From: a virus
IMG/VR virus record: IMGVR_UViG_3300046000_007143
Span: 1-60,786 of that record
DNA: 60,786 nucleotides
Strand: one strand, 5' to 3'
The notes beneath the pieces are model-generated. The model searched no databases. It was given only the letters and a program-made list of their open reading frames with translations, and had not been told where the DNA came from. Positions 1 through 60,786 of the stretch are shown piece by piece. The position numbers and the translations under genes are program-made. The first letter of the stretch is position 1. Each line of letters begins with the position of its first letter.

Positions 1-298
1 TGTCACCGTCGGGCTTGTCGGTGCTCGGCGGATCGATTGTGATGCGGGCTCGGTACTCGTGCTCGGCCTTGGTCACATACCGATCCGACCACCCGGCACG
101 ACCGTCAAACTGCTCGCACGTCTCGTTGCTGGCGATGCGATGCGCGCGGAGAAGCGAGGCGATGTCGGCGCGTGAATGGACGATGACGGGTTGTGTGATG
201 CGGTACGCCTGATCGGCGTATCGGACGCGAGGGGGGGCGTTGTCGGGGTGCAACTCGCCCCATGCCTCCGATCCGCTCGCTTCGCTCACAACGTCCAT
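1..298 (-). CDS. HTH (XRE-like) protein of prophage A, 3' end cut off by window edge
   Basis: An ATG at 298 opens a frame that runs off the left edge with no stop. About 99 residues are visible. It matches the B protein at 43354-43830: the last 112 nt are identical to 43476-43587. The segment around ASLLRAHRIASNETCEQF followed by AGWSDRYVTKAEH has the spacing of a Cro/CI-type helix-turn-helix. The N-terminal 25 residues differ from the B copy. By analogy with B it would be the first gene of the A late operon, divergent from the gene at 614. Function is unknown; a DNA-binding role is inferred. Confidence 0.65.
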   Translation of the reverse strand, partial: MDVVSEASGSEAWGELHPDNAPPRVRYADQAYRITQPVIVHSRADIASLLRAHRIASNETCEQFDGRAGWSDRYVTKAEHEYRARITIDPPSTDKPDGD

Positions 299-613
299 TC
301 GTCGCCCCCTTTGATCGGGTGCGGATCGGTGACCTGGAGCGCGCCAACGCCAGTGGAATGTGGGGTCGGGCGGTTACTGCGGGGTTACGGTGCGGAGGGG
401 GCAAGCGAACGAACGCTCCTACCCTATACCCCCTTCTCAGAACTGTTCATTCCTTTACACTTTCAAACAACCCCCCTTAGTTGTTGTACAATGATGATAT
501 AGACGTATTTTCATGTTTCACGGGCGTTTCACGTCCGTTCCGCTATCGCCACCTTGACGGTTGCCTATGTGAGCCTCACATACGGTCATCAGACGCCGCG
601 AGGAGACTTCCAC
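299..613. promoter_or_regulatory. Divergent intergenic region between late HTH gene and early + gene (prophage A)
   Basis: This 315-nt gap has no convincing gene. It shares islands with the equivalent B region (43831-44164): GCGCGCCAACGC at 339-350, CGGTTACTGCGGGGTTA at 371-387, and a TTACACTT...ACCCCCC block near 452-477. An AT-richer stretch near 478-512 is a plausible promoter for the gene at 614. The tandem TTTCACG words near 514-532 could be operator half-sites. No experimental element is implied. Confidence 0.5.
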
Positions 614-1228
614 ATGGACATCATGGCCGAATACAAGGCTGAGAGGGCCTGCCTTGACCGCATCAAGCTGGTCCTCGCGGCCGGTGAAATGAGCCGAACG
701 GACCTTGGGCGTCAGTGTAGCGCGCACTCTACGGCGAGGGTTCAGTCCGTCATCGACGGCCTCAAGAGCGCAGGGCAGATGACGGAGACGATCATTCGCA
801 ATGGGCGCGCCGTCCGCACGATGCTGAAGCTGAGCGAGCCCGCCAGCGAGAAGCCGGACCCCCTGCTGGTTCGGATGTCACCCGAGGCGGTCGAGGCCCA
901 GGCTGATGCGCTGGCCCGGCTCAATGGCTGGTTCATTGCGCTGGAGGCGGACAAGACCAACACCGTGCTCTGGTCGGCCCGCAAGCCTATGCTGCTGGCC
1001 GCACGCGACATTCTGGTGGTCCTGCACCGAACGCCGTGGAAATACGCCGCAGAGACGCCTGTGTGGGCTGTCGCGGGCGATGCGGTCGACAGCTACGGAC
1101 ATGCCCGCGCGATGAAGGCGCTGCGCAAACTGGCAGAGATGGGCGCGATTGTCCTGAACGAGCGGCGGGGACGTGGAAAAACCTCAACCTTCAGGCTGTC
1201 CCGTGTCCCCCCGTATCCGATGGCCTAG
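614..1228 (+). CDS. Putative winged-helix DNA-binding protein (prophage A)
   Basis: A 204-residue protein. I chose ATG 614 because GAGGAG precedes it and the B homologue (44165-44779) starts at the same residue. Residues about 10-70 (EMSRTDLGRQCSAHSTARVQ, then VIDGL) look like a winged helix that separates paired inputs. The C-terminal part (MKALRKLAEMGAIV, then RGRGKTSTFRL) resembles a second wing. It is a lone plus-strand gene that converges on the primase with a 4-nt overlap of stops. No named family is recognised. A transcriptional regulator of the early/late boundary is an inference. Confidence 0.6.
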   Translation: MDIMAEYKAERACLDRIKLVLAAGEMSRTDLGRQCSAHSTARVQSVIDGLKSAGQMTETIIRNGRAVRTMLKLSEPASEKPDPLLVRMSPEAVEAQADALARLNGWFIALEADKTNTVLWSARKPMLLAARDILVVLHRTPWKYAAETPVWAVAGDAVDSYGHARAMKALRKLAEMGAIVLNERRGRGKTSTFRLSRVPPYPMA

Positions 1229-3600
1229 CCGATCCAGCGATAGACCATCTGGGCCTTGCCGCCAGCGGCCGGTGTTGGACCGCGCGCCTCTGACACATAC
1301 TCGGCGTCGACGAGCGTCCTGAGAATGCCATCCAGCATCCGCCCGTCCACCCGCTGCGCCATGAGACGCACCACCTCGCCCCGCGTCATAGACTTGGCCT
1401 TGCGGATGGCGACCATGACCATGCTGGACCACTTGGCGAAGTCGTTCTCGTGCATGAACTCCACGCAGTCCCGCGCCATTTGAGCCGCCGACCAGACCGC
1501 GACGTCCCTGCCCCAGTCCATGTCCTCGAGCGTCACCTTGGGATTGGCCGGGTCAATGCCGATCGCCCGGATGACGGCCAACCTCTGCGCCATCTCGGCG
1601 GTGCGGGTGAAGAACACCGAGTCCTGCTCCATCCGCTCGATGCGCTCGCCGAGGGCCTGGTATGCCCCATGCGCGAACTTGTCCGCCCAAGGCACGACGA
1701 TCATCGGTGCGTCGGCGATGCTGGCGTGGCTGGTGGCGCGGGTCAGCGGATTGCCGGACGTGTAGATCGCCAGCATCTGATCGACCACCGCGGCCGGAAC
1801 CACCATCTTGTCGGCCGCGGGGTCGCGTTCGATCACGCGAGAGTGCGTCGACAGGATCAGGAAGCGGTTGAGGAAGCCGTTGAAGACGTCCCCGCCCTCG
1901 AGGTTCTGGAAGAACTCCTCGTGCGTCGACACCCCATAGATGGACAGCGCCGGGCTATGGATCGGCTCACCCACCCTGCCCGCCCATTCCGGAGGCGCCA
2001 TCGTGTCGAAGCTGGAGCCCCACGCGGTACGCAGGACGCCCGTGATCGCCTTCTCGTGCGTCGACGCCTTGCGCCCGTTGATCCGACCGAGGAACGCGCC
2101 GAACTCGTCGATGCAGGTCAGTGTCAGGGGCTGGCGTGTGATGCGGTTGATGAGCGCCGACATGGACATGAAGCCCGACGGCCCGTAGTGCGCGCCCATC
2201 GTGCAGGCGTGCAGCACCCGGCCGATGCACTTCAGCGGGTGGTCCTTCGCAGCACCTGACGGCGCCAGAAACAGGCCGTAGATGTGCGTCCCTGTCAGCG
2301 TCGGGCCTGCGTACTTCCGGCCGGCCGCTGTGCCGACCAGCTCCAGGGCCGCCAACAGGGCGCCGGCTCGCTGTGGTTTGCGTGCCGAGTCCGCGATCCA
2401 ATCGGTCAGGGCGCCGAGCAGGCCGGGGTTGCGGGTCAGGTGGTCGGGCAGGTCGCCATTCAACGCGCCGTTTGCAGCAGTTTGCACCACCGGAGCGGCG
2501 ATAACGGGCGCAATCGGTGCAATATCTGCGGTGATTGGAGGCGTTTTAACCCGCAACGGCTCAGGCAGGTCGTGGTCGTCATCTGAGTTAGCCAGCGATA
2601 CTGGCGCACTGAGCGCAATCACCACCCCGTCGTCCTTCAGCCCCAGCCGCTCACGCAGCCAGTCCGTAGCTTCTGCCTGTTCGCAGTCCCGCGCGGCCAT
2701 GACCAGGTCGATCGCGCTGTAGGTGTCGTTCGTCCCGAAGTCCTTGATGCCGTCGCGCTGGATGCTGAGGTTCCGCTTGCGGTCTGGGATCGCCTGCCCG
2801 GTGCTGGACGCCCGCCATGTTGCGACCGCCTCATAGCCGCCGCGCGCCGGACGACAGCCGTACAGGTTCAACGCCGGCACCCAGGCGTCGAGGTTGCCGA
2901 GCGCCGCGGCCTTGGTCTCGGACCAGATGTCGTCGATGTCGACAGGAGCCGGTCGTACTGGCCGGTCACGCTGCGTCGTCACCCGCTCTCGCGACCACCC
3001 GCACTGCTCCAGCGCCTCCTCCAGAGCCGTCATGTCGTCATCGGTCAGGACGGGCAGCTCGTCGGCGCGCACCGGGCCGGCCAGCCAGACGTAGGGCTTG
3101 CCGGTGTCGGGGTGGATCGAGGGCGGGATGACGGTCTGTCGTGTGTCGAAGCCGGTCAGCAGGTCGATGAGGCGTCCGTCCGGGCCGTCGTAGGGCTTGG
3201 ACTTCAGCGTCTTCGGCGCGAGATAGAAGCGGGTCTCGCCCGTCTTCCCGCGCTTGACCATCGGACTTGCAGGGGCGGCGCCGAGCAGCGTGTCGAGGTC
3301 GTCAGCGTCCTTGGCGTCGAAGTCCAGGGACACGACGTGCAGATCCTTGCGCGCCACCGTGCCCATGAGCACGCCGATGTTGGCGCCCGGCGCCTTGGAC
3401 CACAGCCCGAGCTCGAACGCGGACGGCGTACTGTCGCGGAACCGCTGCCACTTGCCCATGCCCTGCCAGTGACCGGAGCGGTACTCGCCGGGGCATTTGC
3501 CGCGGCCTGCGTGAGAGGCGTAGTCGGCGGGGATCAATGGGAGCACGCTGAAGCCCAACCCCTGCAGGTCAGTCGCAGCCGCCGAGAATGGAGACGTCAC
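1225..3600 (-). CDS. Bifunctional DNA primase/polymerase with DUF3987-type ATPase domain
   Basis: 791 residues from GTG 3600, whose TGA-GTG overlap with the upstream gene supports this start. The N-terminal third is prim-pol-like (archaeo-eukaryotic primase fold): SLDFDAKDAD carries the metal-binding D93-x-D95, and RQTVIPPSIHPDTGKPYVW supplies the conserved His near 163. Residues about 390-791 resemble DUF3987/D5-type helicase ATPases. The Walker A region LAPSGAAKDHPL (446-457) is non-canonical and lacks GKT/S, while CIDEFG (496-501) fits Walker B. It probably primes and unwinds phage DNA. The B homologue is 44776-47151. Conversion to a replicative helicase function is known for the family, not shown here. 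Confidence 0.85.
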   Translation of the reverse strand: MTSPFSAAATDLQGLGFSVLPLIPADYASHAGRGKCPGEYRSGHWQGMGKWQRFRDSTPSAFELGLWSKAPGANIGVLMGTVARKDLHVVSLDFDAKDADDLDTLLGAAPASPMVKRGKTGETRFYLAPKTLKSKPYDGPDGRLIDLLTGFDTRQTVIPPSIHPDTGKPYVWLAGPVRADELPVLTDDDMTALEEALEQCGWSRERVTTQRDRPVRPAPVDIDDIWSETKAAALGNLDAWVPALNLYGCRPARGGYEAVATWRASSTGQAIPDRKRNLSIQRDGIKDFGTNDTYSAIDLVMAARDCEQAEATDWLRERLGLKDDGVVIALSAPVSLANSDDDHDLPEPLRVKTPPITADIAPIAPVIAAPVVQTAANGALNGDLPDHLTRNPGLLGALTDWIADSARKPQRAGALLAALELVGTAAGRKYAGPTLTGTHIYGLFLAPSGAAKDHPLKCIGRVLHACTMGAHYGPSGFMSMSALINRITRQPLTLTCIDEFGAFLGRINGRKASTHEKAITGVLRTAWGSSFDTMAPPEWAGRVGEPIHSPALSIYGVSTHEEFFQNLEGGDVFNGFLNRFLILSTHSRVIERDPAADKMVVPAAVVDQMLAIYTSGNPLTRATSHASIADAPMIVVPWADKFAHGAYQALGERIERMEQDSVFFTRTAEMAQRLAVIRAIGIDPANPKVTLEDMDWGRDVAVWSAAQMARDCVEFMHENDFAKWSSMVMVAIRKAKSMTRGEVVRLMAQRVDGRMLDGILRTLVDAEYVSEARGPTPAAGGKAQMVYRWIG

Positions 3601-3803
3601 CCCTCTGCCCCCACCGGAATAGTCCACGCGGCCACGATGCGGTCGCCCGCCGCCTTGTTGGCTTCGTTGACGAGGATGCAGGCGAAGGTCAGGTACTCGT
3701 CTGCGGAGAGGGTGCGCAGGTCGAACTTGCCCAGTGCGTCGAGGTGGGCGCCGGCGATGTCGGATGCGCGCTTGATGTCGTCGCGGGTCAGGTAGGGGGT
3801 CAT
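3597..3803 (-). CDS. Conserved small phage protein in replication operon
   Basis: 68 residues. ATG 3803 aligns exactly with the B homologue start (47536). The pair is highly similar (MTPYLTRDDIKRASDIAGAH and a shared end AWTIPVGAEG). It overlaps both neighbours by 4 nt, so translation is probably coupled. No motif is recognised; it is predicted helical and soluble. Function unknown. Confidence 0.8.
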   Translation of the reverse strand: MTPYLTRDDIKRASDIAGAHLDALGKFDLRTLSADEYLTFACILVNEANKAAGDRIVAAWTIPVGAEG

Positions 3804-4099
3804 GCGTCCACCGCCTTCTTGACGCGCTTGGGCTCTTCGATGCCGACGCCTTGCGTCAGCCACTCGACGATGTTGCGGCGCTGGATCTTGCGGAAACAGG
3901 CGGCAGCGAACCCGTACTCGTCCTCGCTCTCGACATGGCCGATCTCGACGATCTGGACGGCGTCAATATCCGTGAACCAGTTCTCGTGACCGTCGCCAGC
4001 CGCCAGGAACTCCGCGACAGTGTAAATCTCGCCGACGCGCAGGAACTCGCCGCCCTCGTCGTCGATGCACTCGACTTCATCTCCCGGAGCAAACATCAC
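3800..4099 (-). CDS. Conserved small protein, SH3-like N-terminus
   Basis: 99 residues, rich in acidic residues. The opening FAPGDEVECIDDEGGEFLRVGEIYTV is typical of small phage proteins with a KOW/SH3-like barrel, and FRKIQRRN near residue 70 is shared with the B homologue (47533-47844), whose middle differs. ATG 4099 or ATG 4096 could start it. It overlaps both neighbours by 4 nt. Function unknown; the SH3-like reading is inferred from the sequence pattern only. Confidence 0.75.
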   Translation of the reverse strand: MMFAPGDEVECIDDEGGEFLRVGEIYTVAEFLAAGDGHENWFTDIDAVQIVEIGHVESEDEYGFAAACFRKIQRRNIVEWLTQGVGIEEPKRVKKAVDA

Positions 4100-4266
4100 T
4101 GCACCCCCACAATCTCGCCAGCCGCCAGCAGCACGCGCTTGCCGTCGGGCAGCGCCTCCCAGTGCTTGACCTGCACCGGATCACCCTTGTCGGGCTTCAC
4201 GTTCAGGACGATCTCGTTGTCGCGGGTCATGTATCCGCCAGTGACCGTGGCGTTGAAGCGGGTCAT
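4096..4266 (-). CDS. Conserved 56-residue protein
   Basis: ATG 4266 to TGA 4096. The B homologue at 47841-48011 is nearly identical (shared KPDKGDPVQVKHWEALPDGK). Strand-rich, no cysteine, no membrane segment. It overlaps the DnaA-like gene by 4 nt. The strong conservation of so short a frame in two diverged phages argues that it is real. Function unknown. Confidence 0.75.
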   Translation of the reverse strand: MTRFNATVTGGYMTRDNEIVLNVKPDKGDPVQVKHWEALPDGKRVLLAAGEIVGVQ

Positions 4267-4748
4267 GTGATGGGCTCCCGGAGAAGGTGGTCGGTGTGGC
4301 GCTGGACGCCCCAGAGAACGGTGCTGTGATCGCGACCACCGAAGTATTTGCCGATGGTCTGTGAGGTGAAGCGGCGCTTGCCGTCCGGCCGGCGCTGTTG
4401 CCACGCGAGCCAGAACGCCTCGTGCCGAGGGAATGCCAGGTCATTGGTGCGCGCGCCCGGCAGTCCGGCCGGCATGCGCAGGTCGTCCACGGACAGGCCG
4501 TGCTTGATGGCGACCTGCAGCGCGATCTCGGCCAGCGTCATCGGCTCACCGACACGGCGCGCGGCGTTCAACACGCCAGCCATGACGGTCGCGAGTGTCA
4601 GGACGCCGCGACGCTCGACCAGATGGCCGGCGACGTGAGCGAGCAACGCCTGCAGGTCAGCCGCGTCCATCGAGCCGAGAGTGCGCACGGCCGAGAACGC
4701 AGCCAGACCCAGGGGTCGCTCGTCGTCGTTCACAGGGACCGCGCTCAT
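4263..4748 (-). CDS. DnaA domain-IV-like replication protein
   Basis: 161 residues. The C-terminal third carries the DnaA signature: TIGKYFGGRDHSTVLWGVQR at about 131-150, the helix that reads DnaA boxes in host DnaA, preceded by PRHEAFWLAWQ, equivalent to the R..A.yL segment. The AAA+ domain of DnaA is absent, so it could bind DnaA-box-like sites but not form an ATP-driven initiator. The N-terminal helices (30-80) differ from those in the B counterpart (48235-48846). It sits between the OmpR-like gene and small replication genes. It may recruit replication proteins, compete with host DnaA or act as a regulator; I cannot tell which. Confidence 0.82.
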   Translation of the reverse strand: MSAVPVNDDERPLGLAAFSAVRTLGSMDAADLQALLAHVAGHLVERRGVLTLATVMAGVLNAARRVGEPMTLAEIALQVAIKHGLSVDDLRMPAGLPGARTNDLAFPRHEAFWLAWQQRRPDGKRRFTSQTIGKYFGGRDHSTVLWGVQRHTDHLLREPIT

Positions 4749-5119
4749 GCCGCCACCCGTTCATCGATCCACGCGCGGAGTTCGGGCGCGAGGGTGTAGC
4801 AGCCGGTCCCGTAGGCATTGCTGATCCCGCCGGGCGCTTTGAAGTCAGCGAACCGGCGACGCAGTTGGGACAGGCACACCTTGACGCTCGCGAGGTCCGG
4901 GCCGTCGCCGTTGTCGTGCTCGAACACGTTGAGATAGATCGCGGTCGTCGAGACGGGCCGGGTCGCGCCCATCAGCAGCGCCAGAGTGCCGGCCTGTTTC
5001 GGCGAGAGGCCGAATGCGTGACGCAACTTGGTCTTCTGGTCGACAGTTCCGATGACGCTGTCCAGCCGCTCGCGCAGATAGCGCACCTGCTCCTGCAGGT
5101 CTTCGATTTGGGGCGTCAT
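4745..5119 (-). CDS. OmpR/PhoB-type winged-helix protein with N-terminal coiled coil
   Basis: 124 residues; ATG 5119 overlaps the helicase stop and matches the B start. Residues 1-25 (IEDLQEQVRYLRERLDSVIG) form a leucine-rich coiled coil. Residues about 35-115 match the response-regulator C-terminal fold: GLSPKQAGTLALLM, a variable loop, then VKVCLSQLRRRF and a final NAYGTGCYTL, equivalent to the LRkK recognition helix and the GxGY wing. There is no receiver domain. The host cell-cycle regulator CtrA has this DNA-binding fold, so mimicry is possible but inferred. B homologue 48843-49235. Confidence 0.78.
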   Translation of the reverse strand: MTPQIEDLQEQVRYLRERLDSVIGTVDQKTKLRHAFGLSPKQAGTLALLMGATRPVSTTAIYLNVFEHDNGDGPDLASVKVCLSQLRRRFADFKAPGGISNAYGTGCYTLAPELRAWIDERVAA

Positions 5120-6744
5120 GCCGCCTGCTCCTGTGATTGAGTGAAGCGGCGCGAAACGATGTTCCACCACTTTCCATTTTTTCTGACGGCGATGAAGGCG
5201 GGCTGCGAAAGCTCGCTCCAACGCACGAGGGCTTCTTCGACGCTGTCCGGAGCCGGCATTTGACCCGCGTGGGCCTGCCACCACTTCTCAGCGCGGTATC
5301 TGCCCGGTCCTGAATGCTCGAACAGAACCCACTCCGGATACGACATCAGCCCGGCCGAGTAGGTCACCCTCAACGAGTCCGGCGACCCCGTCTTGACGTG
5401 CCGACGCGCCATCCACGTCACCACCGCGATCTCTTCGGGCGGCTGGTTGCGCAAATCGCGGCTCAGGATCGCGACGTCGTCCGCCTCAGCGTCGTGACGG
5501 GCCTTGTCCATCGTCCACTCGTGGCCGCAGAAGGCGCATGTCTGGGCGTTGAGGGCAGCCAGGGACTTGCAGGAGGGGCACTCCTTGGCGCGGACGGTAT
5601 CGACGGTGACGCCGGCCTCTTTCTTTCCGCCGCGGTTCGGCTTGATCTCGATCAGATCGACCGGCCCATGCCGGCGGACGTTGCCAGCCCAGTCGAGCAC
5701 CAGGCAGTTGTCCTTGCCCGGCGCCGTGCGGAACCCGCGACCCACCTGCTGCACGAACAGGCCGGTGCTGAGCGTCGGACGCATCATGCCAACGAGATCG
5801 ACGTGCGGGACATTGAAGCCGGTCGTCAGGACTCCGACTGAGGTCAGGCACCGGATCTCCCCGCGGCGGAACCGCTGGATGATCCCGTCGCGCTGGCCAC
5901 TGTCCATGTCGCCGGTGATGGCCTCGCAGGTGATCCCGTGACCGACGATCTCATCGCGAACGTGGGCGGCGTGTTTGACGCCAGAGCAGAACACCAGCCA
6001 TGCCTTGCGGTTAGCGCCATATGCGACGAGCTCAGCAACCGCGGCCTGCACGACAGCGTCGTCGTTCGCGGCCCGCTCGAGGTCACCAGCGACGAACTCC
6101 CCGCCCCTTTTCGACACGGACGAGACGTCGATCTCGCTCATGCCCTTGGAGATCAGCGGGGCGAGATAGCCTTCGTCGATCAGGTCGCTGAGCTTGGCTT
6201 CGTAGATGATCTTCTCGAACAGGGCGTCGCTGCCGTCGTCCAGTCGGCCGCTGTCGAGGCGGTACGGCGTGGCGGTCAGGCCGATGACGCGCATCTCCGG
6301 GTTCATCTCACGCAGAGCGCCAATGAACTTGCCGTAGGTCGTGTCGGTCGAGCGCGAGATCAGGTGCGCTTCGTCGATCAGAAGCAGATCGAAGGCCCCG
6401 AGCTCTCGGGTCCGGCGCCACGCCGACTGAATGCCGGCGAAGATAATGCGCTGTGACGTGTCCTTGCGTCCGAGCCCGGCCGCATAGATGCCGGCCGGAG
6501 CGCCGGGCCACAGACGCAGCAGTTCCTGATGGTCTTGCTGGATCAGCTCCCGCACATGGGTCACGATCCCGATGCGCATTCCAGGGTACTGAGCGAGCAG
6601 TTCCTGCACGATCGCTGCGAGCACGAGCGACTTACCGGCGCCGGTCGGATAGACCAGCAGGCCGTTGCCGCCGCCTTCAGACCAGTGGTCGTATAGGGCG
6701 TCAAGGCCGGCGCGCTGGTACGGCCTAAGAGTGAGCGCTGACAT
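5116..6744 (-). CDS. DEAD/DEAH-type superfamily 2 helicase with zinc finger
   Basis: 542 residues from ATG 6744 (LRPYQRAGLDALYDHW opening). Motifs in order: Q-like RPYQ, Walker A PTGAGKS at about 32-38, DEAH in LLIDEAHLIS, TATPYR, and motif VI QQVGRGFRTAPGK. A four-cysteine ribbon CPSCKSLAALNAQTCAFCGHEW follows at about 380-400, then a roughly 140-residue C-terminal domain ending RRFTQSQEQAA. It is probably a replication or recombination helicase. The last 165 residues are almost identical to the B protein (49232-50863) while the ATPase core is much more divergent, which suggests recombination inside the gene. Confidence 0.88.
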   Translation of the reverse strand: MSALTLRPYQRAGLDALYDHWSEGGGNGLLVYPTGAGKSLVLAAIVQELLAQYPGMRIGIVTHVRELIQQDHQELLRLWPGAPAGIYAAGLGRKDTSQRIIFAGIQSAWRRTRELGAFDLLLIDEAHLISRSTDTTYGKFIGALREMNPEMRVIGLTATPYRLDSGRLDDGSDALFEKIIYEAKLSDLIDEGYLAPLISKGMSEIDVSSVSKRGGEFVAGDLERAANDDAVVQAAVAELVAYGANRKAWLVFCSGVKHAAHVRDEIVGHGITCEAITGDMDSGQRDGIIQRFRRGEIRCLTSVGVLTTGFNVPHVDLVGMMRPTLSTGLFVQQVGRGFRTAPGKDNCLVLDWAGNVRRHGPVDLIEIKPNRGGKKEAGVTVDTVRAKECPSCKSLAALNAQTCAFCGHEWTMDKARHDAEADDVAILSRDLRNQPPEEIAVVTWMARRHVKTGSPDSLRVTYSAGLMSYPEWVLFEHSGPGRYRAEKWWQAHAGQMPAPDSVEEALVRWSELSQPAFIAVRKNGKWWNIVSRRFTQSQEQAA

Positions 6745-7324
6745 ACTCGATTGCCCTCCGCATAATGGCTTCGCTCTCGCGCAGCAGGCCGATTCCTTGG
6801 TTGCAGGGACCGCACAGCAGGCCGCGCACGCGGTTGGTCGTATGGCAGTGGTCGATGTGAGTGCGATCGACGCCCGGAAGGGCCTCTGTGCAGATGGGGC
6901 AAAGGCCGTTCTGGGCTTCGCGGAGCGCCTGGAATGCAGCCTCGTCAACGCCGTACAGCTTGACCCTGCGGTTCCAGCGGGTCTTGTCCCGATCGCGTTG
7001 CTGTGCGCTTCGACCGCACTCCACGCAGTTTCCTGACGTGGTCCAGCGCTCGGCATGCCCCTTTGGGCAGACGGTTCCGATGTAGGTGATCTCGCCGGCA
7101 GCGGCGGCACGCTTTGCTGCCTCACACACCTTGCGGCGAGACCGAACGGCACCGCTCGTTTGGCACCCCAGTCGGATCGCGTTTGCTTCCCGCGTGCAAA
7201 CCATACAACGACCGCCGCGCGTGTAGCGGACGCTGCCGTGCCCATTCGGGCAGGTCTTGCCGTTGTCAAAGAACACGGCGCCGATGCGGAGTGCTTCGGC
7301 CTTGGAGGCAGGTAGCGCACTCAC
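6725..7324 (-). CDS. Recombination endonuclease VII-like HNH nuclease (prophage A only)
   Basis: 199 residues from GTG 7324, coupled to the nuclease stop. Two Cys pairs near the N-terminus (CPNGHGSVRY...CMVC and CPKGHAERW...CVEC) resemble phage zinc repeats. The C-terminal domain has CPIC, then HIDHCHTTNRVRGLLCGPCN, the endonuclease VII signature (T4 gp49 family). It overlaps the helicase start by 20 nt. The B phage lacks it between the same two genes, so it is probably a mobile nuclease gene inserted into A. It could resolve branched DNA or act as a homing-type nuclease. Confidence 0.85.
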   Translation of the reverse strand: MSALPASKAEALRIGAVFFDNGKTCPNGHGSVRYTRGGRCMVCTREANAIRLGCQTSGAVRSRRKVCEAAKRAAAAGEITYIGTVCPKGHAERWTTSGNCVECGRSAQQRDRDKTRWNRRVKLYGVDEAAFQALREAQNGLCPICTEALPGVDRTHIDHCHTTNRVRGLLCGPCNQGIGLLRESEAIMRRAIEYVSAHS

Positions 7325-8253
7325 CGCGCACCCCCATCAACCCACACGTCACCCGTCGCCAGCCGGTAGGTCACCCGCTCGTTCTCGTGGTCGACGTCGG
7401 TCTGCTCGCCGGGAATGGTGGTCGGATTGAACAGGTGCTGAGGGCAGCCGGCCCGCTGCTCGTCGAGGGTCAGGTCGCGGTTCCAGCGAGCGCATGACCA
7501 GCGAGCGTCGCCGTCCAGATGCGCAGAACTGTGGAGACAGCTCCTGCACGACCGCGCCGGCATGAGGCCGTCGTTCGGCGCGCAGCCGTAGCCCGCCTTG
7601 AGGAAATAGACGGGGCAGGAACAGGCCGGGCGCCGGTCGGAGGTGACGATGCGCTCGGCGCGGACCATGAGGCGGGCGAACTCGACGGGGTCGAAGTCCA
7701 CGCGCTCGGCGTACAGGGTGTCGTCGTTCTTGTTGACGGCCAGGTACAGCGCGCGGGTCCGGTGACGCAGGCCCATATAAGTCTGCATCTGCGCGTGGTG
7801 CGTCGGCTTGGACTCGCGGACCGCCTTCTTCAGCAGATCCTTGAACGACTTGTCTTTGTGCGTCTTGAACTCGACGACGTGCACGGTCTTCGGCGCTTCG
7901 GGGACATTGGTCGCCTCGCCGTCGAGATGACCGCCGCCATGCCCGCCCGCAAACCGGACAGCGAACTGCTCGCCGGTGTCGGGATCGACATCGTGCAGGT
8001 CGAAGCCTGCCGCCTTCATCATCTCGACGAGGCGCGCTTCCCAGCGGTGACCGGTCTCAAAGATCGAGAGCTTTTGGCCGTCGAAAATCTCAGCGGGAAA
8101 CAGCCAGCGAAAGTTGTCCCAGAGTTTGCGTTCGCACTCGTCGCCCAGCACGGATGCGCCGAGATAGGTGCGGCGCGACGTGTCCTGCGTCTGCTCGAGG
8201 TGACCGAACAGCTTGGCCACCGTCGGCGGAGTGGTTTGCGGGAGCTCAGGCAC
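7321..8253 (-). CDS. PD-(D/E)XK nuclease (RecB/Cas4-like exonuclease)
   Basis: 310 residues. GTG 8253 corresponds to the B start (ATG 51798, PELPQTTPPTVAKLF). The active site is visible as GGHLDGEATN (catalytic Asp) followed by VVEFKTHKDKS (E-x-K), and QMQTYMGL is the usual downstream Gln/Tyr motif. The C-terminal quarter carries several cysteines (CSCPVYFLKAGYGC, CRSC, CAR, CPQH) that could bind zinc or an iron-sulfur cluster. It probably acts in phage recombination with the Sak4-like and DUF669 proteins. The two phage copies are nearly identical. Confidence 0.85.
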   Translation of the reverse strand: MPELPQTTPPTVAKLFGHLEQTQDTSRRTYLGASVLGDECERKLWDNFRWLFPAEIFDGQKLSIFETGHRWEARLVEMMKAAGFDLHDVDPDTGEQFAVRFAGGHGGGHLDGEATNVPEAPKTVHVVEFKTHKDKSFKDLLKKAVRESKPTHHAQMQTYMGLRHRTRALYLAVNKNDDTLYAERVDFDPVEFARLMVRAERIVTSDRRPACSCPVYFLKAGYGCAPNDGLMPARSCRSCLHSSAHLDGDARWSCARWNRDLTLDEQRAGCPQHLFNPTTIPGEQTDVDHENERVTYRLATGDVWVDGGAR

Positions 8254-8425
8254 CGAGCGACTCCCGTTCCGTGCGATGCTCAAGCCGAGCCTCGCCGCAA
8301 TCCGGGCACACCCAGTCGCCGAGCAGGTCGAACTCCTCAGTGTTGATGTCGCCTTCGTCCGTGATGACGCCGCAGTCGGTGCAGGGCGCCTGTTCGGGGG
8401 TGACAGTGTCTTCGTACTCAGCCAT
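8246..8425 (-). CDS. Small zinc-ribbon protein
   Basis: 59 residues from ATG 8425 (a GTG at 8428 is also possible). Two CxxC pairs, CTDC near residue 15 and CPDC near 42, with acidic flanks, indicate a zinc ribbon. The B counterpart is 51791-51955. It overlaps the nuclease start, so it may be its translational partner. Function unknown. Confidence 0.7.
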   Translation of the reverse strand: MAEYEDTVTPEQAPCTDCGVITDEGDINTEEFDLLGDWVCPDCGEARLEHRTERESLGA

Positions 8426-8607
8426 CACCCCACCTCCCCGCGATATGCGCGGTCCAGCAGGCGTTGAGCGGCGCTGATTTCGAGCCGGGCGGCAGTTTTG
8501 AAGCCCCCCTGGAACTCGACTTGGGCTTGGCGGATGATGCCTGCGACCTCAGTCAGCAGCGCCACCTCATCCTGTCGGCCATCGACAGGGCGCAGTTGTT
8601 CGGTCAT
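8425..8607 (-). CDS. Conserved 60-residue protein
   Basis: ATG 8607. The B homologue is 52345-52524 (shared MTEQLRPVDGRQDEV and LEISAAQRLLDRA). Predicted entirely helical. It is the first gene after the conserved stem-loop at 8656-8695. Function unknown; conservation between two diverged phages supports it. Confidence 0.75.
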   Translation of the reverse strand: MTEQLRPVDGRQDEVALLTEVAGIIRQAQVEFQGGFKTAARLEISAAQRLLDRAYRGEVG

Positions 8608-8655
8608 CGTCAGGGGTTCCTGCGATGCTGTTGTTAGACAGCGGGTTGGAAGGGT

Positions 8656-8695
8656 CGCCGGACGGGTCGGAGTTGGAAGCTAGGCCCGTCCGGCG
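8656..8695 (-). terminator. Conserved stem-loop downstream of DUF669 gene (A)
   Basis: An 11-bp perfect inverted repeat, CGCCGGACGGG at 8656-8666 with its complement at 8685-8695, around an 18-nt loop. The same stem and loop occur at 52573-52612 in B. It follows the DUF669 stop. No T-run follows it, so a leaky attenuator or RNA-processing site fits better than a strong terminator. Confidence 0.55.
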
Positions 8696-8704
8696 ATGTT
8701 CAGT

Positions 8705-9172
8705 TTAGGCAGCCTTCTTGCCCCAGGGGGTAGAAGCGGGAGCGCCGGCAGCCGAGGCAGCGGCGGTCGCGGGTCCGGCAGCGCCAACTGCCTTGTATCC
8801 CTTGACCGTGTTCTGCTCGCCGTACTCGCCCTTGGCCGGCTGGATCGCGACGGTGATCTCGACCGGCTTGAAGTGCAGGGCCTCGCTGTTCGACAGGACG
8901 CCGGTGTGGCCGACAGCCGCACAGATGCGCTTCAGCGAACGCTCGGCGATGGCCTGCGCGTCGGGGTTGGAGTTGATGATGTTCAGGTTCTCCCAGACGC
9001 GGCGCTTGGCCTTGGGACCGTCGATGATCTCCCAGGTCAGCTTGAGCATCTGGCCGCCGGACTTGGTTTCGGCGAGCGAGGACTCGATGATCTGGGCGAC
9101 GTAGTTGCCGGCCTCGAGGATCTCGCGATCGTCGGTGACGGCATCGGGGTTGAATGAGCCGAGTTCGGCCAT
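8705..9172 (-). CDS. DUF669-family protein, probable phage ssDNA-binding protein
   Basis: 155 residues. The order GNYVAQIIESSLAETKSGG, LKLTWEIIDGP, RRVWENLNI and the later VEITVAI is typical of DUF669, a phage family proposed to bind single-stranded DNA and usually encoded next to Sak4-like ATPases, as here. The tail is Ala/Pro-rich and ends TPWGKKAA. The B protein (52622-53098) shares only scattered residues but the same tail, which suggests functional replacement by recombination. Confidence 0.75.
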   Translation of the reverse strand: MAELGSFNPDAVTDDREILEAGNYVAQIIESSLAETKSGGQMLKLTWEIIDGPKAKRRVWENLNIINSNPDAQAIAERSLKRICAAVGHTGVLSNSEALHFKPVEITVAIQPAKGEYGEQNTVKGYKAVGAAGPATAAASAAGAPASTPWGKKAA

Positions 9173-9187
9173 TGGTCAGTCTCCGGA

Positions 9188-9979
9188 TTAAGCCGCCTCA
9201 GCGGCCGGTTTATCTGCCGCGGGTGCGGCCGATGGGAAGAAGGGGGCGAGGGCGGTGAAGCCTTGGCCGCGCGTGAACATGATCTTCGCGGGCATGTTGT
9301 ACCGGTTGCCGGCGGTAAACGCGGGCTTGCCCTCGGTGTAGATCCAGCGCGTATCGCCGCCGTCGGCGCGGGCGCGGTCGCCCTTGCCTTCGGTCTTGAT
9401 CGTGACGTCCTTCTTGACCAGCAGGATGGCGTCGACCTCGCGCTTCAGCAGTGCCTCGGCCCGCTTGTGCAGGTCGATGTCGTAGCGGCTGTAGGACTGG
9501 GTCTCCGGGTCGTCGAACCGGCTTATGATCGCGTGACCGACCAGCACGACAGCCATGCCGCGCTCGTTGCGCAGATAGTTCAGGCCGTCGAGTACCTGGA
9601 GCCAGAGATTGTCGGCCTCGATGTAGCCCTTTCCGTAGCCACCGCCGGCCAGTTCGATCGACTTGACGTTGCTGTCGCGGCAGACCTTGTCCCAGACCAG
9701 CTTCTGCAGGGCGGAGACGCTGTCGAGCACGACGGTCTGGAAGCTGTGCTCTTCCTGAGCGAGCGACGCGATCGCCTCGACCACGCTCTCGAACGTGTCC
9801 AGCGTGCCGAAGCTGTCCAGCACCAGATCGCCGCTCTCGCCGCGCTCCGTCTGCAGGAACACCGGCGCCGGGAACTCGGCGGCGAGCGTCGTCTTGCCCA
9901 TCTTCTCGGGGCCGTAGATCAGCAGCCGGGGCGGCTGGTCAGCGCGGACCTTGCGCAGGGATGCGAGGGAGATAGCCAT
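9188..9979 (-). CDS. Sak4-like RecA-fold ATPase
   Basis: 263 residues. Walker A GPEKMGKTT at 23-31; Walker B TVVLDSVSAL at about 80-89; a further sensor-like VVLVGHAIISRF. This compact RecA core without extra domains is the Sak4 (AAA_24) pattern of phage single-strand annealing recombinases. It lies between DUF669 and RusA. The B copy (53123-53917) is almost identical except for the Ala/Pro-rich tail, so this part of the operon has been exchanged recently or is strongly constrained. Confidence 0.85.
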   Translation of the reverse strand: MAISLASLRKVRADQPPRLLIYGPEKMGKTTLAAEFPAPVFLQTERGESGDLVLDSFGTLDTFESVVEAIASLAQEEHSFQTVVLDSVSALQKLVWDKVCRDSNVKSIELAGGGYGKGYIEADNLWLQVLDGLNYLRNERGMAVVLVGHAIISRFDDPETQSYSRYDIDLHKRAEALLKREVDAILLVKKDVTIKTEGKGDRARADGGDTRWIYTEGKPAFTAGNRYNMPAKIMFTRGQGFTALAPFFPSAAPAADKPAAEAA

Positions 9980-10176
9980 TAGAAGGGCACCTCCAGATCG
10001 ACGCCGCCGGCCACCGTGACGGTCGCTCCGCCCGCCGTCAGGAAGCTGTGAAAGAGGTCAGCCGCCGACACGATGTCGTTGGGGGTGTAGGCGTTCAGCG
10101 GATTGTTGTTGCTGGCGAGATGAACTGCGGCCTGCAGCGCCTCGGCCCGCGTCGCATCGTACTGTTGGTCACTCAT
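9979..10176 (-). CDS. Small hypothetical protein
   Basis: 65 residues from ATG 10176, which overlaps the RusA stop by 8 nt; an in-frame start at 10197 is possible. The sequence opens MSDQQYDATRAEALQAAV and is Ala/Asn-rich. The B phage has an unrelated 50-residue gene in the same slot (53917-54069). Function unknown. Confidence 0.65.
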   Translation of the reverse strand: MSDQQYDATRAEALQAAVHLASNNNPLNAYTPNDIVSAADLFHSFLTAGGATVTVAGGVDLEVPF

Positions 10177-10741
10177 CTGCGTATTCTCCGGGCGCATTCA
10201 GAAACCACCCGCCCGTCGCGCCATCTGCGGAGGGATGAAACTCAAGCCGATGCGAGACGGCCGGCATGATCGCGATGCGGGCACGGGGCACACGGGCATT
10301 GCCGCGCGGCGCCCAGCATGCAGCCACGCCGACAACCCACCGGTCGTCCTCGATGACCTTGCAGGCGACCAGCAGATCGAGGATCGCCTTGCACCGGTTG
10401 TCGATGTCAGCCAGCAGGCTCTCGCGCTCGACGCTGATCGTGACGATGACGCGACCGGGAACGGCGTCGACCATCTGCTCGCGCACCATCCAGCCGGCCT
10501 CGGCCAGCCAGTCCTTGTAGTTCTTGGTCTTCGCGCGCCCGCCCGGCTTTCCGCCTCGCGGCATCAGGCTCTTGAACAGCTTGTTGACGCTCGGCGGCGC
10601 AGGGATTGTCAGGGTGGTACAGACGGGGGCTTGCGCCCCCGCCCGCTGGCGCACCCCAGGCACGGAAACCGCGCCGGGATCTTGGTTGAGGGCAGCGTGA
10701 TCCGCAGCCTCGGCGATGGGGCAGATGCGAGCCGCGGTCAT
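10169..10741 (-). CDS. rusA: RusA-family Holliday junction resolvase
   Basis: 190 residues from ATG 10741, which overlaps the upstream stop. After a roughly 45-residue variable leader, LTIPAPPSVNKLF starts the RusA fold. LLADIDNRCKAILDLL carries the acidic metal ligands (D-x-D-N and the downstream D), and VIEDDRWV is the terminal acidic motif. RusA dimers cut four-way junctions, so it would finish recombination started by Sak4. The leader, including DPGAVSVPGVRQRAG, is shared with B and is longer than in typical RusA. Confidence 0.85.
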   Translation of the reverse strand: MTAARICPIAEAADHAALNQDPGAVSVPGVRQRAGAQAPVCTTLTIPAPPSVNKLFKSLMPRGGKPGGRAKTKNYKDWLAEAGWMVREQMVDAVPGRVIVTISVERESLLADIDNRCKAILDLLVACKVIEDDRWVVGVAACWAPRGNARVPRARIAIMPAVSHRLEFHPSADGATGGWFLNAPGEYADE

Positions 10742-10959
10742 GCGCGCCTCCACCAGCGGAGGACGGCATTGGATGCGCGCGCAGCGACGAGCTGTGCACT
10801 TGCAGCGATCCAACCCGGCCCCGAGAGGAGCCAAGCGACCGATTTACCGAGAACCCATACCGGCGAGAGCAGGACGACAAGCGTCCACATCAACGGTGTG
10901 AAGGAAGGCTGCTGCCCGCCCAAGTTCTGCGGCTTGGAGACGCCGTTGTTCGGCCTCAT
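10738..10959 (-). CDS. Small membrane protein overlapping upstream gene
   Basis: 73 residues. Residues about 22-42 (LMWTLVVLLSPVWVLGKSV) form a likely membrane segment, followed by an amphipathic region and a basic end. Its first 116 nt overlap the 3' end of 10844-11275 in another frame. Both frames are conserved in B (54646-54867 and 54752-55174), which favours two real proteins. Function unknown. Confidence 0.6.
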   Translation of the reverse strand: MRPNNGVSKPQNLGGQQPSFTPLMWTLVVLLSPVWVLGKSVAWLLSGPGWIAASAQLVAARASNAVLRWWRRA

Positions 10960-11275
10960 GGTCCAGCCTGTTTTTCTCTGAGGTGAAGTAGTCGGTCAGG
11001 CGCTTGCCCGTGACGATCGCAAGGATCGTCACGCCGACACGCCAGCCGCCGTTCTTGTGTTGCAGGACCATTTCCATGGTCCTGATGGAGGTCTTGCCTT
11101 CGATCAGGCCCTTCGCCTGGTCAGCGGTCAGTCCCCACTCCCGCATCACGCGGCCGAGGGTTCCAACATCGCCGCCGCAGCGACGCCGTGCGACTTCCGC
11201 GAACGCTTCGCGAAGGCCGCCCGACACGGGGTGACTTTCCTGTTCGAAAGGTGAGCTTTCCTGTCCAACACGCAT
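10844..11275 (-). CDS. First gene of A early operon, putative regulator
   Basis: 143 residues from ATG 11275. EWGLTADQAKGLIEGKTSIRT looks helix-turn-helix-like, and HKNGGWRVGVTILAIVTGKRLT is conserved with the B protein (54752-55174). It opens the minus-strand early operon next to the immunity switch, where lambdoid phages place early regulators. The family is unrecognised; a regulatory role is inferred from position. Confidence 0.6.
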   Translation of the reverse strand: MRVGQESSPFEQESHPVSGGLREAFAEVARRRCGGDVGTLGRVMREWGLTADQAKGLIEGKTSIRTMEMVLQHKNGGWRVGVTILAIVTGKRLTDYFTSEKNRLDHEAEQRRLQAAELGRAAAFLHTVDVDACRPALAGMGSR

Positions 11276-11279
11276 CAGA

Positions 11280-11404
11280 GTGAACCTCGTTGGAAGGCAG
11301 CACTGATGACGGTGTTGGAAACGGAGTTGGAGAAGTGATCGACACGGCCGGCGCCAACCGGAACGAGTCGAGCGGAGACGGTAAGGGGGTGCGCCAACAC
11401 CCCC
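11280..11404. other. Conserved non-coding block with hairpin in A early promoter region
   Basis: The 237-nt gap 11276-11512 between divergent genes holds stretches identical to B: GTGAACCTCGTTGGAAGGCA at 11280-11299, a 43-nt block at 11323-11365, and a perfect hairpin GGGGGTG-CGCCAA-CACCCCC at 11385-11404. The genes on both sides are more diverged than this block. It may be an origin, a regulatory RNA or overlapping promoters. I see no ORF with a ribosome-binding site here. Confidence 0.6.
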
Positions 11405-11512
11405 GAAGCCGGGCCACGGGAAAGAGGGTTAACGCTTACCGTGCGGCGACCTTTCCCCTTGCGCGGGAAAGCGTGGCTGTATCCACTGACCGTTGGTCTT
11501 TGGAGAGTCGCG

Positions 11513-11794
11513 TTGCAGTCACGAACAAAACCACACCCCGACCTAAACATTTCCGAGGAGTCAGCCGCCGAAATGGTTGCGGCGCTCATCTTCGCATTGT
11601 CAGACGGAAAGCCGCAGAAGATCGCCCGGCGCGTTGCCGTGATGCGAAAGCTGCTGGACGCCCGAGCGGCGGAGCAAAAGGTCGTGGCCTTGCGGGCGCT
11701 GCTATGTCCGAACGGCACCAAGGCGCGAGCAGGCGAAGCCGCCGCCCGGATGGAGCGGGTCGAGGTCATTCTAAAAGAAATCGCCCGGTTGTAG
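11513..11794 (+). CDS. Hypothetical protein beside the immunity switch (A)
   Basis: 93 residues using TTG 11513, chosen because GGAGAG lies 5-10 nt upstream and the B counterpart (55412-55696) has the same GGAGAG and TTG arrangement. Helical; the shared pattern is ...LIxxLSxGKPxKxxRRVxxMR... then ...ARMERVExILxxIA. It converges on the Cro-like gene with 1 nt between the stops. Function unknown. Confidence 0.6.
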   Translation: MQSRTKPHPDLNISEESAAEMVAALIFALSDGKPQKIARRVAVMRKLLDARAAEQKVVALRALLCPNGTKARAGEAAARMERVEVILKEIARL

Positions 11795-11795
11795 G

Positions 11796-11996
11796 TCATG
11801 CGGCCACCATCTCAGCGATAGCAGCATCCGACAGCGCGGCGATCGGACCGAGCTTGACGCCGGTTGCCTTGAAGATCCGCAGCGCGAGATTGTGGTTCGG
11901 AATCCGCTTGCCGTTCGCGATGTCGTATGCGTAGCCGCCGTTCGCGATCTTCGCGTCCTGCAGTTGCTTGGCGAGGGATGGAGCTGAGCCGTTCAT
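11796..11996 (-). CDS. Cro-like HTH regulator (prophage A)
   Basis: 66 residues from ATG 11996. SLAKQLQDAKIANGGYAYDIANGKRIPNHNLALRIF is a compact Cro/CI helix-turn-helix; nothing else is present. It is divergent from the repressor gene at 12055 with operator palindromes between them. This is the classic genetic-switch arrangement, so it probably antagonises the repressor and turns on early transcription. Confidence 0.7.
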   Translation of the reverse strand: MNGSAPSLAKQLQDAKIANGGYAYDIANGKRIPNHNLALRIFKATGVKLGPIAALSDAAIAEMVAA

Positions 11997-12005
11997 GACC
12001 GAAAC

Positions 12006-12020
12006 ATCGCAGACTGCGAG
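12006..12020. promoter_or_regulatory. Operator A-O1 between cro-like and repressor genes
   Basis: Palindrome ATCGCA-GAC-TGCGAG. The half-site TCGCA/TGCGA recurs at 12041-12055 (CTCGCA half), 12441-12455 and 12466-12480, and nowhere in the B switch. It is the likely binding site of the A repressor and Cro-like protein. Confidence 0.65.
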
Positions 12021-12040
12021 GTATCTGTCTATAGCCATTC

Positions 12041-12055
12041 CTCGCAATAACGACA
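12041..12055. promoter_or_regulatory. Operator A-O2 (one good half-site)
   Basis: CTCGCA-ATA followed by a poor second half; abuts the proposed repressor start at 12055. It is probably a weaker site allowing autoregulation of the repressor. Confidence 0.45.
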
Positions 12056-12408
12056 TGGTCCGGCTGGTCAGCCAGTCGCAGGCTGCGCGGATGCCCAAGA
12101 AGACATCCAAGCAAGCCGCCAACCACCTCCGAGCATGGCGGGAGTTCCGCCGCATGACCCAGGAACAGCTCGCCGAGTCGGTCGGCACCGCCGGCAATGT
12201 CATCGGCCTACTAGAGAGTGGCGAGCGCGGTCTGTCCCATAAGTGGCTGCTGAAGCTGGCCCCGGCACTCGGCACGACGCCCGGCTTCCTGCTGGACCAC
12301 AGCCCATACGACCTCGACACGTCATTTCTGGACGCAGCCCTGTCGGTCCCGCCAGAGAACCGGGCTCAGGCCTTGGCGATCCTGCAGACATTCAAGAAGC
12401 GCGCGTGA
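12055..12408 (+). CDS. CI-like repressor of prophage A (HTH only)
   Basis: 117 residues from ATG 12055 (ATG 12091 is an alternative). HLRAWREFRRMTQEQLAESVGTAGNVIGLLESGERG is a textbook XRE helix-turn-helix at about 23-60. The C-terminal part, ending LAILQTFKKRA, has no LexA/CI peptidase Ser-Lys dyad, so SOS-type self-cleavage is not expected. The gene lies between operators O1/O2 and O3/O4, as expected for a lysogenic repressor controlling both early operons. Confidence 0.75.
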   Translation: MVRLVSQSQAARMPKKTSKQAANHLRAWREFRRMTQEQLAESVGTAGNVIGLLESGERGLSHKWLLKLAPALGTTPGFLLDHSPYDLDTSFLDAALSVPPENRAQALAILQTFKKRA

Positions 12409-12440
12409 GTCACCGGCTGCGAGGTCGGCTGAAATAATAC

Positions 12441-12455
12441 CTCGCATTTTGCGCT
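12441..12455. promoter_or_regulatory. Operator A-O3
   Basis: CTCGCA-TTT-TGCGCT: one perfect and one 4/6 half-site of the A operator. It lies upstream of the plus-strand accessory operon starting at 12510. Confidence 0.55.
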
Positions 12456-12465
12456 AGACACTTAA

Positions 12466-12480
12466 CTCGCAATCTGCGAG
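12466..12480. promoter_or_regulatory. Operator A-O4, perfect palindrome
   Basis: CTCGCA-ATC-TGCGAG, a perfect 6-3-6 palindrome 30 nt before the GTG at 12510. With O3 it probably lets the repressor control the rightward operon. Confidence 0.68.
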
Positions 12481-12509
12481 GCTTCCTCCATCAACAGGAG
12501 GACATTGGC

Positions 12510-12785
12510 GTGTCGCACCCAAATCAAATCGCACTGCCCGTCGCCGTCTCGCGCTGGATCGACCAGTCGCAGACCATGCCCGATCACGTCGCCGTCGAGC
12601 GGCTGAGTGACAAGCTCATCTTCATCACCGAGGCGATCGACGTGCTGGCGTCGGACACCGATGACGTGCCCGTGGAGATCCGCGGCCTGTCGGTCATCGA
12701 CCTGATGTCGGCGAGCGCAACGCTGTCGGTCGAGATCGGTACGCGGCGTAGGTTCATGGCCGTTGAGATGCAGGTGGCAGCGTGA
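12510..12785 (+). CDS. Conserved first gene of rightward operon (A)
   Basis: 91 residues from GTG 12510 with AGGAGG upstream. Near-identical to the B protein at 56406-56690 over about 80 residues (SHPNQIALPVAV, then WIDQSQ, VERLSDK, IRGLSVIDLM). Helical, acidic. It is controlled by different operators in the two phages, so its role is common to both. Function unknown. Confidence 0.75.
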   Translation: MSHPNQIALPVAVSRWIDQSQTMPDHVAVERLSDKLIFITEAIDVLASDTDDVPVEIRGLSVIDLMSASATLSVEIGTRRRFMAVEMQVAA

Positions 12786-13111
12786 GCGCGCTCGAAGACG
12801 ACGCTGTCGACCACAGCAAGGCGTACAACCGCACGACAACTGGCTCGGCGCGTGAGCGCCAGATCGAAGCATACCGTGAGACGATCGCCGAACGCCTCGT
12901 CTATCACAAGCTGCGCATCGACGCCGGTCTCGACCCTCGCTGCGGTCTTCGCCTCATGACGCCGGACAGCGCATCGGTCGTTCCTGATGTGTCGCAAGCC
13001 GGGGTGACTCCGTTCGCGCAGTTCAGCCTCGATAGTCGAGACGCCGAGCTCTACGCGATCGCTCATCAAGCTGCGCGCGACCTCGTCGCTTATGCGGAGC
13101 CCGCCCAATGA
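12782..13111 (+). CDS. Hypothetical protein, A only
   Basis: 109 residues, 4-nt overlaps with both neighbours. No homologue in B, where the flanking genes are adjacent. A charged helical middle (ARERQIEAYRETIAERLVYHK) and no cysteine pairs. Unrecognised. Confidence 0.65.
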   Translation: MSALEDDAVDHSKAYNRTTTGSARERQIEAYRETIAERLVYHKLRIDAGLDPRCGLRLMTPDSASVVPDVSQAGVTPFAQFSLDSRDAELYAIAHQAARDLVAYAEPAQ

Positions 13112-13293
13112 CCGCCGCCTACTTCGACACGCCGGCACACCCGCTCGGCATCGTCACACACCCTGATTGGGACGCCGTTCGCGATCGCTGGAACGCGCTG
13201 TACTGCGCCAGCATCCTGAACGCCGCCCGCGATGACCGCGACCAGAAGAGGGGCCGGGTTTCGGCTCGGTCCCTCGGGAGCCTGGGAGCATGA
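13108..13293 (+). CDS. Conserved small protein
   Basis: 61 residues, ATG 13108. The B homologue is 56687-56887 (shared YFDTPAHPLGIVTHP and NALYCA.ILNAAR). Overlaps both neighbours by 4 nt. Function unknown. Confidence 0.7.
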   Translation: MTAAYFDTPAHPLGIVTHPDWDAVRDRWNALYCASILNAARDDRDQKRGRVSARSLGSLGA

Positions 13294-13631
13294 CCAGCCC
13301 TGATGAACTGGAAAAGCTGGCGAGGGCTGCGACGCCGGGGCCTTGGACTTGGGATGACCCGCTGTCGTGCGCGTCTGGCTTGTCTGGCCCATCCGGTACG
13401 CCCGTCATCGAGGACTTGGGCTACGACGGCCTCTGGATTGGTCCTGACAGCCCGAACGCCGCCTTCATCGCCGCCGCCAATCCCGCGACCATCCTCGATC
13501 TCCTCGCAGCCAACCGGAAGATGCGTGCGGCTTTGGAGCGGATTGCGGACCCTCGCAACATTCACTTTGCCGGTGACGCTCAAGTGGTCGCCCGCTCTGC
13601 CCTCTCTACGAAGGAGCAACCTGATGTCTGA
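13290..13631 (+). CDS. Ead/Ea22-like accessory protein
   Basis: 113 residues. Opens DELEKLARAATPGPWTWDD and contains NAAFIAAANPATILDLLA, the standard pattern of phage Ead/Ea22-like proteins, in which a substrate-like GPW segment is followed by FIAAA.P..vl.Ll. Found among accessory genes near integrases in many prophages; biochemical role unknown. Confidence 0.75.
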   Translation: MTSPDELEKLARAATPGPWTWDDPLSCASGLSGPSGTPVIEDLGYDGLWIGPDSPNAAFIAAANPATILDLLAANRKMRAALERIADPRNIHFAGDAQVVARSALSTKEQPDV

Positions 13632-14304
13632 TGCAGTTATGGTTCCGAGTTCTTGGGTGAAAATCCTGCGGCTGATTGCCGAGGGCCACCCGGTTGAAGC
13701 CCATGAAGACCAGTTCATTGTTGTGCAGAACCCGGACTTTCAGCCGGACATGAACGACCCGAACTTTGTCATCGACACCCACGCCCTCGCAGCTTCTCCC
13801 TCTGTGGGAGGTTGGGAGAACGACCCTTATCTGGCTACCGATCTCGCGCTTGTGAATGACCTGATTTATCAGCACGGCGGCGACGCGGCCCTTGCGGGAT
13901 GGGTGCGGCTTTGTCGTCGGATCACAGCAGCCCCTCCACCACCCTCAGTCTCTATAGGTTCACGGCCCCAAGAGGCCGTACCCACCGCGCAAACGGTACC
14001 GGCTGTTGTAGGTTGGCAGGACATTGAAACGGCACCGCGCGACGGGCGCTGGTTGCTGCTTGAGGGTGAGATGAGCGGCGGGGACACCTCTACTGTCCGC
14101 GTTGGACGCTGGAACCCAACATACTCAGACGCGACCCGATGCACTTACGAGTGGCAGTGTGTTGACCCTTACGCGCACGGCACGGAAGACGAGGCGGTCG
14201 GCCCCGACGGTTTCTGGAACTGGTACTCGGACGGGCGCATCTCTGGCTGGCAACCACTCCCCGCCGCTGAAGGCTGTTCTAGCAATGAAGGAGTGGGACA
14301 GTGA
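13624..14304 (+). CDS. Hypothetical protein with DUF551-like C-terminus
   Basis: 226 residues from ATG 13624. The last half carries GWQDIETAPRDGRWLLL and ends SGWQPLPAAEG, the usual ends of DUF551-type phage modules. The N-terminal half is unrelated to anything I recognise. It overlaps neighbours by 4-8 nt. Function unknown. Confidence 0.65.
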   Translation: MSDAVMVPSSWVKILRLIAEGHPVEAHEDQFIVVQNPDFQPDMNDPNFVIDTHALAASPSVGGWENDPYLATDLALVNDLIYQHGGDAALAGWVRLCRRITAAPPPPSVSIGSRPQEAVPTAQTVPAVVGWQDIETAPRDGRWLLLEGEMSGGDTSTVRVGRWNPTYSDATRCTYEWQCVDPYAHGTEDEAVGPDGFWNWYSDGRISGWQPLPAAEGCSSNEGVGQ

Positions 14305-14561
14305 AGCGGACATTCCAGAACAAGCCGATGACCTTTCACGAAAGCCTGCACTGGTGCGGGTGCCCGTCGTGTCAGGCCGACATTGCCTACCGCGCGCAAA
14401 CTGAGCCGCCACAGAAGCCGGACTTCCTCGCCTATCTGCGGGAGGAATACCCTGAAACAGCCGGGCTGATGGAGGTTAGCGTTGCTGCTGAAACTGGCTC
14501 GCCGGGTACGCCGGAAGGCGTGAACCCCACCATCCTCCCTCAGACGGAGAAGGGGTCATGA
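14301..14561 (+). CDS. Small hypothetical protein with CxxC pair
   Basis: 86 residues. WCGCPSCQADIAY near residue 18 is a single zinc-type cysteine cluster. The rest is low-complexity and ends ILPQTEKGS. It lies in the accessory run between DUF551-like and Ead-like genes. Function unknown. Confidence 0.55.
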   Translation: MKRTFQNKPMTFHESLHWCGCPSCQADIAYRAQTEPPQKPDFLAYLREEYPETAGLMEVSVAAETGSPGTPEGVNPTILPQTEKGS

Positions 14562-15013
14562 GTAAGGTTCATTCCGGCCAAGAGGCCGTCATACCCACCG
14601 AGGGTCACGGAAGAGATGTTGTTTCGGGTCTGACACCTTGGATCGTAGAGGACACCGGCTCCCGTCTTTGGGTGGGGCCTTCGAAAGCATGGGCACACAA
14701 AGTCGGTGACGTGGTGTGCGCTTTCGATATTGGCTCGGACCTTACCGAAGAGGCAAACGAACGCGCCCGTATCAGGGCAAGCTTGATTGCCGCCGCCCCT
14801 GAGATGCTTGAAGCGTTAGATGGCATTCTTCACTTCACCGACGGCTTCGGCTTCTACCGCACGCAGTCTCCCGCCGGGAAAGCTCTTGAGGGCTGGATCG
14901 AGGCTGCTCGCGCAATCATCGACAAAGCTACCACTGCAAACTCGGTAGGTACGGAGGCCCCCTTGGGCCGAAGTGCACCCAGCATCCCTCCCGTGAAGAC
15001 CGGGGAGGGCTAG
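14558..15013 (+). CDS. Ead-like hypothetical protein
   Basis: 151 residues. RASLIAAAPEMLEALDGIL is the Ead-type motif, preceded by WIVEDTGSRLWVGPS and followed by a Ser/Pro-rich tail. It is the second Ead-like gene in this operon, perhaps from module duplication followed by divergence. Function unknown. Confidence 0.6.
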   Translation: MSKVHSGQEAVIPTEGHGRDVVSGLTPWIVEDTGSRLWVGPSKAWAHKVGDVVCAFDIGSDLTEEANERARIRASLIAAAPEMLEALDGILHFTDGFGFYRTQSPAGKALEGWIEAARAIIDKATTANSVGTEAPLGRSAPSIPPVKTGEG

Positions 15014-15220
15014 ATGGCTGGCTTTAGCGCGAAGGCTCGGGTGTTTGTCGATGGCGAAGACAAGACCGAAATGTACGAGCGGTTCATGAGAAACCTGCTG
15101 ATCGGAGGACTGAGAAACCAGATCACGCGGCGATTTGATCGGTGCTGTCATCCGGGAAAACCGGGCGACGGCGACCTTTATCTCAGCCGAATGATCCGTG
15201 AGAGGAGCGAGTTTTCATGA
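15014..15220 (+). CDS. Small conserved protein, relocated relative to B
   Basis: 68 residues. VFVDGEDKTEMYERF, RNQITRRFDRCCHPGKPGDG and a basic end match a protein encoded in B on the minus strand inside the replication operon (47148-47333). Same protein, different operon and orientation. Function unknown. Confidence 0.7.
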   Translation: MAGFSAKARVFVDGEDKTEMYERFMRNLLIGGLRNQITRRFDRCCHPGKPGDGDLYLSRMIRERSEFS

Positions 15221-15660
15221 CCCAACCTCACCAGATAGACCGGGAGCTGGCGGAGATCGTCAGCGACGAGGAAATCACCCGCGTCCACGGCAGCGCCAAC
15301 TTCGGCCCCATGCCGCCTCGGCAGGTCGTGAACGACGGCATCAGCAAGATCGCGGTCGGCTATCATTGCGGCCACACGCAGTTCAGCATCCTGCGTGGCC
15401 ACGGCCTCATTACCAAGCCCAAGGGAATGAGCTACGACTGCAACCTGACCAAAAAGGGCAAGCGGTATTTTCGGGCTCTGTCCAGCCGTCCCGCCCCTAT
15501 GGAGGCTGTGGCTTGGCGGTTGAGGCGTGTCGGTTCGGAGCAGTGGAACTTTTGGGACACCCCGCCGTGGCTTGCTCTTCCGGTGTATGCCGACGCGACA
15601 AAGTGGGAAGTCCAAGCCCTCGCAGTCATCCCCACAGAAGGGGGAGAAGGCCATGACTGA
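15217..15660 (+). CDS. Hypothetical protein, A only
   Basis: 147 residues. Residues 1-75 (VHGSANFGPMPPRQVVNDG, then HTQFSILRGHGLI) read like a small winged helix. The second half (PAPMEAVAWRLRRV, WNFWDTPPW) resembles the first part of the B gene at 58665. Possibly a fusion of two accessory modules. Function unknown. Confidence 0.55.
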   Translation: MTQPHQIDRELAEIVSDEEITRVHGSANFGPMPPRQVVNDGISKIAVGYHCGHTQFSILRGHGLITKPKGMSYDCNLTKKGKRYFRALSSRPAPMEAVAWRLRRVGSEQWNFWDTPPWLALPVYADATKWEVQALAVIPTEGGEGHD

Positions 15661-16006
15661 GCGCATCCACCTGCCCCAGGTGCTCGCCCTCGCCGGCTAC
15701 AGCCGCACCACGCTGCGCAACCGGCAACTCGCCGGCACCATGCCCCTGCCGATCGACCGCGGTGCCAGGGGCGGGATCTTCGACAAGGCCGCGGTTCTCA
15801 AAGCCCTTGGGATGACGCAAGATGCAGCCCCCGACCCGACCGAAGCATGGACGTGCGACATCAATGCCCTCCGTGACGATCTCGCTAGGAAAGTACGTCG
15901 TCCTCAAGAAGCGCGCGGACGGCACCAGCAGGGCATACTTTCAGGTTCCGGCACGTCTGCGTCCCTCCGGCTGGTCTCCGGCCATACCGCTGCCCCGCAC
16001 GGCTGA
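15653..16006 (+). CDS. xis: Excisionase-like (AlpA/MerR-type HTH) protein
   Basis: 117 residues from ATG 15653. HLPQVLALAGYSRTTLRNRQ and RGARGGIFDKAAVLKALGM form the small winged helix seen in AlpA/Xis regulators. It sits directly upstream of the integrase. Its last 140 nt overlap the integrase start region in another frame, and the same overlap is present in B (58964-59317), so the long C-terminal tail may be tolerated or functional. Role in prophage excision is inferred. Confidence 0.7.
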   Translation: MTERIHLPQVLALAGYSRTTLRNRQLAGTMPLPIDRGARGGIFDKAAVLKALGMTQDAAPDPTEAWTCDINALRDDLARKVRRPQEARGRHQQGILSGSGTSASLRLVSGHTAAPHG

Positions 16007-17018
16007 TCGACGGGGCACGCTGGACGCGGCCGAGGTCGCTGCCATCAAGCGCGACGCGGAGGCCCTGTACGGCGATCTCATGCAGGCGAAGACCGGCGAC
16101 ACGGTCCGGCCGCCCGAACGCAGCCTGTCGACGCTTGTGGACGCCCTGCAGCGGTCTCCTGAGTGGGCGGCGCTGTCGGACAAGACGCGCGTCGGCTACG
16201 AGACCGGGTTCAAGAAGATCCTGGCATGGTCGAAACGTTGCGGCCATCCTGACCCGACGGCCCTGCCCCGCTCAGCGATCCTGCAGTTCCTGTCGATGTT
16301 CGATGCGGGTGTGGAGCCGGACGGCAGCGTGAGGCCTGCACGCCACACCGCCAAGAAGCACACCGCCGCGGTCCTGCGCCTCGTGCTCGAGCAGGCGATC
16401 AACAAGGGCTGGCGAACGGACAACCCGGCGCGCGGCATCCGCATCAAGGTGCCGAAGACCAAGGCGACGATCTGGGAGCAGAAGGACGTCGACTGCTATG
16501 TGAAGGCGGCGCGCGATACGGGCGTGCCGTCGATCGCCCTCATCATCCTGCTGGAATGGGAGATCGGACAGCGGCTGACCGACGTGCGCGCGTTCCGTCC
16601 GGGCGCCGAGTACGATGCCGAGCGTGGTGTGTTCTCGTTCCGGCAGTCCAAGACCGACGAGCCGGTATCGATCGAGGTGTCGCTGGAGTTGCGGGGGCTG
16701 CTGAAGACGGCTGGCGAGGGGCAGCTGTTCCTGTTCCGCAACGACCGCACCGGCAAGGCCTACACCGAGAACCGGCTGTCCAAGACATTCGCCTGGGTGC
16801 GGGTCGCTGCGGTCAAGGCCGGCGGTCGCCCGCTGATCCTGAAGCAGCTTCGTCACTCGTGCATTGTCCAGCTTGCGCGCGCCGGGTGCACTGTGCCTGA
16901 GATTGCGGCCATCACAGGCCATGCGCTGACGAGCGTGAACGGGATTTTGAGCGTGTACCTGCCCCGCGATACTGCGGTGGCGAGGGCGGCTCAGGTGAAG
17001 AGGGGGCTGGTGGTTTGA
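15867..17018 (+). CDS. int: Tyrosine integrase of prophage A
   Basis: 383 residues from ATG 15867 (an upstream in-frame start lies inside xis). An N-terminal arm-binding region, a SAM-like core-binding domain at about 85-185, and a catalytic domain with R in GQRLTDV (near 237), K in RQSKTDEP (near 263), R in LKQLRHS (near 330, with Lys in place of the first His of the HxxR box), H in TGHAL (near 353) and Y in LSVYLPRD (near 365). It would recombine the tRNA-Pro core at 17540. The B integrase (59178-60314) is about 95% identical, so both phages use one site. Confidence 0.93.
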   Translation, partial: PSVTISLGKYVVLKKRADGTSRAYFQVPARLRPSGWSPAIPLPRTADRRGTLDAAEVAAIKRDAEALYGDLMQAKTGDTVRPPERSLSTLVDALQRSPEWAALSDKTRVGYETGFKKILAWSKRCGHPDPTALPRSAILQFLSMFDAGVEPDGSVRPARHTAKKHTAAVLRLVLEQAINKGWRTDNPARGIRIKVPKTKATIWEQKDVDCYVKAARDTGVPSIALIILLEWEIGQRLTDVRAFRPGAEYDAERGVFSFRQSKTDEPVSIEVSLELRGLLKTAGEGQLFLFRNDRTGKAYTENRLSKTFAWVRVAAVKAGGRPLILKQLRHSCIVQLARAGCTVPEIAAITGHALTSVNGILSVYLPRDTAVARAAQVKRGLVV

Positions 17019-17245
17019 TGAAGCAGCGCGAAGGCTACCGCGATCTTGGCGTCATACCGCCCGATGGCCAAGTCGCTCTTTTCGGACAGCGGTTCGTTGT
17101 CGTCCACCCGAACGGCCCGCCGTTCACGATCGACACCGTGACCGGGCAGCGCGAGATGATCGAAATGCGCGGCGACCAAATGGTGATTCACACTGTCGGG
17201 GACGGGCCGATGACGGGGACGATTACGGCGGTGCTGGTCGAATGA
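17018..17245 (+). CDS. Small hypothetical protein downstream of integrase (A)
   Basis: 75 residues; ATG 17018 overlaps the integrase TGA. Strand-rich (FGQRFVVVHPNGPPFTIDTV). No homologue follows the B integrase. Function unknown. Confidence 0.6.
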   Translation: MKQREGYRDLGVIPPDGQVALFGQRFVVVHPNGPPFTIDTVTGQREMIEMRGDQMVIHTVGDGPMTGTITAVLVE

Positions 17246-17457
17246 GCGACGACCCCATCAAGAACATCGCGTGGGGGCCGGCCCTCCGGCAGCCCGCCGG
17301 GCCTGAGTTCGACTGGCTGAGAGAGCAAGCAGCCAAGACGCCGGACGCTGCGGTATTCAAGGGCCTGATCCCGACGACCACTATGCACGACGCGGAAGGG
17401 GGAATCTGGCTCATTTGCTGGGGGCCTCAAGGCCCGATCAAACCATCCACCCCATGA
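17242..17457 (+). CDS. Small hypothetical protein near attachment site (A)
   Basis: 71 residues, 4-nt overlap with the previous gene. No recognised motif; two Trp-rich segments (EFDWLREQ, GGIWLICWG). Last gene of the A rightward operon before the att region. Confidence 0.5.
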   Translation: MSDDPIKNIAWGPALRQPAGPEFDWLREQAAKTPDAAVFKGLIPTTTMHDAEGGIWLICWGPQGPIKPSTP

Positions 17458-17473
17458 ACCTTCCGCTAACAAA

Positions 17474-17505
17474 AGTTGGACGTCCCGCCCCTCAAGAGTT
17501 GGACG
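17474..17505. promoter_or_regulatory. Integrase arm-type repeats, left arm
   Basis: AGTTGGACG occurs at 17474-17482 and 17497-17505. An inverted copy lies at 17619-17627, a direct copy at 17673-17681 and a degenerate one at 17692-17700, i.e. on both sides of the tRNA core. This is the layout of arm-binding sites for a tyrosine integrase. The same set flanks the right-hand site (60537 onward). Confidence 0.65.
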
Positions 17506-17511
17506 CCTCGA

Positions 17512-17545
17512 CCAATCACAGCCCGCAAACCCTTGCGGTGATTGG
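17512..17545. terminator. Hairpin at the end of the A integrase operon
   Basis: CCAATCAC (17512-17519) pairs with GTGATTGG (17538-17545), and inside it CGCAA pairs with TTGCG. The right arm covers the CCA end of the tRNA fragment. Probably stops rightward transcription; no strong T-run. Confidence 0.45.
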
Positions 17546-17720
17546 TCGGAGTGAGAGGATTCGAACCTCCGACCCTCTGGTCCCAAACCAGATTGTCACC
17601 GTTGAATTCGTTCAGGTCCGTCCAACTGTTTCTGAAATGTTCGCGTGTTATGAATCAAACACTTGCGGACCGAGTTGGACGGATTTGCCCCGGTTGACCG
17701 TCCGAAAAAGAAGGCAGAAA
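17540..17720. repeat. Attachment-region direct repeat, copy 1 (junction of prophages A and B)
   Basis: 181 nt identical to 60602-60782. The first part is the 3' half of tRNA-Pro; the rest is phage arm sequence with AGTTGGACG-type repeats. To its left is the A integrase arm, to its right prophage B begins. In a tandem array this is the hybrid site between two prophages. Confidence 0.85.
17543..17594 (-). pseudogene. 3' fragment of tRNA-Pro(UGG), att core
   Basis: On the minus strand the sequence shows anticodon stem TCTGG, loop TTTGGGA (anticodon TGG), stem CCAGA, variable loop, T-arm GGAGGTTCGAATCCTC, acceptor strand and CCA. Upstream of the anticodon arm no D-arm or 5' acceptor strand exists, so it cannot make a tRNA. 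It is the part of the host gene carried by the phage as the integration core. Confidence 0.85.
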
Positions 17721-17729
17721 GTCGACCCC

Positions 17730-18542
17730 ATGCACAGCACCGAAGACTTGGCTCGACGGATTGAGGCGCACATCATCGAGAGCGCGGATGCGGCTCGCGC
17801 ACAGTGGCGGCATCCGGCCGGCACGACGACCCGGCACTTCACGATCGACGACCTTCTGCCGGCTGAAATCGCCCGCGAGATTTACGCAGCCTATCCCAAG
17901 GACGGCGCCGGGTTCGAGGCGCGTGAGAGCTTCCGCGAACGCAAGTACACGTCGGCCAGGCTCTCCACGCATCCGGTGATCCTGTCCGCGATCACCTACG
18001 CCATTCAGGATCCGCGCGTCGTCGCTGCCATCGCAGACATCGTCGGCTGGGAGAACATCGACCCCGACCCCATGCTCTATGCCGGCGGGCTGTCGATGAT
18101 GTTCGGCGGCGGCTTCCTGAACCCGCACATCGACAACAGCCACGACGCCAAGCGCGACCGCTACCGACGCCTGAACCTGCTCTACTACGTCACGCCAGAG
18201 TGGAAGCGCGAGGACGGCGGGCACCTCGAGCTATGGGACAGGGCCGCGTCGAAGCCGGTCGTGATCGAATCCCGGTTCAACCGCCTCGTCATCATGGAGA
18301 CGAACCGGACCAGCCTGCACTCGGTCAGTCCGGTCGTTGCGCCCGGCCCGCGGTGCTGCGTCAGCTCGTACTATTTCTCGGAGCAGTCGCCAGACGGGTC
18401 AGAATACTTCCACGTCACGTCGTTCACAGGGCGGCCGGAAGAGAGACTGAAGCGTGCGCTGGGTCCGGTGGACAACGGGCTGCGGCAGTGCGTGGCGAGC
18501 GCCCTGAAGGTCGGGCGCGGCAAGCATCAGATGAACGCCTAG
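17730..18542 (+). CDS. 2-oxoglutarate/Fe(II)-dependent oxygenase (prolyl-4-hydroxylase-like)
   Basis: 270 residues. The double-stranded beta-helix signature is complete: H133-x-D135 in FLNPHIDNSHDA, distal H197 in TSLHSVSPV, and R208 in GPRCCVSSYYFS for 2-oxoglutarate. GGHLELWD and NRLVIMETN are the usual strands. Lone plus-strand gene between the att site and the tailspike, convergent with it (4-nt overlap). It is a cargo-type gene. Substrates could be virion protein, host surface or nucleic acid; none is indicated by the sequence. Confidence 0.85.
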   Translation: MHSTEDLARRIEAHIIESADAARAQWRHPAGTTTRHFTIDDLLPAEIAREIYAAYPKDGAGFEARESFRERKYTSARLSTHPVILSAITYAIQDPRVVAAIADIVGWENIDPDPMLYAGGLSMMFGGGFLNPHIDNSHDAKRDRYRRLNLLYYVTPEWKREDGGHLELWDRAASKPVVIESRFNRLVIMETNRTSLHSVSPVVAPGPRCCVSSYYFSEQSPDGSEYFHVTSFTGRPEERLKRALGPVDNGLRQCVASALKVGRGKHQMNA

Positions 18543-20326
18543 GTGCAGACCACGACGGCCGGCGCCGACGAGTACGTCACGACCAGCGCATCGCCCGGCT
18601 CCAGAACGAACTGCCCAGATACCGGCAGGGGGTCGCCCGACAGTCGCGAGAAGACGAGACTGGAAACCGTGCCGCCGTACACCAAAACCCGCTGCTGATT
18701 GCCGCTGGTATTGGTGTAGGTGTACGGGCTCGCACCGACCGTCTGGGCGGTGCGGCTGACAGGCGCATCATGCACGATGCCGTCTGTGCCGTTGCGCAGG
18801 TCACGGAACCGGGTGCGCGTGCCGGCGTCCGTCAGCGTGCCGGTTCCGGGCAACCCGAGGCGGTTGTAGGTGAAGCTGGACAGAAGAGTGTCCTGCGCGC
18901 CGCTCGCAACCGTCACGCTCTGGGTCGTCCCGCCCATCGCGGTTCCGTCCTTCGAGTCGGCGGTGAACGTCGCGCCGACCTCCATGTCGCAGTACAGGAA
19001 CGCCGTTCCAAGGCCGTGCACCTCGGCGTCCGCCGTGTTGGCCTCAAGGTCCATGGCGAACAGTTTGTTGTGCCAGGAGCCGGTGCCGGCGCCCACATCC
19101 CGAACCGTATCCTTGAACCCAAGAGCGCAGTTCTGGATGGTTCCGTAGAACACATTGCCCAGCGCGGTTTCCAACAGGACGCCGACCGGGATCAGGCCGC
19201 CGTCGTAGCCCGAGATCCGCAGGCGGATTTGGTTGTAGCTGGAGTCCTCACCTGCCCCCCGCAGGGTCAGGTGAATGCCCTTGCCGGGAATGGACGGAAG
19301 TTGCCCTTCCAGCCCGGTCACCGTGAAGTCGATCTGATTATCCACCAGCCACTCGCCGTAGAGCGCGGCGTAGGACGTGCCGGCGCTGCTGCACCTGAGT
19401 TGAAGGAGGCTGTTGTGCAGGGCTCGCAGGTAGATGCCGTGGTGGTTCGCGCTGTCATTGAAGACGCGCGGATAGCCGGTGATCGACAGGCCGTGCAGCC
19501 CAGTCCCAGACGCGCCGCCGTCAACGATAAAGGCCGGACCGGCGCCGTACTTGGCCAACCACACCTCGCCCTCAAAGTGCATATCCAGCCGGTCGATCTC
19601 GCCCCAGTTCGGCGACGTTGCGTAGGAGTAGCGCCCGGCAGGCCATACGATACGAATGGCGTTGCCCGCGGCCGACTTGGTGACCGCATAGGCGTGCATG
19701 GCGTAGATGGCTGCGGTCTCGTCGGTGATGCTGTCACCAACCGCGCCGAAGTCCTTGACCGAGACGCGCTCGCGGAGCTTGTCGCGGATCGTCCGCAGGA
19801 TCGCGCCGATGCCGGCCTGAATCCAGCCCAGCAAGCCGCTGCCGCCCTCTTCTGCCAGATCGGTACGCAGGCCGGCATCCGCTCCGGTCCCTGCCGACGC
19901 CACCTCGTTGCCTTCAGAGTCGAACGCGAGGTACTTGCCGGCCGCGCCATAGGGGCGGTTCGCCTTCTTGCGCTGAAGATCCTGCAGGATTGCGGTCGCC
20001 CGGTTCAGGGCCTGATCGACGCTGCCGACGGGCGTCGTGCTGGCCGGCGCGAAGTTCGAGGTGCGGGCGGGCTGCACGTCGCGCTCAATGCGAACCGTGA
20101 CGTCGTCGACCGCCGCGTTCAGCGTGACTGTGCCGCCGTCGTAGCCGCCGCCCTCAAGCACCGCGCCCGAGAAGCTGAAATCGGACTGGTCCATCGCGAC
20201 GCCGTCGACCAGCACCGTCAGGTCCGCCTTGGCGAACACGCTGAACGTGATCGGGAACACGGATGTCGAGGTGACGACCGTGAACTCGGCGAACGTCTGC
20301 TCGTCGGGGATTGTCAGCCTGGCCAT
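18539..20326 (-). CDS. Tailspike: T7-type N-terminal anchor plus pectate-lyase-like beta-helix
   Basis: 595 residues. Residues 1-150 (MARLTIPDEQTFAEFTV, then QPARTSNFAP, LNRATAILQDLQRKKANRP) match the N-terminal attachment domain of T7-like tail fibres. From about 195, RVSVKDFGAVGDSITDETAAI is the pectate_lyase_3 entry motif of parallel beta-helix depolymerases. The rest is beta-rich. It should bind the tail tube and recognise or cut a surface polysaccharide. Last gene of the late operon. No Shine-Dalgarno; motif CCCGTGCGTTGAG ends 30 nt upstream. Confidence 0.85.
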   Translation of the reverse strand: MARLTIPDEQTFAEFTVVTSTSVFPITFSVFAKADLTVLVDGVAMDQSDFSFSGAVLEGGGYDGGTVTLNAAVDDVTVRIERDVQPARTSNFAPASTTPVGSVDQALNRATAILQDLQRKKANRPYGAAGKYLAFDSEGNEVASAGTGADAGLRTDLAEEGGSGLLGWIQAGIGAILRTIRDKLRERVSVKDFGAVGDSITDETAAIYAMHAYAVTKSAAGNAIRIVWPAGRYSYATSPNWGEIDRLDMHFEGEVWLAKYGAGPAFIVDGGASGTGLHGLSITGYPRVFNDSANHHGIYLRALHNSLLQLRCSSAGTSYAALYGEWLVDNQIDFTVTGLEGQLPSIPGKGIHLTLRGAGEDSSYNQIRLRISGYDGGLIPVGVLLETALGNVFYGTIQNCALGFKDTVRDVGAGTGSWHNKLFAMDLEANTADAEVHGLGTAFLYCDMEVGATFTADSKDGTAMGGTTQSVTVASGAQDTLLSSFTYNRLGLPGTGTLTDAGTRTRFRDLRNGTDGIVHDAPVSRTAQTVGASPYTYTNTSGNQQRVLVYGGTVSSLVFSRLSGDPLPVSGQFVLEPGDALVVTYSSAPAVVVCT

Positions 20327-20355
20327 CGGGCCAGATTGCGGGTGCGGGGGTGCGG

Positions 20356-20368
20356 CTCAACGCACGGG
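20356..20368 (-). promoter_or_regulatory. Late motif copy 1, before tailspike
   Basis: Sense sequence CCCGTGCGTTGAG, 30 nt before ATG 20326. One of eight copies in the late region; see copies at 29635, 32291, 34448, 36456, 37621, 38028 and 41062. Confidence 0.65.
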
Positions 20369-20369
20369 C

Positions 20370-20541
20370 TGAATGAGCAACGGGCGGCGCTGGTTTCCCC
20401 TCACCGCCCGTCCCGCTCTACCACTGGCGTACACGACAACCGAGGCTGTCGCGGTGGGATTCGAACCCACGACCGTCGTTGGGCCGAAGCCCGATCTTGT
20501 GCGAGGCCGGGCGCTACTCCGGCTTGATGGTTAGGACACCC
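20370..20541 (-). ncRNA. Structured intergenic RNA with tRNA-like elements
   Basis: The gap 20327-20648 has no gene. On the minus strand it shows a perfect tRNA T-arm, GTGGG-TTCGAAT-CCCAC (20454-20470), then CGCGACA pairing with TGTCGTG (20453-20447 with 20438-20432), a D-arm-like CAGTGGTAGAGC, and an 8-bp hairpin ACGGGCGG/CCGCCCGT (20380-20387, 20404-20411). No complete cloverleaf can be drawn. It may be a decayed or rearranged tRNA or a leader RNA of the tailspike gene. Confidence 0.4.
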
Positions 20542-20648
20542 AACCGCTACCGGCGTCCGCTCTCACCACCTCTGCTGTGCAACCAGCCGCGTGTCTGCTT
20601 TCCACGCCGCTCGCCCGCGCATTCCTACACCACCCGGTTACGACGCGG

Positions 20649-20825
20649 TTACCGCCTACGCAGCCACACCACCAGCGACAGCCCGACCAGCATCCTGGGC
20701 GACGCGAGGAACTGCCACCGCTCGGTCCAGAGCGACGCGACCGTGCCGGCGCCAATGGCAAGCGCGATGACGGCGGCGAATGCCACCCCCACCGTCGCCA
20801 GAAGCCATTTGCCAGCCCGGACCAT
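20649..20825 (-). CDS. Small membrane protein, holin candidate
   Basis: 58 residues; ATG 20825 overlaps the stop of the large internal virion gene. Residues 6-30 (WLLATVGVAFAAVIALAIGAG) are a clear membrane helix and 40-55 (ASPRMLVGLSLVVWL) a second shorter one; the end is RRR. Size, topology and charge suit a holin, but the rest of the lysis genes are at 39-41 kb. Could also be a virion membrane protein. Confidence 0.55.
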   Translation of the reverse strand: MVRAGKWLLATVGVAFAAVIALAIGAGTVASLWTERWQFLASPRMLVGLSLVVWLRRR

Positions 20826-23800
20826 CACTCGCCTGCCCTTGCCTCCTCGCGCCGCCGCACCTTGTCAGACGCCATCGCCTGCAGGTCGCTCGCGAACATC
20901 TCGGTCACCGCGGCCCGCGCCTCGTCGCGATAGGCGCTGACCACGTCCCGAATGTAGTCAGCCTTGCCGCCGTCCGGACCGTCGGTCAAGCCGAAGTAGA
21001 ACTCGCTGTCCGAGTGGCGACCCTCAGCGACGGCGTTCAGTTGCTCAAACGCAGGCGCACCGGCGAGCCGCATGAACTCGCTGTAGATGTCCGGCCGGTT
21101 CTTCAGCGACACCGTCTCGCCCATGTAGGAGATCGACCGGTTCGGCATGGCCACCGACACGCCGTTGTTCAGGATCTCAAGGTCGATCGCCGACCCGCCC
21201 TGCCCGCGCGACTGCAGTCCCAGGGTGTTGTACATCTGGTCGGACGCCGCCTCGGTGTAGTACCGGCGCTCACGGCCCCACAAATCGCGCTGCGGAGGCA
21301 GGTCGTCGGACAGGCCCGGCATCGTGTTCATCATCGCGGTGGCAATGTTGTGCGTCTCGCGCATGTACGGGTCATCGGCGCGACGCATCGTGCGGGCTGC
21401 GCTGCTGCCGGGGATCATGGCGGATGCGCGGGCCATCAGCAGCCGCTCGGCCTCGCCGTTGCTGCCGTCCAGCAGGGCGCTGGTCAGCTCGGTGATGCCG
21501 CTCAACATGGTCTTGTCGAAGAAGGCCTGGCCGACGGACGCGACGGCGTGCGCCATCACCTCGTCGATCTCGGTACGCCCCGCCTCATCCCAGTCGCCGT
21601 TCTTCATCAGGTCGGCCATGTCCGCCATCAGGCCCATCATCTGCCCCATCGGATCGGCGCGTTCGAAGCTGACCCAGCGGTTGCCGACGCGGATGCTGTA
21701 GGGCTGGAAGACGGACCCGCCGTATTCGTCCTGACGCTGCATGGCCTCACGCTGTGCACGGTTGCCCGGACCACGACCGGTGATCTCGCCGTCCATCGCC
21801 ATGCCGATATAGACCGACGTCAGCGCCGTACCGACCGCCATGCGCGCCTTGGCCGTCTCAGCCGCCGCACCGCCCTCAGCCAGCGCGTCGCGATACCGCT
21901 TCATCATCGGAGCCAGGGGCGAGTAGCGCATGCCCACGCTGACGAGGTTCGCGGGCGTGCGCAGGAACGGCATAACCATCGTGCCGATCGGGATCGGACC
22001 CGCGTTCTCGTCCATCATGCGGCGACCGGCGGAGGCCCATTTGTCGAAGCCGCCCGCGTTGGTGAAGGTCAGCTCGTGCATCTCCTTCTCCGCTGCCGCC
22101 ATCATGTCGTCGGTCGGGTTCTGGATCAGGTCGGCATATCGCGTGCGCGCGGCCTCGCCGGTCAGCCCCTCGGTCGTCACGCGGCGGAAGGCTTGAGCGT
22201 GCAGTTCGCCACGCGCCGCGACCGTCTTGAAGAAGTCATCGGTCAGCGAGTTGAAGTTCGAGGGCGCCTCGGCCAGCATCTGCACGACGTCGAGGAACCG
22301 GCCCAGCGGCGAGTCCTCGCTGACACGCCACGCAGCAGCCGACAGCGGGCGCCCGGCCTGGGACCCGGCCTCTTCACGCTCGGCACGCAGGCTCACGCCC
22401 GGAGGCACAGCATCGTCCAGACCGGGCGCCATGCCGCGGAACAGGCCGTCACGACGCAGCCGCTCACCCGCGTTCGCGCCGATCTCCTGAGCCGCCTGCA
22501 TGGGGTTCATGCGGAAGGTGTCTCGCAGGGCCTGCTGGTAGCCGTGAACCATTGCCGACGCCTCGCCAGCCTTCATGGTCGCAGCGCCACCGAACGCACT
22601 GGCCAGACGGGGCGACACGACGCGCGTGGCGTAGTTCAGGCCCAGCATCATGCCGTTGCCGGCGACGTTGATGATCGGCGTGCCGAGACCTGACAGCAGG
22701 CTGTTGGTGTACACCAGCTTGACGATCTCGCGGGTACGCGCCATCGCGCCGCCACGAACCATCTGGTTGAGCGCGTTGTCGCCCTTCTCGGCGGCCTGCC
22801 GGATGCGACGTGCCAGTTCCTGCGCGCTGTTCGCGCCGCCCGCGTCAGCGATCAGGCTGTCGACCTGACGCAGGTAGGTGGCGGGAGCGTCGGCCGGGAT
22901 CTTGAAGGCATTGAGCGCACGACCGGCTTCAGCGCGAGCGCCCATCAGCTCGTTCTGGATGGCGGAGTGCGTGGCCGTGGCGCGACGGAAGGCGAACTGG
23001 TTGGCCAGCGTCGGCTCGGCCTCGACCTTGCGCGCCAGTTCCAGCAGCTTCGTCGCCGACGAGTTCAGCGCGAGCCTGTAGGCCAGCGCCGTCTCGGCAT
23101 TGACCGCACCGCCCGGCTGACGAGCGCCCATCGCCGACACCCAGTCGACACCGTTCGCGGCCTCGCGCGTCTGGTCCCAGGATCGCGTGCCCCGGCGAGC
23201 CAGGTCGACGTCCTTGGCCATGCGGTCAGCCATGCCGACGATGACCGCCTGCACGTCCTCGGGCGTGTTGATGCGCGCGAGGTTGATGTCGAACACGTTG
23301 TCGGTGGCTTCGGCGCGCGCGACCGTGGCCGACATATCAGCCGGAAGGCGGCGCGTCGTGCGCTCGGCTGCGTCGATCTTCTTCTCAAACGGCGTGATGA
23401 CGGGGGCCTCAGCCTCCTTCGCCACCCGGAACCGCGGCCCCTCGGGATTGCCCAGTGCCTCACGGACGGCGTCTTGGACCTCGACGCCGCGCGCGGCGGC
23501 CTCATCCATCGCCAGCGTCGGGTCGATCTGCAGGCCTTCGGCGCGGGCGGCGTCACGAGCAGCAGTTCGGACCTCACGCGCGGCCTTCAGTCGGCGGATG
23601 CCCACACCCAATACATCGACCGCGCCGCCAAGGATGCCGCCCTCAATCGCGTTCTTGAACCGGCCCTCGACCTCGCCGTCCTCGGGATCAGCGGCCAGCC
23701 AGTTCAGCGCCGGCGCCAGCGCCTCGGGGGCGTGTTCGGCCAGCAGGTTGGACAGGCGCTCCTCTTGCCCGTCGAACGCGGTGAAGTCAGCCAGCGCGCC

Positions 23801-24802
23801 CTGCACAAGGTTCTTGCCGATACGGCCAGCCGTGCCCGCCGTCTTCCAGCCCTGCAGCGCACGCCCGCCACCGACAAAGCCGGTCGCGAACTGGGACACA
23901 CCCTCAATCAGGCGACCGGTGACGGACTCGGGGCGCTCGTTCTCGCGCACGGGCGCGGTGATCTGCGCCATGCCGAGACGCTGAAGCAGCGTCAGGTCGC
24001 CGCCCTGAGCCGCGCGCATGCGGCGCTCGGCGTCGTTCTGCGTGGTCAGGCGGATGCTCATGGGGGTAGAGGCGTCGCCGTCGATGCCCTCCCACATCAC
24101 CGTCCCAGGGACGTATTTCTCGATCCAGTCGCCGGTCTCGTCGATCAGGTCCATCGTGGCGTTGAAGCCGCGCTTGACGCCCGACAGGACAGCCGTGCCA
24201 CCCTCGAGGAACACGCCCTTGGCCACGTCACCGGCCACAGCGCCAGCGCCGTCCAGCACGGCCTGCGGCACCATGCCGGCCTGAATGATCTGGGCCTCTT
24301 CCTGATCCAGCGCCAGCGACTCACGCGCGGCCTGACGTTCGGCGTAGGCGTTGTCGAGGGGTGCGGGGATAGAGGGGGCGTCGAGGTTGCGGAACCAGCG
24401 GTTCGTCGAGGCGTCGAACTGGTAGCCCTGAGCCGCCAGCGATTCCGGTGTGTCACCGGGCGCCAAGTCCTGCACGTTGACCGAACGGTAGCCGGGCTGC
24501 TCGCCGCCGGGGGCGGCCGGATCGCGCGGACGACCGTCGACGGCGACGTGGATGTGGTCACCCTCGTTGATGAGCTCAACCGTGTTCGCGCCACTCGAGC
24601 GCAGACGCGCCTCAAGCTGGCCCATGCTCTCGCCCTCGGCAGGGATGAGGTCAACGGCTCGCGGGTCATCCGGCGACCCGCGCGTGTGGAAGCTGCCGGG
24701 CACACCGCCGACGCGGCGGTTATGCTCGGGCGTGCGGAAGGTGTTGGTCGGCTGTGCACCGGGGACTGCGCCCAGAACGTCGCGGACTGTGTCGATGGCC
24801 AT
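20825..24802 (-). CDS. Large internal virion protein (T7 gp16-like) with M15 peptidase domain
   Basis: 1325 residues. The order and size of the three genes before the tail proteins match T7 gp14-gp15-gp16. The N-terminal 90 residues are not a lytic transglycosylase, as in T7 gp16, but an M15/hedgehog-type DD-peptidase: H39 in GSFHTRGSPDD, D51 in RAVDLIP, and H83-x-H85 in EGDHIHVAVDG. A LysM-like stretch (GDTPESLAAQGYQFD) follows. The remainder is long and helical with short apolar segments. It is probably ejected to cut the cell wall and line the DNA channel. Confidence 0.8.
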   Translation of the reverse strand: MAIDTVRDVLGAVPGAQPTNTFRTPEHNRRVGGVPGSFHTRGSPDDPRAVDLIPAEGESMGQLEARLRSSGANTVELINEGDHIHVAVDGRPRDPAAPGGEQPGYRSVNVQDLAPGDTPESLAAQGYQFDASTNRWFRNLDAPSIPAPLDNAYAERQAARESLALDQEEAQIIQAGMVPQAVLDGAGAVAGDVAKGVFLEGGTAVLSGVKRGFNATMDLIDETGDWIEKYVPGTVMWEGIDGDASTPMSIRLTTQNDAERRMRAAQGGDLTLLQRLGMAQITAPVRENERPESVTGRLIEGVSQFATGFVGGGRALQGWKTAGTAGRIGKNLVQGALADFTAFDGQEERLSNLLAEHAPEALAPALNWLAADPEDGEVEGRFKNAIEGGILGGAVDVLGVGIRRLKAAREVRTAARDAARAEGLQIDPTLAMDEAAARGVEVQDAVREALGNPEGPRFRVAKEAEAPVITPFEKKIDAAERTTRRLPADMSATVARAEATDNVFDINLARINTPEDVQAVIVGMADRMAKDVDLARRGTRSWDQTREAANGVDWVSAMGARQPGGAVNAETALAYRLALNSSATKLLELARKVEAEPTLANQFAFRRATATHSAIQNELMGARAEAGRALNAFKIPADAPATYLRQVDSLIADAGGANSAQELARRIRQAAEKGDNALNQMVRGGAMARTREIVKLVYTNSLLSGLGTPIINVAGNGMMLGLNYATRVVSPRLASAFGGAATMKAGEASAMVHGYQQALRDTFRMNPMQAAQEIGANAGERLRRDGLFRGMAPGLDDAVPPGVSLRAEREEAGSQAGRPLSAAAWRVSEDSPLGRFLDVVQMLAEAPSNFNSLTDDFFKTVAARGELHAQAFRRVTTEGLTGEAARTRYADLIQNPTDDMMAAAEKEMHELTFTNAGGFDKWASAGRRMMDENAGPIPIGTMVMPFLRTPANLVSVGMRYSPLAPMMKRYRDALAEGGAAAETAKARMAVGTALTSVYIGMAMDGEITGRGPGNRAQREAMQRQDEYGGSVFQPYSIRVGNRWVSFERADPMGQMMGLMADMADLMKNGDWDEAGRTEIDEVMAHAVASVGQAFFDKTMLSGITELTSALLDGSNGEAERLLMARASAMIPGSSAARTMRRADDPYMRETHNIATAMMNTMPGLSDDLPPQRDLWGRERRYYTEAASDQMYNTLGLQSRGQGGSAIDLEILNNGVSVAMPNRSISYMGETVSLKNRPDIYSEFMRLAGAPAFEQLNAVAEGRHSDSEFYFGLTDGPDGGKADYIRDVVSAYRDEARAAVTEMFASDLQAMASDKVRRREEARAGE

Positions 24803-26449
24803 CTATCGCCCCTGTGCTTCGTTACGCATGCGGTTGGCCTCAGCCGCGGAATATGGTCGGCCGGCGCGAGCGCGGGCCGCGATGTCGGCGTTGACGGCGC
24901 GGATGCGGGCGATGCGCGCCTGATCGGCGGCACCGCTCTCGCCCCCACCCGCCGCCGGGCTGTTCGCCCCGGCGCCGAAGTGACGTTCAGCGTACCAGCG
25001 ACCAGCCTGCAGGCGTTGCTCGAGCGTAGCGTTCGGGTTGTCGCGCACCCACGCAGCAGCACCCTCTTCAGCCGCAGCCATGCGCGTGCTGTAATCGCGG
25101 ACCAGTCGCCGACGGCGTTCACCAGCGTCACGCACTGGCGCCATCACGTCATCGACCAGCGGACGCAGCGTGCGGTTGTTCATGGTGCGCAGGGTCTGAG
25201 CGCGGCCGGGGCTGATGAGCCCGGCCTGCACGTCGTCGGCAAGCTCGGCTGCGTTCAGGGTGCCGGCCTGCGCATCGTCGCGCAGGGTGTTATAGTGCGT
25301 GGTGTTGGCCAGGTTCTCGGCAGCCGTCGCCGCGCGCTGCTCGGTACGCTCACGCGATTCACGCGACCGGATAGCTCCCAGCACGCGGTTCTTGGCGGCG
25401 TCGTCCAGATCGGTACGCGCCAGAACTTCGGCCTCAGTCACTTCGCCCAGAGACGCATCCAGCACGAGGCTGTCGCGCTCGTCCCGCATCGCCGCCTGGC
25501 GCTGACGTTCTTGCTCCTCCGCCACCCGCCGCTCCTCGCGGTCCGCCGTGCTGAACGCGCGCAACTCGGTCAGAGCGTCGCGGTGCATCTTGGCGAGGCG
25601 GCCCGGATCGACACCCTCGGCAAAGTCGCCGTTCAGCAGCTCCTCGTCGAGGAAGCGCGCGGCGGCGGCATAGCCAGCCAGACCGCGACCCGAGTCGTTG
25701 TACGTCTCGACGGCGTTGCGGTTGATCGTCGCCAGCATCATGCCGTCGCCAAGCATTTCATCGTCAGCGATGCGCTGCTCGGTCGAGTACAGGATCGCCG
25801 GGTTCGCCTCGCGCTGATCCTGCAGGGCAATGTACTCAGCCTGCGTCTCAAGGAACTCCATCGACGACGTATCGCCGCGAGCCGCCAGAGCGACCAGATC
25901 CTCGCCCAGCTTCGCATGCCGCACGCTCAGCGCCTGCACGACCTCCTGATCGTCACGCACCATGCGCGCGCTCGACACAGCCTCCAGCCCACGCGCAGAC
26001 CGCTCGCCGGCATAGGTCTCGACGTCGACGGCGAACTCGGGCGGAGCCTCCTGAATGAAGCCCGACCGCACGCGGCCCATCTCGGCCTCGTACCCCTCCG
26101 GATCGTACCGGAACTGCTGGCGTACCTGCGCCTCGCGCGTGTCGAAGTCCGTCCGCACGCGCGCGGTGTACGCCGTCTGCAGGGCTGCGGTGCGCGCCTC
26201 AGCCACGTCGCCGGTAAACAGGAACCCTCGCTCAGGCATGGGTGCGCCGTCCGCGACAGCCGCACCCTCGACCGCTCCGCGCTGCTGCGCACGGCGGATC
26301 AGGTTCGTCTTGTTCGCCTCTTCGTATTTCTTGAGGATGCGCTCGCCCGTCTGGAACACATCACCCTCGCCGGTGCGGAAGTCCGCGCCGGGGGTGATGT
26401 TGGACAGGACCATGCCCCTGCCCTGTTGTGCGCTTTGACCGGTAGCCAT
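24803..26449 (-). CDS. Internal virion protein (T7 gp15-like)
   Basis: 548 residues, abutting its neighbours by 0-1 nt. Almost wholly helical, charged, rich in Ala/Arg/Glu, with NANL.-type periodicity and a C-terminal N/Q-poor tail (SAAEANRMRNEAQGR). No catalytic motif. Position between gp14-like and gp16-like genes is the main evidence for an ejected core protein. Confidence 0.65.
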   Translation of the reverse strand: MATGQSAQQGRGMVLSNITPGADFRTGEGDVFQTGERILKKYEEANKTNLIRRAQQRGAVEGAAVADGAPMPERGFLFTGDVAEARTAALQTAYTARVRTDFDTREAQVRQQFRYDPEGYEAEMGRVRSGFIQEAPPEFAVDVETYAGERSARGLEAVSSARMVRDDQEVVQALSVRHAKLGEDLVALAARGDTSSMEFLETQAEYIALQDQREANPAILYSTEQRIADDEMLGDGMMLATINRNAVETYNDSGRGLAGYAAAARFLDEELLNGDFAEGVDPGRLAKMHRDALTELRAFSTADREERRVAEEQERQRQAAMRDERDSLVLDASLGEVTEAEVLARTDLDDAAKNRVLGAIRSRESRERTEQRAATAAENLANTTHYNTLRDDAQAGTLNAAELADDVQAGLISPGRAQTLRTMNNRTLRPLVDDVMAPVRDAGERRRRLVRDYSTRMAAAEEGAAAWVRDNPNATLEQRLQAGRWYAERHFGAGANSPAAGGGESGAADQARIARIRAVNADIAARARAGRPYSAAEANRMRNEAQGR

Positions 26450-26896
26450 CTATCGGCCTCCGCCGCCGGAGCCAGCCGACACGGCGTTCGAGATGCCGTC
26501 GACCAGCGTGCCTCCCGCCTGCAGCCAACCCGACAAGTTGGCGTTGGACGCAGCACGGCGGCGCATCGTGGCGGAGGTGCGCAGCGAGTAGGCCTGATTT
26601 TTGAAGCCCAGGTTCTCGGCGCCCTCGTCGACCACCGACTGACGACGCAGTTCTCGCTCGACCGCAATGCCCGACGGGCTGTCCAGCGACAGACCCTTGG
26701 CCGAGCGGTTGGCGGTCCACGCAGCGATGCCGGCACGCAGTTCCTCGCGACGCCGGGCCGAAGCCTGCGTGGCCTGCAGGTCAACGTCGCCCGCCTGACG
26801 CTTCAGCATCAGGCTTTCCATGCCGAGTTGCTTGGCTTGAGCGCGGCCCTGACCGACCTGCATGATCGCGGAGAAGAGTGGGGTCGACTGGCCCAT
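26450..26896 (-). CDS. Internal virion protein (T7 gp14-like)
   Basis: 148 residues. Opens MGQSTPLFSAIMQVGQ and continues as helix with QRxxAxxLGMESLMLKRQA, then RRREELRAG and a Gly/Ser-rich end. The length and place between tail tube B and the gp15-like gene fit a T7 gp14 equivalent. Overlaps the tail gene stop by 1 nt. Confidence 0.6.
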   Translation of the reverse strand: MGQSTPLFSAIMQVGQGRAQAKQLGMESLMLKRQAGDVDLQATQASARRREELRAGIAAWTANRSAKGLSLDSPSGIAVERELRRQSVVDEGAENLGFKNQAYSLRTSATMRRRAASNANLSGWLQAGGTLVDGISNAVSAGSGGGGR

Positions 26897-28998
26897 CAGC
26901 TTGTGACTTCCATTGTGACAGACCGGATCTGCAGCGGGCCGCCGACGGTCTGTTGAATCGTGAACGTCGGGTATTTGCCGCGACCCAGCGGGCGGAAGCG
27001 ACGCACGCCGGTTTGAGAGCCAGTGCTGCCGCCGATCGACCCGACCCAGCCGGACGGGTTGCGACCGTTGCCGGTGAACCCGGTCGAGTTGACCGCATCC
27101 ACATCGACGCGCGTGATCTTGTAGTTCGGACGCAGGCCCATCTGCTGATCGACCGGCGGCACGCCCTCGACCGTCACGGTGAAGTCCAGCCCCACCTGCA
27201 CGGCGCCGAAGCTGTCATCGACGCCGACCAGAACCCCATCGCCGCCCACCGCGAACTCGCCGATCTTGTCGTCGCCATCCCAGACGCCGACCGTGTGTCC
27301 GGCGTACTGCGTCACCGGCGTCGTGATGGCCGCGAGCGAGATCATGCCGTCTGCCCACGCCGTTGAGGAAAACTTTTCCAGCCGGAAGGTCGTCGAGCCG
27401 TTGATCGTGCGCTCCGCCACCGCGTACAGGGAACCGCCCGCATAGACGAGCGAGCGCCACGAGCCGACGGTCGACCACACGCCCCAGGCTGAGAACTGCG
27501 CGCTGCGGCGGAACGTCAGAACGGCCATGTCGCCGGCGCTGTTGAGCACCGGCACGAGGCGGTCGCTCTCGGTGCCGGCCGCCATCAGCTCCATCTCGAC
27601 CGGCGTGCCCATCAGGTGATAGGCCAGCTCGGACAGGTCGCTGATGTCCCACGAACGGCGGACGTTGCCGGTCGGGATGCAGATCATGGCGCGCCCGCTG
27701 TCGCGCTCGATGAACATCTTGCCCTCGGTCACGTCCAGCGGCACGGGATCGCCAGCCGCTTCCGGCCCGATCTTCAGCAGTTCGAAGTTGGTCGGCGACA
27801 GGGGCGCGGCCACCTGCTCGGGGACGTAATAGACGCCGCCTTCGGTGAAGAGCAGAAGCTGCTCGGTCGACCCGAAGTGACGCAGCCCCAGGGACGTCTC
27901 GCGACCGACACGCTCGATGATCGCGTCCGTCTCCAGACCGGTGCCGGTGTTGAAGTCCGTGATGTCGCCGGTCGAGCTCGCAGCCATTACGTTCTGCGCA
28001 GCCGGGAAGTCGCCCAGCATGAGGCGGTTGCGGTGAAGCGCGCATGCACCGGGGTATCCGCGCTCGACACCGATCAGCGCCTCGTCCCACTCGGTCGTCG
28101 CGGCTGGGGTCGCTGACGGGGTTATCGAGCTGATCGCGCTCTTGGCTGTCGGGCCGATCAGATCCTCAGTCGCGTCGAAATAGGTGTAGCCGTCCAGCAG
28201 TTGAATGGTCAGGCTCGACCCGCTCGGCACGCCAGCAACAACGCCGGTCACCTGCGAGTCCTCGCCCTGCACCTCTTGCCCGACGAGGAAGCCGGTCGAT
28301 GATGCGACGTTCACGGTGTAGGTGCGGTACAGCGCGCCGATGACGGTGCCGGTCGCGGTATCGGCGTCGGTCACCGCGGTCACGGCGATCTCGATGCCCG
28401 TGTAGCGCAGGCGCGTGCCGACATGGTCCGCGGTGAAGAACGACGCACTGGTCTCCAGCGTCACGCCAGATCCGGAATAGGTGCTCGGCGTCAGGCTCAC
28501 GCCACGCGCGGCGAAGCGCCAGTACGGCTGCAGCTTCGACCCGTTCAGGCCATCGGCGAAGCTCAGAGTCGAAATCGCCCAGGTCGAGCCGGTCAGGGTC
28601 AGAATACGCGGCGCGAACGCCCGGCTGCAGACGACGATCTTGCCGTCCTCGATCGCGATCTGCATTGTGAAGAGGTCAGCAGCGACCCACGGCACGGACG
28701 AGCTGATCGTCTGGATGACCGCGCCGGCCAGATCGCGGACCTCGAACACGCCATTGCTGAACAGCAGCAGACGCGCATCGTCGGTGCCGACGCCATAGGT
28801 TTCCAGCCGCGTCAGCGCCGAAAGCGCCGCAACGTGCGTGGTGCCGTAGCGCCGGCGGAACCCGCCGCCGGCAAGCGTCTGCGCATTGCGGAACTGGCGA
28901 CAAGCCTCATTGCGAACCTGCAGGTCGGTCCGCATCTGGTATTCCTCGGCGATCTCTCCCGCCGCGAAACTGGTGATGAAGGGGAAGCGCCTAGCCAC
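26896..28998 (-). CDS. Tail tubular protein B-like (T7 gp12-like)
   Basis: 700 residues. GTG 28998 (ARRFPFITSFAAGEIAEEYQ) is preferred because it lies just upstream of the previous stop; the longer frame reads through basic low-complexity sequence. RNEACRQFRNAQTLAGGGFRRRYGT is typical of the beginning of gp12-type nozzle proteins, and the rest is beta-rich. Follows the gp11-like gene as in T7. It should form the tail nozzle to which the tailspike binds. Confidence 0.75.
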   Translation of the reverse strand: MARRFPFITSFAAGEIAEEYQMRTDLQVRNEACRQFRNAQTLAGGGFRRRYGTTHVAALSALTRLETYGVGTDDARLLLFSNGVFEVRDLAGAVIQTISSSVPWVAADLFTMQIAIEDGKIVVCSRAFAPRILTLTGSTWAISTLSFADGLNGSKLQPYWRFAARGVSLTPSTYSGSGVTLETSASFFTADHVGTRLRYTGIEIAVTAVTDADTATGTVIGALYRTYTVNVASSTGFLVGQEVQGEDSQVTGVVAGVPSGSSLTIQLLDGYTYFDATEDLIGPTAKSAISSITPSATPAATTEWDEALIGVERGYPGACALHRNRLMLGDFPAAQNVMAASSTGDITDFNTGTGLETDAIIERVGRETSLGLRHFGSTEQLLLFTEGGVYYVPEQVAAPLSPTNFELLKIGPEAAGDPVPLDVTEGKMFIERDSGRAMICIPTGNVRRSWDISDLSELAYHLMGTPVEMELMAAGTESDRLVPVLNSAGDMAVLTFRRSAQFSAWGVWSTVGSWRSLVYAGGSLYAVAERTINGSTTFRLEKFSSTAWADGMISLAAITTPVTQYAGHTVGVWDGDDKIGEFAVGGDGVLVGVDDSFGAVQVGLDFTVTVEGVPPVDQQMGLRPNYKITRVDVDAVNSTGFTGNGRNPSGWVGSIGGSTGSQTGVRRFRPLGRGKYPTFTIQQTVGGPLQIRSVTMEVTS

Positions 28999-29605
28999 GA
29001 AGCGCCGTCCGCGACGGACGCGAGCCGCGCCACGCCTCGGCCAGCGGGACGAACTCAATGCTGACGCCGGGCTCCTGGCGCTTGTCGCGGATGATCGCGT
29101 CGCGCATCAGCACGTCGGCGTCACGGGTCTTCAGGCGCGCGTCCTGCGGCTTGTCGCACAGGGCCTCGAGGAACAGCGCCTGCATGCGCACGACGACGGC
29201 CTCGGAGAAGTCGCCGGGCCACATCGACTCATCAGCGCGCACAGTGGCCACGACCTGCAGATCGCTGTTCGAGCGCGTCAGAACCCGGCCGCTCTCGATC
29301 GCGTACTCGCCGGCACGCAGCCGAACACCGTCCTGCATGATGTAGCGGACGTTCATGACCGTCGAAGGCCACACGAACGCGTGCAGGTACGGCCCCAGCT
29401 CAACCTCGCCCTGATAGGTCAGGTCCAGCGTCTGCTTGGCGAAGGTCCATGCATGGCGCGCGAAGAAGCTGCGGACGATGCCCTCGTAGTTCGACGACGC
29501 GACACGGGCACCGGACGAGTCATCGTCCAGCGACGTGATCTCCTCCTCGCCAATGCGGTGAAGGGCGGCCTGAACGACCTCGATGGGGGCGGAGAAGGCA
29601 GGCAT
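28991..29605 (-). CDS. Tail tubular protein A-like (T7 gp11-like)
   Basis: 204 residues. APIEVVQAALHRIGEEEITSLDDD then SNYEGIVRSFFARHAWTFAKQ is the gp11/head-tail adaptor pattern. It begins a new transcription block: an intrinsic terminator (29649-29682) and motif copy 2 lie upstream, and no Shine-Dalgarno sequence precedes ATG 29605. Confidence 0.78.
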   Translation of the reverse strand: MPAFSAPIEVVQAALHRIGEEEITSLDDDSSGARVASSNYEGIVRSFFARHAWTFAKQTLDLTYQGEVELGPYLHAFVWPSTVMNVRYIMQDGVRLRAGEYAIESGRVLTRSNSDLQVVATVRADESMWPGDFSEAVVVRMQALFLEALCDKPQDARLKTRDADVLMRDAIIRDKRQEPGVSIEFVPLAEAWRGSRPSRTALRG

Positions 29606-29634
29606 AGGCGCAGGTTGCGCGCGGGCGGTGGTGG

Positions 29635-29647
29635 CTCAACGCACGGG
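29635..29647 (-). promoter_or_regulatory. Late motif copy 2
   Basis: CCCGTGCGTTGAG, 30 nt before ATG 29605 and immediately after the T-run of the terminator at 29649-29682. A stop followed at once by this motif is what a re-initiating promoter would look like. Confidence 0.68.
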
Positions 29648-29648
29648 C

Positions 29649-29682
29649 AAAAAAGAACCCCCGCCGCGAACGACGAGGGTTC
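29649..29682 (-). terminator. Intrinsic terminator inside the late operon
   Basis: On the minus strand a 12-bp stem (two G-T pairs), GAACCCTCGTCG with CGGCGGGGGTTC, closed by a TTCG tetraloop and followed by six T. Located 25 nt after the stop at 29708. A strong candidate for lowering transcription between head and tail genes. Confidence 0.85.
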
Positions 29683-29707
29683 AGTTCAGCCCCACCCGGA
29701 GAGAGTG

Positions 29708-30097
29708 TTACTTTGCGCGCTTGTCCCAGGCCGTATCGACCTCTTCGGTGAAGACGGGATAGCCCACGATGTTCTCGACCGCCGAGCATTTCGGCCGCCC
29801 GACGCGCGGGCCGCCCTTCACGAAGTCATGCTCGTTCAACAGGTCCAGCGCAGCCGCGATGTCGGCGTCACGCTTTTCCTGATCGGCACGCGGCTCGTCA
29901 GCGACGGCGACAGGGGCCTGAGCGGGAACGGCGAGCTTGCCGTCCCACAGATCCTTGTCGACGTACCGCGGCGCTCCATCATGAGCCGGCGAGGCCAGCG
30001 TCAGGATCTCACGCGCGATATGAAGGATGCAGATGTGGTCCTCGCCGGTCTCCCGATCGACGAGGGCCACATTGCCTGCAGGGTCCAGAACCTTCAT
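29708..30097 (-). CDS. Hypothetical virion-region protein
   Basis: 129 residues. DPAGNVALVDRETGEDHICILHIAREIL at the start and an acidic middle; ends VDTAWDKRAK. Lies between the decoration-like protein and the gp11-like gene. Unrecognised; may be a structural or assembly protein by position. Confidence 0.6.
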   Translation of the reverse strand: MKVLDPAGNVALVDRETGEDHICILHIAREILTLASPAHDGAPRYVDKDLWDGKLAVPAQAPVAVADEPRADQEKRDADIAAALDLLNEHDFVKGGPRVGRPKCSAVENIVGYPVFTEEVDTAWDKRAK

Positions 30098-30107
30098 GCG
30101 TCAGGCC

Positions 30108-30563
30108 TTAGCAGCCCAGCCGGTCGAGGCCGACGAGAGCGGTGTAGTTGATGCCGGTGGCGATGGCGCCGGCGACATCCGTGTAAACGCGCAGGTATGG
30201 GTAGGTCACCCCGTTCTGCTCGTTGATGAACGGCAGCTCGTAGCGGCCGGTCGTCGAGTCGATGGCGCCGCCAGGGTTCACCTCGGTCGCGCCCAGGGAC
30301 AGGATCGCGAGGTTCTGCACGTCGGAGGCGAAGGTGGCCGAGGTCGAGCCCTGCACGCAGATGCGATAGACCTCGTCGTTCGAGGCGATCTCGATGGCCG
30401 TGACGTCGACCACGAGAACGCCGCGGTAGGCGGCCTCGCCGACGGCCAGCACCTTGGCGGAGCCGGAGACCGTGGCAGCGGCATCAGCCGCGACCAGGCC
30501 GGCGTCCTTCAGGAGCTGGTCGGCGTCGTAGGTGTAGGAGCGGATTTGAGTTGCGGTAGCCAT
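30108..30563 (-). CDS. Probable head decoration protein
   Basis: 151 residues. Beta-rich, with GVLVVDVTAIEIASNDEVYRI and INEQNGVTYPYLRVYTDV, resembling small capsid-stabilising proteins encoded directly after the major capsid gene. No catalytic motif. Inference from position and composition. Confidence 0.6.
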   Translation of the reverse strand: MATATQIRSYTYDADQLLKDAGLVAADAAATVSGSAKVLAVGEAAYRGVLVVDVTAIEIASNDEVYRICVQGSTSATFASDVQNLAILSLGATEVNPGGAIDSTTGRYELPFINEQNGVTYPYLRVYTDVAGAIATGINYTALVGLDRLGC

Positions 30564-30576
30564 GTTCGTGCGCCCC

Positions 30577-31500
30577 TTAAGCCGTGATCGCGGCGTTGGT
30601 GATGGAGGTCAGGCGGGTCACGGCGTACGGGTTCTCGATGCACATGCCGGGATACCACTCGATGCGGGTGCGGTGCTTGGGCTCCGACTGCAGCTCGCCC
30701 AGATCCTTGACGGTCATGCCGCCCATCTGGATGCCGCAGACGTGGCCCTCCTTCAGCGAGACGACGTACAGCGAGGTGCAGACGGCAGAGCCGCCGCCCG
30801 AGCCGGTCTCGGTGAAAGGCAGGATGCGGCTGTCCGGGCCGGCCTCGTAGCCGACGAGGAACTGCTTGCCGTCATACTGGATGACGTCGCGGCCGAACTC
30901 GTCCTTGGCCAACTGCAGGTTGCCGGACAAGGTCTGGTTCCGCATCGTCTGCTTGAACCAGGTCCGCATCGAGCGGTTCATGATGATGTGCGTCGGGTCG
31001 ACCGTGGCGTCCAGCGCGTCGTCCAGCGCCTTCAGCGACAGGGCGGCACCGCCGGAAGCGGCCGAGTTGGCGATGACCTGACCACCGCGCACGCGACGCG
31101 ACAGGCCGTCGAACGACTTGGGGTTGGCCGAGTTGTCGCCGCTGATGATGGCGGAGGTCACGGCGCGAGCCATCGACTTGATCTTGCGGCTCTCTTCGCG
31201 CGAGCGGCGCGAGGGGTCCATCGCGATCAAGAAGTTGTCGACGTCGGCCTCACCGCCGGCGATGAACAGTTGCTCGACCTGGGGGTTCTCGATCGACGTG
31301 TCGGCGGTGTACGACTCGTTGATGCCGCGGAACGCGATGCCCGGCAGCGAACCTTCAAGCGTGTACTGGTAGGGGCCGCCCGTGGTCTTCCACGGCATTG
31401 CGCCGAGAATGTCCGAGGAAGCCGCATAGAGCTCGACGACGGCCCGAGAGACCGGGTTGTCGATGCCCTTGGCGTATTCGTTGAGAGTGATGGCGGCCAT
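30577..31500 (-). CDS. Major capsid protein
   Basis: 307 residues with AAGGGG upstream of ATG 31500. ITLNEYAKGIDNPVSRAVVELYA, FRGINESYTADTS, IIMNRSMRTWFKQTMRNQ and HRTRIEWYPGMCIENPYAVTRL are the landmark segments of HK97-fold coat proteins of this type. It follows the scaffold gene directly. No N-terminal delta domain is obvious; the separate scaffold gene fits that. Confidence 0.85.
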   Translation of the reverse strand: MAAITLNEYAKGIDNPVSRAVVELYAASSDILGAMPWKTTGGPYQYTLEGSLPGIAFRGINESYTADTSIENPQVEQLFIAGGEADVDNFLIAMDPSRRSREESRKIKSMARAVTSAIISGDNSANPKSFDGLSRRVRGGQVIANSAASGGAALSLKALDDALDATVDPTHIIMNRSMRTWFKQTMRNQTLSGNLQLAKDEFGRDVIQYDGKQFLVGYEAGPDSRILPFTETGSGGGSAVCTSLYVVSLKEGHVCGIQMGGMTVKDLGELQSEPKHRTRIEWYPGMCIENPYAVTRLTSITNAAITA

Positions 31501-31515
31501 GTTTGGTAGATCCCC

Positions 31516-32259
31516 TTATCCGGCCTTGATGGCGCGGGCGGCTGCGAGACGTTGTTCGACAGGAAGTTCGGCGATGGTCTCGTCGTAGGACGAGGCGCCG
31601 GCGGCGGGCGGTGCAGCCGAGATGGCAGCGCCGGTTAGTTTCGAGACGAGGGCTTCGAGCGCGATGACCGCGTCGGCGGAGCGCGTCGACTGGCGAAGGG
31701 CATTGGCCGCGTCAGCGCCCACGGCGGCGACGAGGGACGAGTGAATGGCGCCGGTGCGCTTGACGTGCTCTGAGCCCAGCTTGGCCTGCTCGGCAACGAC
31801 ATGTGCCTGCTCAGCCTTGGCGGCCTCAACCTCCAGCTTGGTGAAGGCGGCCAGAAGCTTCTCGACGCCGGCCTGCGGGACGCCGCATTCGTGCAACACC
31901 GGGAGGACAGCCTGCGCCAGCGGGTCGGTCGGGTCGAACTGGACGGGCTTGCCGTCAAGGCCGACGATGTCCTCGCCCAGCTTGAGCTCGTACTTGTCAG
32001 CGGTTTCGGGCAGGCCTTCGCGGCGCGCCACGTCGGCGGCCTCAAGCTCAGCAAGGCGCGAGAAGGCCTCGGGCTTGATGGCGTTGGTGTCGGCGTCCCA
32101 GTAGGTTTCAGGCAGGGCGTCCGGGCGCTGAGGCGCGGCGGCTTCAGCCGGAGCGGCGGCCATCAGGCTCGCGTCGACGGCAGGAGACACCGGCACGCTC
32201 GTCGCGGCGGTGGTCTCGGTCGTCTCGGTCGTCTCGGTAGTGGCGGTTGTGTCCGTCAT
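31516..32259 (-). CDS. Scaffolding protein
   Basis: 247 residues from ATG 32259; upstream TTG 32295 would add an unlikely 12-residue leader inside motif copy 3. Thr/Glu/Ala-rich low-complexity N-terminus, ELKLGEDIVGLDGKPVQFDP in the middle, and long charged helices afterwards, the usual scaffold composition. Lies between portal and capsid genes. No protease is encoded nearby, so it may leave the prohead intact. Confidence 0.72.
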   Translation of the reverse strand: MTDTTATTETTETTETTAATSVPVSPAVDASLMAAAPAEAAAPQRPDALPETYWDADTNAIKPEAFSRLAELEAADVARREGLPETADKYELKLGEDIVGLDGKPVQFDPTDPLAQAVLPVLHECGVPQAGVEKLLAAFTKLEVEAAKAEQAHVVAEQAKLGSEHVKRTGAIHSSLVAAVGADAANALRQSTRSADAVIALEALVSKLTGAAISAAPPAAGASSYDETIAELPVEQRLAAARAIKAG

Positions 32260-32290
32260 GGCCGGGACCGTGCGGTCGAGCGGTTCGAGC

Positions 32291-32303
32291 TTCAACGCAC
32301 GGG
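32291..32303 (-). promoter_or_regulatory. Late motif copy 3, before scaffold gene
   Basis: CCCGTGCGTTGAA (last base differs), 32 nt before ATG 32259. No Shine-Dalgarno lies between it and the start. Confidence 0.65.
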
Positions 32304-32305
32304 CC

Positions 32306-32566
32306 TCATGATGCGGGCACGCCCTTGGCGATCAGCTTCTGGACCAGACGCCGCGCGCCCTCAGCGTCACGCAGGGCCGCCTCGCTGCATCCGAGAGGCG
32401 TTGCTGCACTCACCTCGTCCTGCAGCCAGGCGAGGATGCGCTGGCCGTCGACGCTCGCCAGCATGTGCCGGCGGATGACGGACTCGATGGTTTCCTCTTG
32501 CGAGGCGATCGACGCCGGCTGCGCACCAGAGGCGCGGAGCCGGTCAAACCTACGCGGCCCCGACAT
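32306..32566 (-). CDS. Small protein between portal and scaffold
   Basis: 86 residues, overlapping the portal stop by 17 nt. Helical: EETIESVIRRHMLASVDGQRILAWLQDEV. Ends just before motif copy 3. Function unknown; T7-like phages often carry small assembly genes here. Confidence 0.6.
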   Translation of the reverse strand: MSGPRRFDRLRASGAQPASIASQEETIESVIRRHMLASVDGQRILAWLQDEVSAATPLGCSEAALRDAEGARRLVQKLIAKGVPAS

Positions 32567-34073
32567 CGCCCATGCCTCCGCCTTGCGCCATCGCAGCCGC
32601 GGCCTGCTCGGCCATGATCTGCTCGTCGGACTTCATCACGATGTGCCGCTCCTTGGCCGTCGCGATCAGGTTCTCCATCGTGCCCTTGGCGTCGATCGGA
32701 ACGCCGACCTGCAGGGCAGCGCCGATGCTGGCGCCGAACGACAGCACCTGACCGGTCAGGTTCATGTCCTCCAGATCCTTGGCCTTCGACAGCGGGCTGA
32801 TCGGTCGGCAGTTGACGACCTTGCCGCCCTTCAGCTTGACCTCTGGCAGCACGCCGCGCTTGGCGAGAATCCACGCCACGCGCTCGATGATGGGCAGAAC
32901 CCACTCGCGGACGCAGCGGTCGCGAGGCAGTTCCTTGCGGCGCGTGTTCCACGCCTTCTCGTCCATCCACTGACCGAGCGTCGGCGGGGTATCGCCGGGC
33001 TGCTCGGGGCGGTCCTGGTAGCAGGCGCGCTTGATACCCTTGCGCATCTCGTCGGCGGCGAAAAACGAGGCATCGAACCGCACGTCTGGCAGGAAGGCCT
33101 CGGGCGCCTTGGATTGCGGCGCGCGAGCGAAGCCCTTGCCGGGCTCCATGCCGCCGTCGAAATTGGCGAGGCCGTCTTCCTCGTAGGAGAACGCCGGGTC
33201 GATCGTGCGGCCCAGCCCCTTCAGGTTCAGGTACGCAAGCTCATCCAGCACGCGCGCGCGCGGCGTCGCCTTCTTGAACGGCCCCGGACCCCAAGCGGAA
33301 TCGGCCTGCTGGCGGAACCGGCAGGTGATGATCGGGCACGAGCCGGCGCCCTCATAGGTGAACTTCACCCGCTCCTTGTCGTCGACGAAGATGCGGTAGT
33401 TCCAACGCTCGACGCCGGGGGTCGACCAGTCGCGGTCGCAGCCCTCGACGACGCTCTGCTTCTTGTCCTTGTTGCCGCCGCGGAACGGAGGGAAGTACAT
33501 TCCCATCGACGCGCCCCAGAGCATGTTCTGCTCTGCCTGGGTCAGCTTCATCTCGCGCCACTTGCCGGTCACGGACCCATCGGGGCCACGCTCCATCAGC
33601 AGGTCGGGGATCTCGATCGGCTGGAAGTGCAGCGGGTTCAGCGGACCCATGTCCGACAGGGCGACGGCCATCGCCGACACGCCCCAGTACGCGAAGCACT
33701 CCTGCGCGGCGTCCCAGTAGTTTGACCGTTCCAGTTCCGCAAACACGGCGTCACCGATCGCGGCGAGCTGCGGCGCAATCTCGCGCTGCTGGCCCTCCGA
33801 CAGGTCGTCCGCCGGCTCGAACATCACCCACCGCTCGTGGCGAGGCGTGAAGGTCGAGATCATGTCGGACGCAAAGTCCTCGGCGACGATCTCCAGCTCG
33901 TTGTCGAACTGGTCGTCCTGCTCCTCAATGCGAAGCGAGGTGTCGGATCGCTCGTTGCATCGACGATAGGTCGGCAGGGCGAGCCGAAGCGTCTCGTCAA
34001 TCCATGTGGCGTGGCGCGCCTTGTCCTGCTTCGCCGCAGCGATACGGGCGAGGATCTGCTTGGGGGTCGTCAT
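32550..34073 (-). CDS. Portal (head-tail connector) protein
   Basis: 507 residues. LARIAAAKQDKARHATWIDETLRLALP, then IVAEDFASDMISTFTPRHERWVMFEP and YRIFVDDKERVKF match the head-to-tail connector family (pfam Head-tail_con) of podoviruses. The C-terminal part includes VLSFGASIGAALQVGVPIDAKG and a Met/Gly-rich end. It forms the portal vertex through which TerL packs DNA. Confidence 0.85.
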   Translation of the reverse strand: MTTPKQILARIAAAKQDKARHATWIDETLRLALPTYRRCNERSDTSLRIEEQDDQFDNELEIVAEDFASDMISTFTPRHERWVMFEPADDLSEGQQREIAPQLAAIGDAVFAELERSNYWDAAQECFAYWGVSAMAVALSDMGPLNPLHFQPIEIPDLLMERGPDGSVTGKWREMKLTQAEQNMLWGASMGMYFPPFRGGNKDKKQSVVEGCDRDWSTPGVERWNYRIFVDDKERVKFTYEGAGSCPIITCRFRQQADSAWGPGPFKKATPRARVLDELAYLNLKGLGRTIDPAFSYEEDGLANFDGGMEPGKGFARAPQSKAPEAFLPDVRFDASFFAADEMRKGIKRACYQDRPEQPGDTPPTLGQWMDEKAWNTRRKELPRDRCVREWVLPIIERVAWILAKRGVLPEVKLKGGKVVNCRPISPLSKAKDLEDMNLTGQVLSFGASIGAALQVGVPIDAKGTMENLIATAKERHIVMKSDEQIMAEQAAAAMAQGGGMGDVGAA

Positions 34074-34381
34074 CAGTACAGGACCGCGAGGCTGCGATCG
34101 AAGCCGCTGCCGCGGGAAGACCCACCCGACCCGGTCGCTCCGCTGAAGACAGAGCCCATGCCGCCAGACACGCCGGCGCCCGGACTTGTCGGGCCGCCCG
34201 CGATCGGAACAGACCCCCCGCCGCCCAGCGAGCCGAATCGGCGGTTACGCCGGCCTGTTGCGCCCAGCAGCCAGGCTTGGGTCTCTTCCGTGCGTGCGTT
34301 CTCAGCCCGACGCTCCTCACGCTCGCGCGCGGCTTTCGTGGCCGGATCTTCTTCGGGAAGCGTGACCTTCGGAGTCCTCAT
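34073..34381 (-). CDS. Glycine-rich structural-region protein
   Basis: 102 residues from ATG 34381; overlaps the portal start by 1 nt. First 45 residues charged helix (REREERRAENARTEETQAW), then a Gly/Ser/Pro repeat region (GSLGGGG, GGPTSPGAG, ATGSGGSSRGSG). Similar small Gly-rich proteins lie just before the portal in many T7-like phages. Function unknown. Confidence 0.6.
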   Translation of the reverse strand: MRTPKVTLPEEDPATKAAREREERRAENARTEETQAWLLGATGRRNRRFGSLGGGGSVPIAGGPTSPGAGVSGGMGSVFSGATGSGGSSRGSGFDRSLAVLY

Positions 34382-34803
34382 GCCTGCCTGCTCTCGAACG
34401 CGGGTCGCGCACCTTGAGCAAGCAGATCGCGGTAGAAGGCCTCCGGTCTCAACGCACGGGACCGCGCGCCGACGAGATGGGCGACAGCCGGCGTGCACCA
34501 GAACCCGACGCGGAGCGCCGGATCGCCCGGCTCCTCGGTCGGCTCGAACTCGAGGATGCGGCGGTTGTCCGGCAGGGCCGCGACCCACGCGTCCATCTGG
34601 CTTGGCGTCATGACCCGGATCAGGGTCCGGCGCGTGGTCACATCGTACAGAATCCACGCCGCCTGATCGGCGCAGTAGCCGAACGCGGCGACATGGCGGA
34701 ATCCATCGCGGCAAAGGCGGGACCACCAGTACTGCTGCCCGTCGTTGTAGAAGGCGACGAACCAGTTGGGCGGCATACCTGAGAGCGCATCGACCTCTGT
34801 CAT
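34378..34803 (-). CDS. Conserved phage protein between TerL and portal
   Basis: 141 residues. Many aromatic residues (NWFVAFYNDGQQYWWSRLC, FWCTPAVAHLVG) and MTPSQMDAWVAALP. Overlaps the TerL stop by 4 nt. No named family. A conserved gene of this kind is common between terminase and portal in alphaproteobacterial podoviruses, a memory-based statement that should be checked. Confidence 0.6.
   Translation of the reverse strand: MTEVDALSGMPPNWFVAFYNDGQQYWWSRLCRDGFRHVAAFGYCADQAAWILYDVTTRRTLIRVMTPSQMDAWVAALPDNRRILEFEPTEEPGDPALRVGFWCTPAVAHLVGARSRALRPEAFYRDLLAQGARPAFESRQA
34448..34460 (-). promoter_or_regulatory. Late motif copy 4, inside coding sequence
   Basis: Perfect CCCGTGCGTTGAG but within the 3' end of the gene 34378-34803, 67 nt before ATG 34381. 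The only copy inside a reading frame. Confidence 0.55.
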
Positions 34804-36425
34804 CGACGCGCCCGGAACAGCGGAGCGCGCGCCCCGCGGTCAAACACCCGCGTTTGCACCTTGGTCTGGACGGCAGCGACGTTGCGGCCGGCGCCGAACA
34901 GCAGGTTGCCGCCCTCGCCCATGCCCAGCACCATGTACCCCAGAGCCTCGCACGGGTGGCTGTACTGGTTCTTGACGATGTCGCCCGACGTGAACTGGCC
35001 GGCGCTCGTGTTCGTGACCTTGAACTGGTAGCCGCCGCCCAGCCCCTGCTCGAGCATCCGGCACTTAGGGTCGATCAGGAACGCCTGGTAGCCGTCGACC
35101 TGACGCGTCAGGATGCTGTCAACGACCTCCTTGCGACCACCCTTGCCGACGAAGCGGTTGGCGCCAGGGGCACGCATGACCGGCATGCCGTTCTGGCGGA
35201 AGATGTCGAAGGCCGTCTTTTCCTCGGCCTGACCGCGGATGTCGCCGCCGGGGTCGCCGAAGAACTTGACCTTGTTCGGGTCGAGGCCGGGGAAGCGGCG
35301 CAGGATCTCGGCCTTGACGAACGGAGCGAACGTCACGGCGCCCACGTCCTCGGCATAGAGCTCAGCCAGCACGAAGATCCGGCCCCGCACGGTCTGGCCG
35401 AACACGGCGGCCGGCGTCAGGCCGAAGTCGAGGCCGCAGTACAGGTCGAGGTCGGGGCTGAACTTGAGCGAGTTGGAGGCAACGTGGCTGTTGCGCTCGT
35501 TCGCCGACCGGAACAGCGGGTGCACCGCCTTGCCCTTCATCTGGCTGGCGGCGATGTTCCGGCAGTTGGCGTCGATCCACTGGCGCGTGACGCCGTGGAT
35601 CTTCTTCGGATAGTAGTCGGGCCGCAGCCAGCGCAGGTTCTCAGCGCCGGGATTGACGCAATACTCGACCTCGTCGCCGGGGTTCAGCGCCTCAAGGCCC
35701 GAGGCCTTCAAGCCCTCGTCCAGCACGAGCAGCGCCGGTGGTTGTACGAACAGGCACCAGTCCGGCGGACGGCGGTGGCGCTGCACGTCATCCGGCGTGA
35801 AGTGGTCCGGCACGGGCGCCTTGCCGAACATGATGGGCGCCCAGTGCAGGCTCTCCGGCGCGTTCATGTCGGCGATGCCGCCGGACCAGTTGCAGCCGCC
35901 ATTCTTGACCGATGGATAGCGGCCGCAACGCGACAGCCCCTCGGTCACCAGCATCAGGTTGATGTACTGGAGCTCGTTGAAATAGATCCCGGTGAGCTGC
36001 AGCGAGCGCAGCTTCTTGACGTCGTCGTCCTTGTCCAGCGCGAGGAAGATGAACTCGGCTTCGATGTCGCCATAGCGCATGTGGTAGGTGAACGGCGGCG
36101 ACCACGACATCTCGCCGAACCCGCCCTGTGCCTCGGACCCCTCCGGAAACAAGTTCACGAACGAGGGGATCGTCGTCGTCTTCAGTTCAGGGAAGGTCGA
36201 GCGGACGATCGCGAAGCGCGCGCGTCGGACGCCGTCTCGCTGCGCCGGTTGCTGGCTGGCGTGACGGAACAGGCGCATGATCGCCGCGTCCGTCTTTCCC
36301 GAGCCGATCGGCCCCTGAATGATGTCGAACTCACTGTCCGCGAGCAGGAACGCCGACAGGATCCGGCCGTCAGGCTCAAAGCGGATGGGCTCGCGGGGTG
36401 GTGTGGATGCTGCCTTGCGGGCCAT
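34800..36425 (-). CDS. terL: Terminase large subunit
   Basis: 541 residues. Walker A GPIGSGKT at 38-45, adenine-binding and Walker B-type region IEAEFIFLALDKDDD then TGIYFNEL, and a C-terminal RNase H-like nuclease with LDLYCGLDFGLTPAAVFG (first acidic residue) and FGDPGGD. Packs and cuts concatemeric DNA. Unusually, the TerS-like gene is 6.4 kb upstream, separated by lysis and other genes. Confidence 0.92.
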   Translation of the reverse strand: MARKAASTPPREPIRFEPDGRILSAFLLADSEFDIIQGPIGSGKTDAAIMRLFRHASQQPAQRDGVRRARFAIVRSTFPELKTTTIPSFVNLFPEGSEAQGGFGEMSWSPPFTYHMRYGDIEAEFIFLALDKDDDVKKLRSLQLTGIYFNELQYINLMLVTEGLSRCGRYPSVKNGGCNWSGGIADMNAPESLHWAPIMFGKAPVPDHFTPDDVQRHRRPPDWCLFVQPPALLVLDEGLKASGLEALNPGDEVEYCVNPGAENLRWLRPDYYPKKIHGVTRQWIDANCRNIAASQMKGKAVHPLFRSANERNSHVASNSLKFSPDLDLYCGLDFGLTPAAVFGQTVRGRIFVLAELYAEDVGAVTFAPFVKAEILRRFPGLDPNKVKFFGDPGGDIRGQAEEKTAFDIFRQNGMPVMRAPGANRFVGKGGRKEVVDSILTRQVDGYQAFLIDPKCRMLEQGLGGGYQFKVTNTSAGQFTSGDIVKNQYSHPCEALGYMVLGMGEGGNLLFGAGRNVAAVQTKVQTRVFDRGARAPLFRARR

Positions 36426-36455
36426 GCGCGGAGAAGGCGCGGAGGCAGGGCCACC

Positions 36456-36468
36456 CTCAACGCACCGG
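36456..36468 (-). promoter_or_regulatory. Late motif copy 5, before TerL
   Basis: CCGGTGCGTTGAG (one change), 31 nt before ATG 36425; no Shine-Dalgarno sequence in between. Confidence 0.62.
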
Positions 36469-36470
36469 CG

Positions 36471-37313
36471 CTACGATAGCCACGTCCGAAAGACGAGCTC
36501 AGACGTGCCCACCGCTCCCTTGCCGGCAGCGATGGTGGGGGTGACGACGTCAAACGACCCTCCAGGCGTGAGCCCTTCGATGATCTCGGTGCTCGCGTCG
36601 GCGAAGATCAAGCGCGCCTTGGTACAGGCAGCGGGCACCGTCTCGGTCATGGTCGGCAAGCCGCGGGTGGCTTCGGTTCCGGCCGTTCGGATGTAGGATG
36701 TCGGCGTTAGTCCCGCCTCAAACTGAGCACCCCAAATCAGGAACGAACTCGCAGGGGCGGCGCCCGAGGCTATGTAGATCAGAACGGCCAGCGCACCGCC
36801 GGCCGACGCCGGCTTCGGAAGAGCGATGCGGGTCCATGTGTCTGTCGGCGTGAAGTCGACCCCGACCCCGTCGACCAACAACGACTTCACGGACTGGGCT
36901 GTGCCATCAGATTTCACCCAGACGCTCAGCACCAGGTCGCCAGCGGGCGCAGCCGCGTAGGCGAATATCTGCGGGAAGGCCGCAACGCCAGATTCCCACT
37001 TCACGGCGGTTAGCGTTCCATCGGGAGCCTCGCCCGCGGCGGGCGTGATCGTCACCGACGATTTGGTCCACGCGGCATCGGCTAGGTTCTCGGATTGCGT
37101 CAGCAGGTTCGTTGCGGCAGGCTCAAGCAGTAGCCCGCGATCGGTCCGCTGAGGAACATTCGCCGCAAAGAACGAAATTCCTCCAGCTAGGGTCTTGCCG
37201 GTCGCCTGGCCGAGGCGGCCATAGGTCGACCCCGCCGGCATCCCAGCGCGAAAATCACTGCGCAGCGGGGTGCTGGACGGTGAAAAAACCCCGAGGGCCA
37301 ACCCGATGTTCAT
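36471..37313 (-). CDS. Carbohydrate-binding-like virion protein
   Basis: 280 residues. LLLEPAATNLLTQSENLADAAWTKS followed by PDGTLTAVKW, VLSVWVKSDG and FLIWGAQFEAGLTPTSYI is the concanavalin/carbohydrate-binding-module pattern seen in many phage appendage proteins. It may be a second receptor-binding or capsid-surface protein. Ends right at motif copy 5; overlaps the next gene by 1 nt. Confidence 0.68.
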   Translation of the reverse strand: MNIGLALGVFSPSSTPLRSDFRAGMPAGSTYGRLGQATGKTLAGGISFFAANVPQRTDRGLLLEPAATNLLTQSENLADAAWTKSSVTITPAAGEAPDGTLTAVKWESGVAAFPQIFAYAAAPAGDLVLSVWVKSDGTAQSVKSLLVDGVGVDFTPTDTWTRIALPKPASAGGALAVLIYIASGAAPASSFLIWGAQFEAGLTPTSYIRTAGTEATRGLPTMTETVPAACTKARLIFADASTEIIEGLTPGGSFDVVTPTIAAGKGAVGTSELVFRTWLS

Positions 37314-37573
37314 TAGTAAAGCGCAACCATATTTGTCGCGGTCGTGCTCGTGGCGTTAACGCGCTGCGCGTTGACCGGAAGAATGGTGCCGGCAAGTGCG
37401 TTCTTGAAGGTGATGGCGACGTCGCCGGGCGTCACCACGACCACATCGCCACCGACACCAACATAGATTCCGCGACACACGGGAAAATAAGCCGTGTCAG
37501 AGGGGGTGATCGCGACAGCGTCGTCAGCCGGTCCGCTATCACCGGCAGCGTGAGGATTACGCGCAACGGCCAT
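37313..37573 (-). CDS. Small conserved virion-associated protein
   Basis: 86 residues with a perfect AGGAGG. Pattern CRGIYVGVGGDVVVVTPGD, then VAITFKNALAGTILPVNAQRVNATSTTA is a recurrent small beta-sandwich phage protein placed near tail or appendage genes. Precise role unknown. Confidence 0.65.
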   Translation of the reverse strand: MAVARNPHAAGDSGPADDAVAITPSDTAYFPVCRGIYVGVGGDVVVVTPGDVAITFKNALAGTILPVNAQRVNATSTTATNMVALY

Positions 37574-37620
37574 GTCTGTGCCTCCTGTTCTTGAGCACCA
37601 CGCCGCACCCGGCCCCTGCC

Positions 37621-37633
37621 CTCAACGCACCGT
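37621..37633 (-). promoter_or_regulatory. Late motif copy 6
   Basis: GACGGTGCGTTGAG-type (core GGTGCGTTGAG), 48 nt before ATG 37573, and touching the stop of 37633-37986. Confidence 0.58.
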
Positions 37634-37986
37634 CAGTGCACCCAGCCGTTCAGGTGCGCCTTCTCATGCCGCAGCAGCTTGCCGCAGTACGCGTCCTGAT
37701 CGGGCGTGCAGTGCGGCATCACGATCACGCGCCGCGGCATGAAGGTGCAGGCCATGACGATATAGCGCGTCGGGGGCGGCTGGCCTCCGCAGGCAATGTG
37801 GACCTGATACGGCGTGCCGACGATCACGACGAACGGCGCGCCGGGGATGCGGTCGTATTCAGCCGGCGGCGCCTCGACCGCCTCGGGCGACGGGACGAAC
37901 GTCCGGACTTCCTGCATGGAGGCGGAGGGGCCTGACATGGCGGTTATGAGCGTGACGACCGAAGCCGCGGCTATGGTTTTCAGCAT
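37633..37986 (-). CDS. Secreted small protein with HExxH zinc motif
   Basis: 117 residues, AGGAGG before ATG 37986. Signal peptide-like start (MLKTIAAASVVTLITAMSG). Four cysteines (CGG, CTF, C..D.YC). Ends LLRHEKAHLNGWVH, where HEKAH (107-111) is a metallopeptidase zinc site. Could be an exported minimal zinc peptidase acting in the periplasm during lysis, or a degenerate relative. Proteolytic activity is inferred from the motif alone. Confidence 0.62.
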   Translation of the reverse strand: MLKTIAAASVVTLITAMSGPSASMQEVRTFVPSPEAVEAPPAEYDRIPGAPFVVIVGTPYQVHIACGGQPPPTRYIVMACTFMPRRVIVMPHCTPDQDAYCGKLLRHEKAHLNGWVH

Positions 37987-38027
37987 GCGCCCCTCCTGTG
38001 CGGAGTGGGCGGTCTGAGCGGGTTGCG

Positions 38028-38040
38028 CTCAACGCACGGG
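38028..38040 (-). promoter_or_regulatory. Late motif copy 7
   Basis: CCCGTGCGTTGAG, 42 nt before ATG 37986, just after the stop of 38042-38281. Confidence 0.62.
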
Positions 38041-38041
38041 G

Positions 38042-38281
38042 CTAGTCGTCCATTGCGGGGCAGCCCGCGAGAATCCACGCCTTGCCTTGGTCAATCAGCC
38101 AGTTCGTGTCGGATGCGCCGTGACTGGCGCCCGCATAGATGTCGCCGTTCTCGTCATAGCCAATGACGACCACATCGGTCAGCCCGGCCGCTCGTGCGCC
38201 CGCCAGCACGCGATTCACCGGCACGACCGCGCCATTGCCACAGCCGTCAACCAGCTTCAGGTGCACCACGTTCTCCATCAC
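38042..38281 (-). CDS. Hypothetical phage protein
   Basis: 79 residues. NVVHLKLVDGCGN..., PVNRVLAGARAAGLTDVVVIGYDENGDIYAGASHG is a common small-protein layout in phages of this host group. Start overlaps the phosphoesterase stop by 4 nt. Function unknown. Confidence 0.65.
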   Translation of the reverse strand: MMENVVHLKLVDGCGNGAVVPVNRVLAGARAAGLTDVVVIGYDENGDIYAGASHGASDTNWLIDQGKAWILAGCPAMDD

Positions 38282-39477
38282 GCCGCCTCAAGCATCTCAG
38301 GCGTCACCGTGACCGAGCCGACCTGTCCCCAGACCGAGTGGTAGGTGTAGGCCGTAGCCTGGCGCTCCGACATCCAGCCTCCGCGGGCCGCGTAGGCGTC
38401 GCGGGCCGACAGGGTCGAGTGCTGGACGACCTTCATCCCCGAGTGCTCCTTGATTTCCTCGTGGTGACGGTGACCACAGTGGGCGAACCGCTTGGTCGTG
38501 GCGCCCCACTCGCGCGGGTACTGGGCCGCGAACAGCAGGGGCAGGCCCTCGTTCTTCTTGAGGTGGCCGTGGTGGAAGGCCAGCATCGTCGCGCCGTGGA
38601 CGTGGACGTAGTAGGGCAGCTCGCTGTCGATCACCCGGACCCGCGGCTCATTCTCGTACAGGGCCGCGAACATGATGCGCAGCCAGACGCTCGAGGCGAG
38701 GTCGTGGTTGCCCTCGGCCATGACAACGAACACGGTCTGGTGCCGGGCCAGCGCCATGTCGATCACGCGCCGGAGAATGCGGATCGCCGTGCGGACCATC
38801 TTCGAAAACCGGCCGTCGGCGTCGAGGATGTGGCCGTGCCCCGGCGTCACCGGCAGCAGGCCGTCCCAGTGCAGGAAGTCGCCGAGCTGGTTGACGACGC
38901 AGGTCGTGGCGGACGGCGATCGCTCGACCATCTGCTCGAACGCGCCGATCAGGGTTTGCTCCGCGATCGCCAGGTCCCAGTCGGCGCCGCCCTCCTTGCG
39001 CCACGCCATCATGCCGACGTGGCAGTCGGTCAGGGTGAAGACGTTGCACAGGTGGTCGGCGGTTCCCGCCGGCGCCGGGAACGGCGACATCCGCGGCACG
39101 TCCTCGCTGATCGCGACGAACGCCTCCCGCAGCATCTCCGCCCGGCGCTCCTCGTCGGCGCTGGTCTTGTCCCACGACAGCACCTCGACCCGCTGGCCCG
39201 TGACCGGATCCAGTTTGCGAAGGACCGAGCGGCCCTTGAGCTTGAAGCCGTCCGGCACCTGCTCGGTCATGCCGAACTCGGGCGCATGACCCTGGGCGGC
39301 AGCCTTGGCGCGGATCTGCGCCAGCAGGCGCCGCACGGTGCGCTCGTCCCTTTGCAGATGACGGGCTGCGGCGGCGACATTGCCGATGTCGATGATCGCG
39401 GAGATAGTCTCGCGCTGGACCTCAGTCTCGCACCAGCGGAGAAGTTCTGTCGTCGGGGCGACGGTCAAGCCGACCAC
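38278..39477 (-). CDS. Calcineurin-like metallophosphoesterase with N-terminal HTH
   Basis: About 399 residues from GTG 39477; TTG 39468, overlapping the o-spanin stop, or ATG 39552 are alternatives. NVAAAARHLQRDERTVRRLLAQIR near the start is a helix-turn-helix. The metallophosphoesterase motifs follow: LTDCHVGMMAW, NQLGDFLHWDG, VMAEGNHDLAS, LAFHHGHLKK and HCGHRHHEEI. It sits between lysis and packaging genes and could act on DNA ends or on nucleotides. HTH plus phosphoesterase recurs in phages, but its substrate is unknown. Confidence 0.78.
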   Translation of the reverse strand: MVGLTVAPTTELLRWCETEVQRETISAIIDIGNVAAAARHLQRDERTVRRLLAQIRAKAAAQGHAPEFGMTEQVPDGFKLKGRSVLRKLDPVTGQRVEVLSWDKTSADEERRAEMLREAFVAISEDVPRMSPFPAPAGTADHLCNVFTLTDCHVGMMAWRKEGGADWDLAIAEQTLIGAFEQMVERSPSATTCVVNQLGDFLHWDGLLPVTPGHGHILDADGRFSKMVRTAIRILRRVIDMALARHQTVFVVMAEGNHDLASSVWLRIMFAALYENEPRVRVIDSELPYYVHVHGATMLAFHHGHLKKNEGLPLLFAAQYPREWGATTKRFAHCGHRHHEEIKEHSGMKVVQHSTLSARDAYAARGGWMSERQATAYTYHSVWGQVGSVTVTPEMLEAA

Positions 39478-39707
39478 CCGCAAAGCCGCTTGCCGACAGC
39501 GTTGTGGGCCTTCACCTCCAGCACCGTCTCCGGCGTATCGCGCGTCGACCATGTGATCGGGCGGGCGATGTCGCAGAACGACTGAGCGCCCGGCAGCGGA
39601 TCAGTCGCGGCGGAACCCGTCGTCGCGCATGAGCTCAGCAGGATCGGCATTGCGCAGATCAGAGCGCACGCGCTCCGCATCCGCGGTCCGTTCGGCGCGT
39701 CCGGCAT
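39465..39707 (-). CDS. o-spanin (Rz1-like lipoprotein)
   Basis: Up to 80 residues; the start may be the internal Met (MRSACALIC, residue 9). Lipobox LLSSC near residue 27, then SFCDIARPITWSTRDTPETV and HNAVGKRLCGW, the typical phage Rz1-like ending. Its 5' end overlaps the i-spanin gene in another frame, the hallmark of Rz/Rz1 pairs. Outer-membrane partner in the last step of lysis. Confidence 0.75.
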   Translation of the reverse strand: MPDAPNGPRMRSACALICAMPILLSSCATTGSAATDPLPGAQSFCDIARPITWSTRDTPETVLEVKAHNAVGKRLCGWSA

Positions 39708-39903
39708 CGGTTCGTTCCTTCTCGATGGTGGCTGTCCGACCGTCTGCGCGGCCTTTGCGGTAGAGTCCGAGGGTCGCCAGCGCGATCAGGCCGGCGGCGA
39801 CACCGCGCCAACCGAAGAACCGGTGCGCGAAAAACAGGAGGGCGACCGCGAGCGCGATGCCGAAGACGAGTTGGGCGGTCTGGAAGAGGTCGGCGACCAT
39901 CAA
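39601..39903 (-). CDS. i-spanin (Rz-like) candidate
   Basis: 100 residues. Membrane segments at about 9-26 (AQLVFGIALAVALLFFAH) and 31-47 (WRGVAAGLIALATLGLY), then a charged coiled coil (TIEKERTDAGRAERTADAERVRSDL). One membrane segment is usual for Rz; two is odd. The overlap with the lipoprotein gene supports the call. Confidence 0.65.
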   Translation of the reverse strand: MMVADLFQTAQLVFGIALAVALLFFAHRFFGWRGVAAGLIALATLGLYRKGRADGRTATIEKERTDAGRAERTADAERVRSDLRNADPAELMRDDGFRRD

Positions 39904-40751
39904 ACCCCCCCCACCCGCTTGATCTGCACCCGGCCGGTCAGCACGAGGAACACGCCGACCGCGACCAGCGCGAAGGCCGCAAACGCCCAGGGACTTGCGA
40001 TGCCCTGCAGGACAGGCTGCGCGAACGCGGCGACACCGCCGATGCCGCCGAGCCCGGCGAGGACACCCCCCACAGCCGTCTTGTCCGTCTTCAGGTCAGC
40101 GCCGTCCGGCTTCGCGGCCTCGGCCACAGCAGCGGGCGCCGGGAACGGGCGGGCCTGTTCGGCGCGCGCGGCCTTGATGCTGTCGAGGAAGGCCGTGTGA
40201 TAGCCCGCGATCAGGCTGGCCTTGTCGGTGCCGTTGACGATGCGACGGGCGCCTACAGGGTCGTCGGTGGTGGCGTTGAAGAAGTCTTCGAGCGAGTGCT
40301 TGGTGAAGTCGCCGACGCCGGTCTCGCCGTTCGTCATCCCCTCGATCAGGATGCGGACGCTCACCTGCAGGTCCAGCGCCAGATCGGGATTGCCGACCAG
40401 ATCCAGACCCAGCACCTCGCCCATTTTGCGGTAGTTCGACAGCCACGTCAGTTGCACATGGCCCCGGCCGTAATAGACCCTGCCGTCGTACTCCCGTGCA
40501 TACCGGCGGCCAGCAACCGCACGGCGCGCTCCCGCGTCCGTTCGCGCGAAGCCCTCGCGCACCGGCTGCATCTTGCCGCCCGTCTCGTGGAAGGCGGTGG
40601 CGAGGATGTAGGCGAGATGGCGGTCGTCGGTGATGTCGCGGGCCGCGGCGATAATCGCCTCGCAGCCCTGCACCTGCGCCTGCGTCAGACGACCACCGAA
40701 CGGGGCGCGGCGGGCGTAGGCGAAGAAGGTGGGGAGATGGAGGGCGGTCAT
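39900..40751 (-). CDS. Endolysin: GH19-like hydrolase with C-terminal membrane domain
   Basis: 283 residues. ATAFHETGGKMQPVREG contains the catalytic Glu (56) and YYGRGHVQLTWLSNYRKMG is the second signature of chitinase-class-I-like muramidases. After a Pro/Ala linker, the last 65 residues hold two likely membrane helices (GVLAGLGGIGGVAAFAQPVL and WAFAAFALVAVGVFLVL). That joins a cell-wall enzyme to a holin-like or anchoring domain in one chain. Overlaps both neighbours by 4 nt. Confidence 0.82.
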   Translation of the reverse strand: MTALHLPTFFAYARRAPFGGRLTQAQVQGCEAIIAAARDITDDRHLAYILATAFHETGGKMQPVREGFARTDAGARRAVAGRRYAREYDGRVYYGRGHVQLTWLSNYRKMGEVLGLDLVGNPDLALDLQVSVRILIEGMTNGETGVGDFTKHSLEDFFNATTDDPVGARRIVNGTDKASLIAGYHTAFLDSIKAARAEQARPFPAPAAVAEAAKPDGADLKTDKTAVGGVLAGLGGIGGVAAFAQPVLQGIASPWAFAAFALVAVGVFLVLTGRVQIKRVGGV

Positions 40752-40981
40752 TCCGACACCCTCCGACGCGCGGCCGGCCTCAGCGCAGACGCCAGATCCT
40801 GAATGCTCTGGGTCAGGAACTTCACCTGCTCCTGCAGGCGGATGACTTCGTCGCGCGTCGCGTCGTGTCCGGCCTCTTTCGCCTTCAGCGCATTGACCCG
40901 ACCCTCAAGCCGGACCAGCCATGTGACGAACCCGATCGCGGCGAGCGCCAGGGTGATGTAGTGGCCGGGTTCGAGGGTCAC
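40748..40981 (-). CDS. Small membrane/coiled-coil protein of the lysis cassette
   Basis: 77 residues from GTG 40981, whose GTGA overlap with a 17-codon leader frame supports it. One membrane helix (YITLALAAIGFVTWLV) near the N-terminus followed by a coiled coil (DEVIRLQEQVKFLTQSIQDLAS). Holin, anti-holin or spanin-like roles are all possible. Confidence 0.62.
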   Translation of the reverse strand: MTLEPGHYITLALAAIGFVTWLVRLEGRVNALKAKEAGHDATRDEVIRLQEQVKFLTQSIQDLASALRPAARRRVSE

Positions 40982-41031
40982 GAGCGAACCCCCAGACCAC
41001 CCCAACCTTCGACGTTCGCGCGCGTTTTCAT
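40978..41031 (-). CDS. 17-codon leader frame before the lysis cassette
   Basis: ATG 41031 to TGA 40978 encodes MKTRANVEGWGGLGVRS. It lies 31 nt after motif copy 8, the same distance as other late starts, and its stop overlaps the GTG at 40981. It may serve only to deliver ribosomes to the next gene. Confidence 0.4.
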   Translation of the reverse strand: MKTRANVEGWGGLGVRS

Positions 41032-41061
41032 CCCCGCACCACGCCGGAGCCCACCCCTCGC

Positions 41062-41074
41062 CTCAACGCACGGG
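41062..41074 (-). promoter_or_regulatory. Late motif copy 8, before lysis cassette
   Basis: CCCGTGCGTTGAG directly after the stop of 41076-41825, 31 nt before ATG 41031. Confidence 0.65.
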
Positions 41075-41075
41075 C

Positions 41076-41825
41076 TCACGACGCGCGCCTCGCGAACACA
41101 TACAGGCTCAGACTTGTGACCGCCGGGCCGGAGATGATGCGCGCGTCGATCCGGTACGAGACAGCGCCAGTCGAGGTCCGCGCCGACGTGAAGTTGGCCA
41201 CATCTTCCGTGTCGGCGTTGATGACAACCGCCGGCGTACCCGTCGTGACGGCAAAGGAGCCGGTGAACAGAACCGTATCAGTCCCGCCGATGTCCTCGAC
41301 AATCCTGTACTCGCCGACCGCGAAGCCGGAGAAGAACAGCGCGACGTCCGAGTCCTGCAGCGGTCCCGAGCCGGTGATGGTCAGATTGCCCGCGACCACG
41401 CTGGTCAGATCGACCTGCGGCCCCTCGACCCAAACGCTGTCCGAGAACAGATCAATGGCCGGGTTCGTTGCGGATCCAGACACCGTGCCCGTCGCAGACA
41501 GCACGTCCACCTGGCTCTGTGTCGCATTGCCCGCGGACTGGGCGCCCTGCACGCTCTGCGCCAGCGACACGGCCTGCGGGGTCAGCACGTCGTCGATCGT
41601 CGCCTGCACCGTGTCCGCGTCGGTCTGGGCGTTAGCCGCATCCAGCAACGCCTGATCCGCGTCGTCCTGCGCCGCCTCAGCCTTGGCGTCGACGACAGCC
41701 ACGTCCGCAGCGACAACCGCAGCAGCAGCCGTCGCCAGATCAGCCTGACGCTGAGCACGGAAAAGCCGCACATCAGCCGACAGGGGTGTCGGCGTTCGGG
41801 GGATGGAGCGACGGACGGTGGTCAT
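41076..41825 (-). CDS. Hypothetical virion-type protein, Ala-rich coiled coil plus beta domain
   Basis: 249 residues. Residues 25-75 are an Ala/Asp-rich helix (DLATAAAAVVAADVAVVDAK, DAANAQTDADTVQAT). The second half is beta-rich (VAGNLTITGSGPLQDSD, YRIVEDIGGTDTVLFTGSF). The layout suits a trimeric fibre or tail-associated protein. Located unusually between nuclease and lysis genes. Unrecognised. Confidence 0.6.
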   Translation of the reverse strand: MTTVRRSIPRTPTPLSADVRLFRAQRQADLATAAAAVVAADVAVVDAKAEAAQDDADQALLDAANAQTDADTVQATIDDVLTPQAVSLAQSVQGAQSAGNATQSQVDVLSATGTVSGSATNPAIDLFSDSVWVEGPQVDLTSVVAGNLTITGSGPLQDSDVALFFSGFAVGEYRIVEDIGGTDTVLFTGSFAVTTGTPAVVINADTEDVANFTSARTSTGAVSYRIDARIISGPAVTSLSLYVFARRAS

Positions 41826-42010
41826 GCCACATACATTCCCACCGCAGGGCCCCCCCCCAGGATGCGCGTCAGCTCGTCGACCGTGTACGGACTGCCAGTG
41901 TTCTCCAGCACGCAGTTCAGGACGGCGCGGGTGATGGCGGGATAGTCGGGGCAGCCCTCGTCGAGGTCGACCAGGCGCGCCTCATCAACGCATTGTTCGA
42001 ACAGGGTCAT
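41822..42010 (-). CDS. Small hypothetical protein
   Basis: 62 residues, 4-nt/1-nt overlaps with neighbours. Acidic, helical; VDELTRILGGGPAVGMYVA at the end. A run of nine C precedes its 3' end on the plus strand (Gly codons). Function unknown. Confidence 0.6.
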   Translation of the reverse strand: MTLFEQCVDEARLVDLDEGCPDYPAITRAVLNCVLENTGSPYTVDELTRILGGGPAVGMYVA

Positions 42011-42852
42011 CAGATCAGCACCTCAAGCGTCGCGCCCTTGCGCAGATTGTCCTCCGCCCAGAGCGGACGCAGGTTTGAGAAGTGACAGGCGGCCCGAAGC
42101 TGGTCTGGGTCGGTCAGGTCGAATGATGCGAGCGGACGGATATGGTCGACATGCCAGTCAGCGCGGTTCGCCCACGACATGCCTTTGAGGAACTGGCGCT
42201 CGATATGGACGCGAAGTTCAGCCGGGGTGCAGCCGAGCGAATAGTGACCCTTGGGAAGCGGACCCAACGCGCGACGGATGCGATCACGGAGGCGGTGAGT
42301 GATGCGACCAATCGTCCGATCCGTGTTGAGAACCCGCGGAACCGGTGGTGGGAGGCCGCGCCGCTCCCGGCGGCGAAGACGCTGCTGGCGCCTCTTCTCT
42401 TTCGCGGCTTCAGGACTCTCGACACTCCACGCCGTTTTGCCCTGGCCTCTCGGAAGGCCCCGAGCGCGAACGGCCGCCGCGTTTGCGCGGGCTCGCTCTG
42501 GGTTGGCCGCCGCCCACGCACGCGCCTTGGCGCGGTCACAGTCGCGACAGGCCGCAGCCAATCCAGTTGAGGCCGCGCCGTTAGAGCGAAAGTAATCGAG
42601 GGTGGCGGGATGGGTTACCCCACACTTGGTGCAGACCTTTTCAGGGGCTGAAAAATTTTGAGGTTTCTCTTCAAAATTCTTCGTCCGGTACACCCCTCGG
42701 GTCACGCCGGCCTCAGACTTTACCCCTGGGGCGGTGGGGGTGCCCCCTCGCGCATTTCTCCCCGCAACGAGACGCGGCCGACCGAGGCCCGCTTCAGGAC
42801 GGACACCCGCAAACGGAGGCCCGTTAACCGGGGCCACTAGGGGGCTATTCAT
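42010..42852 (-). CDS. HNH endonuclease
   Basis: 280 residues from ATG 42852; ATG 42897 would add 15 residues inside the TerS-like gene. A zinc pair CTKCGVTHPATLDYF then CRDCDRAKARAW, a very basic middle (KEKRRQQRLRRRERRG), and the HNH core WHVDHIRPLASFDLTDPDQLRAACHFSNLRPLWAEDN. Genes like this beside terminase can cut during packaging or be homing nucleases; the location between TerS-like and later genes fits both. Confidence 0.88.
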   Translation of the reverse strand: MNSPLVAPVNGPPFAGVRPEAGLGRPRLVAGRNARGGTPTAPGVKSEAGVTRGVYRTKNFEEKPQNFSAPEKVCTKCGVTHPATLDYFRSNGAASTGLAAACRDCDRAKARAWAAANPERARANAAAVRARGLPRGQGKTAWSVESPEAAKEKRRQQRLRRRERRGLPPPVPRVLNTDRTIGRITHRLRDRIRRALGPLPKGHYSLGCTPAELRVHIERQFLKGMSWANRADWHVDHIRPLASFDLTDPDQLRAACHFSNLRPLWAEDNLRKGATLEVLI

Positions 42853-43354
42853 CGTCGGATTCATCGCGTCCAACTGGGCCAGAGTTGGATGTGTCACCCG
42901 CTACGGGCGACCACGGCAGGGCTTCAATGACGCCGGGCATCTGACTAGCGGTCAGATTGCCCGTCATTGTCAGGTTGTTGGTGACGATCTGGACAAGCTG
43001 GCGGGCCTGCTCTGGCATGGCGTTGCGGGCCGCTGCGTCGGCCTCGATGAACACCTTGGCGGCCTTAAGCCGGACGTCCTCGGAGTTGGCGCGCGTGGCC
43101 AGGTCGGAGACCGTCAACCACGCCTGGTCTGTTTGAGACGTCAACCACGCGCGTTTGACAGATGATCGAAACGCCCGGACGTGAGGCTTTTTCAGAGCCT
43201 GTGTCAGTGAATGCGGCTTATAGCCTGTGCGCAAGGCCGCATCTGCAACCGTGAGGCCTTCAGATACGATTAGCGTGATAGCGGTGCGCAATGCGGGGCT
43301 AATCCGCCCCTTGCGTATCTCTTCACCGTCGCGATTGACCAGCAGGTCTGTCAT
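42845..43354 (-). CDS. Terminase small subunit-like HTH protein
   Basis: 169 residues; ATG 43354 overlaps the previous stop (ATGA). RISPALRTAITLIVSEGLTVADAALRTGYKPHSLTQAL is a helix-turn-helix of the TerS type; the rest is helical and ends acidic (GRDESDDE). It should bind the packaging site. It is 6.4 kb from TerL, so the assignment rests on fold and neighbouring HNH gene. Confidence 0.65.
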   Translation of the reverse strand: MTDLLVNRDGEEIRKGRISPALRTAITLIVSEGLTVADAALRTGYKPHSLTQALKKPHVRAFRSSVKRAWLTSQTDQAWLTVSDLATRANSEDVRLKAAKVFIEADAAARNAMPEQARQLVQIVTNNLTMTGNLTASQMPGVIEALPWSPVAGDTSNSGPVGRDESDDE

Positions 43355-43830
43355 CACGCCCGCTCTTTGCGCGGAGCCGGAACCGCACCCAGTGACGCGG
43401 CGAGTTCGGCCGGCATGAGCACAAGCGCGATCCCTGCAGTCTCGAGCCAAACCTCGGCCATGAATGAGAGGGCGATGTCACCGTCGGGCTTGTCGGTGCT
43501 CGGCGGATCGATTGTGATGCGGGCTCGGTACTCGTGCTCGGCCTTGGTCACATACCGATCCGACCACCCGGCACGACCGTCAAACTGTTCGCACGTCAAC
43601 CCGGAGGCGATGCGGTGCGCGCGGAGCATCGACGCGATGTCAGCGCGGGAATGGACGATGTAAGGCTGGGTGATCGCATGCGCCTGGTCGGCGTATCGGA
43701 TCGCGGGCGGTGTGATGACCGCGGTGTGTTCGCTGACTTGCGTGCCGGGATAGGCCGCCTCTTCGGCAAGCCACGCGTCCAGCGTCTCAAGGTCGCTCGG
43801 GTCGCGGTATTGTTGCGCTGATACGTCCAC
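43354..43830 (-). CDS. HTH (XRE-like) protein, first gene of the late operon (B)
   Basis: 158 residues from GTG 43830 with GGGAGG upstream. IASMLRAHRIASGLTCEQFDGRAGWSDRYVTKAEHEY is the HTH-like core, shared with the A gene at 1-298. The C-terminal half (IALSFMAEVWLETAGIALVLMP) is more apolar. A regulator of late transcription is a reasonable guess from its place at the operon head. Confidence 0.68.
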   Translation of the reverse strand: MDVSAQQYRDPSDLETLDAWLAEEAAYPGTQVSEHTAVITPPAIRYADQAHAITQPYIVHSRADIASMLRAHRIASGLTCEQFDGRAGWSDRYVTKAEHEYRARITIDPPSTDKPDGDIALSFMAEVWLETAGIALVLMPAELAASLGAVPAPRKERA

Positions 43831-44164
43831 TCTTCGCCTCCCTTGCCGGGGGCGGTATCTGTGTCCTGGGGCGCGCCAACGCATGAGCAAGATGCGGCGA
43901 GACGGTTACGGCGGGGTTAGTGCGATGCAGTGACCGACGGTTAGCGAATTATTCGATCGAGTGGCCCCATACCCTACCCCTATGTATTCTGTATCACTTG
44001 TTACACTTATGAATACCCCCCCCACATAGGGACACTCGATCGGTTTTAAGGCTGTGTTCCAGTCCACGACTGAGAAACCGAGTGGCGCCAGATGTCCCGG
44101 AATTTGCACTCCCGAGTCGTAAGGCTTACATACGGCGTGGGCGCCACTCGGGACACTCGATTTC
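43831..44164. promoter_or_regulatory. Divergent control region of prophage B
   Basis: 334 nt, no gene. Shares GCGCGCCAACGC (43871-43882) and CGGTTACGGCGGGGTTA (43903-43919) with A. Contains GGGACACTCGAT twice (44029-44040, 44150-44161) and an inverted pair CCGAGTGGCGCC (44078-44089) / GGCGCCACTCGG (44140-44151), the right arm ending 13 nt before ATG 44165. Likely holds the late promoter, the promoter of 44165 and binding sites for one of the local regulators. Confidence 0.62.
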
Positions 44165-44779
44165 ATGGATATTGTCGCGGAATACAGGGCCGATCGAGCA
44201 TGCCTTGACCGGGTCAAGACGGTGCTTTCCGAGGGCGAAATGAGCCGCAGCGAGCTTGGTCGCCGGTGTAGCGCACACCCAACGGCGCGGGTCCAGGGTG
44301 TGATCGACGGCCTGAAAGAGTCCGGCCGCATTGCCGAAACGATCATCCGGCAGGGGCGCGGCGTGCGAACGATGCTCCGCCTATCCGAGCCCAAGCAACC
44401 CGTCCACGACCCCTTGCTGGTGCGGATGAGCGAAGAGGCTGCGGCCGAACAGGCGGTCTGTGTCGCGCGGCTCAATGGCTGGTTTAGCGCGCTTGACGCC
44501 GACAGGACACTCACCCCGACGCGGTCAGCGGCATGCCCTGTGTTGGTTGCAGCGCGCGACATGCTGGTGATGCTGCACCGGACGCCGTGGAAATACGCCG
44601 TCGAGGCGCCGTTGTGGACGCTGACGGGCGATGTTGCTGATGTCCGTGGTGATACGGCGGCGAAGAAGGCAGCGCGCAAACTGGCTGATCTGGGCGCGAT
44701 CGTCCTGAAAGAGCGGCGTGGACGGGGGCGGACCAGCACGTTCAGGCTGGCCCACCTCCCGCCGTGGCCGATGGGCTAG
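44165..44779 (+). CDS. Putative winged-helix DNA-binding protein (prophage B)
   Basis: 204 residues, colinear with A 614-1228. Winged-helix-like GEMSRSELGRRCSAHPTARVQGVIDGL near residues 24-50 and a matching C-terminal RGRTSTFRL. Its start lies beside a GGGACACTCGAT repeat, so the protein may bind its own promoter. Converges on the primase gene with 4 nt of overlap. Confidence 0.6.
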   Translation: MDIVAEYRADRACLDRVKTVLSEGEMSRSELGRRCSAHPTARVQGVIDGLKESGRIAETIIRQGRGVRTMLRLSEPKQPVHDPLLVRMSEEAAAEQAVCVARLNGWFSALDADRTLTPTRSAACPVLVAARDMLVMLHRTPWKYAVEAPLWTLTGDVADVRGDTAAKKAARKLADLGAIVLKERRGRGRTSTFRLAHLPPWPMG

Positions 44780-47151
44780 TCCGCGACCCTGTACAGCTTG
44801 ATCTTGTGGCCGCCGGCAGGGGGTTGGTCCTCCCGCCGGTCCAGATCACCGCCGTCAACCAGACCATCCAGCATGTCCTTGAGGTCGCGAGCCTTCATGC
44901 GGTTCTTCATGGCCCGAGCGATGTCGCGGAACGTCATCCAGCCGCCGCCACGAAGGGCCCGCACCACCCGCTGCGCCTCACCCTGGTGCTGCGTATCGGC
45001 CATGTAGTCGCGCGCCATCTGCACGGTCTGTTCCGCCGACCAGCGGGCGAGGGCGATGCCCCAGTCCATGTCCTCGAGCGTGATCCGCGGTCGACCAGGG
45101 TTGATGCCAATGGCCCTGATCGTGGCCATGCGCTGCGCCATCTCCGCCGAGCGGGTGAAGAACACCGCGTCCTGCTCGCGCCGCTCGCACTCCTGCCCGA
45201 ACGCCATGTAGGACCGGTGCGCGAACTGATCGTCCCACGGCACGACAATCAGCGGCCCGTCGGACATGGCGTTGTGGCTGGTGGCGCGACTGAGTGGCGG
45301 CACCGCAGTCAGGATCGCGACCATAGCCTCCGAGATGGCCTCCGGAACAAGCGTCTTGTCCAGCAGTGGCTCGCGCTCCTCGACACGCCCGTGCGTCGAG
45401 AAAATCAGGAACCGGTTGAGGAAGCCGTTGAAGACGTCCGCCCCGTCGACGTTGTCGAAGAACTCCTCGTGCGTCGACACGCCATAGATGGACAGCGCCG
45501 GCGAGAAGATCGGCTCGCCCACCCTGCCCGCCCATTCCGGCGTCTGCATCGTGTCGAAACTGGAGCCCCAGGCCGAGCGCAGCGTGCGTGTGATCGCCTT
45601 CTCGTGCGTCGACGCCTTGCGCCCATTGATCCGGCCGAGATACCCGCCGAACTCGTCGATGCAGGTCAGTGTCAACGGCTGGCGATTGAGCCGCGAGACC
45701 AGCGCCGACATGGACATGAACTCGCCGGGCCCGACGTGTGCGCCCATGCCGGACGCACGCAGCACGCGGTCGATCGCCTTGAGCGGGTGATCCTTGGCCG
45801 CGCCAGACGGCGCCAGAAACAGCCCGTACAGGTGCGTTCCGGTGCGTGTAGGGCCCGAAAACGTGCGTCCAGCAGCCGTTCCGACGATTTCCAGCGCCGC
45901 CATCAGACTGCCGGCGCGCTGCGGCTTGCGTGCCGTGTCGCAGATCCAGTCGGTGAGATCGCCGACAAGGCCGGGGACCTGGGTGAGGGCGTCGGGGAGG
46001 TCGGATGAACCGGAACTAATGGATGGCAATGGAGGGTAATGAACCTCCGCAACCTGCTGATTTTGTTCCGTTATGGGAATCTGCAGGGCGGCCCTCACCC
46101 GCAACGGCTCCGGCAGGTCGTTGTCTTCGCATGGGGTCGATGCTGTCGAGGTCACCCCCAACGCGATCACCACCCCGTCGTCCTTCAGCCCCAGCCGCTC
46201 ACGCAGCCAGTCCGTCGCCTCCGCCTGCTCGCAGTCCCGCGCGGCCATCACGAGGTCGATCGCGCTGTAGGTGTCGTTCGTGCCGAAGTCCTTGATGCCG
46301 TCGCGCTGGATCGACAGGTTGCGCTTGCGATCCGGGATTGCCTGACCTGTGGACGACGCCCGCCATGTCGCGACCGCCTCATAGCCACCGCGTGCAGGCC
46401 TGCACCCGTACAGGTCGAGGGCGGGAACCCAGCGATCCAACGACGCCAACGCCGCACTTTTCGTCTCGGACCAGATGTCGTCGGGGTCGATTTCACCGCA
46501 ACGGGGTGCACGCGGCGCACGATCGTTGCCCGACACCCGCTCACGCGACCACCCGCACTGCTCCAGCGCCTCCTCAAGCGCCGTCATGTCCTCATCGGTC
46601 AACACAGGCAGTTCGTCGGCGCGCACCGGGCCAGCCAGCCAGACGTAGGGCTTGCCGGTTTCCGGGTGAATCGAGGGCGGGACGACGGTCTGTCGCGTGT
46701 CGAACCCGGTCAGACGATCAAGCAGGCGTCCGTCGGGGCCGTCATACGAGGCGGTCTTCAGCGACTTGGGGGCGAGGTAGAACCGGCTCTCACCCTTCTG
46801 CCCGCGCTTGACCATCGGGCTTGCCGGGGCCGCACGCAGCAGGGTGTCGAGGGCGTCCGCATCCTGGGCGTCGAAGTCCAGCACCACGACGTGCAGATCC
46901 TTGCGAGCGACCGTGCCCATGAGCAGGCCGATGTTGGCGCCCGGCGCCTTGGACCACAGCCCCAGCTCGAAAGCCGAGGGCGTGGTGTCACGGAACCGCT
47001 GCCACTTGCCCATGCCCTGCCAGTGACCGGAGCGGTACTCGCCGGGGCATTTGCCGCGCCCCTGGTGCTGGGTCCAGTCTGCCGGTATCAATGGGAGCAC
47101 GCTGAAGCCGAGGGCCTGCAGGTCGGATGCGGATGAGGCGAAGGGGCTCAT
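44776..47151 (-). CDS. Bifunctional DNA primase/polymerase with DUF3987-type ATPase domain (B)
   Basis: 791 residues from ATG 47151 (ATGA overlap). Same architecture as A 1225-3600: D-x-D in VLDFDAQDAD, RQTVVPPSIHPETG, a Walker A-like LAPSGAAKDHPL without the GKT/S, and CIDEFGGYLG. N-terminal and central regions are close to A; the linker around residues 330-395 and the last 60 residues are not. Last gene of the early operon. Confidence 0.85.
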   Translation of the reverse strand: MSPFASSASDLQALGFSVLPLIPADWTQHQGRGKCPGEYRSGHWQGMGKWQRFRDTTPSAFELGLWSKAPGANIGLLMGTVARKDLHVVVLDFDAQDADALDTLLRAAPASPMVKRGQKGESRFYLAPKSLKTASYDGPDGRLLDRLTGFDTRQTVVPPSIHPETGKPYVWLAGPVRADELPVLTDEDMTALEEALEQCGWSRERVSGNDRAPRAPRCGEIDPDDIWSETKSAALASLDRWVPALDLYGCRPARGGYEAVATWRASSTGQAIPDRKRNLSIQRDGIKDFGTNDTYSAIDLVMAARDCEQAEATDWLRERLGLKDDGVVIALGVTSTASTPCEDNDLPEPLRVRAALQIPITEQNQQVAEVHYPPLPSISSGSSDLPDALTQVPGLVGDLTDWICDTARKPQRAGSLMAALEIVGTAAGRTFSGPTRTGTHLYGLFLAPSGAAKDHPLKAIDRVLRASGMGAHVGPGEFMSMSALVSRLNRQPLTLTCIDEFGGYLGRINGRKASTHEKAITRTLRSAWGSSFDTMQTPEWAGRVGEPIFSPALSIYGVSTHEEFFDNVDGADVFNGFLNRFLIFSTHGRVEEREPLLDKTLVPEAISEAMVAILTAVPPLSRATSHNAMSDGPLIVVPWDDQFAHRSYMAFGQECERREQDAVFFTRSAEMAQRMATIRAIGINPGRPRITLEDMDWGIALARWSAEQTVQMARDYMADTQHQGEAQRVVRALRGGGWMTFRDIARAMKNRMKARDLKDMLDGLVDGGDLDRREDQPPAGGHKIKLYRVAD

Positions 47152-47333
47152 GTTTTGTACTCGCGGAACATTCGCCGGAGGCCGAGCGCGCCATCTCCGG
47201 GCTTTCCGGGATGGCAGCAGCGGTCAAAGCGACGGTTGATCTGGTTGCGCAGGCCGAGCAGTTTCATGCGCACCAGCGTTTCGGCGTACAGCGCAGTCCG
47301 ATCCTCTCCGTCGACAAAAACTTGGTACCTCAC
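47148..47333 (-). CDS. Small conserved protein (homologue of A 15014-15220)
   Basis: 61 residues from GTG 47333 (TGA overlap). VFVDGEDRTALYAETLV, RNQINRRFDRCCHPGKPGDG and FREYKT. In A the same protein is encoded on the other strand near the integrase. Here it is inserted between two genes that touch each other in A. Confidence 0.7.
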   Translation of the reverse strand: MRYQVFVDGEDRTALYAETLVRMKLLGLRNQINRRFDRCCHPGKPGDGALGLRRMFREYKT

Positions 47334-47536
47334 CCCTCTGCCCCCACCGGAATCGTCCACGCGCTGACGATGCGGTCGCCCGCGGCCTTGTTCGCCTCGT
47401 TGACCATGATGCAGGCGAAGGTCAGGTACTCGTCGGGCGTGAGCAGGCGCAGGTCGAGCTTGCCGATGCTGTCGAGGTGCGCGCCGGCGATGTCGGACGC
47501 GCGCTTGATGTCGTCGAGGGTGAGGTAGGGGGTCAT
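47330..47536 (-). CDS. Conserved small phage protein (B)
   Basis: 68 residues, about 85% identical to A 3597-3803. No recognised motif. Coupled by 4-nt overlaps to both neighbours. Function unknown. Confidence 0.8.
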   Translation of the reverse strand: MTPYLTLDDIKRASDIAGAHLDSIGKLDLRLLTPDEYLTFACIMVNEANKAAGDRIVSAWTIPVGAEG

Positions 47537-47844
47537 GCGTCGACTCCCTTGCGTGCGGGCGTCTTCGTGCGGCGAGGCTCTTCAAAGCCCGGCTTGATCG
47601 TCAGGAAGGCTTCAATCGACAGGCTGTCGTTGCGACGCTGGACCTTGCGGAAAATGGTGTGCGCCCACCCCTGCGCGGGAAGATCGAACATATCCTCCGT
47701 GTCAGTGGTCAGCCGAATACCGAAAAGATGGCTGGACAGCGGAGGAAGCACTGCCGCGACGGTGTAGGTGACGCCCCGAAACGGGTATCCCTCCTCGGCG
47801 GATATGCACACCACCTCATCGCCCGGTTTGAAATCGCACATCAC
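47533..47844 (-). CDS. Conserved small protein, SH3-like N-terminus (B)
   Basis: 103 residues. FKPGDEVVCISAEEGYPFRGVTYTV at the start and FRKVQRRN later match A 3800-4099; the middle 40 residues differ. Function unknown. Confidence 0.73.
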   Translation of the reverse strand: MMCDFKPGDEVVCISAEEGYPFRGVTYTVAAVLPPLSSHLFGIRLTTDTEDMFDLPAQGWAHTIFRKVQRRNDSLSIEAFLTIKPGFEEPRRTKTPARKGVDA

Positions 47845-48011
47845 TGCACCCCCACGATTTCACCGGCCACCAGCAGCACGCGCTTGCCGTCGGGCAGCGC
47901 CTCCCAGTGCTTGACCTGCACCGGGTCGCCCTTGTCGGGCTTGAGGTTCAGGACGAACTCACCGGCACGGTTGACGTATCCGCCCGTCACCTTGGCGTTG
48001 AAGCGGGTCAT
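47841..48011 (-). CDS. Conserved 56-residue protein (B)
   Basis: ATG 48011; nearly identical to A 4096-4266 (KPDKGDPVQVKHWEALPDGK). A longer frame from 48026 is possible but would overlap the GcrA-like gene more. Function unknown. Confidence 0.75.
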   Translation of the reverse strand: MTRFNAKVTGGYVNRAGEFVLNLKPDKGDPVQVKHWEALPDGKRVLLVAGEIVGVQ

Positions 48012-48238
48012 GCGTGCTGTTCCCATGAGAAGCGGCGGGGCGGGGTGGGTGGCTGGATCCGCACCGGAGCGTTCCAGACTGCGGCCTCAAAGCGCCGAAG
48101 GCCGATCAGTCCGAGGCGGTCGAGCTTCCCGATCACCGCGTTGCGGGTGGTCTCGAACACGGCCGCAATCTCGGCCGCCGAATGTCCCTCGTTCCACATG
48201 GCGCGGAGCGCGCCTTCGTTCTGGCTCCAGTCGGTCAT
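48008..48238 (-). CDS. GcrA-family cell-cycle regulator homologue (B only)
   Basis: 76 residues. ALRAMWNEGHSAAEIAAVFETTRNAVIGKLDRLGL is the DNA-binding signature of GcrA, the alphaproteobacterial sigma-70 cofactor that responds to GANTC methylation in Caulobacter. A Pro-rich linker (RIQPPTPPRR) follows and the RNA-polymerase-binding C-terminal part of full-length GcrA (about 170 residues) is missing. It overlaps the DnaA-like gene by 4 nt. It could redirect or compete with host GcrA. A has no counterpart here. Confidence 0.82.
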   Translation of the reverse strand: MTDWSQNEGALRAMWNEGHSAAEIAAVFETTRNAVIGKLDRLGLIGLRRFEAAVWNAPVRIQPPTPPRRFSWEQHA

Positions 48239-48846
48239 GCCGACACCTCCGCCGACTGGCGTGCCGCGTGAGCGCGAATGCCGTGGAGAATGGTGGTGTG
48301 ATCGCGCCCACCGAAGATTCGGCCGAGCGCCGGCAGCGAGAGCCAGGGACGCAGCGACTTGACCTCTGAATAGGCAGCTTGACGTGCGTCCGAGATGCCC
48401 CTTCGCGTCTCCCGACCCATGATTTCCTCGGGCGTCACCCCGTAGGCGACAGCAATGCGGCCCACGATGTTCTGCACGGAAGGCGCGGACGCCCGGCGCG
48501 CGGCGTTGACGACGTTGGTCATCGCAGTCTCGGCAACCTCTTGGCCCTGCTCCGCAGCGATCAGCCCGGCGATCAGGGCCAGCGCCCGACGCAGCGCAAC
48601 CTCATCGAGACCCACGGCGATGCGCGCGATGCGGTCGATGGGATCAGCGGACAGCTCGGGCGCCGGGGCGGCAATGGCAGGCGCCACCACCCGAAGGTCC
48701 GGAACCGCCCGCACGTCATCCTGGCTGCAGCCGACCATGCGGGCGATGTTGCTGACCCCCACGCCCATGCCGCGCTTCTCGACGATGAAGGCGCGATCGG
48801 CCGAGGCCAAACCCCGCCGCGCCGTGGCAAACTCCCCGCCCATCAC
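48235..48846 (-). CDS. DnaA domain-IV-like protein with N-terminal HTH (B)
   Basis: 203 residues. FIVEKRGMGVGVSNIARMVGCSQDDVRAV (20-48) is a helix-turn-helix absent from A. Residues about 125-190 resemble DnaA domain IV (VGRIAVAYGVTPEEIMGRET, RQAAYSEVKSL) ending in FGGRDHTTILHGIRAH. No ATPase domain. Same slot as the A protein 4263-4748 but only the signature region aligns, so the gene has been exchanged while the function is kept. Confidence 0.82.
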   Translation of the reverse strand: MMGGEFATARRGLASADRAFIVEKRGMGVGVSNIARMVGCSQDDVRAVPDLRVVAPAIAAPAPELSADPIDRIARIAVGLDEVALRRALALIAGLIAAEQGQEVAETAMTNVVNAARRASAPSVQNIVGRIAVAYGVTPEEIMGRETRRGISDARQAAYSEVKSLRPWLSLPALGRIFGGRDHTTILHGIRAHAARQSAEVSA

Positions 48847-49235
48847 GCTGCAATCTCCATCGGTTCAATACGCGACGTCAGCCACGCGCGGGCCTCGGGC
48901 GTCAGGCTGTAGGTGCCGGTGCCGAACGCAGCCGGGATGCACCGCTCAGGGGCGCCAAGCGGGATGATGTGCTTGCGGATCTCGCAGATCGCGACCTTGA
49001 CGCACTCAATGATCGGCCCGTCGCCGTTGTCGTACTCGAACACGTTGCGGTAGATCGCGTCGACGCTCAGCGACCGGTTCGTGTTGAGCATGAGCGCGAG
49101 CACAGCGGCGTGCTTCGGCCGCAGCCCAAGCGCCGAGCGCAGGCGGGTGATCTGGTCTTCCGTGCCGGTCAGTTCTTCGATCCGGCCGCGCAGGTAGCGC
49201 ACCTGTTCTTGCAGGTCTTCGATTTGGGGCGTCAT
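48843..49235 (-). CDS. OmpR/PhoB-type winged-helix protein with N-terminal coiled coil (B)
   Basis: 130 residues from ATG 49235. The coiled coil IEDLQEQVRYLRGRIEEL is shared with A; the winged helix (LGLRPKHAAVLALML, VKVAICEIRKHI, AAFGTGTYSL) is diverged but keeps the fold landmarks. No receiver domain. May imitate CtrA-type DNA binding; target unknown. Confidence 0.76.
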   Translation of the reverse strand: MTPQIEDLQEQVRYLRGRIEELTGTEDQITRLRSALGLRPKHAAVLALMLNTNRSLSVDAIYRNVFEYDNGDGPIIECVKVAICEIRKHIIPLGAPERCIPAAFGTGTYSLTPEARAWLTSRIEPMEIAA

Positions 49236-50863
49236 GCCGCCTGCTCCTGTGATTGAGTGAAGCGGCGCGAAACGATGTTCCACCACTTTCCATTTCGTTT
49301 CACGCCTATGAAGGCGGGCTGCGTGAGCTCGGCCCAACGCACGAGGGCGCCGTCCACCGTCTCCGGCACCGGCATCTGCCCGCCATGCGCCGCCCACCAC
49401 TTCTCGGCGCGGTATCTGCCCGGTCCGCTGTGGGCCAGCAGCACCCACTCCGGATAGGACATGAGCCCCGCCGAGTAGGTCACCCGCAGGCTGTCCGGTG
49501 ACCCGGCCTTGACGTGCCGACGCGCCATCCACGTCACCACCGCGATCTCTTCGGGTGGCTGGTTGCGCAGGTCGCGCGACAGGATCGCGACGTCGTCCGC
49601 CTCCGCATCATGCCGGGCCTTGTCGAGCGTCCATTCGTGGCCACAGAAGGCGCAGGTCTGGGCGTTCAGCGCGGCGAGGGACTTGCAGGAGGGGCATTCC
49701 TTGGCTCGGACGTCGGAGATCTTGGCCGCGTCGGGCGCACCCTTCTTGCCGGGCCGCCGATCGACGGTGAGCGTGTCGACAGGACCGAGGCGGCGAATGG
49801 TGCCGGTGTAGTCGAGCACCAGGCAGTCATCCTTGCCGTCAGCCAGTCTCGTACCGCGGCCGAGCATCTGGACCAGCAGTCCGGGCGAGAGCGTCGGACG
49901 CAGCAACGCGATCATGTCGAGGCCGGGCGCATCGAACCCGGTCGTCAGGACGTTGGCGTTCGTGAGCACGCGCAGGCGTCCGGCACGGAAGTCGTCGATG
50001 AACCGCGACCGGTCGCCCGGATGCGTGTCGCCCGTGATCGTCTCCGCATGCACCCCCTGCCTGCGGAACTCGTCGCGGACATGGTGAGCGTGCTTGACCC
50101 CGGCGCAGAACGTCAGGATCGACCGACGCTCGGCTCCGAGGGTGATGATCTCCGACACGGCCGCGCGGGTGATCGCATCCTGATCGGCTGCAGCCTCGAG
50201 GGCGCCGGAGACGAACTCCCCTCCCCGCTTGGCCACCATCGAGACGTCGATCTCCGTCGCGCCACGCTTGGACACCAGCGGCGAGAGCCAGCCGTCGTCG
50301 ATGCCTTTGCCGATGCCGTAGGAGAACACGATCTCGTCGAACAGGCGGTCCTTGCCGTCGTCGAGGCGGCCAGTGTCCATGCGGAACGGCGTGGCGGTGA
50401 AGCCTGCAACGCGCAGGTCCGGCCGCATCTCGCGCAGGGCGTCCAGCAGGTGCCGGTACATGCCCTCGCCCGCCGACGGGACCAGATGCGCCTCGTCGAT
50501 GAGCACCAGGTCGAACGCGCCGAGCTCCTTCGCGCGGCGATAGACCGACTGCACGCTGGCGAAGATGATGCGCTGCGAGGTGTCGCGGCGCCCGAGGCCG
50601 GCGGAGTAGATGCCGACGGGGGCCGAGGGCCAGAGGGAGATCAGCGCCTTGGCGTTCTGGGCGACGAGTTCCCTGACGTGCACCAGCATGAGCACGCGCA
50701 TTTGGGGATAGGCCCCCAAAAGTCGCTGCGTCAGGTCGCCGATCGTGATCGACTTGCCGAGGCCGGTCGCCATGTCGACGAGCGGGTTGCCCCCGCCCTG
50801 TTGCCAGTAGGACAGGACGGAGTCGATGGCGGCGGATTGGTATGGGCGGAGTTGGGTTGTCAT
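49232..50863 (-). CDS. DEAD/DEAH-type superfamily 2 helicase with zinc finger (B)
   Basis: 543 residues. RPYQSAAIDSVL, Walker A ATGLGKS, LVLIDEAHLVP, TATPFRMD, QMLGRGTRLADGK and the zinc ribbon CPSCKSLAALNAQTCAFCGHEW. The ATPase part differs widely from A 5116-6744; everything after the ribbon is nearly identical. Directly downstream of the nuclease gene because the endonuclease VII gene of A is absent. Confidence 0.88.
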   Translation of the reverse strand: MTTQLRPYQSAAIDSVLSYWQQGGGNPLVDMATGLGKSITIGDLTQRLLGAYPQMRVLMLVHVRELVAQNAKALISLWPSAPVGIYSAGLGRRDTSQRIIFASVQSVYRRAKELGAFDLVLIDEAHLVPSAGEGMYRHLLDALREMRPDLRVAGFTATPFRMDTGRLDDGKDRLFDEIVFSYGIGKGIDDGWLSPLVSKRGATEIDVSMVAKRGGEFVSGALEAAADQDAITRAAVSEIITLGAERRSILTFCAGVKHAHHVRDEFRRQGVHAETITGDTHPGDRSRFIDDFRAGRLRVLTNANVLTTGFDAPGLDMIALLRPTLSPGLLVQMLGRGTRLADGKDDCLVLDYTGTIRRLGPVDTLTVDRRPGKKGAPDAAKISDVRAKECPSCKSLAALNAQTCAFCGHEWTLDKARHDAEADDVAILSRDLRNQPPEEIAVVTWMARRHVKAGSPDSLRVTYSAGLMSYPEWVLLAHSGPGRYRAEKWWAAHGGQMPVPETVDGALVRWAELTQPAFIGVKRNGKWWNIVSRRFTQSQEQAA

Positions 50864-51798
50864 GCGGCCACCCCTCCCCCATCAACCCACGTATCCCCCG
50901 ACGCCAGCCGGTACGTGACCCGCTCGTTCTCGAAGTCGACGTCGGTCTGCTCGCCGGGAATGGTGCTCGGGTTGTAGAGGTGCTGGGGGCACCCGACGCG
51001 CTGCTCGTCGAGCGTCAGATCCCGCCCCCACCGCGCGCACGACCAGCGAGCATCGCCGTCCAATGTCGCGGATGAATGGAGACACGTCCGGCAAGACCGT
51101 GCCGGCATGAGCCCGTCGTTCGGCGCGCAGCCGTAGCCCGCCTTCAGGAAATAGACGGGGCAACTGCATGCCGGACGTCGGTCGGAGGTGACGATGCGTT
51201 CGGCGCGGGTCATCAGCCGGGCGAACTCGAGGGCGTCGAAGTCAACGCGCTCCGCGTACAGGGTGTCGTCGTTCTTGTTGACGGCCAGGTACAGCGCACG
51301 CGTCCTGCCGCGCAGACCCATGTAGGTCTGCATCTGCGCGTGGTGCGTCGGCTTGGATTCGCGAACCGCCTTCTTCAGCAGATCCTTGAACGACTTGTCC
51401 TTGTGCGTCTTGAACTCGACGACGTGCACGGTCTTCGGCGCTTCCGGCACATTGGTCGCCTCACCGTCGAGGTGACCGCCGCCATGCCCGCCTGCAAACC
51501 GGACAGCGAACTGTTCGCCGGTCTCAGGATCGACATCATGCAGGTCGAAGCCCGCGGCCTTCATCATCTCGACAAGGCGCGCTTCCCAGCGGTGGCCGGT
51601 CTCAAAGATCGAGAGCTTTTGACCGTCAAAAATCTCAGCCGGAAACAGCCAGCGAAAGTTGTCCCAGAGCTTGCGTTCGCACTCGTCGCCAAGCACGGAC
51701 GCGCCAAGGTAGGCGCGGCGACTGCGATCCTGGGTCTGCTCGAGGTGAGCGAACAGCTTGGCCACCGTAGGCGGCGTGGTTTGCGGGAGCTCAGGCAT
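50860..51798 (-). CDS. PD-(D/E)XK nuclease (RecB/Cas4-like) (B)
   Basis: 312 residues. HLDGEATN (Asp), VVEFKTHKDKS (E-x-K) and QMQTYMGL active-site motifs; C-terminal cysteine cluster as in A. Around 94% identical to the A copy. Overlaps the helicase start by 4 nt. Confidence 0.85.
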   Translation of the reverse strand: MPELPQTTPPTVAKLFAHLEQTQDRSRRAYLGASVLGDECERKLWDNFRWLFPAEIFDGQKLSIFETGHRWEARLVEMMKAAGFDLHDVDPETGEQFAVRFAGGHGGGHLDGEATNVPEAPKTVHVVEFKTHKDKSFKDLLKKAVRESKPTHHAQMQTYMGLRGRTRALYLAVNKNDDTLYAERVDFDALEFARLMTRAERIVTSDRRPACSCPVYFLKAGYGCAPNDGLMPARSCRTCLHSSATLDGDARWSCARWGRDLTLDEQRVGCPQHLYNPSTIPGEQTDVDFENERVTYRLASGDTWVDGGGVAA

Positions 51799-51955
51799 CT
51801 GGCGCCTGCCCGGTGCACGCCATCTGCGCCTCGCCGCACGACTCGCACAGCCAGTCGCCGTCGAGGCGGATGACCTCGCCCTCGTCGACCAGCATGCCGC
51901 AGTCGTCGCAGGGAGCGATCTCGGGCTCGACGGTGTCTTCGTATTGGAGGGTCAT
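51791..51955 (-). CDS. Small zinc-ribbon protein (B)
   Basis: 54 residues, ATG 51955 to TGA 51791. CDDCGMLVDEG and CESCGEAQ give two CxxC pairs; the opening YEDTVEPEIAPC matches A 8246-8425. Overlaps the nuclease start by 8 nt. Confidence 0.68.
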   Translation of the reverse strand: MTLQYEDTVEPEIAPCDDCGMLVDEGEVIRLDGDWLCESCGEAQMACTGQAPDA

Positions 51956-52269
51956 GCGGACACCTCGGGGATGAAGGCCTGGCTGTCCCCGAACAGGCCG
52001 TCTCCGCTCGGGAGTAGCCGACCGTTTTCGATCAGCCGCTCGCAGACGGAGGCGTTCAGCGCGCGGCCACTGGGGAGGCTAAAAAAGCTCCCCTTGAGGG
52101 CTTCGGGCGTGATCGTCTGTTCGACGTGGCCGCTGGACCGGATCAGGCCGAGGCACCGATCCTCCACCTTCCGCAGCGCCTTCGCGCGCTTCCGGCTCGC
52201 CGCATTTTCTTTCGGGGAGGAAGTCGCCGGGCAGGCAGCTTCGGCAGTAGTGGTGGTCGGTGAGGCCAT
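51952..52269 (-). CDS. Hypothetical protein, B only, overlapping zinc protein gene
   Basis: About 105 residues from GTG 52269 (frame open to 52344). ASRKRAKALRKVEDRCLGLI then NASVCERLIENGRLLPSGDGLFGDSQAF reads like a small winged helix. It overlaps 52079-52348 by about 190 nt. The ATGA junction with the next gene (51955) supports translation. Function unknown. Confidence 0.5.
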   Translation of the reverse strand: MASPTTTTAEAACPATSSPKENAASRKRAKALRKVEDRCLGLIRSSGHVEQTITPEALKGSFFSLPSGRALNASVCERLIENGRLLPSGDGLFGDSQAFIPEVSA

Positions 52270-52348
52270 CACCGCCTCGCCCCCAGCCCCAAAGGCTGAA
52301 TGGTGCATCGTTTCCGCAGATGCATCGCGGGAGTGCGTGTGCATTCAC
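52079..52348 (-). CDS. Small zinc-binding protein, B only
   Basis: 89 residues from GTG 52348 (overlaps the upstream TGA). CICGNDAPFSLWGWGRGG and YCRSCLPGDF give a CxC...CxxC zinc site of a kind frequent in phage accessory proteins. The C-terminal half is low-complexity and lies over the next gene, so the functional part is probably the first 45 residues. Confidence 0.52.
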   Translation of the reverse strand: MNAHALPRCICGNDAPFSLWGWGRGGDGLTDHHYCRSCLPGDFLPERKCGEPEAREGAAEGGGSVPRPDPVQRPRRTDDHARSPQGELF

Positions 52349-52524
52349 ACCCCTCCCCTGAACGCACGGTCCAGCAGGCGTTGTGCGGCGCTGATCTCGA
52401 GGCGACCGGCGGTGACAAAGCCGCCCTCGAACTCGGTTTTGGCTTGGCGAACGATCTCGGCGACTTGCGTGAGCAGGTCGACCTCATCCTGTCGGCCATC
52501 GACAGGGCGCAGTTGTTCGGTCAT
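52345..52524 (-). CDS. Conserved 59-residue protein (B)
   Basis: ATG 52524 to TGA 52345. MTEQLRPVDGRQDEVDLL and LEISAAQRLLDRAF as in A 8425-8607. Helical, function unknown. Confidence 0.73.
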   Translation of the reverse strand: MTEQLRPVDGRQDEVDLLTQVAEIVRQAKTEFEGGFVTAGRLEISAAQRLLDRAFRGGV

Positions 52525-52572
52525 CGTCAGGGGCTCCTGCGATGCTGTTGGAAGACAGCGGGTTGGAAGGGT

Positions 52573-52612
52573 CGCCGGACGGGTCGGAGTTGGAAGCTAG
52601 GCCCGTCCGGCG
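52573..52612 (-). terminator. Conserved stem-loop downstream of DUF669 gene (B)
   Basis: Same 11-bp stem as in A (52573-52583 with 52602-52612) and the same loop sequence. Conservation in a non-coding spacer next to a gene that has itself been replaced suggests selection on the RNA or DNA structure. Confidence 0.55.
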
Positions 52613-52621
52613 ATGTTCAGT

Positions 52622-53098
52622 TTAGGCAGCCTTCTTGCCCCAGGGCGTTCCGGCCGGCGACAGCGCCGCGGTCGCGGGTCCGGCAGCGCCAACTGCGGAG
52701 ACTGGCGAGTACCGGGCGACCTTGTTCTTCGGGCCGTAGCCGTTCTGGGCGGGTTCCGTGCGGACGCGGATGAGGACCGGCTTGAACTCGATCTGGTCGC
52801 TGTTCGTGACCGCGCCGTTGTGGCCGACGGCCTTGGCGATGTCCTTCACGGCGCGCGTCGCGATCTCCTGCGTCTGCGGGTTGGGGTGGACGATGTTCTG
52901 CCCATCCCAGATGCGGCGCTTGGCGTATTCGCCCTCGAGGATTTCCCAGGTGAAGACCGCGCGCTGCTTGATGCCGCCGTCCTTCACCGTGTGAACAGTC
53001 TCGATGATGTGGGCCACGACATCGCAGTCGGGGATCGGGTCGAAGTCACCGCCTTCGCGGTCAGGGACGCTATCAACGTCGATGTTGAGGGCAACCAT
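52622..53098 (-). CDS. DUF669-family protein, probable ssDNA-binding protein (B)
   Basis: 158 residues. CDVVAHIIETVHTVKDGG, RAVFTWEILEGEYAKRRIWDG and a TPWGKKAA end. Diverged from the A protein in the core. The length, acidic start and place next to the Sak4-like gene support the DUF669 call. Confidence 0.72.
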   Translation of the reverse strand: MVALNIDVDSVPDREGGDFDPIPDCDVVAHIIETVHTVKDGGIKQRAVFTWEILEGEYAKRRIWDGQNIVHPNPQTQEIATRAVKDIAKAVGHNGAVTNSDQIEFKPVLIRVRTEPAQNGYGPKNKVARYSPVSAVGAAGPATAALSPAGTPWGKKAA

Positions 53099-53122
53099 GT
53101 TGGAAGTCTCCTTTCGGGAGGG

Positions 53123-53917
53123 TTAGGCCGCTTGAGCAGCCGGGGTCTCGACCGCGCCAACGGCCGATTGGGGGAAGAAGGGAGCCAGGGCAGCAAAGCC
53201 CTCGCCGCGCTTGAACATGATGCGGGCCGGCATGTTGTACCGGTTGCCGGCGGTGAACGCGGGCTTGCCCTCGGTGTAGATCCAGCGTGTGTCGCCGCCG
53301 TCTGCACGGGCGCGCTCGCCCTTGCCCTCGGTCTTGATGGTCACGTCCTTCTTGACCAGCAGGATGGCGTCGACCTCGCGCTTCAGCAGCGCCTCGGCCC
53401 GCTTGTGCAGGTCGATGTCGTAGCGGCTGTAGGACTGCGTCTCGGGGTCGTCGAAGCGGCTGATGATCGCGTGACCGACCAGCACGACGGCCATGCCGCG
53501 CTCGTTGCGGAGGTAGTTCAGGCCGTCGAGTACCTGGAGCCACAGATTGTCGGCCTCGATGTAGCCCTTGCCGTAGCCGCCACCTGCCAGCTCGATCGAC
53601 TTGACGTTGGAGTCGCGGCAGACCTTGTCCCAGACCAGCTTCTGCAGGGCGGAGACGCTGTCGAGGACGACGGTCTGGAAGCTGTGCTCTTCCTGACAGA
53701 GCGACGTGATGGCCTCGATGACGCTCTCGAACGTGTCCAGCGTGCCGAAACTGTCCAGCACCAGGTCGCCGCTCTCGCCGCGTTCGGTTTGCAGGAACAC
53801 CGGCGCCGGGAATTCTGCCGCCAGCGTCGTCTTGCCCATCTTCTCGGGGCCGTAGATCAGGAGGCGCGGGGGTTGGTCAGCGCGGACCTTGCGCAGGGAT
53901 GAAAGGGTGATGGCCAT
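53123..53917 (-). CDS. Sak4-like RecA-fold ATPase (B)
   Basis: 264 residues. Walker A GPEKMGKTT, Walker B TVVLDSVSAL; about 95% identical to A 9188-9979 up to the Pro/Ala tail. Single-strand annealing recombinase by family. Confidence 0.85.
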   Translation of the reverse strand: MAITLSSLRKVRADQPPRLLIYGPEKMGKTTLAAEFPAPVFLQTERGESGDLVLDSFGTLDTFESVIEAITSLCQEEHSFQTVVLDSVSALQKLVWDKVCRDSNVKSIELAGGGYGKGYIEADNLWLQVLDGLNYLRNERGMAVVLVGHAIISRFDDPETQSYSRYDIDLHKRAEALLKREVDAILLVKKDVTIKTEGKGERARADGGDTRWIYTEGKPAFTAGNRYNMPARIMFKRGEGFAALAPFFPQSAVGAVETPAAQAA

Positions 53918-54069
53918 TATGCGGCGTCCTTCTGCGTGACTGCCCAGCCGTTCTTGGACAGCGCCGCGATCGTGCGAAACGCGATGTTGATGTCGTCATC
54001 GTCTCGGTTCTTGCGACCGGCTTGATTTGCCAGCGCGTCCGCCAGTGCGGCGACTTCAGTCGGGATCAT
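53917..54069 (-). CDS. Small hypothetical protein (B)
   Basis: 50 residues, ATG 54069 to TAA 53917; the stop overlaps the Sak4 start by 1 nt. IPTEVAALADALANQAGRK then INIAFRTIAALSKNGW. Unrelated to the A gene in this slot. Function unknown. Confidence 0.55.
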   Translation of the reverse strand: MIPTEVAALADALANQAGRKNRDDDDINIAFRTIAALSKNGWAVTQKDAA

Positions 54070-54070
54070 C

Positions 54071-54646
54071 TCAAACTTCTCCGTCTTCATCTGGCGCGTC
54101 GATGAACCAGCCGCCGGTCGCGCCGTCCGTGTGCGGGTGGAAGTTGAGGGTGATCGGTTCCGCCGGGCGGATCATCACTCGGGCAATGGGTGTGCGGTGA
54201 CCGCCCTGCGGCATCCATGCGAGGACCAGGCCGGTCACGAACCGGTCGTCGTCGATGACGTGGTGCGCGGTCAGCAAATCCAGAACCGCCTTGGCCTGAT
54301 TGTCGAGATCGGCGCGCAGGTTCGTCCGCTCGACGCCGATCATCACGACGACGCGGCCCGGCACGCGGTCGCATCCGTCAGCAGCCATCTGCTCGCGAAT
54401 GCGCCAGCCGGCCTCTTGCAGCCACGCCTTGTACTTCGGCGTCTTGAAGCGACCGCGGACGCTGTTCGAGAACAGGTTGTTGACCGACGGCGGCGCGGGA
54501 ATGGTGAGGGTGGTGCAGGCGGAAGCGCCGGGGGACGACGCTCCCGCCTGCTGGCGCACCCCAGGCACGGAAACCGCGCCGGGATTCTGTTCGCCCATCA
54601 GGGCAATGTGGTCGGCGGCTTCGGCCGCAGCGATGTGAGCACGCAT
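54071..54646 (-). CDS. rusA: RusA-family Holliday junction resolvase (B)
   Basis: 191 residues from ATG 54646 (ATGA overlap). LTIPAPPSVNNLF, then LRADLDNQAKAVLDLL with the catalytic acidic cluster (D113, D115, D123) and HVIDDDRFV. Leader with NPGAVSVPGVRQQAG as in A. Moderate overall identity to A but an invariant active site. Confidence 0.86.
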   Translation of the reverse strand: MRAHIAAAEAADHIALMGEQNPGAVSVPGVRQQAGASSPGASACTTLTIPAPPSVNNLFSNSVRGRFKTPKYKAWLQEAGWRIREQMAADGCDRVPGRVVVMIGVERTNLRADLDNQAKAVLDLLTAHHVIDDDRFVTGLVLAWMPQGGHRTPIARVMIRPAEPITLNFHPHTDGATGGWFIDAPDEDGEV

Positions 54647-54867
54647 CAGCGACGCTCCCGCCAGCGACGGACAGCGACGAGCACACGGGCAGCCAGAAGC
54701 TGCAGGTGCGACGCGATCCAGCCCGGCCCCGAAAGGAACCAAGCGGTCGCTTTACCGAGAACCCATACCGGCCCGAGGATGATCGCAAGGACCACCATCA
54801 ACGGCGTGAAGGAGGGCCGCTGCCCGTCCGAGTTCTGCGGCTTGGATGCGGCGTTGTTCTGCCTCAT
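54646..54867 (-). CDS. Small membrane protein overlapping upstream gene (B)
   Basis: 73 residues with a membrane segment (LMVVLAIILGPVWVLGKAT) and basic C-terminus. Same overlapping arrangement as in A 10738-10959. Function unknown. Confidence 0.6.
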   Translation of the reverse strand: MRQNNAASKPQNSDGQRPSFTPLMVVLAIILGPVWVLGKATAWFLSGPGWIASHLQLLAARVLVAVRRWRERR

Positions 54868-55174
54868 GGTCCAGCCTGTTTCTTTCCGATGCGATGAAAT
54901 CGGTCAGCCCGTGTCCGATCACGCCACCCAGGATCGGGAGCGCGAGGGACCAGCCGCCGTTTTTGTGGCTCAGGATCTTTTCGACCGTCCTGAGTGATGC
55001 TTCACCACGGAGTAGGCGCTTGGCCTCATCCGGGGTCAGGTCCCAGCACCGCTCGATGTTCTTAAGGGTGTGCGTGGGCCACCGCCCCTGCACGTAGGCC
55101 CGCAGGCCGGACTTGAAGTCCGGTGCGGAAACGCCCCTATCGTGGTGCTGGAATGTCATCATCGCGTCCGTCAC
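54752..55174 (-). CDS. First gene of B early operon, putative regulator
   Basis: 140 residues from GTG 55174; ATG 55162 is an alternative. CWDLTPDEAKRLLRGEASLRTVEKIL then HKNGGWSLALPILGGVIGHGLTDF. HTH-like first half, apolar middle. Homologue of A 10844-11275. Regulatory role inferred from place beside the switch. Confidence 0.6.
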   Translation of the reverse strand: MTDAMMTFQHHDRGVSAPDFKSGLRAYVQGRWPTHTLKNIERCWDLTPDEAKRLLRGEASLRTVEKILSHKNGGWSLALPILGGVIGHGLTDFIASERNRLDHEAEQRRIQAAELGRAAALLHAVDGGPCDHPRAGMGSR

Positions 55175-55176
55175 AG

Positions 55177-55297
55177 TGAACCTCGTTGGAAGGCACTGAA
55201 GACAGCAGCGAAGAGGGAGTTGGAGAAGTGATCGACACGGCCGGCGCCAACCGGAACGGGTCGAATGGAAGCGGCAAGGGGGTGCGCCAACACCCCC
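55177..55297. other. Conserved non-coding block with hairpin in B early promoter region
   Basis: B equivalent of 11280-11404: the same 20-nt start, the same 43-nt block at 55216-55258 and the same hairpin GGGGGTG-CGCCAA-CACCCCC at 55278-55297. The rest of the gap to 55411 has no obvious gene. Confidence 0.6.
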
Positions 55298-55411
55298 GAA
55301 GCCGGGCGCGTTACAGAGATGTAACGGCAGTCGCTCAGATTGTGGTTGCGCGCGGCTCTATTGCCACGCTTGATGGAAATCCGGCGCACGGGGGCGTCAC
55401 GGAGAGTACCA

Positions 55412-55696
55412 TTGCAGAGCGTAGCCAAGCTGGCGGAGGCGTCGGTCGTCGCCCCGCCCTCGACCGAACTGTGCCTGATCGCAGGCGTCATCATCCACCT
55501 GTCATCCGGCAAGCCCAAACGGGTCGAGCGGATGGTCAAGTCGATGCGGGAGTTCACGGACGGGCACCGCAACATGGCGTCGGTCATCCGCATCCGGGGG
55601 GCGGAGTACGACGAGCAAGTGCTGGACAGCATGGAGAAGGCCGCCGCCTGGCTGGAGCGAATGGAGCCGTTCCTGCTGATGATGGCCAAGCGGTAG
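55412..55696 (+). CDS. Hypothetical protein beside the immunity switch (B)
   Basis: 94 residues from TTG 55412 with GGAGAG upstream, as in A. CLIAGVIIHLSSGKPKRVERMVKSMREF and a C-terminal helix. Sequence identity to A is low apart from the pattern. Converges on the Cro-like gene with 1 nt between the stops. Confidence 0.58.
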   Translation: MQSVAKLAEASVVAPPSTELCLIAGVIIHLSSGKPKRVERMVKSMREFTDGHRNMASVIRIRGAEYDEQVLDSMEKAAAWLERMEPFLLMMAKR

Positions 55697-55697
55697 G

Positions 55698-55889
55698 TCA
55701 TGCCACGCCCCGCATCAGGTCTAGAGCTGGAACGCCGACGATAGCCGCCAGCTTCTCTGCGCTCTCGAAACTCGGACGACTTGCGCCAGTCTCGATGCGC
55801 CAGATTTGTTGCCTCGACAGTCCGACCTTCTCGCCCAACTCTCGCTGGGTGATTTCGGCCTTCTCGCGAAATGAAGTGATCGGGTGCAT
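55698..55889 (-). CDS. Cro-like HTH regulator (prophage B)
   Basis: 63 residues from ATG 55889. FREKAEITQRELGEKVGLSRQQIWRIETGASRPSFE is a clear XRE helix-turn-helix. Not related to the A Cro-like protein beyond the fold. Divergent from the repressor gene. Confidence 0.78.
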   Translation of the reverse strand: MHPITSFREKAEITQRELGEKVGLSRQQIWRIETGASRPSFESAEKLAAIVGVPALDLMRGVA

Positions 55890-55898
55890 GTCGATCAA

Positions 55899-55915
55899 GT
55901 TACACGGGGTGTGAC
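55899..55915. promoter_or_regulatory. Operator B-O1
   Basis: GTTACAC-GGG-GTGTGAC, a 7-3-7 palindrome with one mismatch between the cro-like and repressor genes. Unlike the A operators. Confidence 0.68.
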
Positions 55916-55931
55916 CTGATGCAAGCGGAAA

Positions 55932-55948
55932 GTTACACCCGGCGATGA
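55932..55948. promoter_or_regulatory. Operator B-O2 (half-site)
   Basis: GTTACAC followed by a poor second arm. Located 33 nt from O1 and upstream of the repressor start. Confidence 0.45.
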
Positions 55949-55983
55949 CGACAGCGACTGCCGTCCGTTTCACCCTGTGCGAC

Positions 55984-56325
55984 ATGGGGAAAAAGGTCAG
56001 GCCAACGACGTCGGAGATGATCGAGCCGCTGCCGATGCTGCGCGTCATCCGCAAGGAGATGGGCAAGACCCAGGATTGGCTGGCCGAGCAGGTCGGCATG
56101 ACCAAGGCCAGCATCTCGCGCATAGAGAAGGGCGACCAGAACTGGGACGCCGCTTTCCTGCGAGCTGCAGCGCGCGCCCTCTCGGTTGATTCGGCAGATC
56201 TCCTGAAGCGCCGGACACCACAAGAGACAGCCGTCATGCTGGCCATGCGAGGCCTTGGACCCAAAGGCCAGCAAGCCGCCGTCGACATGGTTCGAGCCTT
56301 GGAGCGTAGCGGCACCGACAGCTAG
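55984..56325 (+). CDS. CI-like repressor of prophage B (HTH only)
   Basis: 113 residues from ATG 55984; ATG 55945 is possible but lies in the operator zone. MLRVIRKEMGKTQDWLAEQVGMTKASISRIEKGDQNW is a standard XRE HTH; the C-terminal half is helical with no LexA-like peptidase. Flanked by operators on both sides, so it should repress both early operons. Specificity must differ from the A repressor. Confidence 0.78.
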   Translation: MGKKVRPTTSEMIEPLPMLRVIRKEMGKTQDWLAEQVGMTKASISRIEKGDQNWDAAFLRAAARALSVDSADLLKRRTPQETAVMLAMRGLGPKGQQAAVDMVRALERSGTDS

Positions 56326-56334
56326 TTCCACCCC

Positions 56335-56355
56335 GCGCAACTTTTCCTGTTGCGC
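56335..56355 (+). terminator. Hairpin after the B repressor gene
   Basis: GCGCAAC-TTTTCCT-GTTGCGC, a 7-bp perfect stem 10 nt after the repressor stop. No T-run follows, so termination may be partial. Confidence 0.5.
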
Positions 56356-56358
56356 TAA

Positions 56359-56375
56359 GTCACACGCCATGTAAC
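56359..56375. promoter_or_regulatory. Operator B-O3
   Basis: GTCACAC-GCC-ATGTAAC, the same palindrome class as O1, 31 nt before the GTG at 56406. It occupies the place of O3/O4 in A. Confidence 0.65.
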
Positions 56376-56405
56376 TTTGTGGTCATCACAAAGGAGGACA
56401 TTGGC

Positions 56406-56690
56406 GTGTCGCACCCCAACCAAATCGCACTCCCCGTCGCCGTCGGCCGCTGGATCGACCAGTCGCAGGCGCTGCCTGACGCGGTCGCCGTTGAGCGGCT
56501 GAGTGACAAGTTCATCTTCATCACCGAGGCGATCGACGTGCTGGCGTCCGACACGGACGATGCGCCGGTCGAGATCCGCGGCCTGTCCGTCATCGATCTC
56601 ATGTCGGCGCAGGCGACGCTCACGATCGAGATCGGCACGCGGCGTCGGCATGCCGAGATTGGCGAGCGGATGCTGGAGCGTGCAGCGTGA
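56406..56690 (+). CDS. Conserved first gene of rightward operon (B)
   Basis: 94 residues from GTG 56406 (GGAGG upstream). SHPNQIALPVAV... as in A 12510-12785, with a different C-terminal end. Function unknown. Confidence 0.75.
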   Translation: MSHPNQIALPVAVGRWIDQSQALPDAVAVERLSDKFIFITEAIDVLASDTDDAPVEIRGLSVIDLMSAQATLTIEIGTRRRHAEIGERMLERAA

Positions 56691-56887
56691 CCGCCCTCTC
56701 CTACTTCGACACGCCGGCGCACCCGCTCGGCATCGTCACGCACCCGAACTGGGACGCCGTTCGTGATCGCTGGAACGCGCTGTACTGCGCCCGCATCCTG
56801 AACGCCGCCCGCGAAGACCGCGACCAGAAGAGGGGCCGGGCTCCGGCTCGGCCCCTCGGGAGCGTCAACCTGGGAGCCGACCAATGA
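56687..56887 (+). CDS. Conserved small protein (B)
   Basis: 66 residues, homologue of A 13108-13293 (YFDTPAHPLGIVTHP). 4-nt overlaps on both sides. Function unknown. Confidence 0.7.
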   Translation: MTALSYFDTPAHPLGIVTHPNWDAVRDRWNALYCARILNAAREDRDQKRGRAPARPLGSVNLGADQ

Positions 56888-57306
56888 CTGCCTCAGACAG
56901 CCTGATAGAGCGGCTTTCCGTTGCGGAGGTGGGGAGCCGGGAGTTGGATGCTCACGTCGAGGTCGCCGTTCGTCGCGTAGAGGCCTCGCGTGTTCTGCCA
57001 AACCCGGCCACGTGGGCAAAGTGGGAGCCGTGCCGCGATGGCTATGTGCAAGACCCGCACACCCGATACGCGAGCAACCCCGTCACCACCTCCCTAGACG
57101 CTGCTCTTGCTCTGGCGGAGCGGGTTCTGCCGGGGTGGGCGTGGGAAATCCGTACAGACCTCGCGGGAGCCTCCGTTCAGGCCGCGCCTTCATGGTGGCT
57201 TGAGGGCCTCGCCGCGCCGGACGAGGGCGGCGTGTCAGTCGATGGAAAGACAAGCGCACTGGCTGTCTGTCTAGGGGTCCTGAAAGCCAAGGAAGCATCT
57301 CAATGA
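56884..57306 (+). CDS. Hypothetical accessory protein
   Basis: 140 residues. SLDAALALAERVLPGWAWEIRTD then APSWWLEGLAA and ALAVCLGVLKAKE resembles phage proteins that describe DUF2591-like or Ead-neighbouring modules. I do not recognise a definite family. B only. Confidence 0.62.
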   Translation: MTASDSLIERLSVAEVGSRELDAHVEVAVRRVEASRVLPNPATWAKWEPCRDGYVQDPHTRYASNPVTTSLDAALALAERVLPGWAWEIRTDLAGASVQAAPSWWLEGLAAPDEGGVSVDGKTSALAVCLGVLKAKEASQ

Positions 57307-57725
57307 CTGGATTAGAAGAGTTGGGTTCACTCCCGGCTGCGCCGTCCGTACTCGGCGGTGATGTGTCGAAGACCGTCACTGACCTTCAGGCATGGCTGGC
57401 CCCGGCTCCGCGAACCGTGACCTATCCGAGCGGGAGCTATTTGAGCCTCGCGCCGCATATGGAATGCGCTGACGGGTTTAAGATGTCGGTGCAGGCCAGC
57501 CGGACGCACTACTGCCAGCCCCGCGAAGACTACGGGCGCTGGTACTTGGTCGAGGTCGGCTATCCGAGCGCGAGGGTCGAGGCCTTCATGGAATATATGG
57601 ACGGGGCGGACAGCGTCCCGACCGACACCGTCTATGGCTACGTCCCGATTGAGGTCGTTGCTCAGGCGATCATCGACCACGGCGGCTTCAAGGCTACCAC
57701 AGCCGCCGAAACGGTCTCGGCATGA
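57303..57725 (+). CDS. Hypothetical accessory protein
   Basis: 140 residues. Middle has GRWYLVEVGYPSARVEAFMEYMDG and YVPIEVVAQAIIDHGG; no catalytic motif that I recognise. 4-nt overlaps with both neighbours. B only. Confidence 0.62.
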   Translation: MTGLEELGSLPAAPSVLGGDVSKTVTDLQAWLAPAPRTVTYPSGSYLSLAPHMECADGFKMSVQASRTHYCQPREDYGRWYLVEVGYPSARVEAFMEYMDGADSVPTDTVYGYVPIEVVAQAIIDHGGFKATTAAETVSA

Positions 57726-57988
57726 GCGGGGTAGAGGGGCTGAAGCCTTGTCCGTTTTGCGGTGGCGAGGCATGGTTGAACGACTACGAGGCAAAATACA
57801 GCGACCTGCCGCCCCAGAGCAGGGCTCCGCAATGCAGATCGTGCGGTGTGTCGCCCGGCTATCTGGCCACGTCCGCTAAAGCCATCGCCGCATGGAACCG
57901 CCGCGCCGCTCTCTCCGCTATAGAAGGAAGAGGGGGTGCACTACAGCCTTCGGCTTCCGTACCCACGGAGCGTGAGGTCAGGCCCTAA
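57722..57988 (+). CDS. Lar-like zinc-ribbon protein
   Basis: 88 residues. LKPCPFCGGEAWLNDYEA, then CRSCGVSPGYLATSAKAIAAWNRRA is the pattern of Lar (restriction alleviation) family proteins. Family members of this size are common in phages and only some affect type I restriction. The last 25 residues are unrelated low-complexity. Confidence 0.75.
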   Translation: MSGVEGLKPCPFCGGEAWLNDYEAKYSDLPPQSRAPQCRSCGVSPGYLATSAKAIAAWNRRAALSAIEGRGGALQPSASVPTEREVRP

Positions 57989-58023
57989 CTATGCATTATA
58001 CATACCATTAGGAATATGTTCAC

Positions 58024-58194
58024 ATGGCAGATGACAGGCCGGCACCAGATTACGAAGCCCACCAGAAAGCAGAGGTGATCCGCTATTTGACGGCATGGGA
58101 TGCGGGGGAAGAGTTGGGCGAGCCAGAATTCGACCGATGCCTAACTCTCAATGAGTTGGCTGGCTTCTTGGTCGGTATATTTCAGCGCCGATAA
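58024..58194 (+). CDS. Small hypothetical protein
   Basis: 56 residues, ATG 58024 to TAA 58194. Charged helix (EAHQKAEVIRYLTAWDAGEELG). Preceded by an unusually AT-rich 35-nt spacer (57989-58023) that could hold a promoter. Its 3' end overlaps the antisense gene by 47 nt. Confidence 0.5.
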   Translation: MADDRPAPDYEAHQKAEVIRYLTAWDAGEELGEPEFDRCLTLNELAGFLVGIFQRR

Positions 58195-58666
58195 GCGACA
58201 CTTCGAGTTGGGCCGTTTCCAAATCGTCAGCAGCCTGCACAAGCTCGGCGGCTGTGTACTGGACGATGACGTGGCGCATACCCGGAAGGCCTACCTTCTT
58301 GCCGATTTCGTCGTACCACTTCTGAAGACCACCAACGTCTGCGACGGCCACTGCATCGCCCTTCGACACGACCCGTCCGTGAGTCAATCGCCCTCGGATT
58401 TCCACAGCTTTTGCAACAGCCCCTATAGCTTTGTCGTAGCGACGGACCTCGGGTGACTTGTCTGCGGTCAGGCGAACCAGGTGGCGGCGGAACTGTTTCG
58501 TTCGGTGTGAGAAGCGACCATCAATCCGCTCGCGCTGACTTTCATCGCGGGTCTTGTCCTTTTCGAACCAGTGTATCTGGGTTTGGATTTCTTGATCGAG
58601 CCGCCCAAAGGCAAGAATGATCTTGCCTACCAAAAGCGGCAACACATCTTCTTTGGAGGCTGACAT
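58148..58666 (-). CDS. Antisense accessory gene with HEPN-like RX4H motif
   Basis: 172 residues, the only minus-strand gene in the B rightward block. All-helical; IRGRLTHGRVV carries R91-x4-H96, the RNase motif of HEPN domains found in abortive-infection and toxin systems. There is no antitoxin-like partner on the same strand. Its ATG shares the CATG palindrome with the oppositely directed gene at 58665. Likely expressed from the prophage. The HEPN call rests on one motif and helical content. Confidence 0.58.
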   Translation of the reverse strand: MSASKEDVLPLLVGKIILAFGRLDQEIQTQIHWFEKDKTRDESQRERIDGRFSHRTKQFRRHLVRLTADKSPEVRRYDKAIGAVAKAVEIRGRLTHGRVVSKGDAVAVADVGGLQKWYDEIGKKVGLPGMRHVIVQYTAAELVQAADDLETAQLEVSLIGAEIYRPRSQPTH

Positions 58667-58967
58667 GACCGCCCCCTCTCCCCAAGAAGCAGGGGCTGTG
58701 GCTTGGCGATGGCGGTTCCATGCTGACGATGCTTGGCACTACGGCCCCGACCATCCCGGCCCGTTCCGGTTTGGCGACCCTGACGACATTGAACCCCTCT
58801 ACGCAGCAGCCCCCGCCCCTCAAGGGATGCTACGGGAGGCGATTGCGGCATGGGGCGCGGTCGAGGAGGTCGCCTTCGCCCAGCGCGATCTTGGTGTTGC
58901 GGTCGTTCTTTTCGACGCCGTCAACCGCAGTCGCGCCCTTCTCGCAGCAAAAGGGGAAGGGCGGTGA
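58665..58967 (+). CDS. Hypothetical accessory protein, DUF551-type start
   Basis: 100 residues from ATG 58665 (GGAGG upstream). EAGAVAWRWRFHADDAWHYG then DIEPLYAAAPAPQG is a frequent opening of phage accessory proteins. Helical second half. Overlaps xis by 4 nt. Confidence 0.65.
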   Translation: MTAPSPQEAGAVAWRWRFHADDAWHYGPDHPGPFRFGDPDDIEPLYAAAPAPQGMLREAIAAWGAVEEVAFAQRDLGVAVVLFDAVNRSRALLAAKGEGR

Positions 58968-59317
58968 GCGAGCGCATCCATTTGCCCGACCTCCTCAAGC
59001 TCGCCGGCTACAGCCGCACCACCCTGCGCAACCGGCAGATCGCCGGCGCCATGCCCCTGCCGATCGACCGCGGCGCCAGGGGCGGGATCTTCGACAAGGC
59101 CGCGGTTCTCAAAGCCCTTGGGATGACGCAAGATGCAACCCCCGACCCCGCCGACGCATGGACATTCAAACCCGATGCCTACCGTGACGCTCTCGCTGGG
59201 AAGGTACGTCGTCCTCAAGAAGCGCGCGGACGGCACCAGCAGGGCGTACTTTCAAGTTCCGGCACGTCTGCGCCCCTCCGGCTGGTCTCCGGCCATACCG
59301 CTGCCCCGCACGGCTGA
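58964..59317 (+). CDS. xis: Excisionase-like (AlpA/MerR-type HTH) protein (B)
   Basis: 117 residues from GTG 58964 (TGA overlap). HLPDLLKLAGYSRTTLRNRQ and RGARGGIFDKAAVLKALGM. Close homologue of A 15653-16006, including the 140-nt overlap with the integrase gene. Confidence 0.7.
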   Translation: MSERIHLPDLLKLAGYSRTTLRNRQIAGAMPLPIDRGARGGIFDKAAVLKALGMTQDATPDPADAWTFKPDAYRDALAGKVRRPQEARGRHQQGVLSSSGTSAPLRLVSGHTAAPHG

Positions 59318-60314
59318 TCGACGGGGCATTCTGGACGCGACCGAGGTCGCTGCGATCAGGCGTGACGCGGAGACCCTGTACGGCGAGCTCATGCAGGCGA
59401 AGACCGGCGACACCGTCCGACCGCCTGAGCGCAGCCTGTCGACGCTCGTGGATGCCCTGCAGCGGTCTCCTGAGTGGGCCGCGCTGTCGGAGAAGACGCG
59501 CGTCGGCTACGAGACCGGGTTCAAGAAGATCCTGGCATGGTCGAAGTCGTGCGGTCACCCGGACCCGACCGCCCTGCCCCGCTCGGCGATCCTGCAGTTC
59601 CTCGCGGACTTTGACGCGACGCCAGACCGCCCTGCCCGGCATACGGCCAAGAAGCACACCGCCGCGGTCCTGCGCCTCGTTCTCGAGCAGGCGATCAACA
59701 AGGGCTGGCGCACGGACAACCCGGCGCGCGGCATCCGGATCAAGGTGCCGAAGACCAAGGCGACGATCTGGGAGCAGAAGGACGTCGACTGCTATGTGAA
59801 GGCCGCGCGCGATACGGGCGTGCCGTCGATCGCCCTCATCATCCTGCTGGAATGGGAGATCGGGCAGCGCCTGACCGACGTGCGCGCGTTCCGGCCGGGC
59901 GCCGAGTACGATGCCGAGCGTGGCGTGTTCTCGTTCCGGCAGTCCAAGACCGACGAGCCGGTGTCGATCGAGGTGTCGCTGGAGTTGCGGGCGCTGCTGA
60001 AGACGGCCGGCGAGGGGCAGTTGTTCCTATTCCGCAACGACCGCACCGGCAAGGCCTACACCGAGAACCGGCTGTCCAAGACCTTCGCCTGGGTGCGTGT
60101 CGCCGCGGTCAAAGCGGGCGGTCGTCCGCTGATCCTGAAGCAACTCCGGCACTCGTGCATCGTGCAGTTGGCACGCGCCGGATGCACCGTGCCCGAGATC
60201 GCAGCCATCACAGGCCATGCGCTGACGAGCGTGAACAGCATATTGAGCGTGTATCTGCCGCGCGATACGGCGGTCGCGAGGGCGGCGCAGGTGAAGAGGG
60301 GGTTGGTGAAGTGA
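59178..60314 (+). CDS. int: Tyrosine integrase of prophage B
   Basis: 378 residues from ATG 59178. Catalytic set as in A: R in GQRLTDV, K in RQSKTDEP, R in LKQLRHS, H in TGHAL, Y in LSVYLPRD. A deletion of about six residues relative to A lies near residue 147, in the core-binding domain; otherwise about 95% identical. Should act on the core at 60602. Confidence 0.93.
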   Translation, partial: PTVTLSLGRYVVLKKRADGTSRAYFQVPARLRPSGWSPAIPLPRTADRRGILDATEVAAIRRDAETLYGELMQAKTGDTVRPPERSLSTLVDALQRSPEWAALSEKTRVGYETGFKKILAWSKSCGHPDPTALPRSAILQFLADFDATPDRPARHTAKKHTAAVLRLVLEQAINKGWRTDNPARGIRIKVPKTKATIWEQKDVDCYVKAARDTGVPSIALIILLEWEIGQRLTDVRAFRPGAEYDAERGVFSFRQSKTDEPVSIEVSLELRALLKTAGEGQLFLFRNDRTGKAYTENRLSKTFAWVRVAAVKAGGRPLILKQLRHSCIVQLARAGCTVPEIAAITGHALTSVNSILSVYLPRDTAVARAAQVKRGLVK

Positions 60315-60520
60315 GGGGAACGATTGGCGAGCTTGAGGCCACGGAGTGGGCCAGACGCCTCTTTGATTTGGCGCCCGACGACACGCCTCGTGGCATCATG
60401 ATCGAGATCGCGGCGCGGTCCCTGTCGGACATCCGCGCAGTTCGTGAGGGGGCGCAAAGGGATGCGGCGATCCTCATGCGCAGGTTGGCCCGAGGCTGCC
60501 CCTGCTGCGGAAGACCATGA
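60311..60520 (+). CDS. Small hypothetical protein downstream of integrase (B)
   Basis: 69 residues from GTG 60311, overlapping the integrase stop. IGELEATEWARRLFDLAPDDTPRGI and a C-terminal CPCCGRP. Unrelated to the genes after the A integrase. Function unknown. Confidence 0.55.
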   Translation: MRGTIGELEATEWARRLFDLAPDDTPRGIMIEIAARSLSDIRAVREGAQRDAAILMRRLARGCPCCGRP

Positions 60521-60601
60521 ACCTTTCGCAAACAAAAGTTGGACGTCCACCCGTTTCAGAGTTGGACGCCCAACATTGCGAAGGCTCTAAAAGCCCGCTG
60601 C

Positions 60602-60782
60602 GATTGGTCGGAGTGAGAGGATTCGAACCTCCGACCCTCTGGTCCCAAACCAGATTGTCACCGTTGAATTCGTTCAGGTCCGTCCAACTGTTTCTGAAAT
60701 GTTCGCGTGTTATGAATCAAACACTTGCGGACCGAGTTGGACGGATTTGCCCCGGTTGACCGTCCGAAAAAGAAGGCAGAAA
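60602..60782. repeat. Attachment-region direct repeat, copy 2
   Basis: Identical to 17540-17720. Left of it are arm repeats AGTTGGACG at 60537 and near 60559; right of it are only four bases (TCCT), which differ from the sequence after copy 1. What follows the core is phage arm, not a tRNA 5' half, so the next element to the right is probably another related phage end. Confidence 0.85.
60605..60656 (-). pseudogene. 3' fragment of tRNA-Pro(UGG), att core copy 2
   Basis: Same 3' half-tRNA as 17543-17594, again without a D-arm or 5' acceptor strand. The intact host tRNA-Pro gene is therefore outside the window. Confidence 0.85.
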
Positions 60783-60786
60783 TCCT

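Follow-up and report, generated by a model that had tools for sequence, protein, structure and literature searches.

The middle promoters of phage T4 are among the closest described systems to the elements analysed here. In these promoters a phage element, the MotA box, replaces the -35 element and the sigma70 -10 is retained, and this sigma appropriation requires a small phage DNA-binding protein; the MotA box is asymmetric, contains TGC, has its centre at -30 and lies 12 ± 1 bp upstream of a strong TATAAT (PMC2988021). In the Caulobacterales, the Caulobacter GTA promoter depends on GafY/GafZ, a phage-derived activator that directs the RpoD holoenzyme to late-type genes, with GafY binding far upstream, at -123 to -113, and needing IHF (PMC11150451). 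The start-associated sequences (SAS) of the cluster K mycobacteriophages are 13-bp asymmetric repeats placed before many genes, in gene orientation, and rare in the host; they lie 3–7 bp from the start codon, contain AGGAG and occupy the position of a ribosome-binding site (PMC3203893). Finally, Caulobacter crescentus has 375 leaderless mRNAs, which are translated no less well than those with a leader; these come from host genes, and the study that reports them says nothing on phage promoters (PMC4117421).

Here we have analysed a stretch of viral DNA of 60,786 nucleotides (the window) in which eight copies of a 13-mer, CCCGTGCGTTGAG, accompany late genes. These repeats are, very probably, late promoters: they would be the -35 boxes of promoters driving the virion genes in a temperate, T7-like podovirus that infects alphaproteobacteria. 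The proposed layout is GTGCGTTGAG, 17/18 nt, a NANNNT-like -10, 6/7 nt and the start site, in which the -10 would be read by RNA polymerase carrying a sigma70-type factor, most likely the host RpoD, and the -35 box by a DNA-binding protein that the phage encodes, most likely an XRE-type HTH protein; we infer the start sites, the use of RpoD and the identity of the factor from the sequence. Since a phage protein would read the -35 box, the late promoters would stay silent until that protein is produced. As in the T4 middle promoters, a phage element takes the place of the -35 and the sigma70 -10 stays (here as a sequence pattern only), the box is asymmetric and contains TGC, and a small phage DNA-binding protein is involved, which here is a candidate only. 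However, the box of this phage spans about -39 to -30 (the A of ATG being +1) and stands 17/18 bp, not 12 ± 1 bp, from a weak, GC-rich -10, the genes that it precedes are late genes with mostly leaderless mRNAs (as predicted), and no MotA or AsiA homologues were found among the scanned ORFs. Because position, spacing and factor differ, we do not file these late promoters under the T4 middle promoters. The GTA system is similar in that a phage-derived activator works with RpoD in this bacterial order, whereas in our case the box itself forms the -35 and occurs at eight promoters of one phage. In contrast to the SAS, our repeat lies 29–31 nt or more from the start, has no AGGAG, and most of its genes have no Shine-Dalgarno (SD) sequence. 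We found no relevant description of the motif string, or of such promoters, in the open-access literature.

Two related phages lie in the window: A (1 to about 18.5 kb) is represented by its early region and integrase, and B, which looks complete, comes after it (about 18.5–60.8 kb). Phage B encodes T7-like capsid, connector and tail proteins, TerL, an integrase, a primase, a helicase and Cas4-like and Sak4-like proteins, the Sak4 match itself being in phage A, with a homologue in B. The early regions (1-18545 and 43476-60782) are related and lie head to tail, their integrases are 93% identical, and the stretches beyond the two integrases are homologous as well (17452-17720 and 60515-60782, 91%); the partial A followed by B is either an arrangement like that of tandem prophages sharing a site or a join made in the assembly. 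Two other genes deserve mention: one for a 2OG-Fe(II) oxygenase-like protein (17415-18542, plus strand), which adjoins the integrase at the end of phage A, and one for a 1325-aa virion protein (20825-24802, minus strand) that has an N-terminal M15 peptidase domain and sits in the place of an internal core protein. The host is probably Brevundimonas or a relative of it, because the relatives of the phage include a contig (L029) from a Brevundimonas MAG, with 87% identity in TerL.

The preliminary description of this DNA had listed copies of the repeat at 20356, 29635, 32291, 34448, 36456, 37621, 38028 and 41062, all in sense orientation, and all eight are there, on the minus strand, which is the sense strand of the late genes. 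Five match CCCGTGCGTTGAG without mismatch (20356, 29635, 34448, 38028 and 41062), two have one mismatch (32291 and 36456) and one has two (37621). Seven start in a gap, on the stop of the gene before them or just beyond it, only the 34448 copy being intragenic. With up to 2 mismatches the 13-mer matches 12 times, against 3.7 expected, and we therefore take the weak matches elsewhere (3731, 45388, 49333 and 52358) as noise. The claim that the repetition is not due to chance holds for the core: in phage B the exact core GTGCGTTGAG is found 7 times in sense and 0 times in antisense orientation, compared with about 0.04 copies expected (0.04–0.07, order-2 Markov model), and the reversed core, used as a control, has 0 copies.

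The core does not stand alone. A second element, overlooked in the first reading, lies 17–18 nt downstream: in a comparison of 58 non-redundant sites with the exact core, taken from the window and its relatives, a second conserved region was present 27–33 nt after the core start. A-11 and T-7 are the -10 bases that matter most to sigma70. Numbering from the start codon, both were present in 19/19 sites in which the ATG is at 29 nt; with the ATG at 30 nt, T-7 was present in 17/17 and A-11 in only 3/17; and with the ATG at 31 nt, T-8 was present in 13/15. These sites are non-redundant by flank identity rather than independent events, and represent about seven orthologous promoter groups. Where sigma70-type promoters have a -35 element 16–18 bp upstream of the -10, the box is at 17/18 nt, and where they have a -10 hexamer at a fixed distance from the start, T-7 or T-8 is found in nearly all sites. 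In their sequence, the core, the spacer and the ATG look like a sigma70-type promoter whose predicted start site is on or next to the ATG. Two features count against a promoter: the -10 is very GC-rich outside A-11/T-7, and A-11 is rare in the 30-nt class. As to the five starts said to lie 30–32 nt downstream, the close spacing stands with slightly different values, since, counted from the last base of the motif, the ATG begins at 29 nt (20356, 29635), 30 nt (36456, 41062) or 31 nt (32291).

The predicted promoters, all on the minus strand, are arranged as follows. That of the tail-spike gene (20333-20368) has its -35 box at 20356-20368 (core GTGCGTTGAG at 20356-20365) and its -10, CAATCT, at 20333-20338, with the ATG at 20326 in the leaderless geometry (29 nt). 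The promoter of the tail tubular A-like gene (29612-29647; -35 box 29635-29647; -10 CAACCT at 29612-29617; ATG at 29605) directly follows a terminator, as had been noticed before: a hairpin of -21.2 kcal/mol, then T6, then one base and the repeat. Upstream of the gene at 31516-32259, the promoter (32267-32303) combines a -35 box at 32291-32303 (GTGCGTTGAA) with a -10 at 32267-32272 (CACGGT) and an ATG at 32259, 31 nt away. The terminase large subunit gene would be transcribed from 36432-36468 (-35 box 36456-36468; -10 CCTTCT at 36432-36437; ATG at 36425, 30 nt). Two promoters are predicted to give short SD-bearing leaders: 37597-37633 (-35 box 37621-37633; -10 CGTGGT at 37597-37602), with the ATG at 37573, and 38004-38040 (-35 box 38028-38040; -10 CCCACT at 38004-38009), with the ATG at 37986; their ATGs lie 47 nt and 41 nt, respectively, after the motif, each with AGGAGG. 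The promoter ahead of the lysis region (41038-41074; -35 box 41062-41074; -10 CGTGGT at 41038-41043) has an ATG at 41031, 30 nt downstream. Exactly at its predicted start site begins a short ORF of 17 codons, MKTRANVEGWGGLGVRS (40978-41031, minus strand). In the relatives, this spot holds ORFs of 11–25 codons that mostly begin M..RA, some of them overlapping the start of the next ORF; the ORF could possibly encode a leaderless leader peptide involved in translational coupling.

The spacing between box and ATG goes together with the presence of an SD sequence. With the ATG at 29–32 nt, an SD run of at least 4 was present in 0/45 non-redundant sites, versus 14/35 at other spacings, mostly those with the ATG at 41–53 nt. 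If the start codon lies 29–31 nt after the box, transcription would begin from or next to the ATG and give a leaderless mRNA, so that no SD would be needed; starts farther away, 41–53 nt after the box, should have one, on a short leader. The absence of SD sequences from several starts had been reported correctly, and the predicted leaderless mRNAs would explain it. We consider it highly likely that the late mRNAs are mostly leaderless, and such phage mRNAs are plausible in this host group because C. crescentus translates leaderless mRNAs well.

The copy at 34448 belongs to a promoter (34424-34460, minus strand; -35 box 34448-34460) that would lie inside the gene at 34378-34803. There the repeat reads CGT GCG TTG AGA, although TTG makes up 5.4% of the Leu codons of this phage, and AGA plus AGG 2.9% of its Arg codons. 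This copy appears to be under DNA-level selection, since near relatives keep the rare codons TTG-AGR (with one exception, TTG-CGA) while the neighbouring codons drift. Its probable target is a previously unlisted ORF of 102 aa (34073-34381, minus strand), which overlaps the end of 34378-34803, fills the gap before the connector gene and has its ATG 66 nt after the intragenic core; in relatives, an ATG 63–66 nt downstream of the intragenic copy likewise opens an ORF of about 100 codons. The intragenic promoter has a weak -10 (about 34424-34429) instead of a good one, which is a point against reading it as a promoter.

Upstream of the HTH gene, the first of the late block, lies GCGTTGGCGCGC (43871-43882, minus strand; also at 339-350 in phage A), which had been described as related to the repeat. 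It is present and is nearly invariant at this position in the relatives examined; its kinship with the repeat, as a promoter of the same class, was not borne out. By eye, neither the window nor the relatives have an A/T -10 at the right distance from it, and because this downstream geometry is missing we regard it as a different element, outside this promoter class, that may be an operator or a separate promoter of the HTH regulator gene.

How deeply is the repeat conserved? The relatives comprised 28 IMG/VR contigs, the Brevundimonas contig and phage Mwe-JY08 (TerL 38%). In de novo word counts, the same word came first in most near relatives, and it was the top or near-top 9-mer in B, G006, G008, G010, G011, G019 and Mwe-JY08, where the copies sit before late genes. 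Mwe-JY08 (L060, PP395640.1) is recorded as a Microcystis phage; it has 66% GC and promoters in common with alphaproteobacterial phages, and the recorded cyanobacterial host may be wrong. A scan with a TerL profile gave about 50 relatives with 37–44% identity, in which we counted 92 non-redundant GTGCGTTG sites, 86 of them on the late strand. At 29 of these sites an ATG is found at offset 39–42 from the core start, against 4.9 expected from other offsets, and 21/29 have the A..T -10, compared with 0–4 at shifted positions; the -10 was not used in selecting these sites, whereas a separate tabulation did select for it. The intragenic position is also kept in distant loci bearing GTGCGTTG. No box was detectable in G016, G017, G018, Hodr, G453 and several of L178-L231, so the promoter system is not universal at 30–44% TerL identity. 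A pattern scan of IMG/VR also returned roughly 90 contigs, about 60 of which have no homology to this phage and were taken as chance.

In other lineages the box changes as a whole. Its forms are GTGCGTTGAG, GTGCGTTGC/T, ATGCGTTGC, GTGCGGTGC and GTGCATTCC, with geometry and -10 unchanged. The prophage of a Caulobacteraceae genome (G307; TerL about 34%) has GTGCATTC 8 times in sense, 0 times in antisense orientation, and no GTGCGTTG; these sites precede the same genes (TerL, tubA, spike and others) at 29–31 nt, keep the A..T -10, and one of them is intragenic, as in the window, in the orthologue of 34378-34803. GTGCGGTG has 4–6 copies in L183, L207, L209, L213 and L182, which have at most one GTGCGTTG, and L214 has ATGCGTTG; at several GTGCGGTG/ATGCGTTG loci the box stands before the tubA-like gene, after a terminator. 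One change made at many sites argues for one trans-acting reader. In addition, the full box-to-ATG pattern was confined, in two Caulobacteraceae genomes, to a phage contig or prophage, and a 3.5 Mb MAG has only 3 core copies outside the phage contig, similar to the reversed control; the confinement of the full pattern argues that the reader is most likely phage-encoded. Of the functions proposed at the outset, a promoter for an unidentified factor is thus strongly supported by the -10 at fixed spacing, the trade-off between SD and spacing, the intragenic copy, the position after the terminator and the concerted switching. That these are late promoters with a reader that is phage-encoded or at least phage-specific is, to our mind, well founded and highly probable; that the reader is encoded by the phage itself is likely.

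Which protein would read the box? The leading candidate, somewhat better than an even bet, is the XRE-type HTH protein whose gene opens the late block (43354-43827, minus strand). Its match to HTH_31 (E 1e-4) is below the cut-off, its AlphaFold model is XRE-like but mediocre (pLDDT 67), and its best Foldseek matches in the PDB are XRE proteins, although weak (E >= 0.039). It is present in the near relatives covering this region, and G307 has a homologue with 31% identity; Mwe-JY08 has a weak HTH homologue ahead of its late genes (hhalign probability 64%, E 6.6e-5), and many distant phages encode an HTH protein upstream of TerL, on the late strand (with E from 6e-15 to 0.05, the least significant matches not being secure). 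A weak HTH match in Mae-JY09 was discarded, this being an unrelated siphovirus. The recognition helix did not sort cleanly with the -35 variants, Mwe-JY08 and the window having the same box and a different helix, and the lineages are too few to resolve an exact helix-to-box code. More tentatively, and with the odds slightly against it, one XRE-fold phage protein might replace the -35 recognition of host RpoD at all late promoters, protein and boxes having co-evolved into mutually exclusive specificities (GTGCGTTGAG, GTGCGTTGC, ATGCGTTGC, GTGCGGTGC, GTGCATTCC).

The strongest competing explanation keeps the late promoters and assigns the -35 box to a diverged phage sigma factor or to another small phage protein. 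The evidence for the promoters does not depend on which factor reads them, several small early proteins are conserved and lack annotation, and a protein whose DNA-binding domain resembles DnaA domain IV (48235-48846, minus strand; Bac_DnaA_C, E 3e-14) recalls regulators of the GafA/GafZ type. However, neither region 2 nor region 4 of Sigma70 was found in the window or in five relatives, in searches whose positive controls worked; the DnaA-like protein, detectable in some relatives only, was undetected in several that keep the box, and was rejected as the factor; and the HTH protein is the one DNA-binding protein that was found throughout the clade at the start of the late genes. We regard another phage factor as possible but rather unlikely. 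An alternative sigma factor or an activator of the host would also suit the sigma-like -35/-10 geometry; against it, host genomes have the full pattern only in a phage contig or prophage, and the box switches genome-wide between phages, even within the Caulobacteraceae, which leaves a host reader very improbable. The T7-like virion proteins might suggest a phage-encoded RNA polymerase of the T7 or N4 type, a reading with hardly any probability, since no RNA polymerase family was found among the scanned ORFs (the absence of an RNA_pol match is weak evidence, as the control set was silent) and two elements with a ±1 spacer are sigma-like, unlike the continuous promoters of the T7 type. Just as improbable is an RNA-level element of the 5' leader, a translation signal or RNA-processing site as proposed in the preliminary description, which the close and fixed distance to starts without SD might recall but which is disfavoured by the DNA-type -10 at fixed distance, by SD-bearing sites with the same box farther upstream, and by copies that lie within a gene or immediately behind a terminator.

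The predicted promoters extend a known kind, the activator-dependent phage late promoters, and provide a predicted late-promoter code for widespread, almost uncultured temperate podoviruses of alphaproteobacteria, a group with no recognised gene for an RNA polymerase or a sigma factor, for which a testable regulator can now be named. Their terminase and tail proteins are predicted to be made from leaderless mRNAs, a kind that Caulobacter translates efficiently. The switching of the box between lineages represents a natural experiment in which a regulator and all of its sites would have changed together and, if true, the co-evolution of XRE protein and box would have generated, in nature, a series of mutually orthogonal late promoters whose mRNAs are leaderless.
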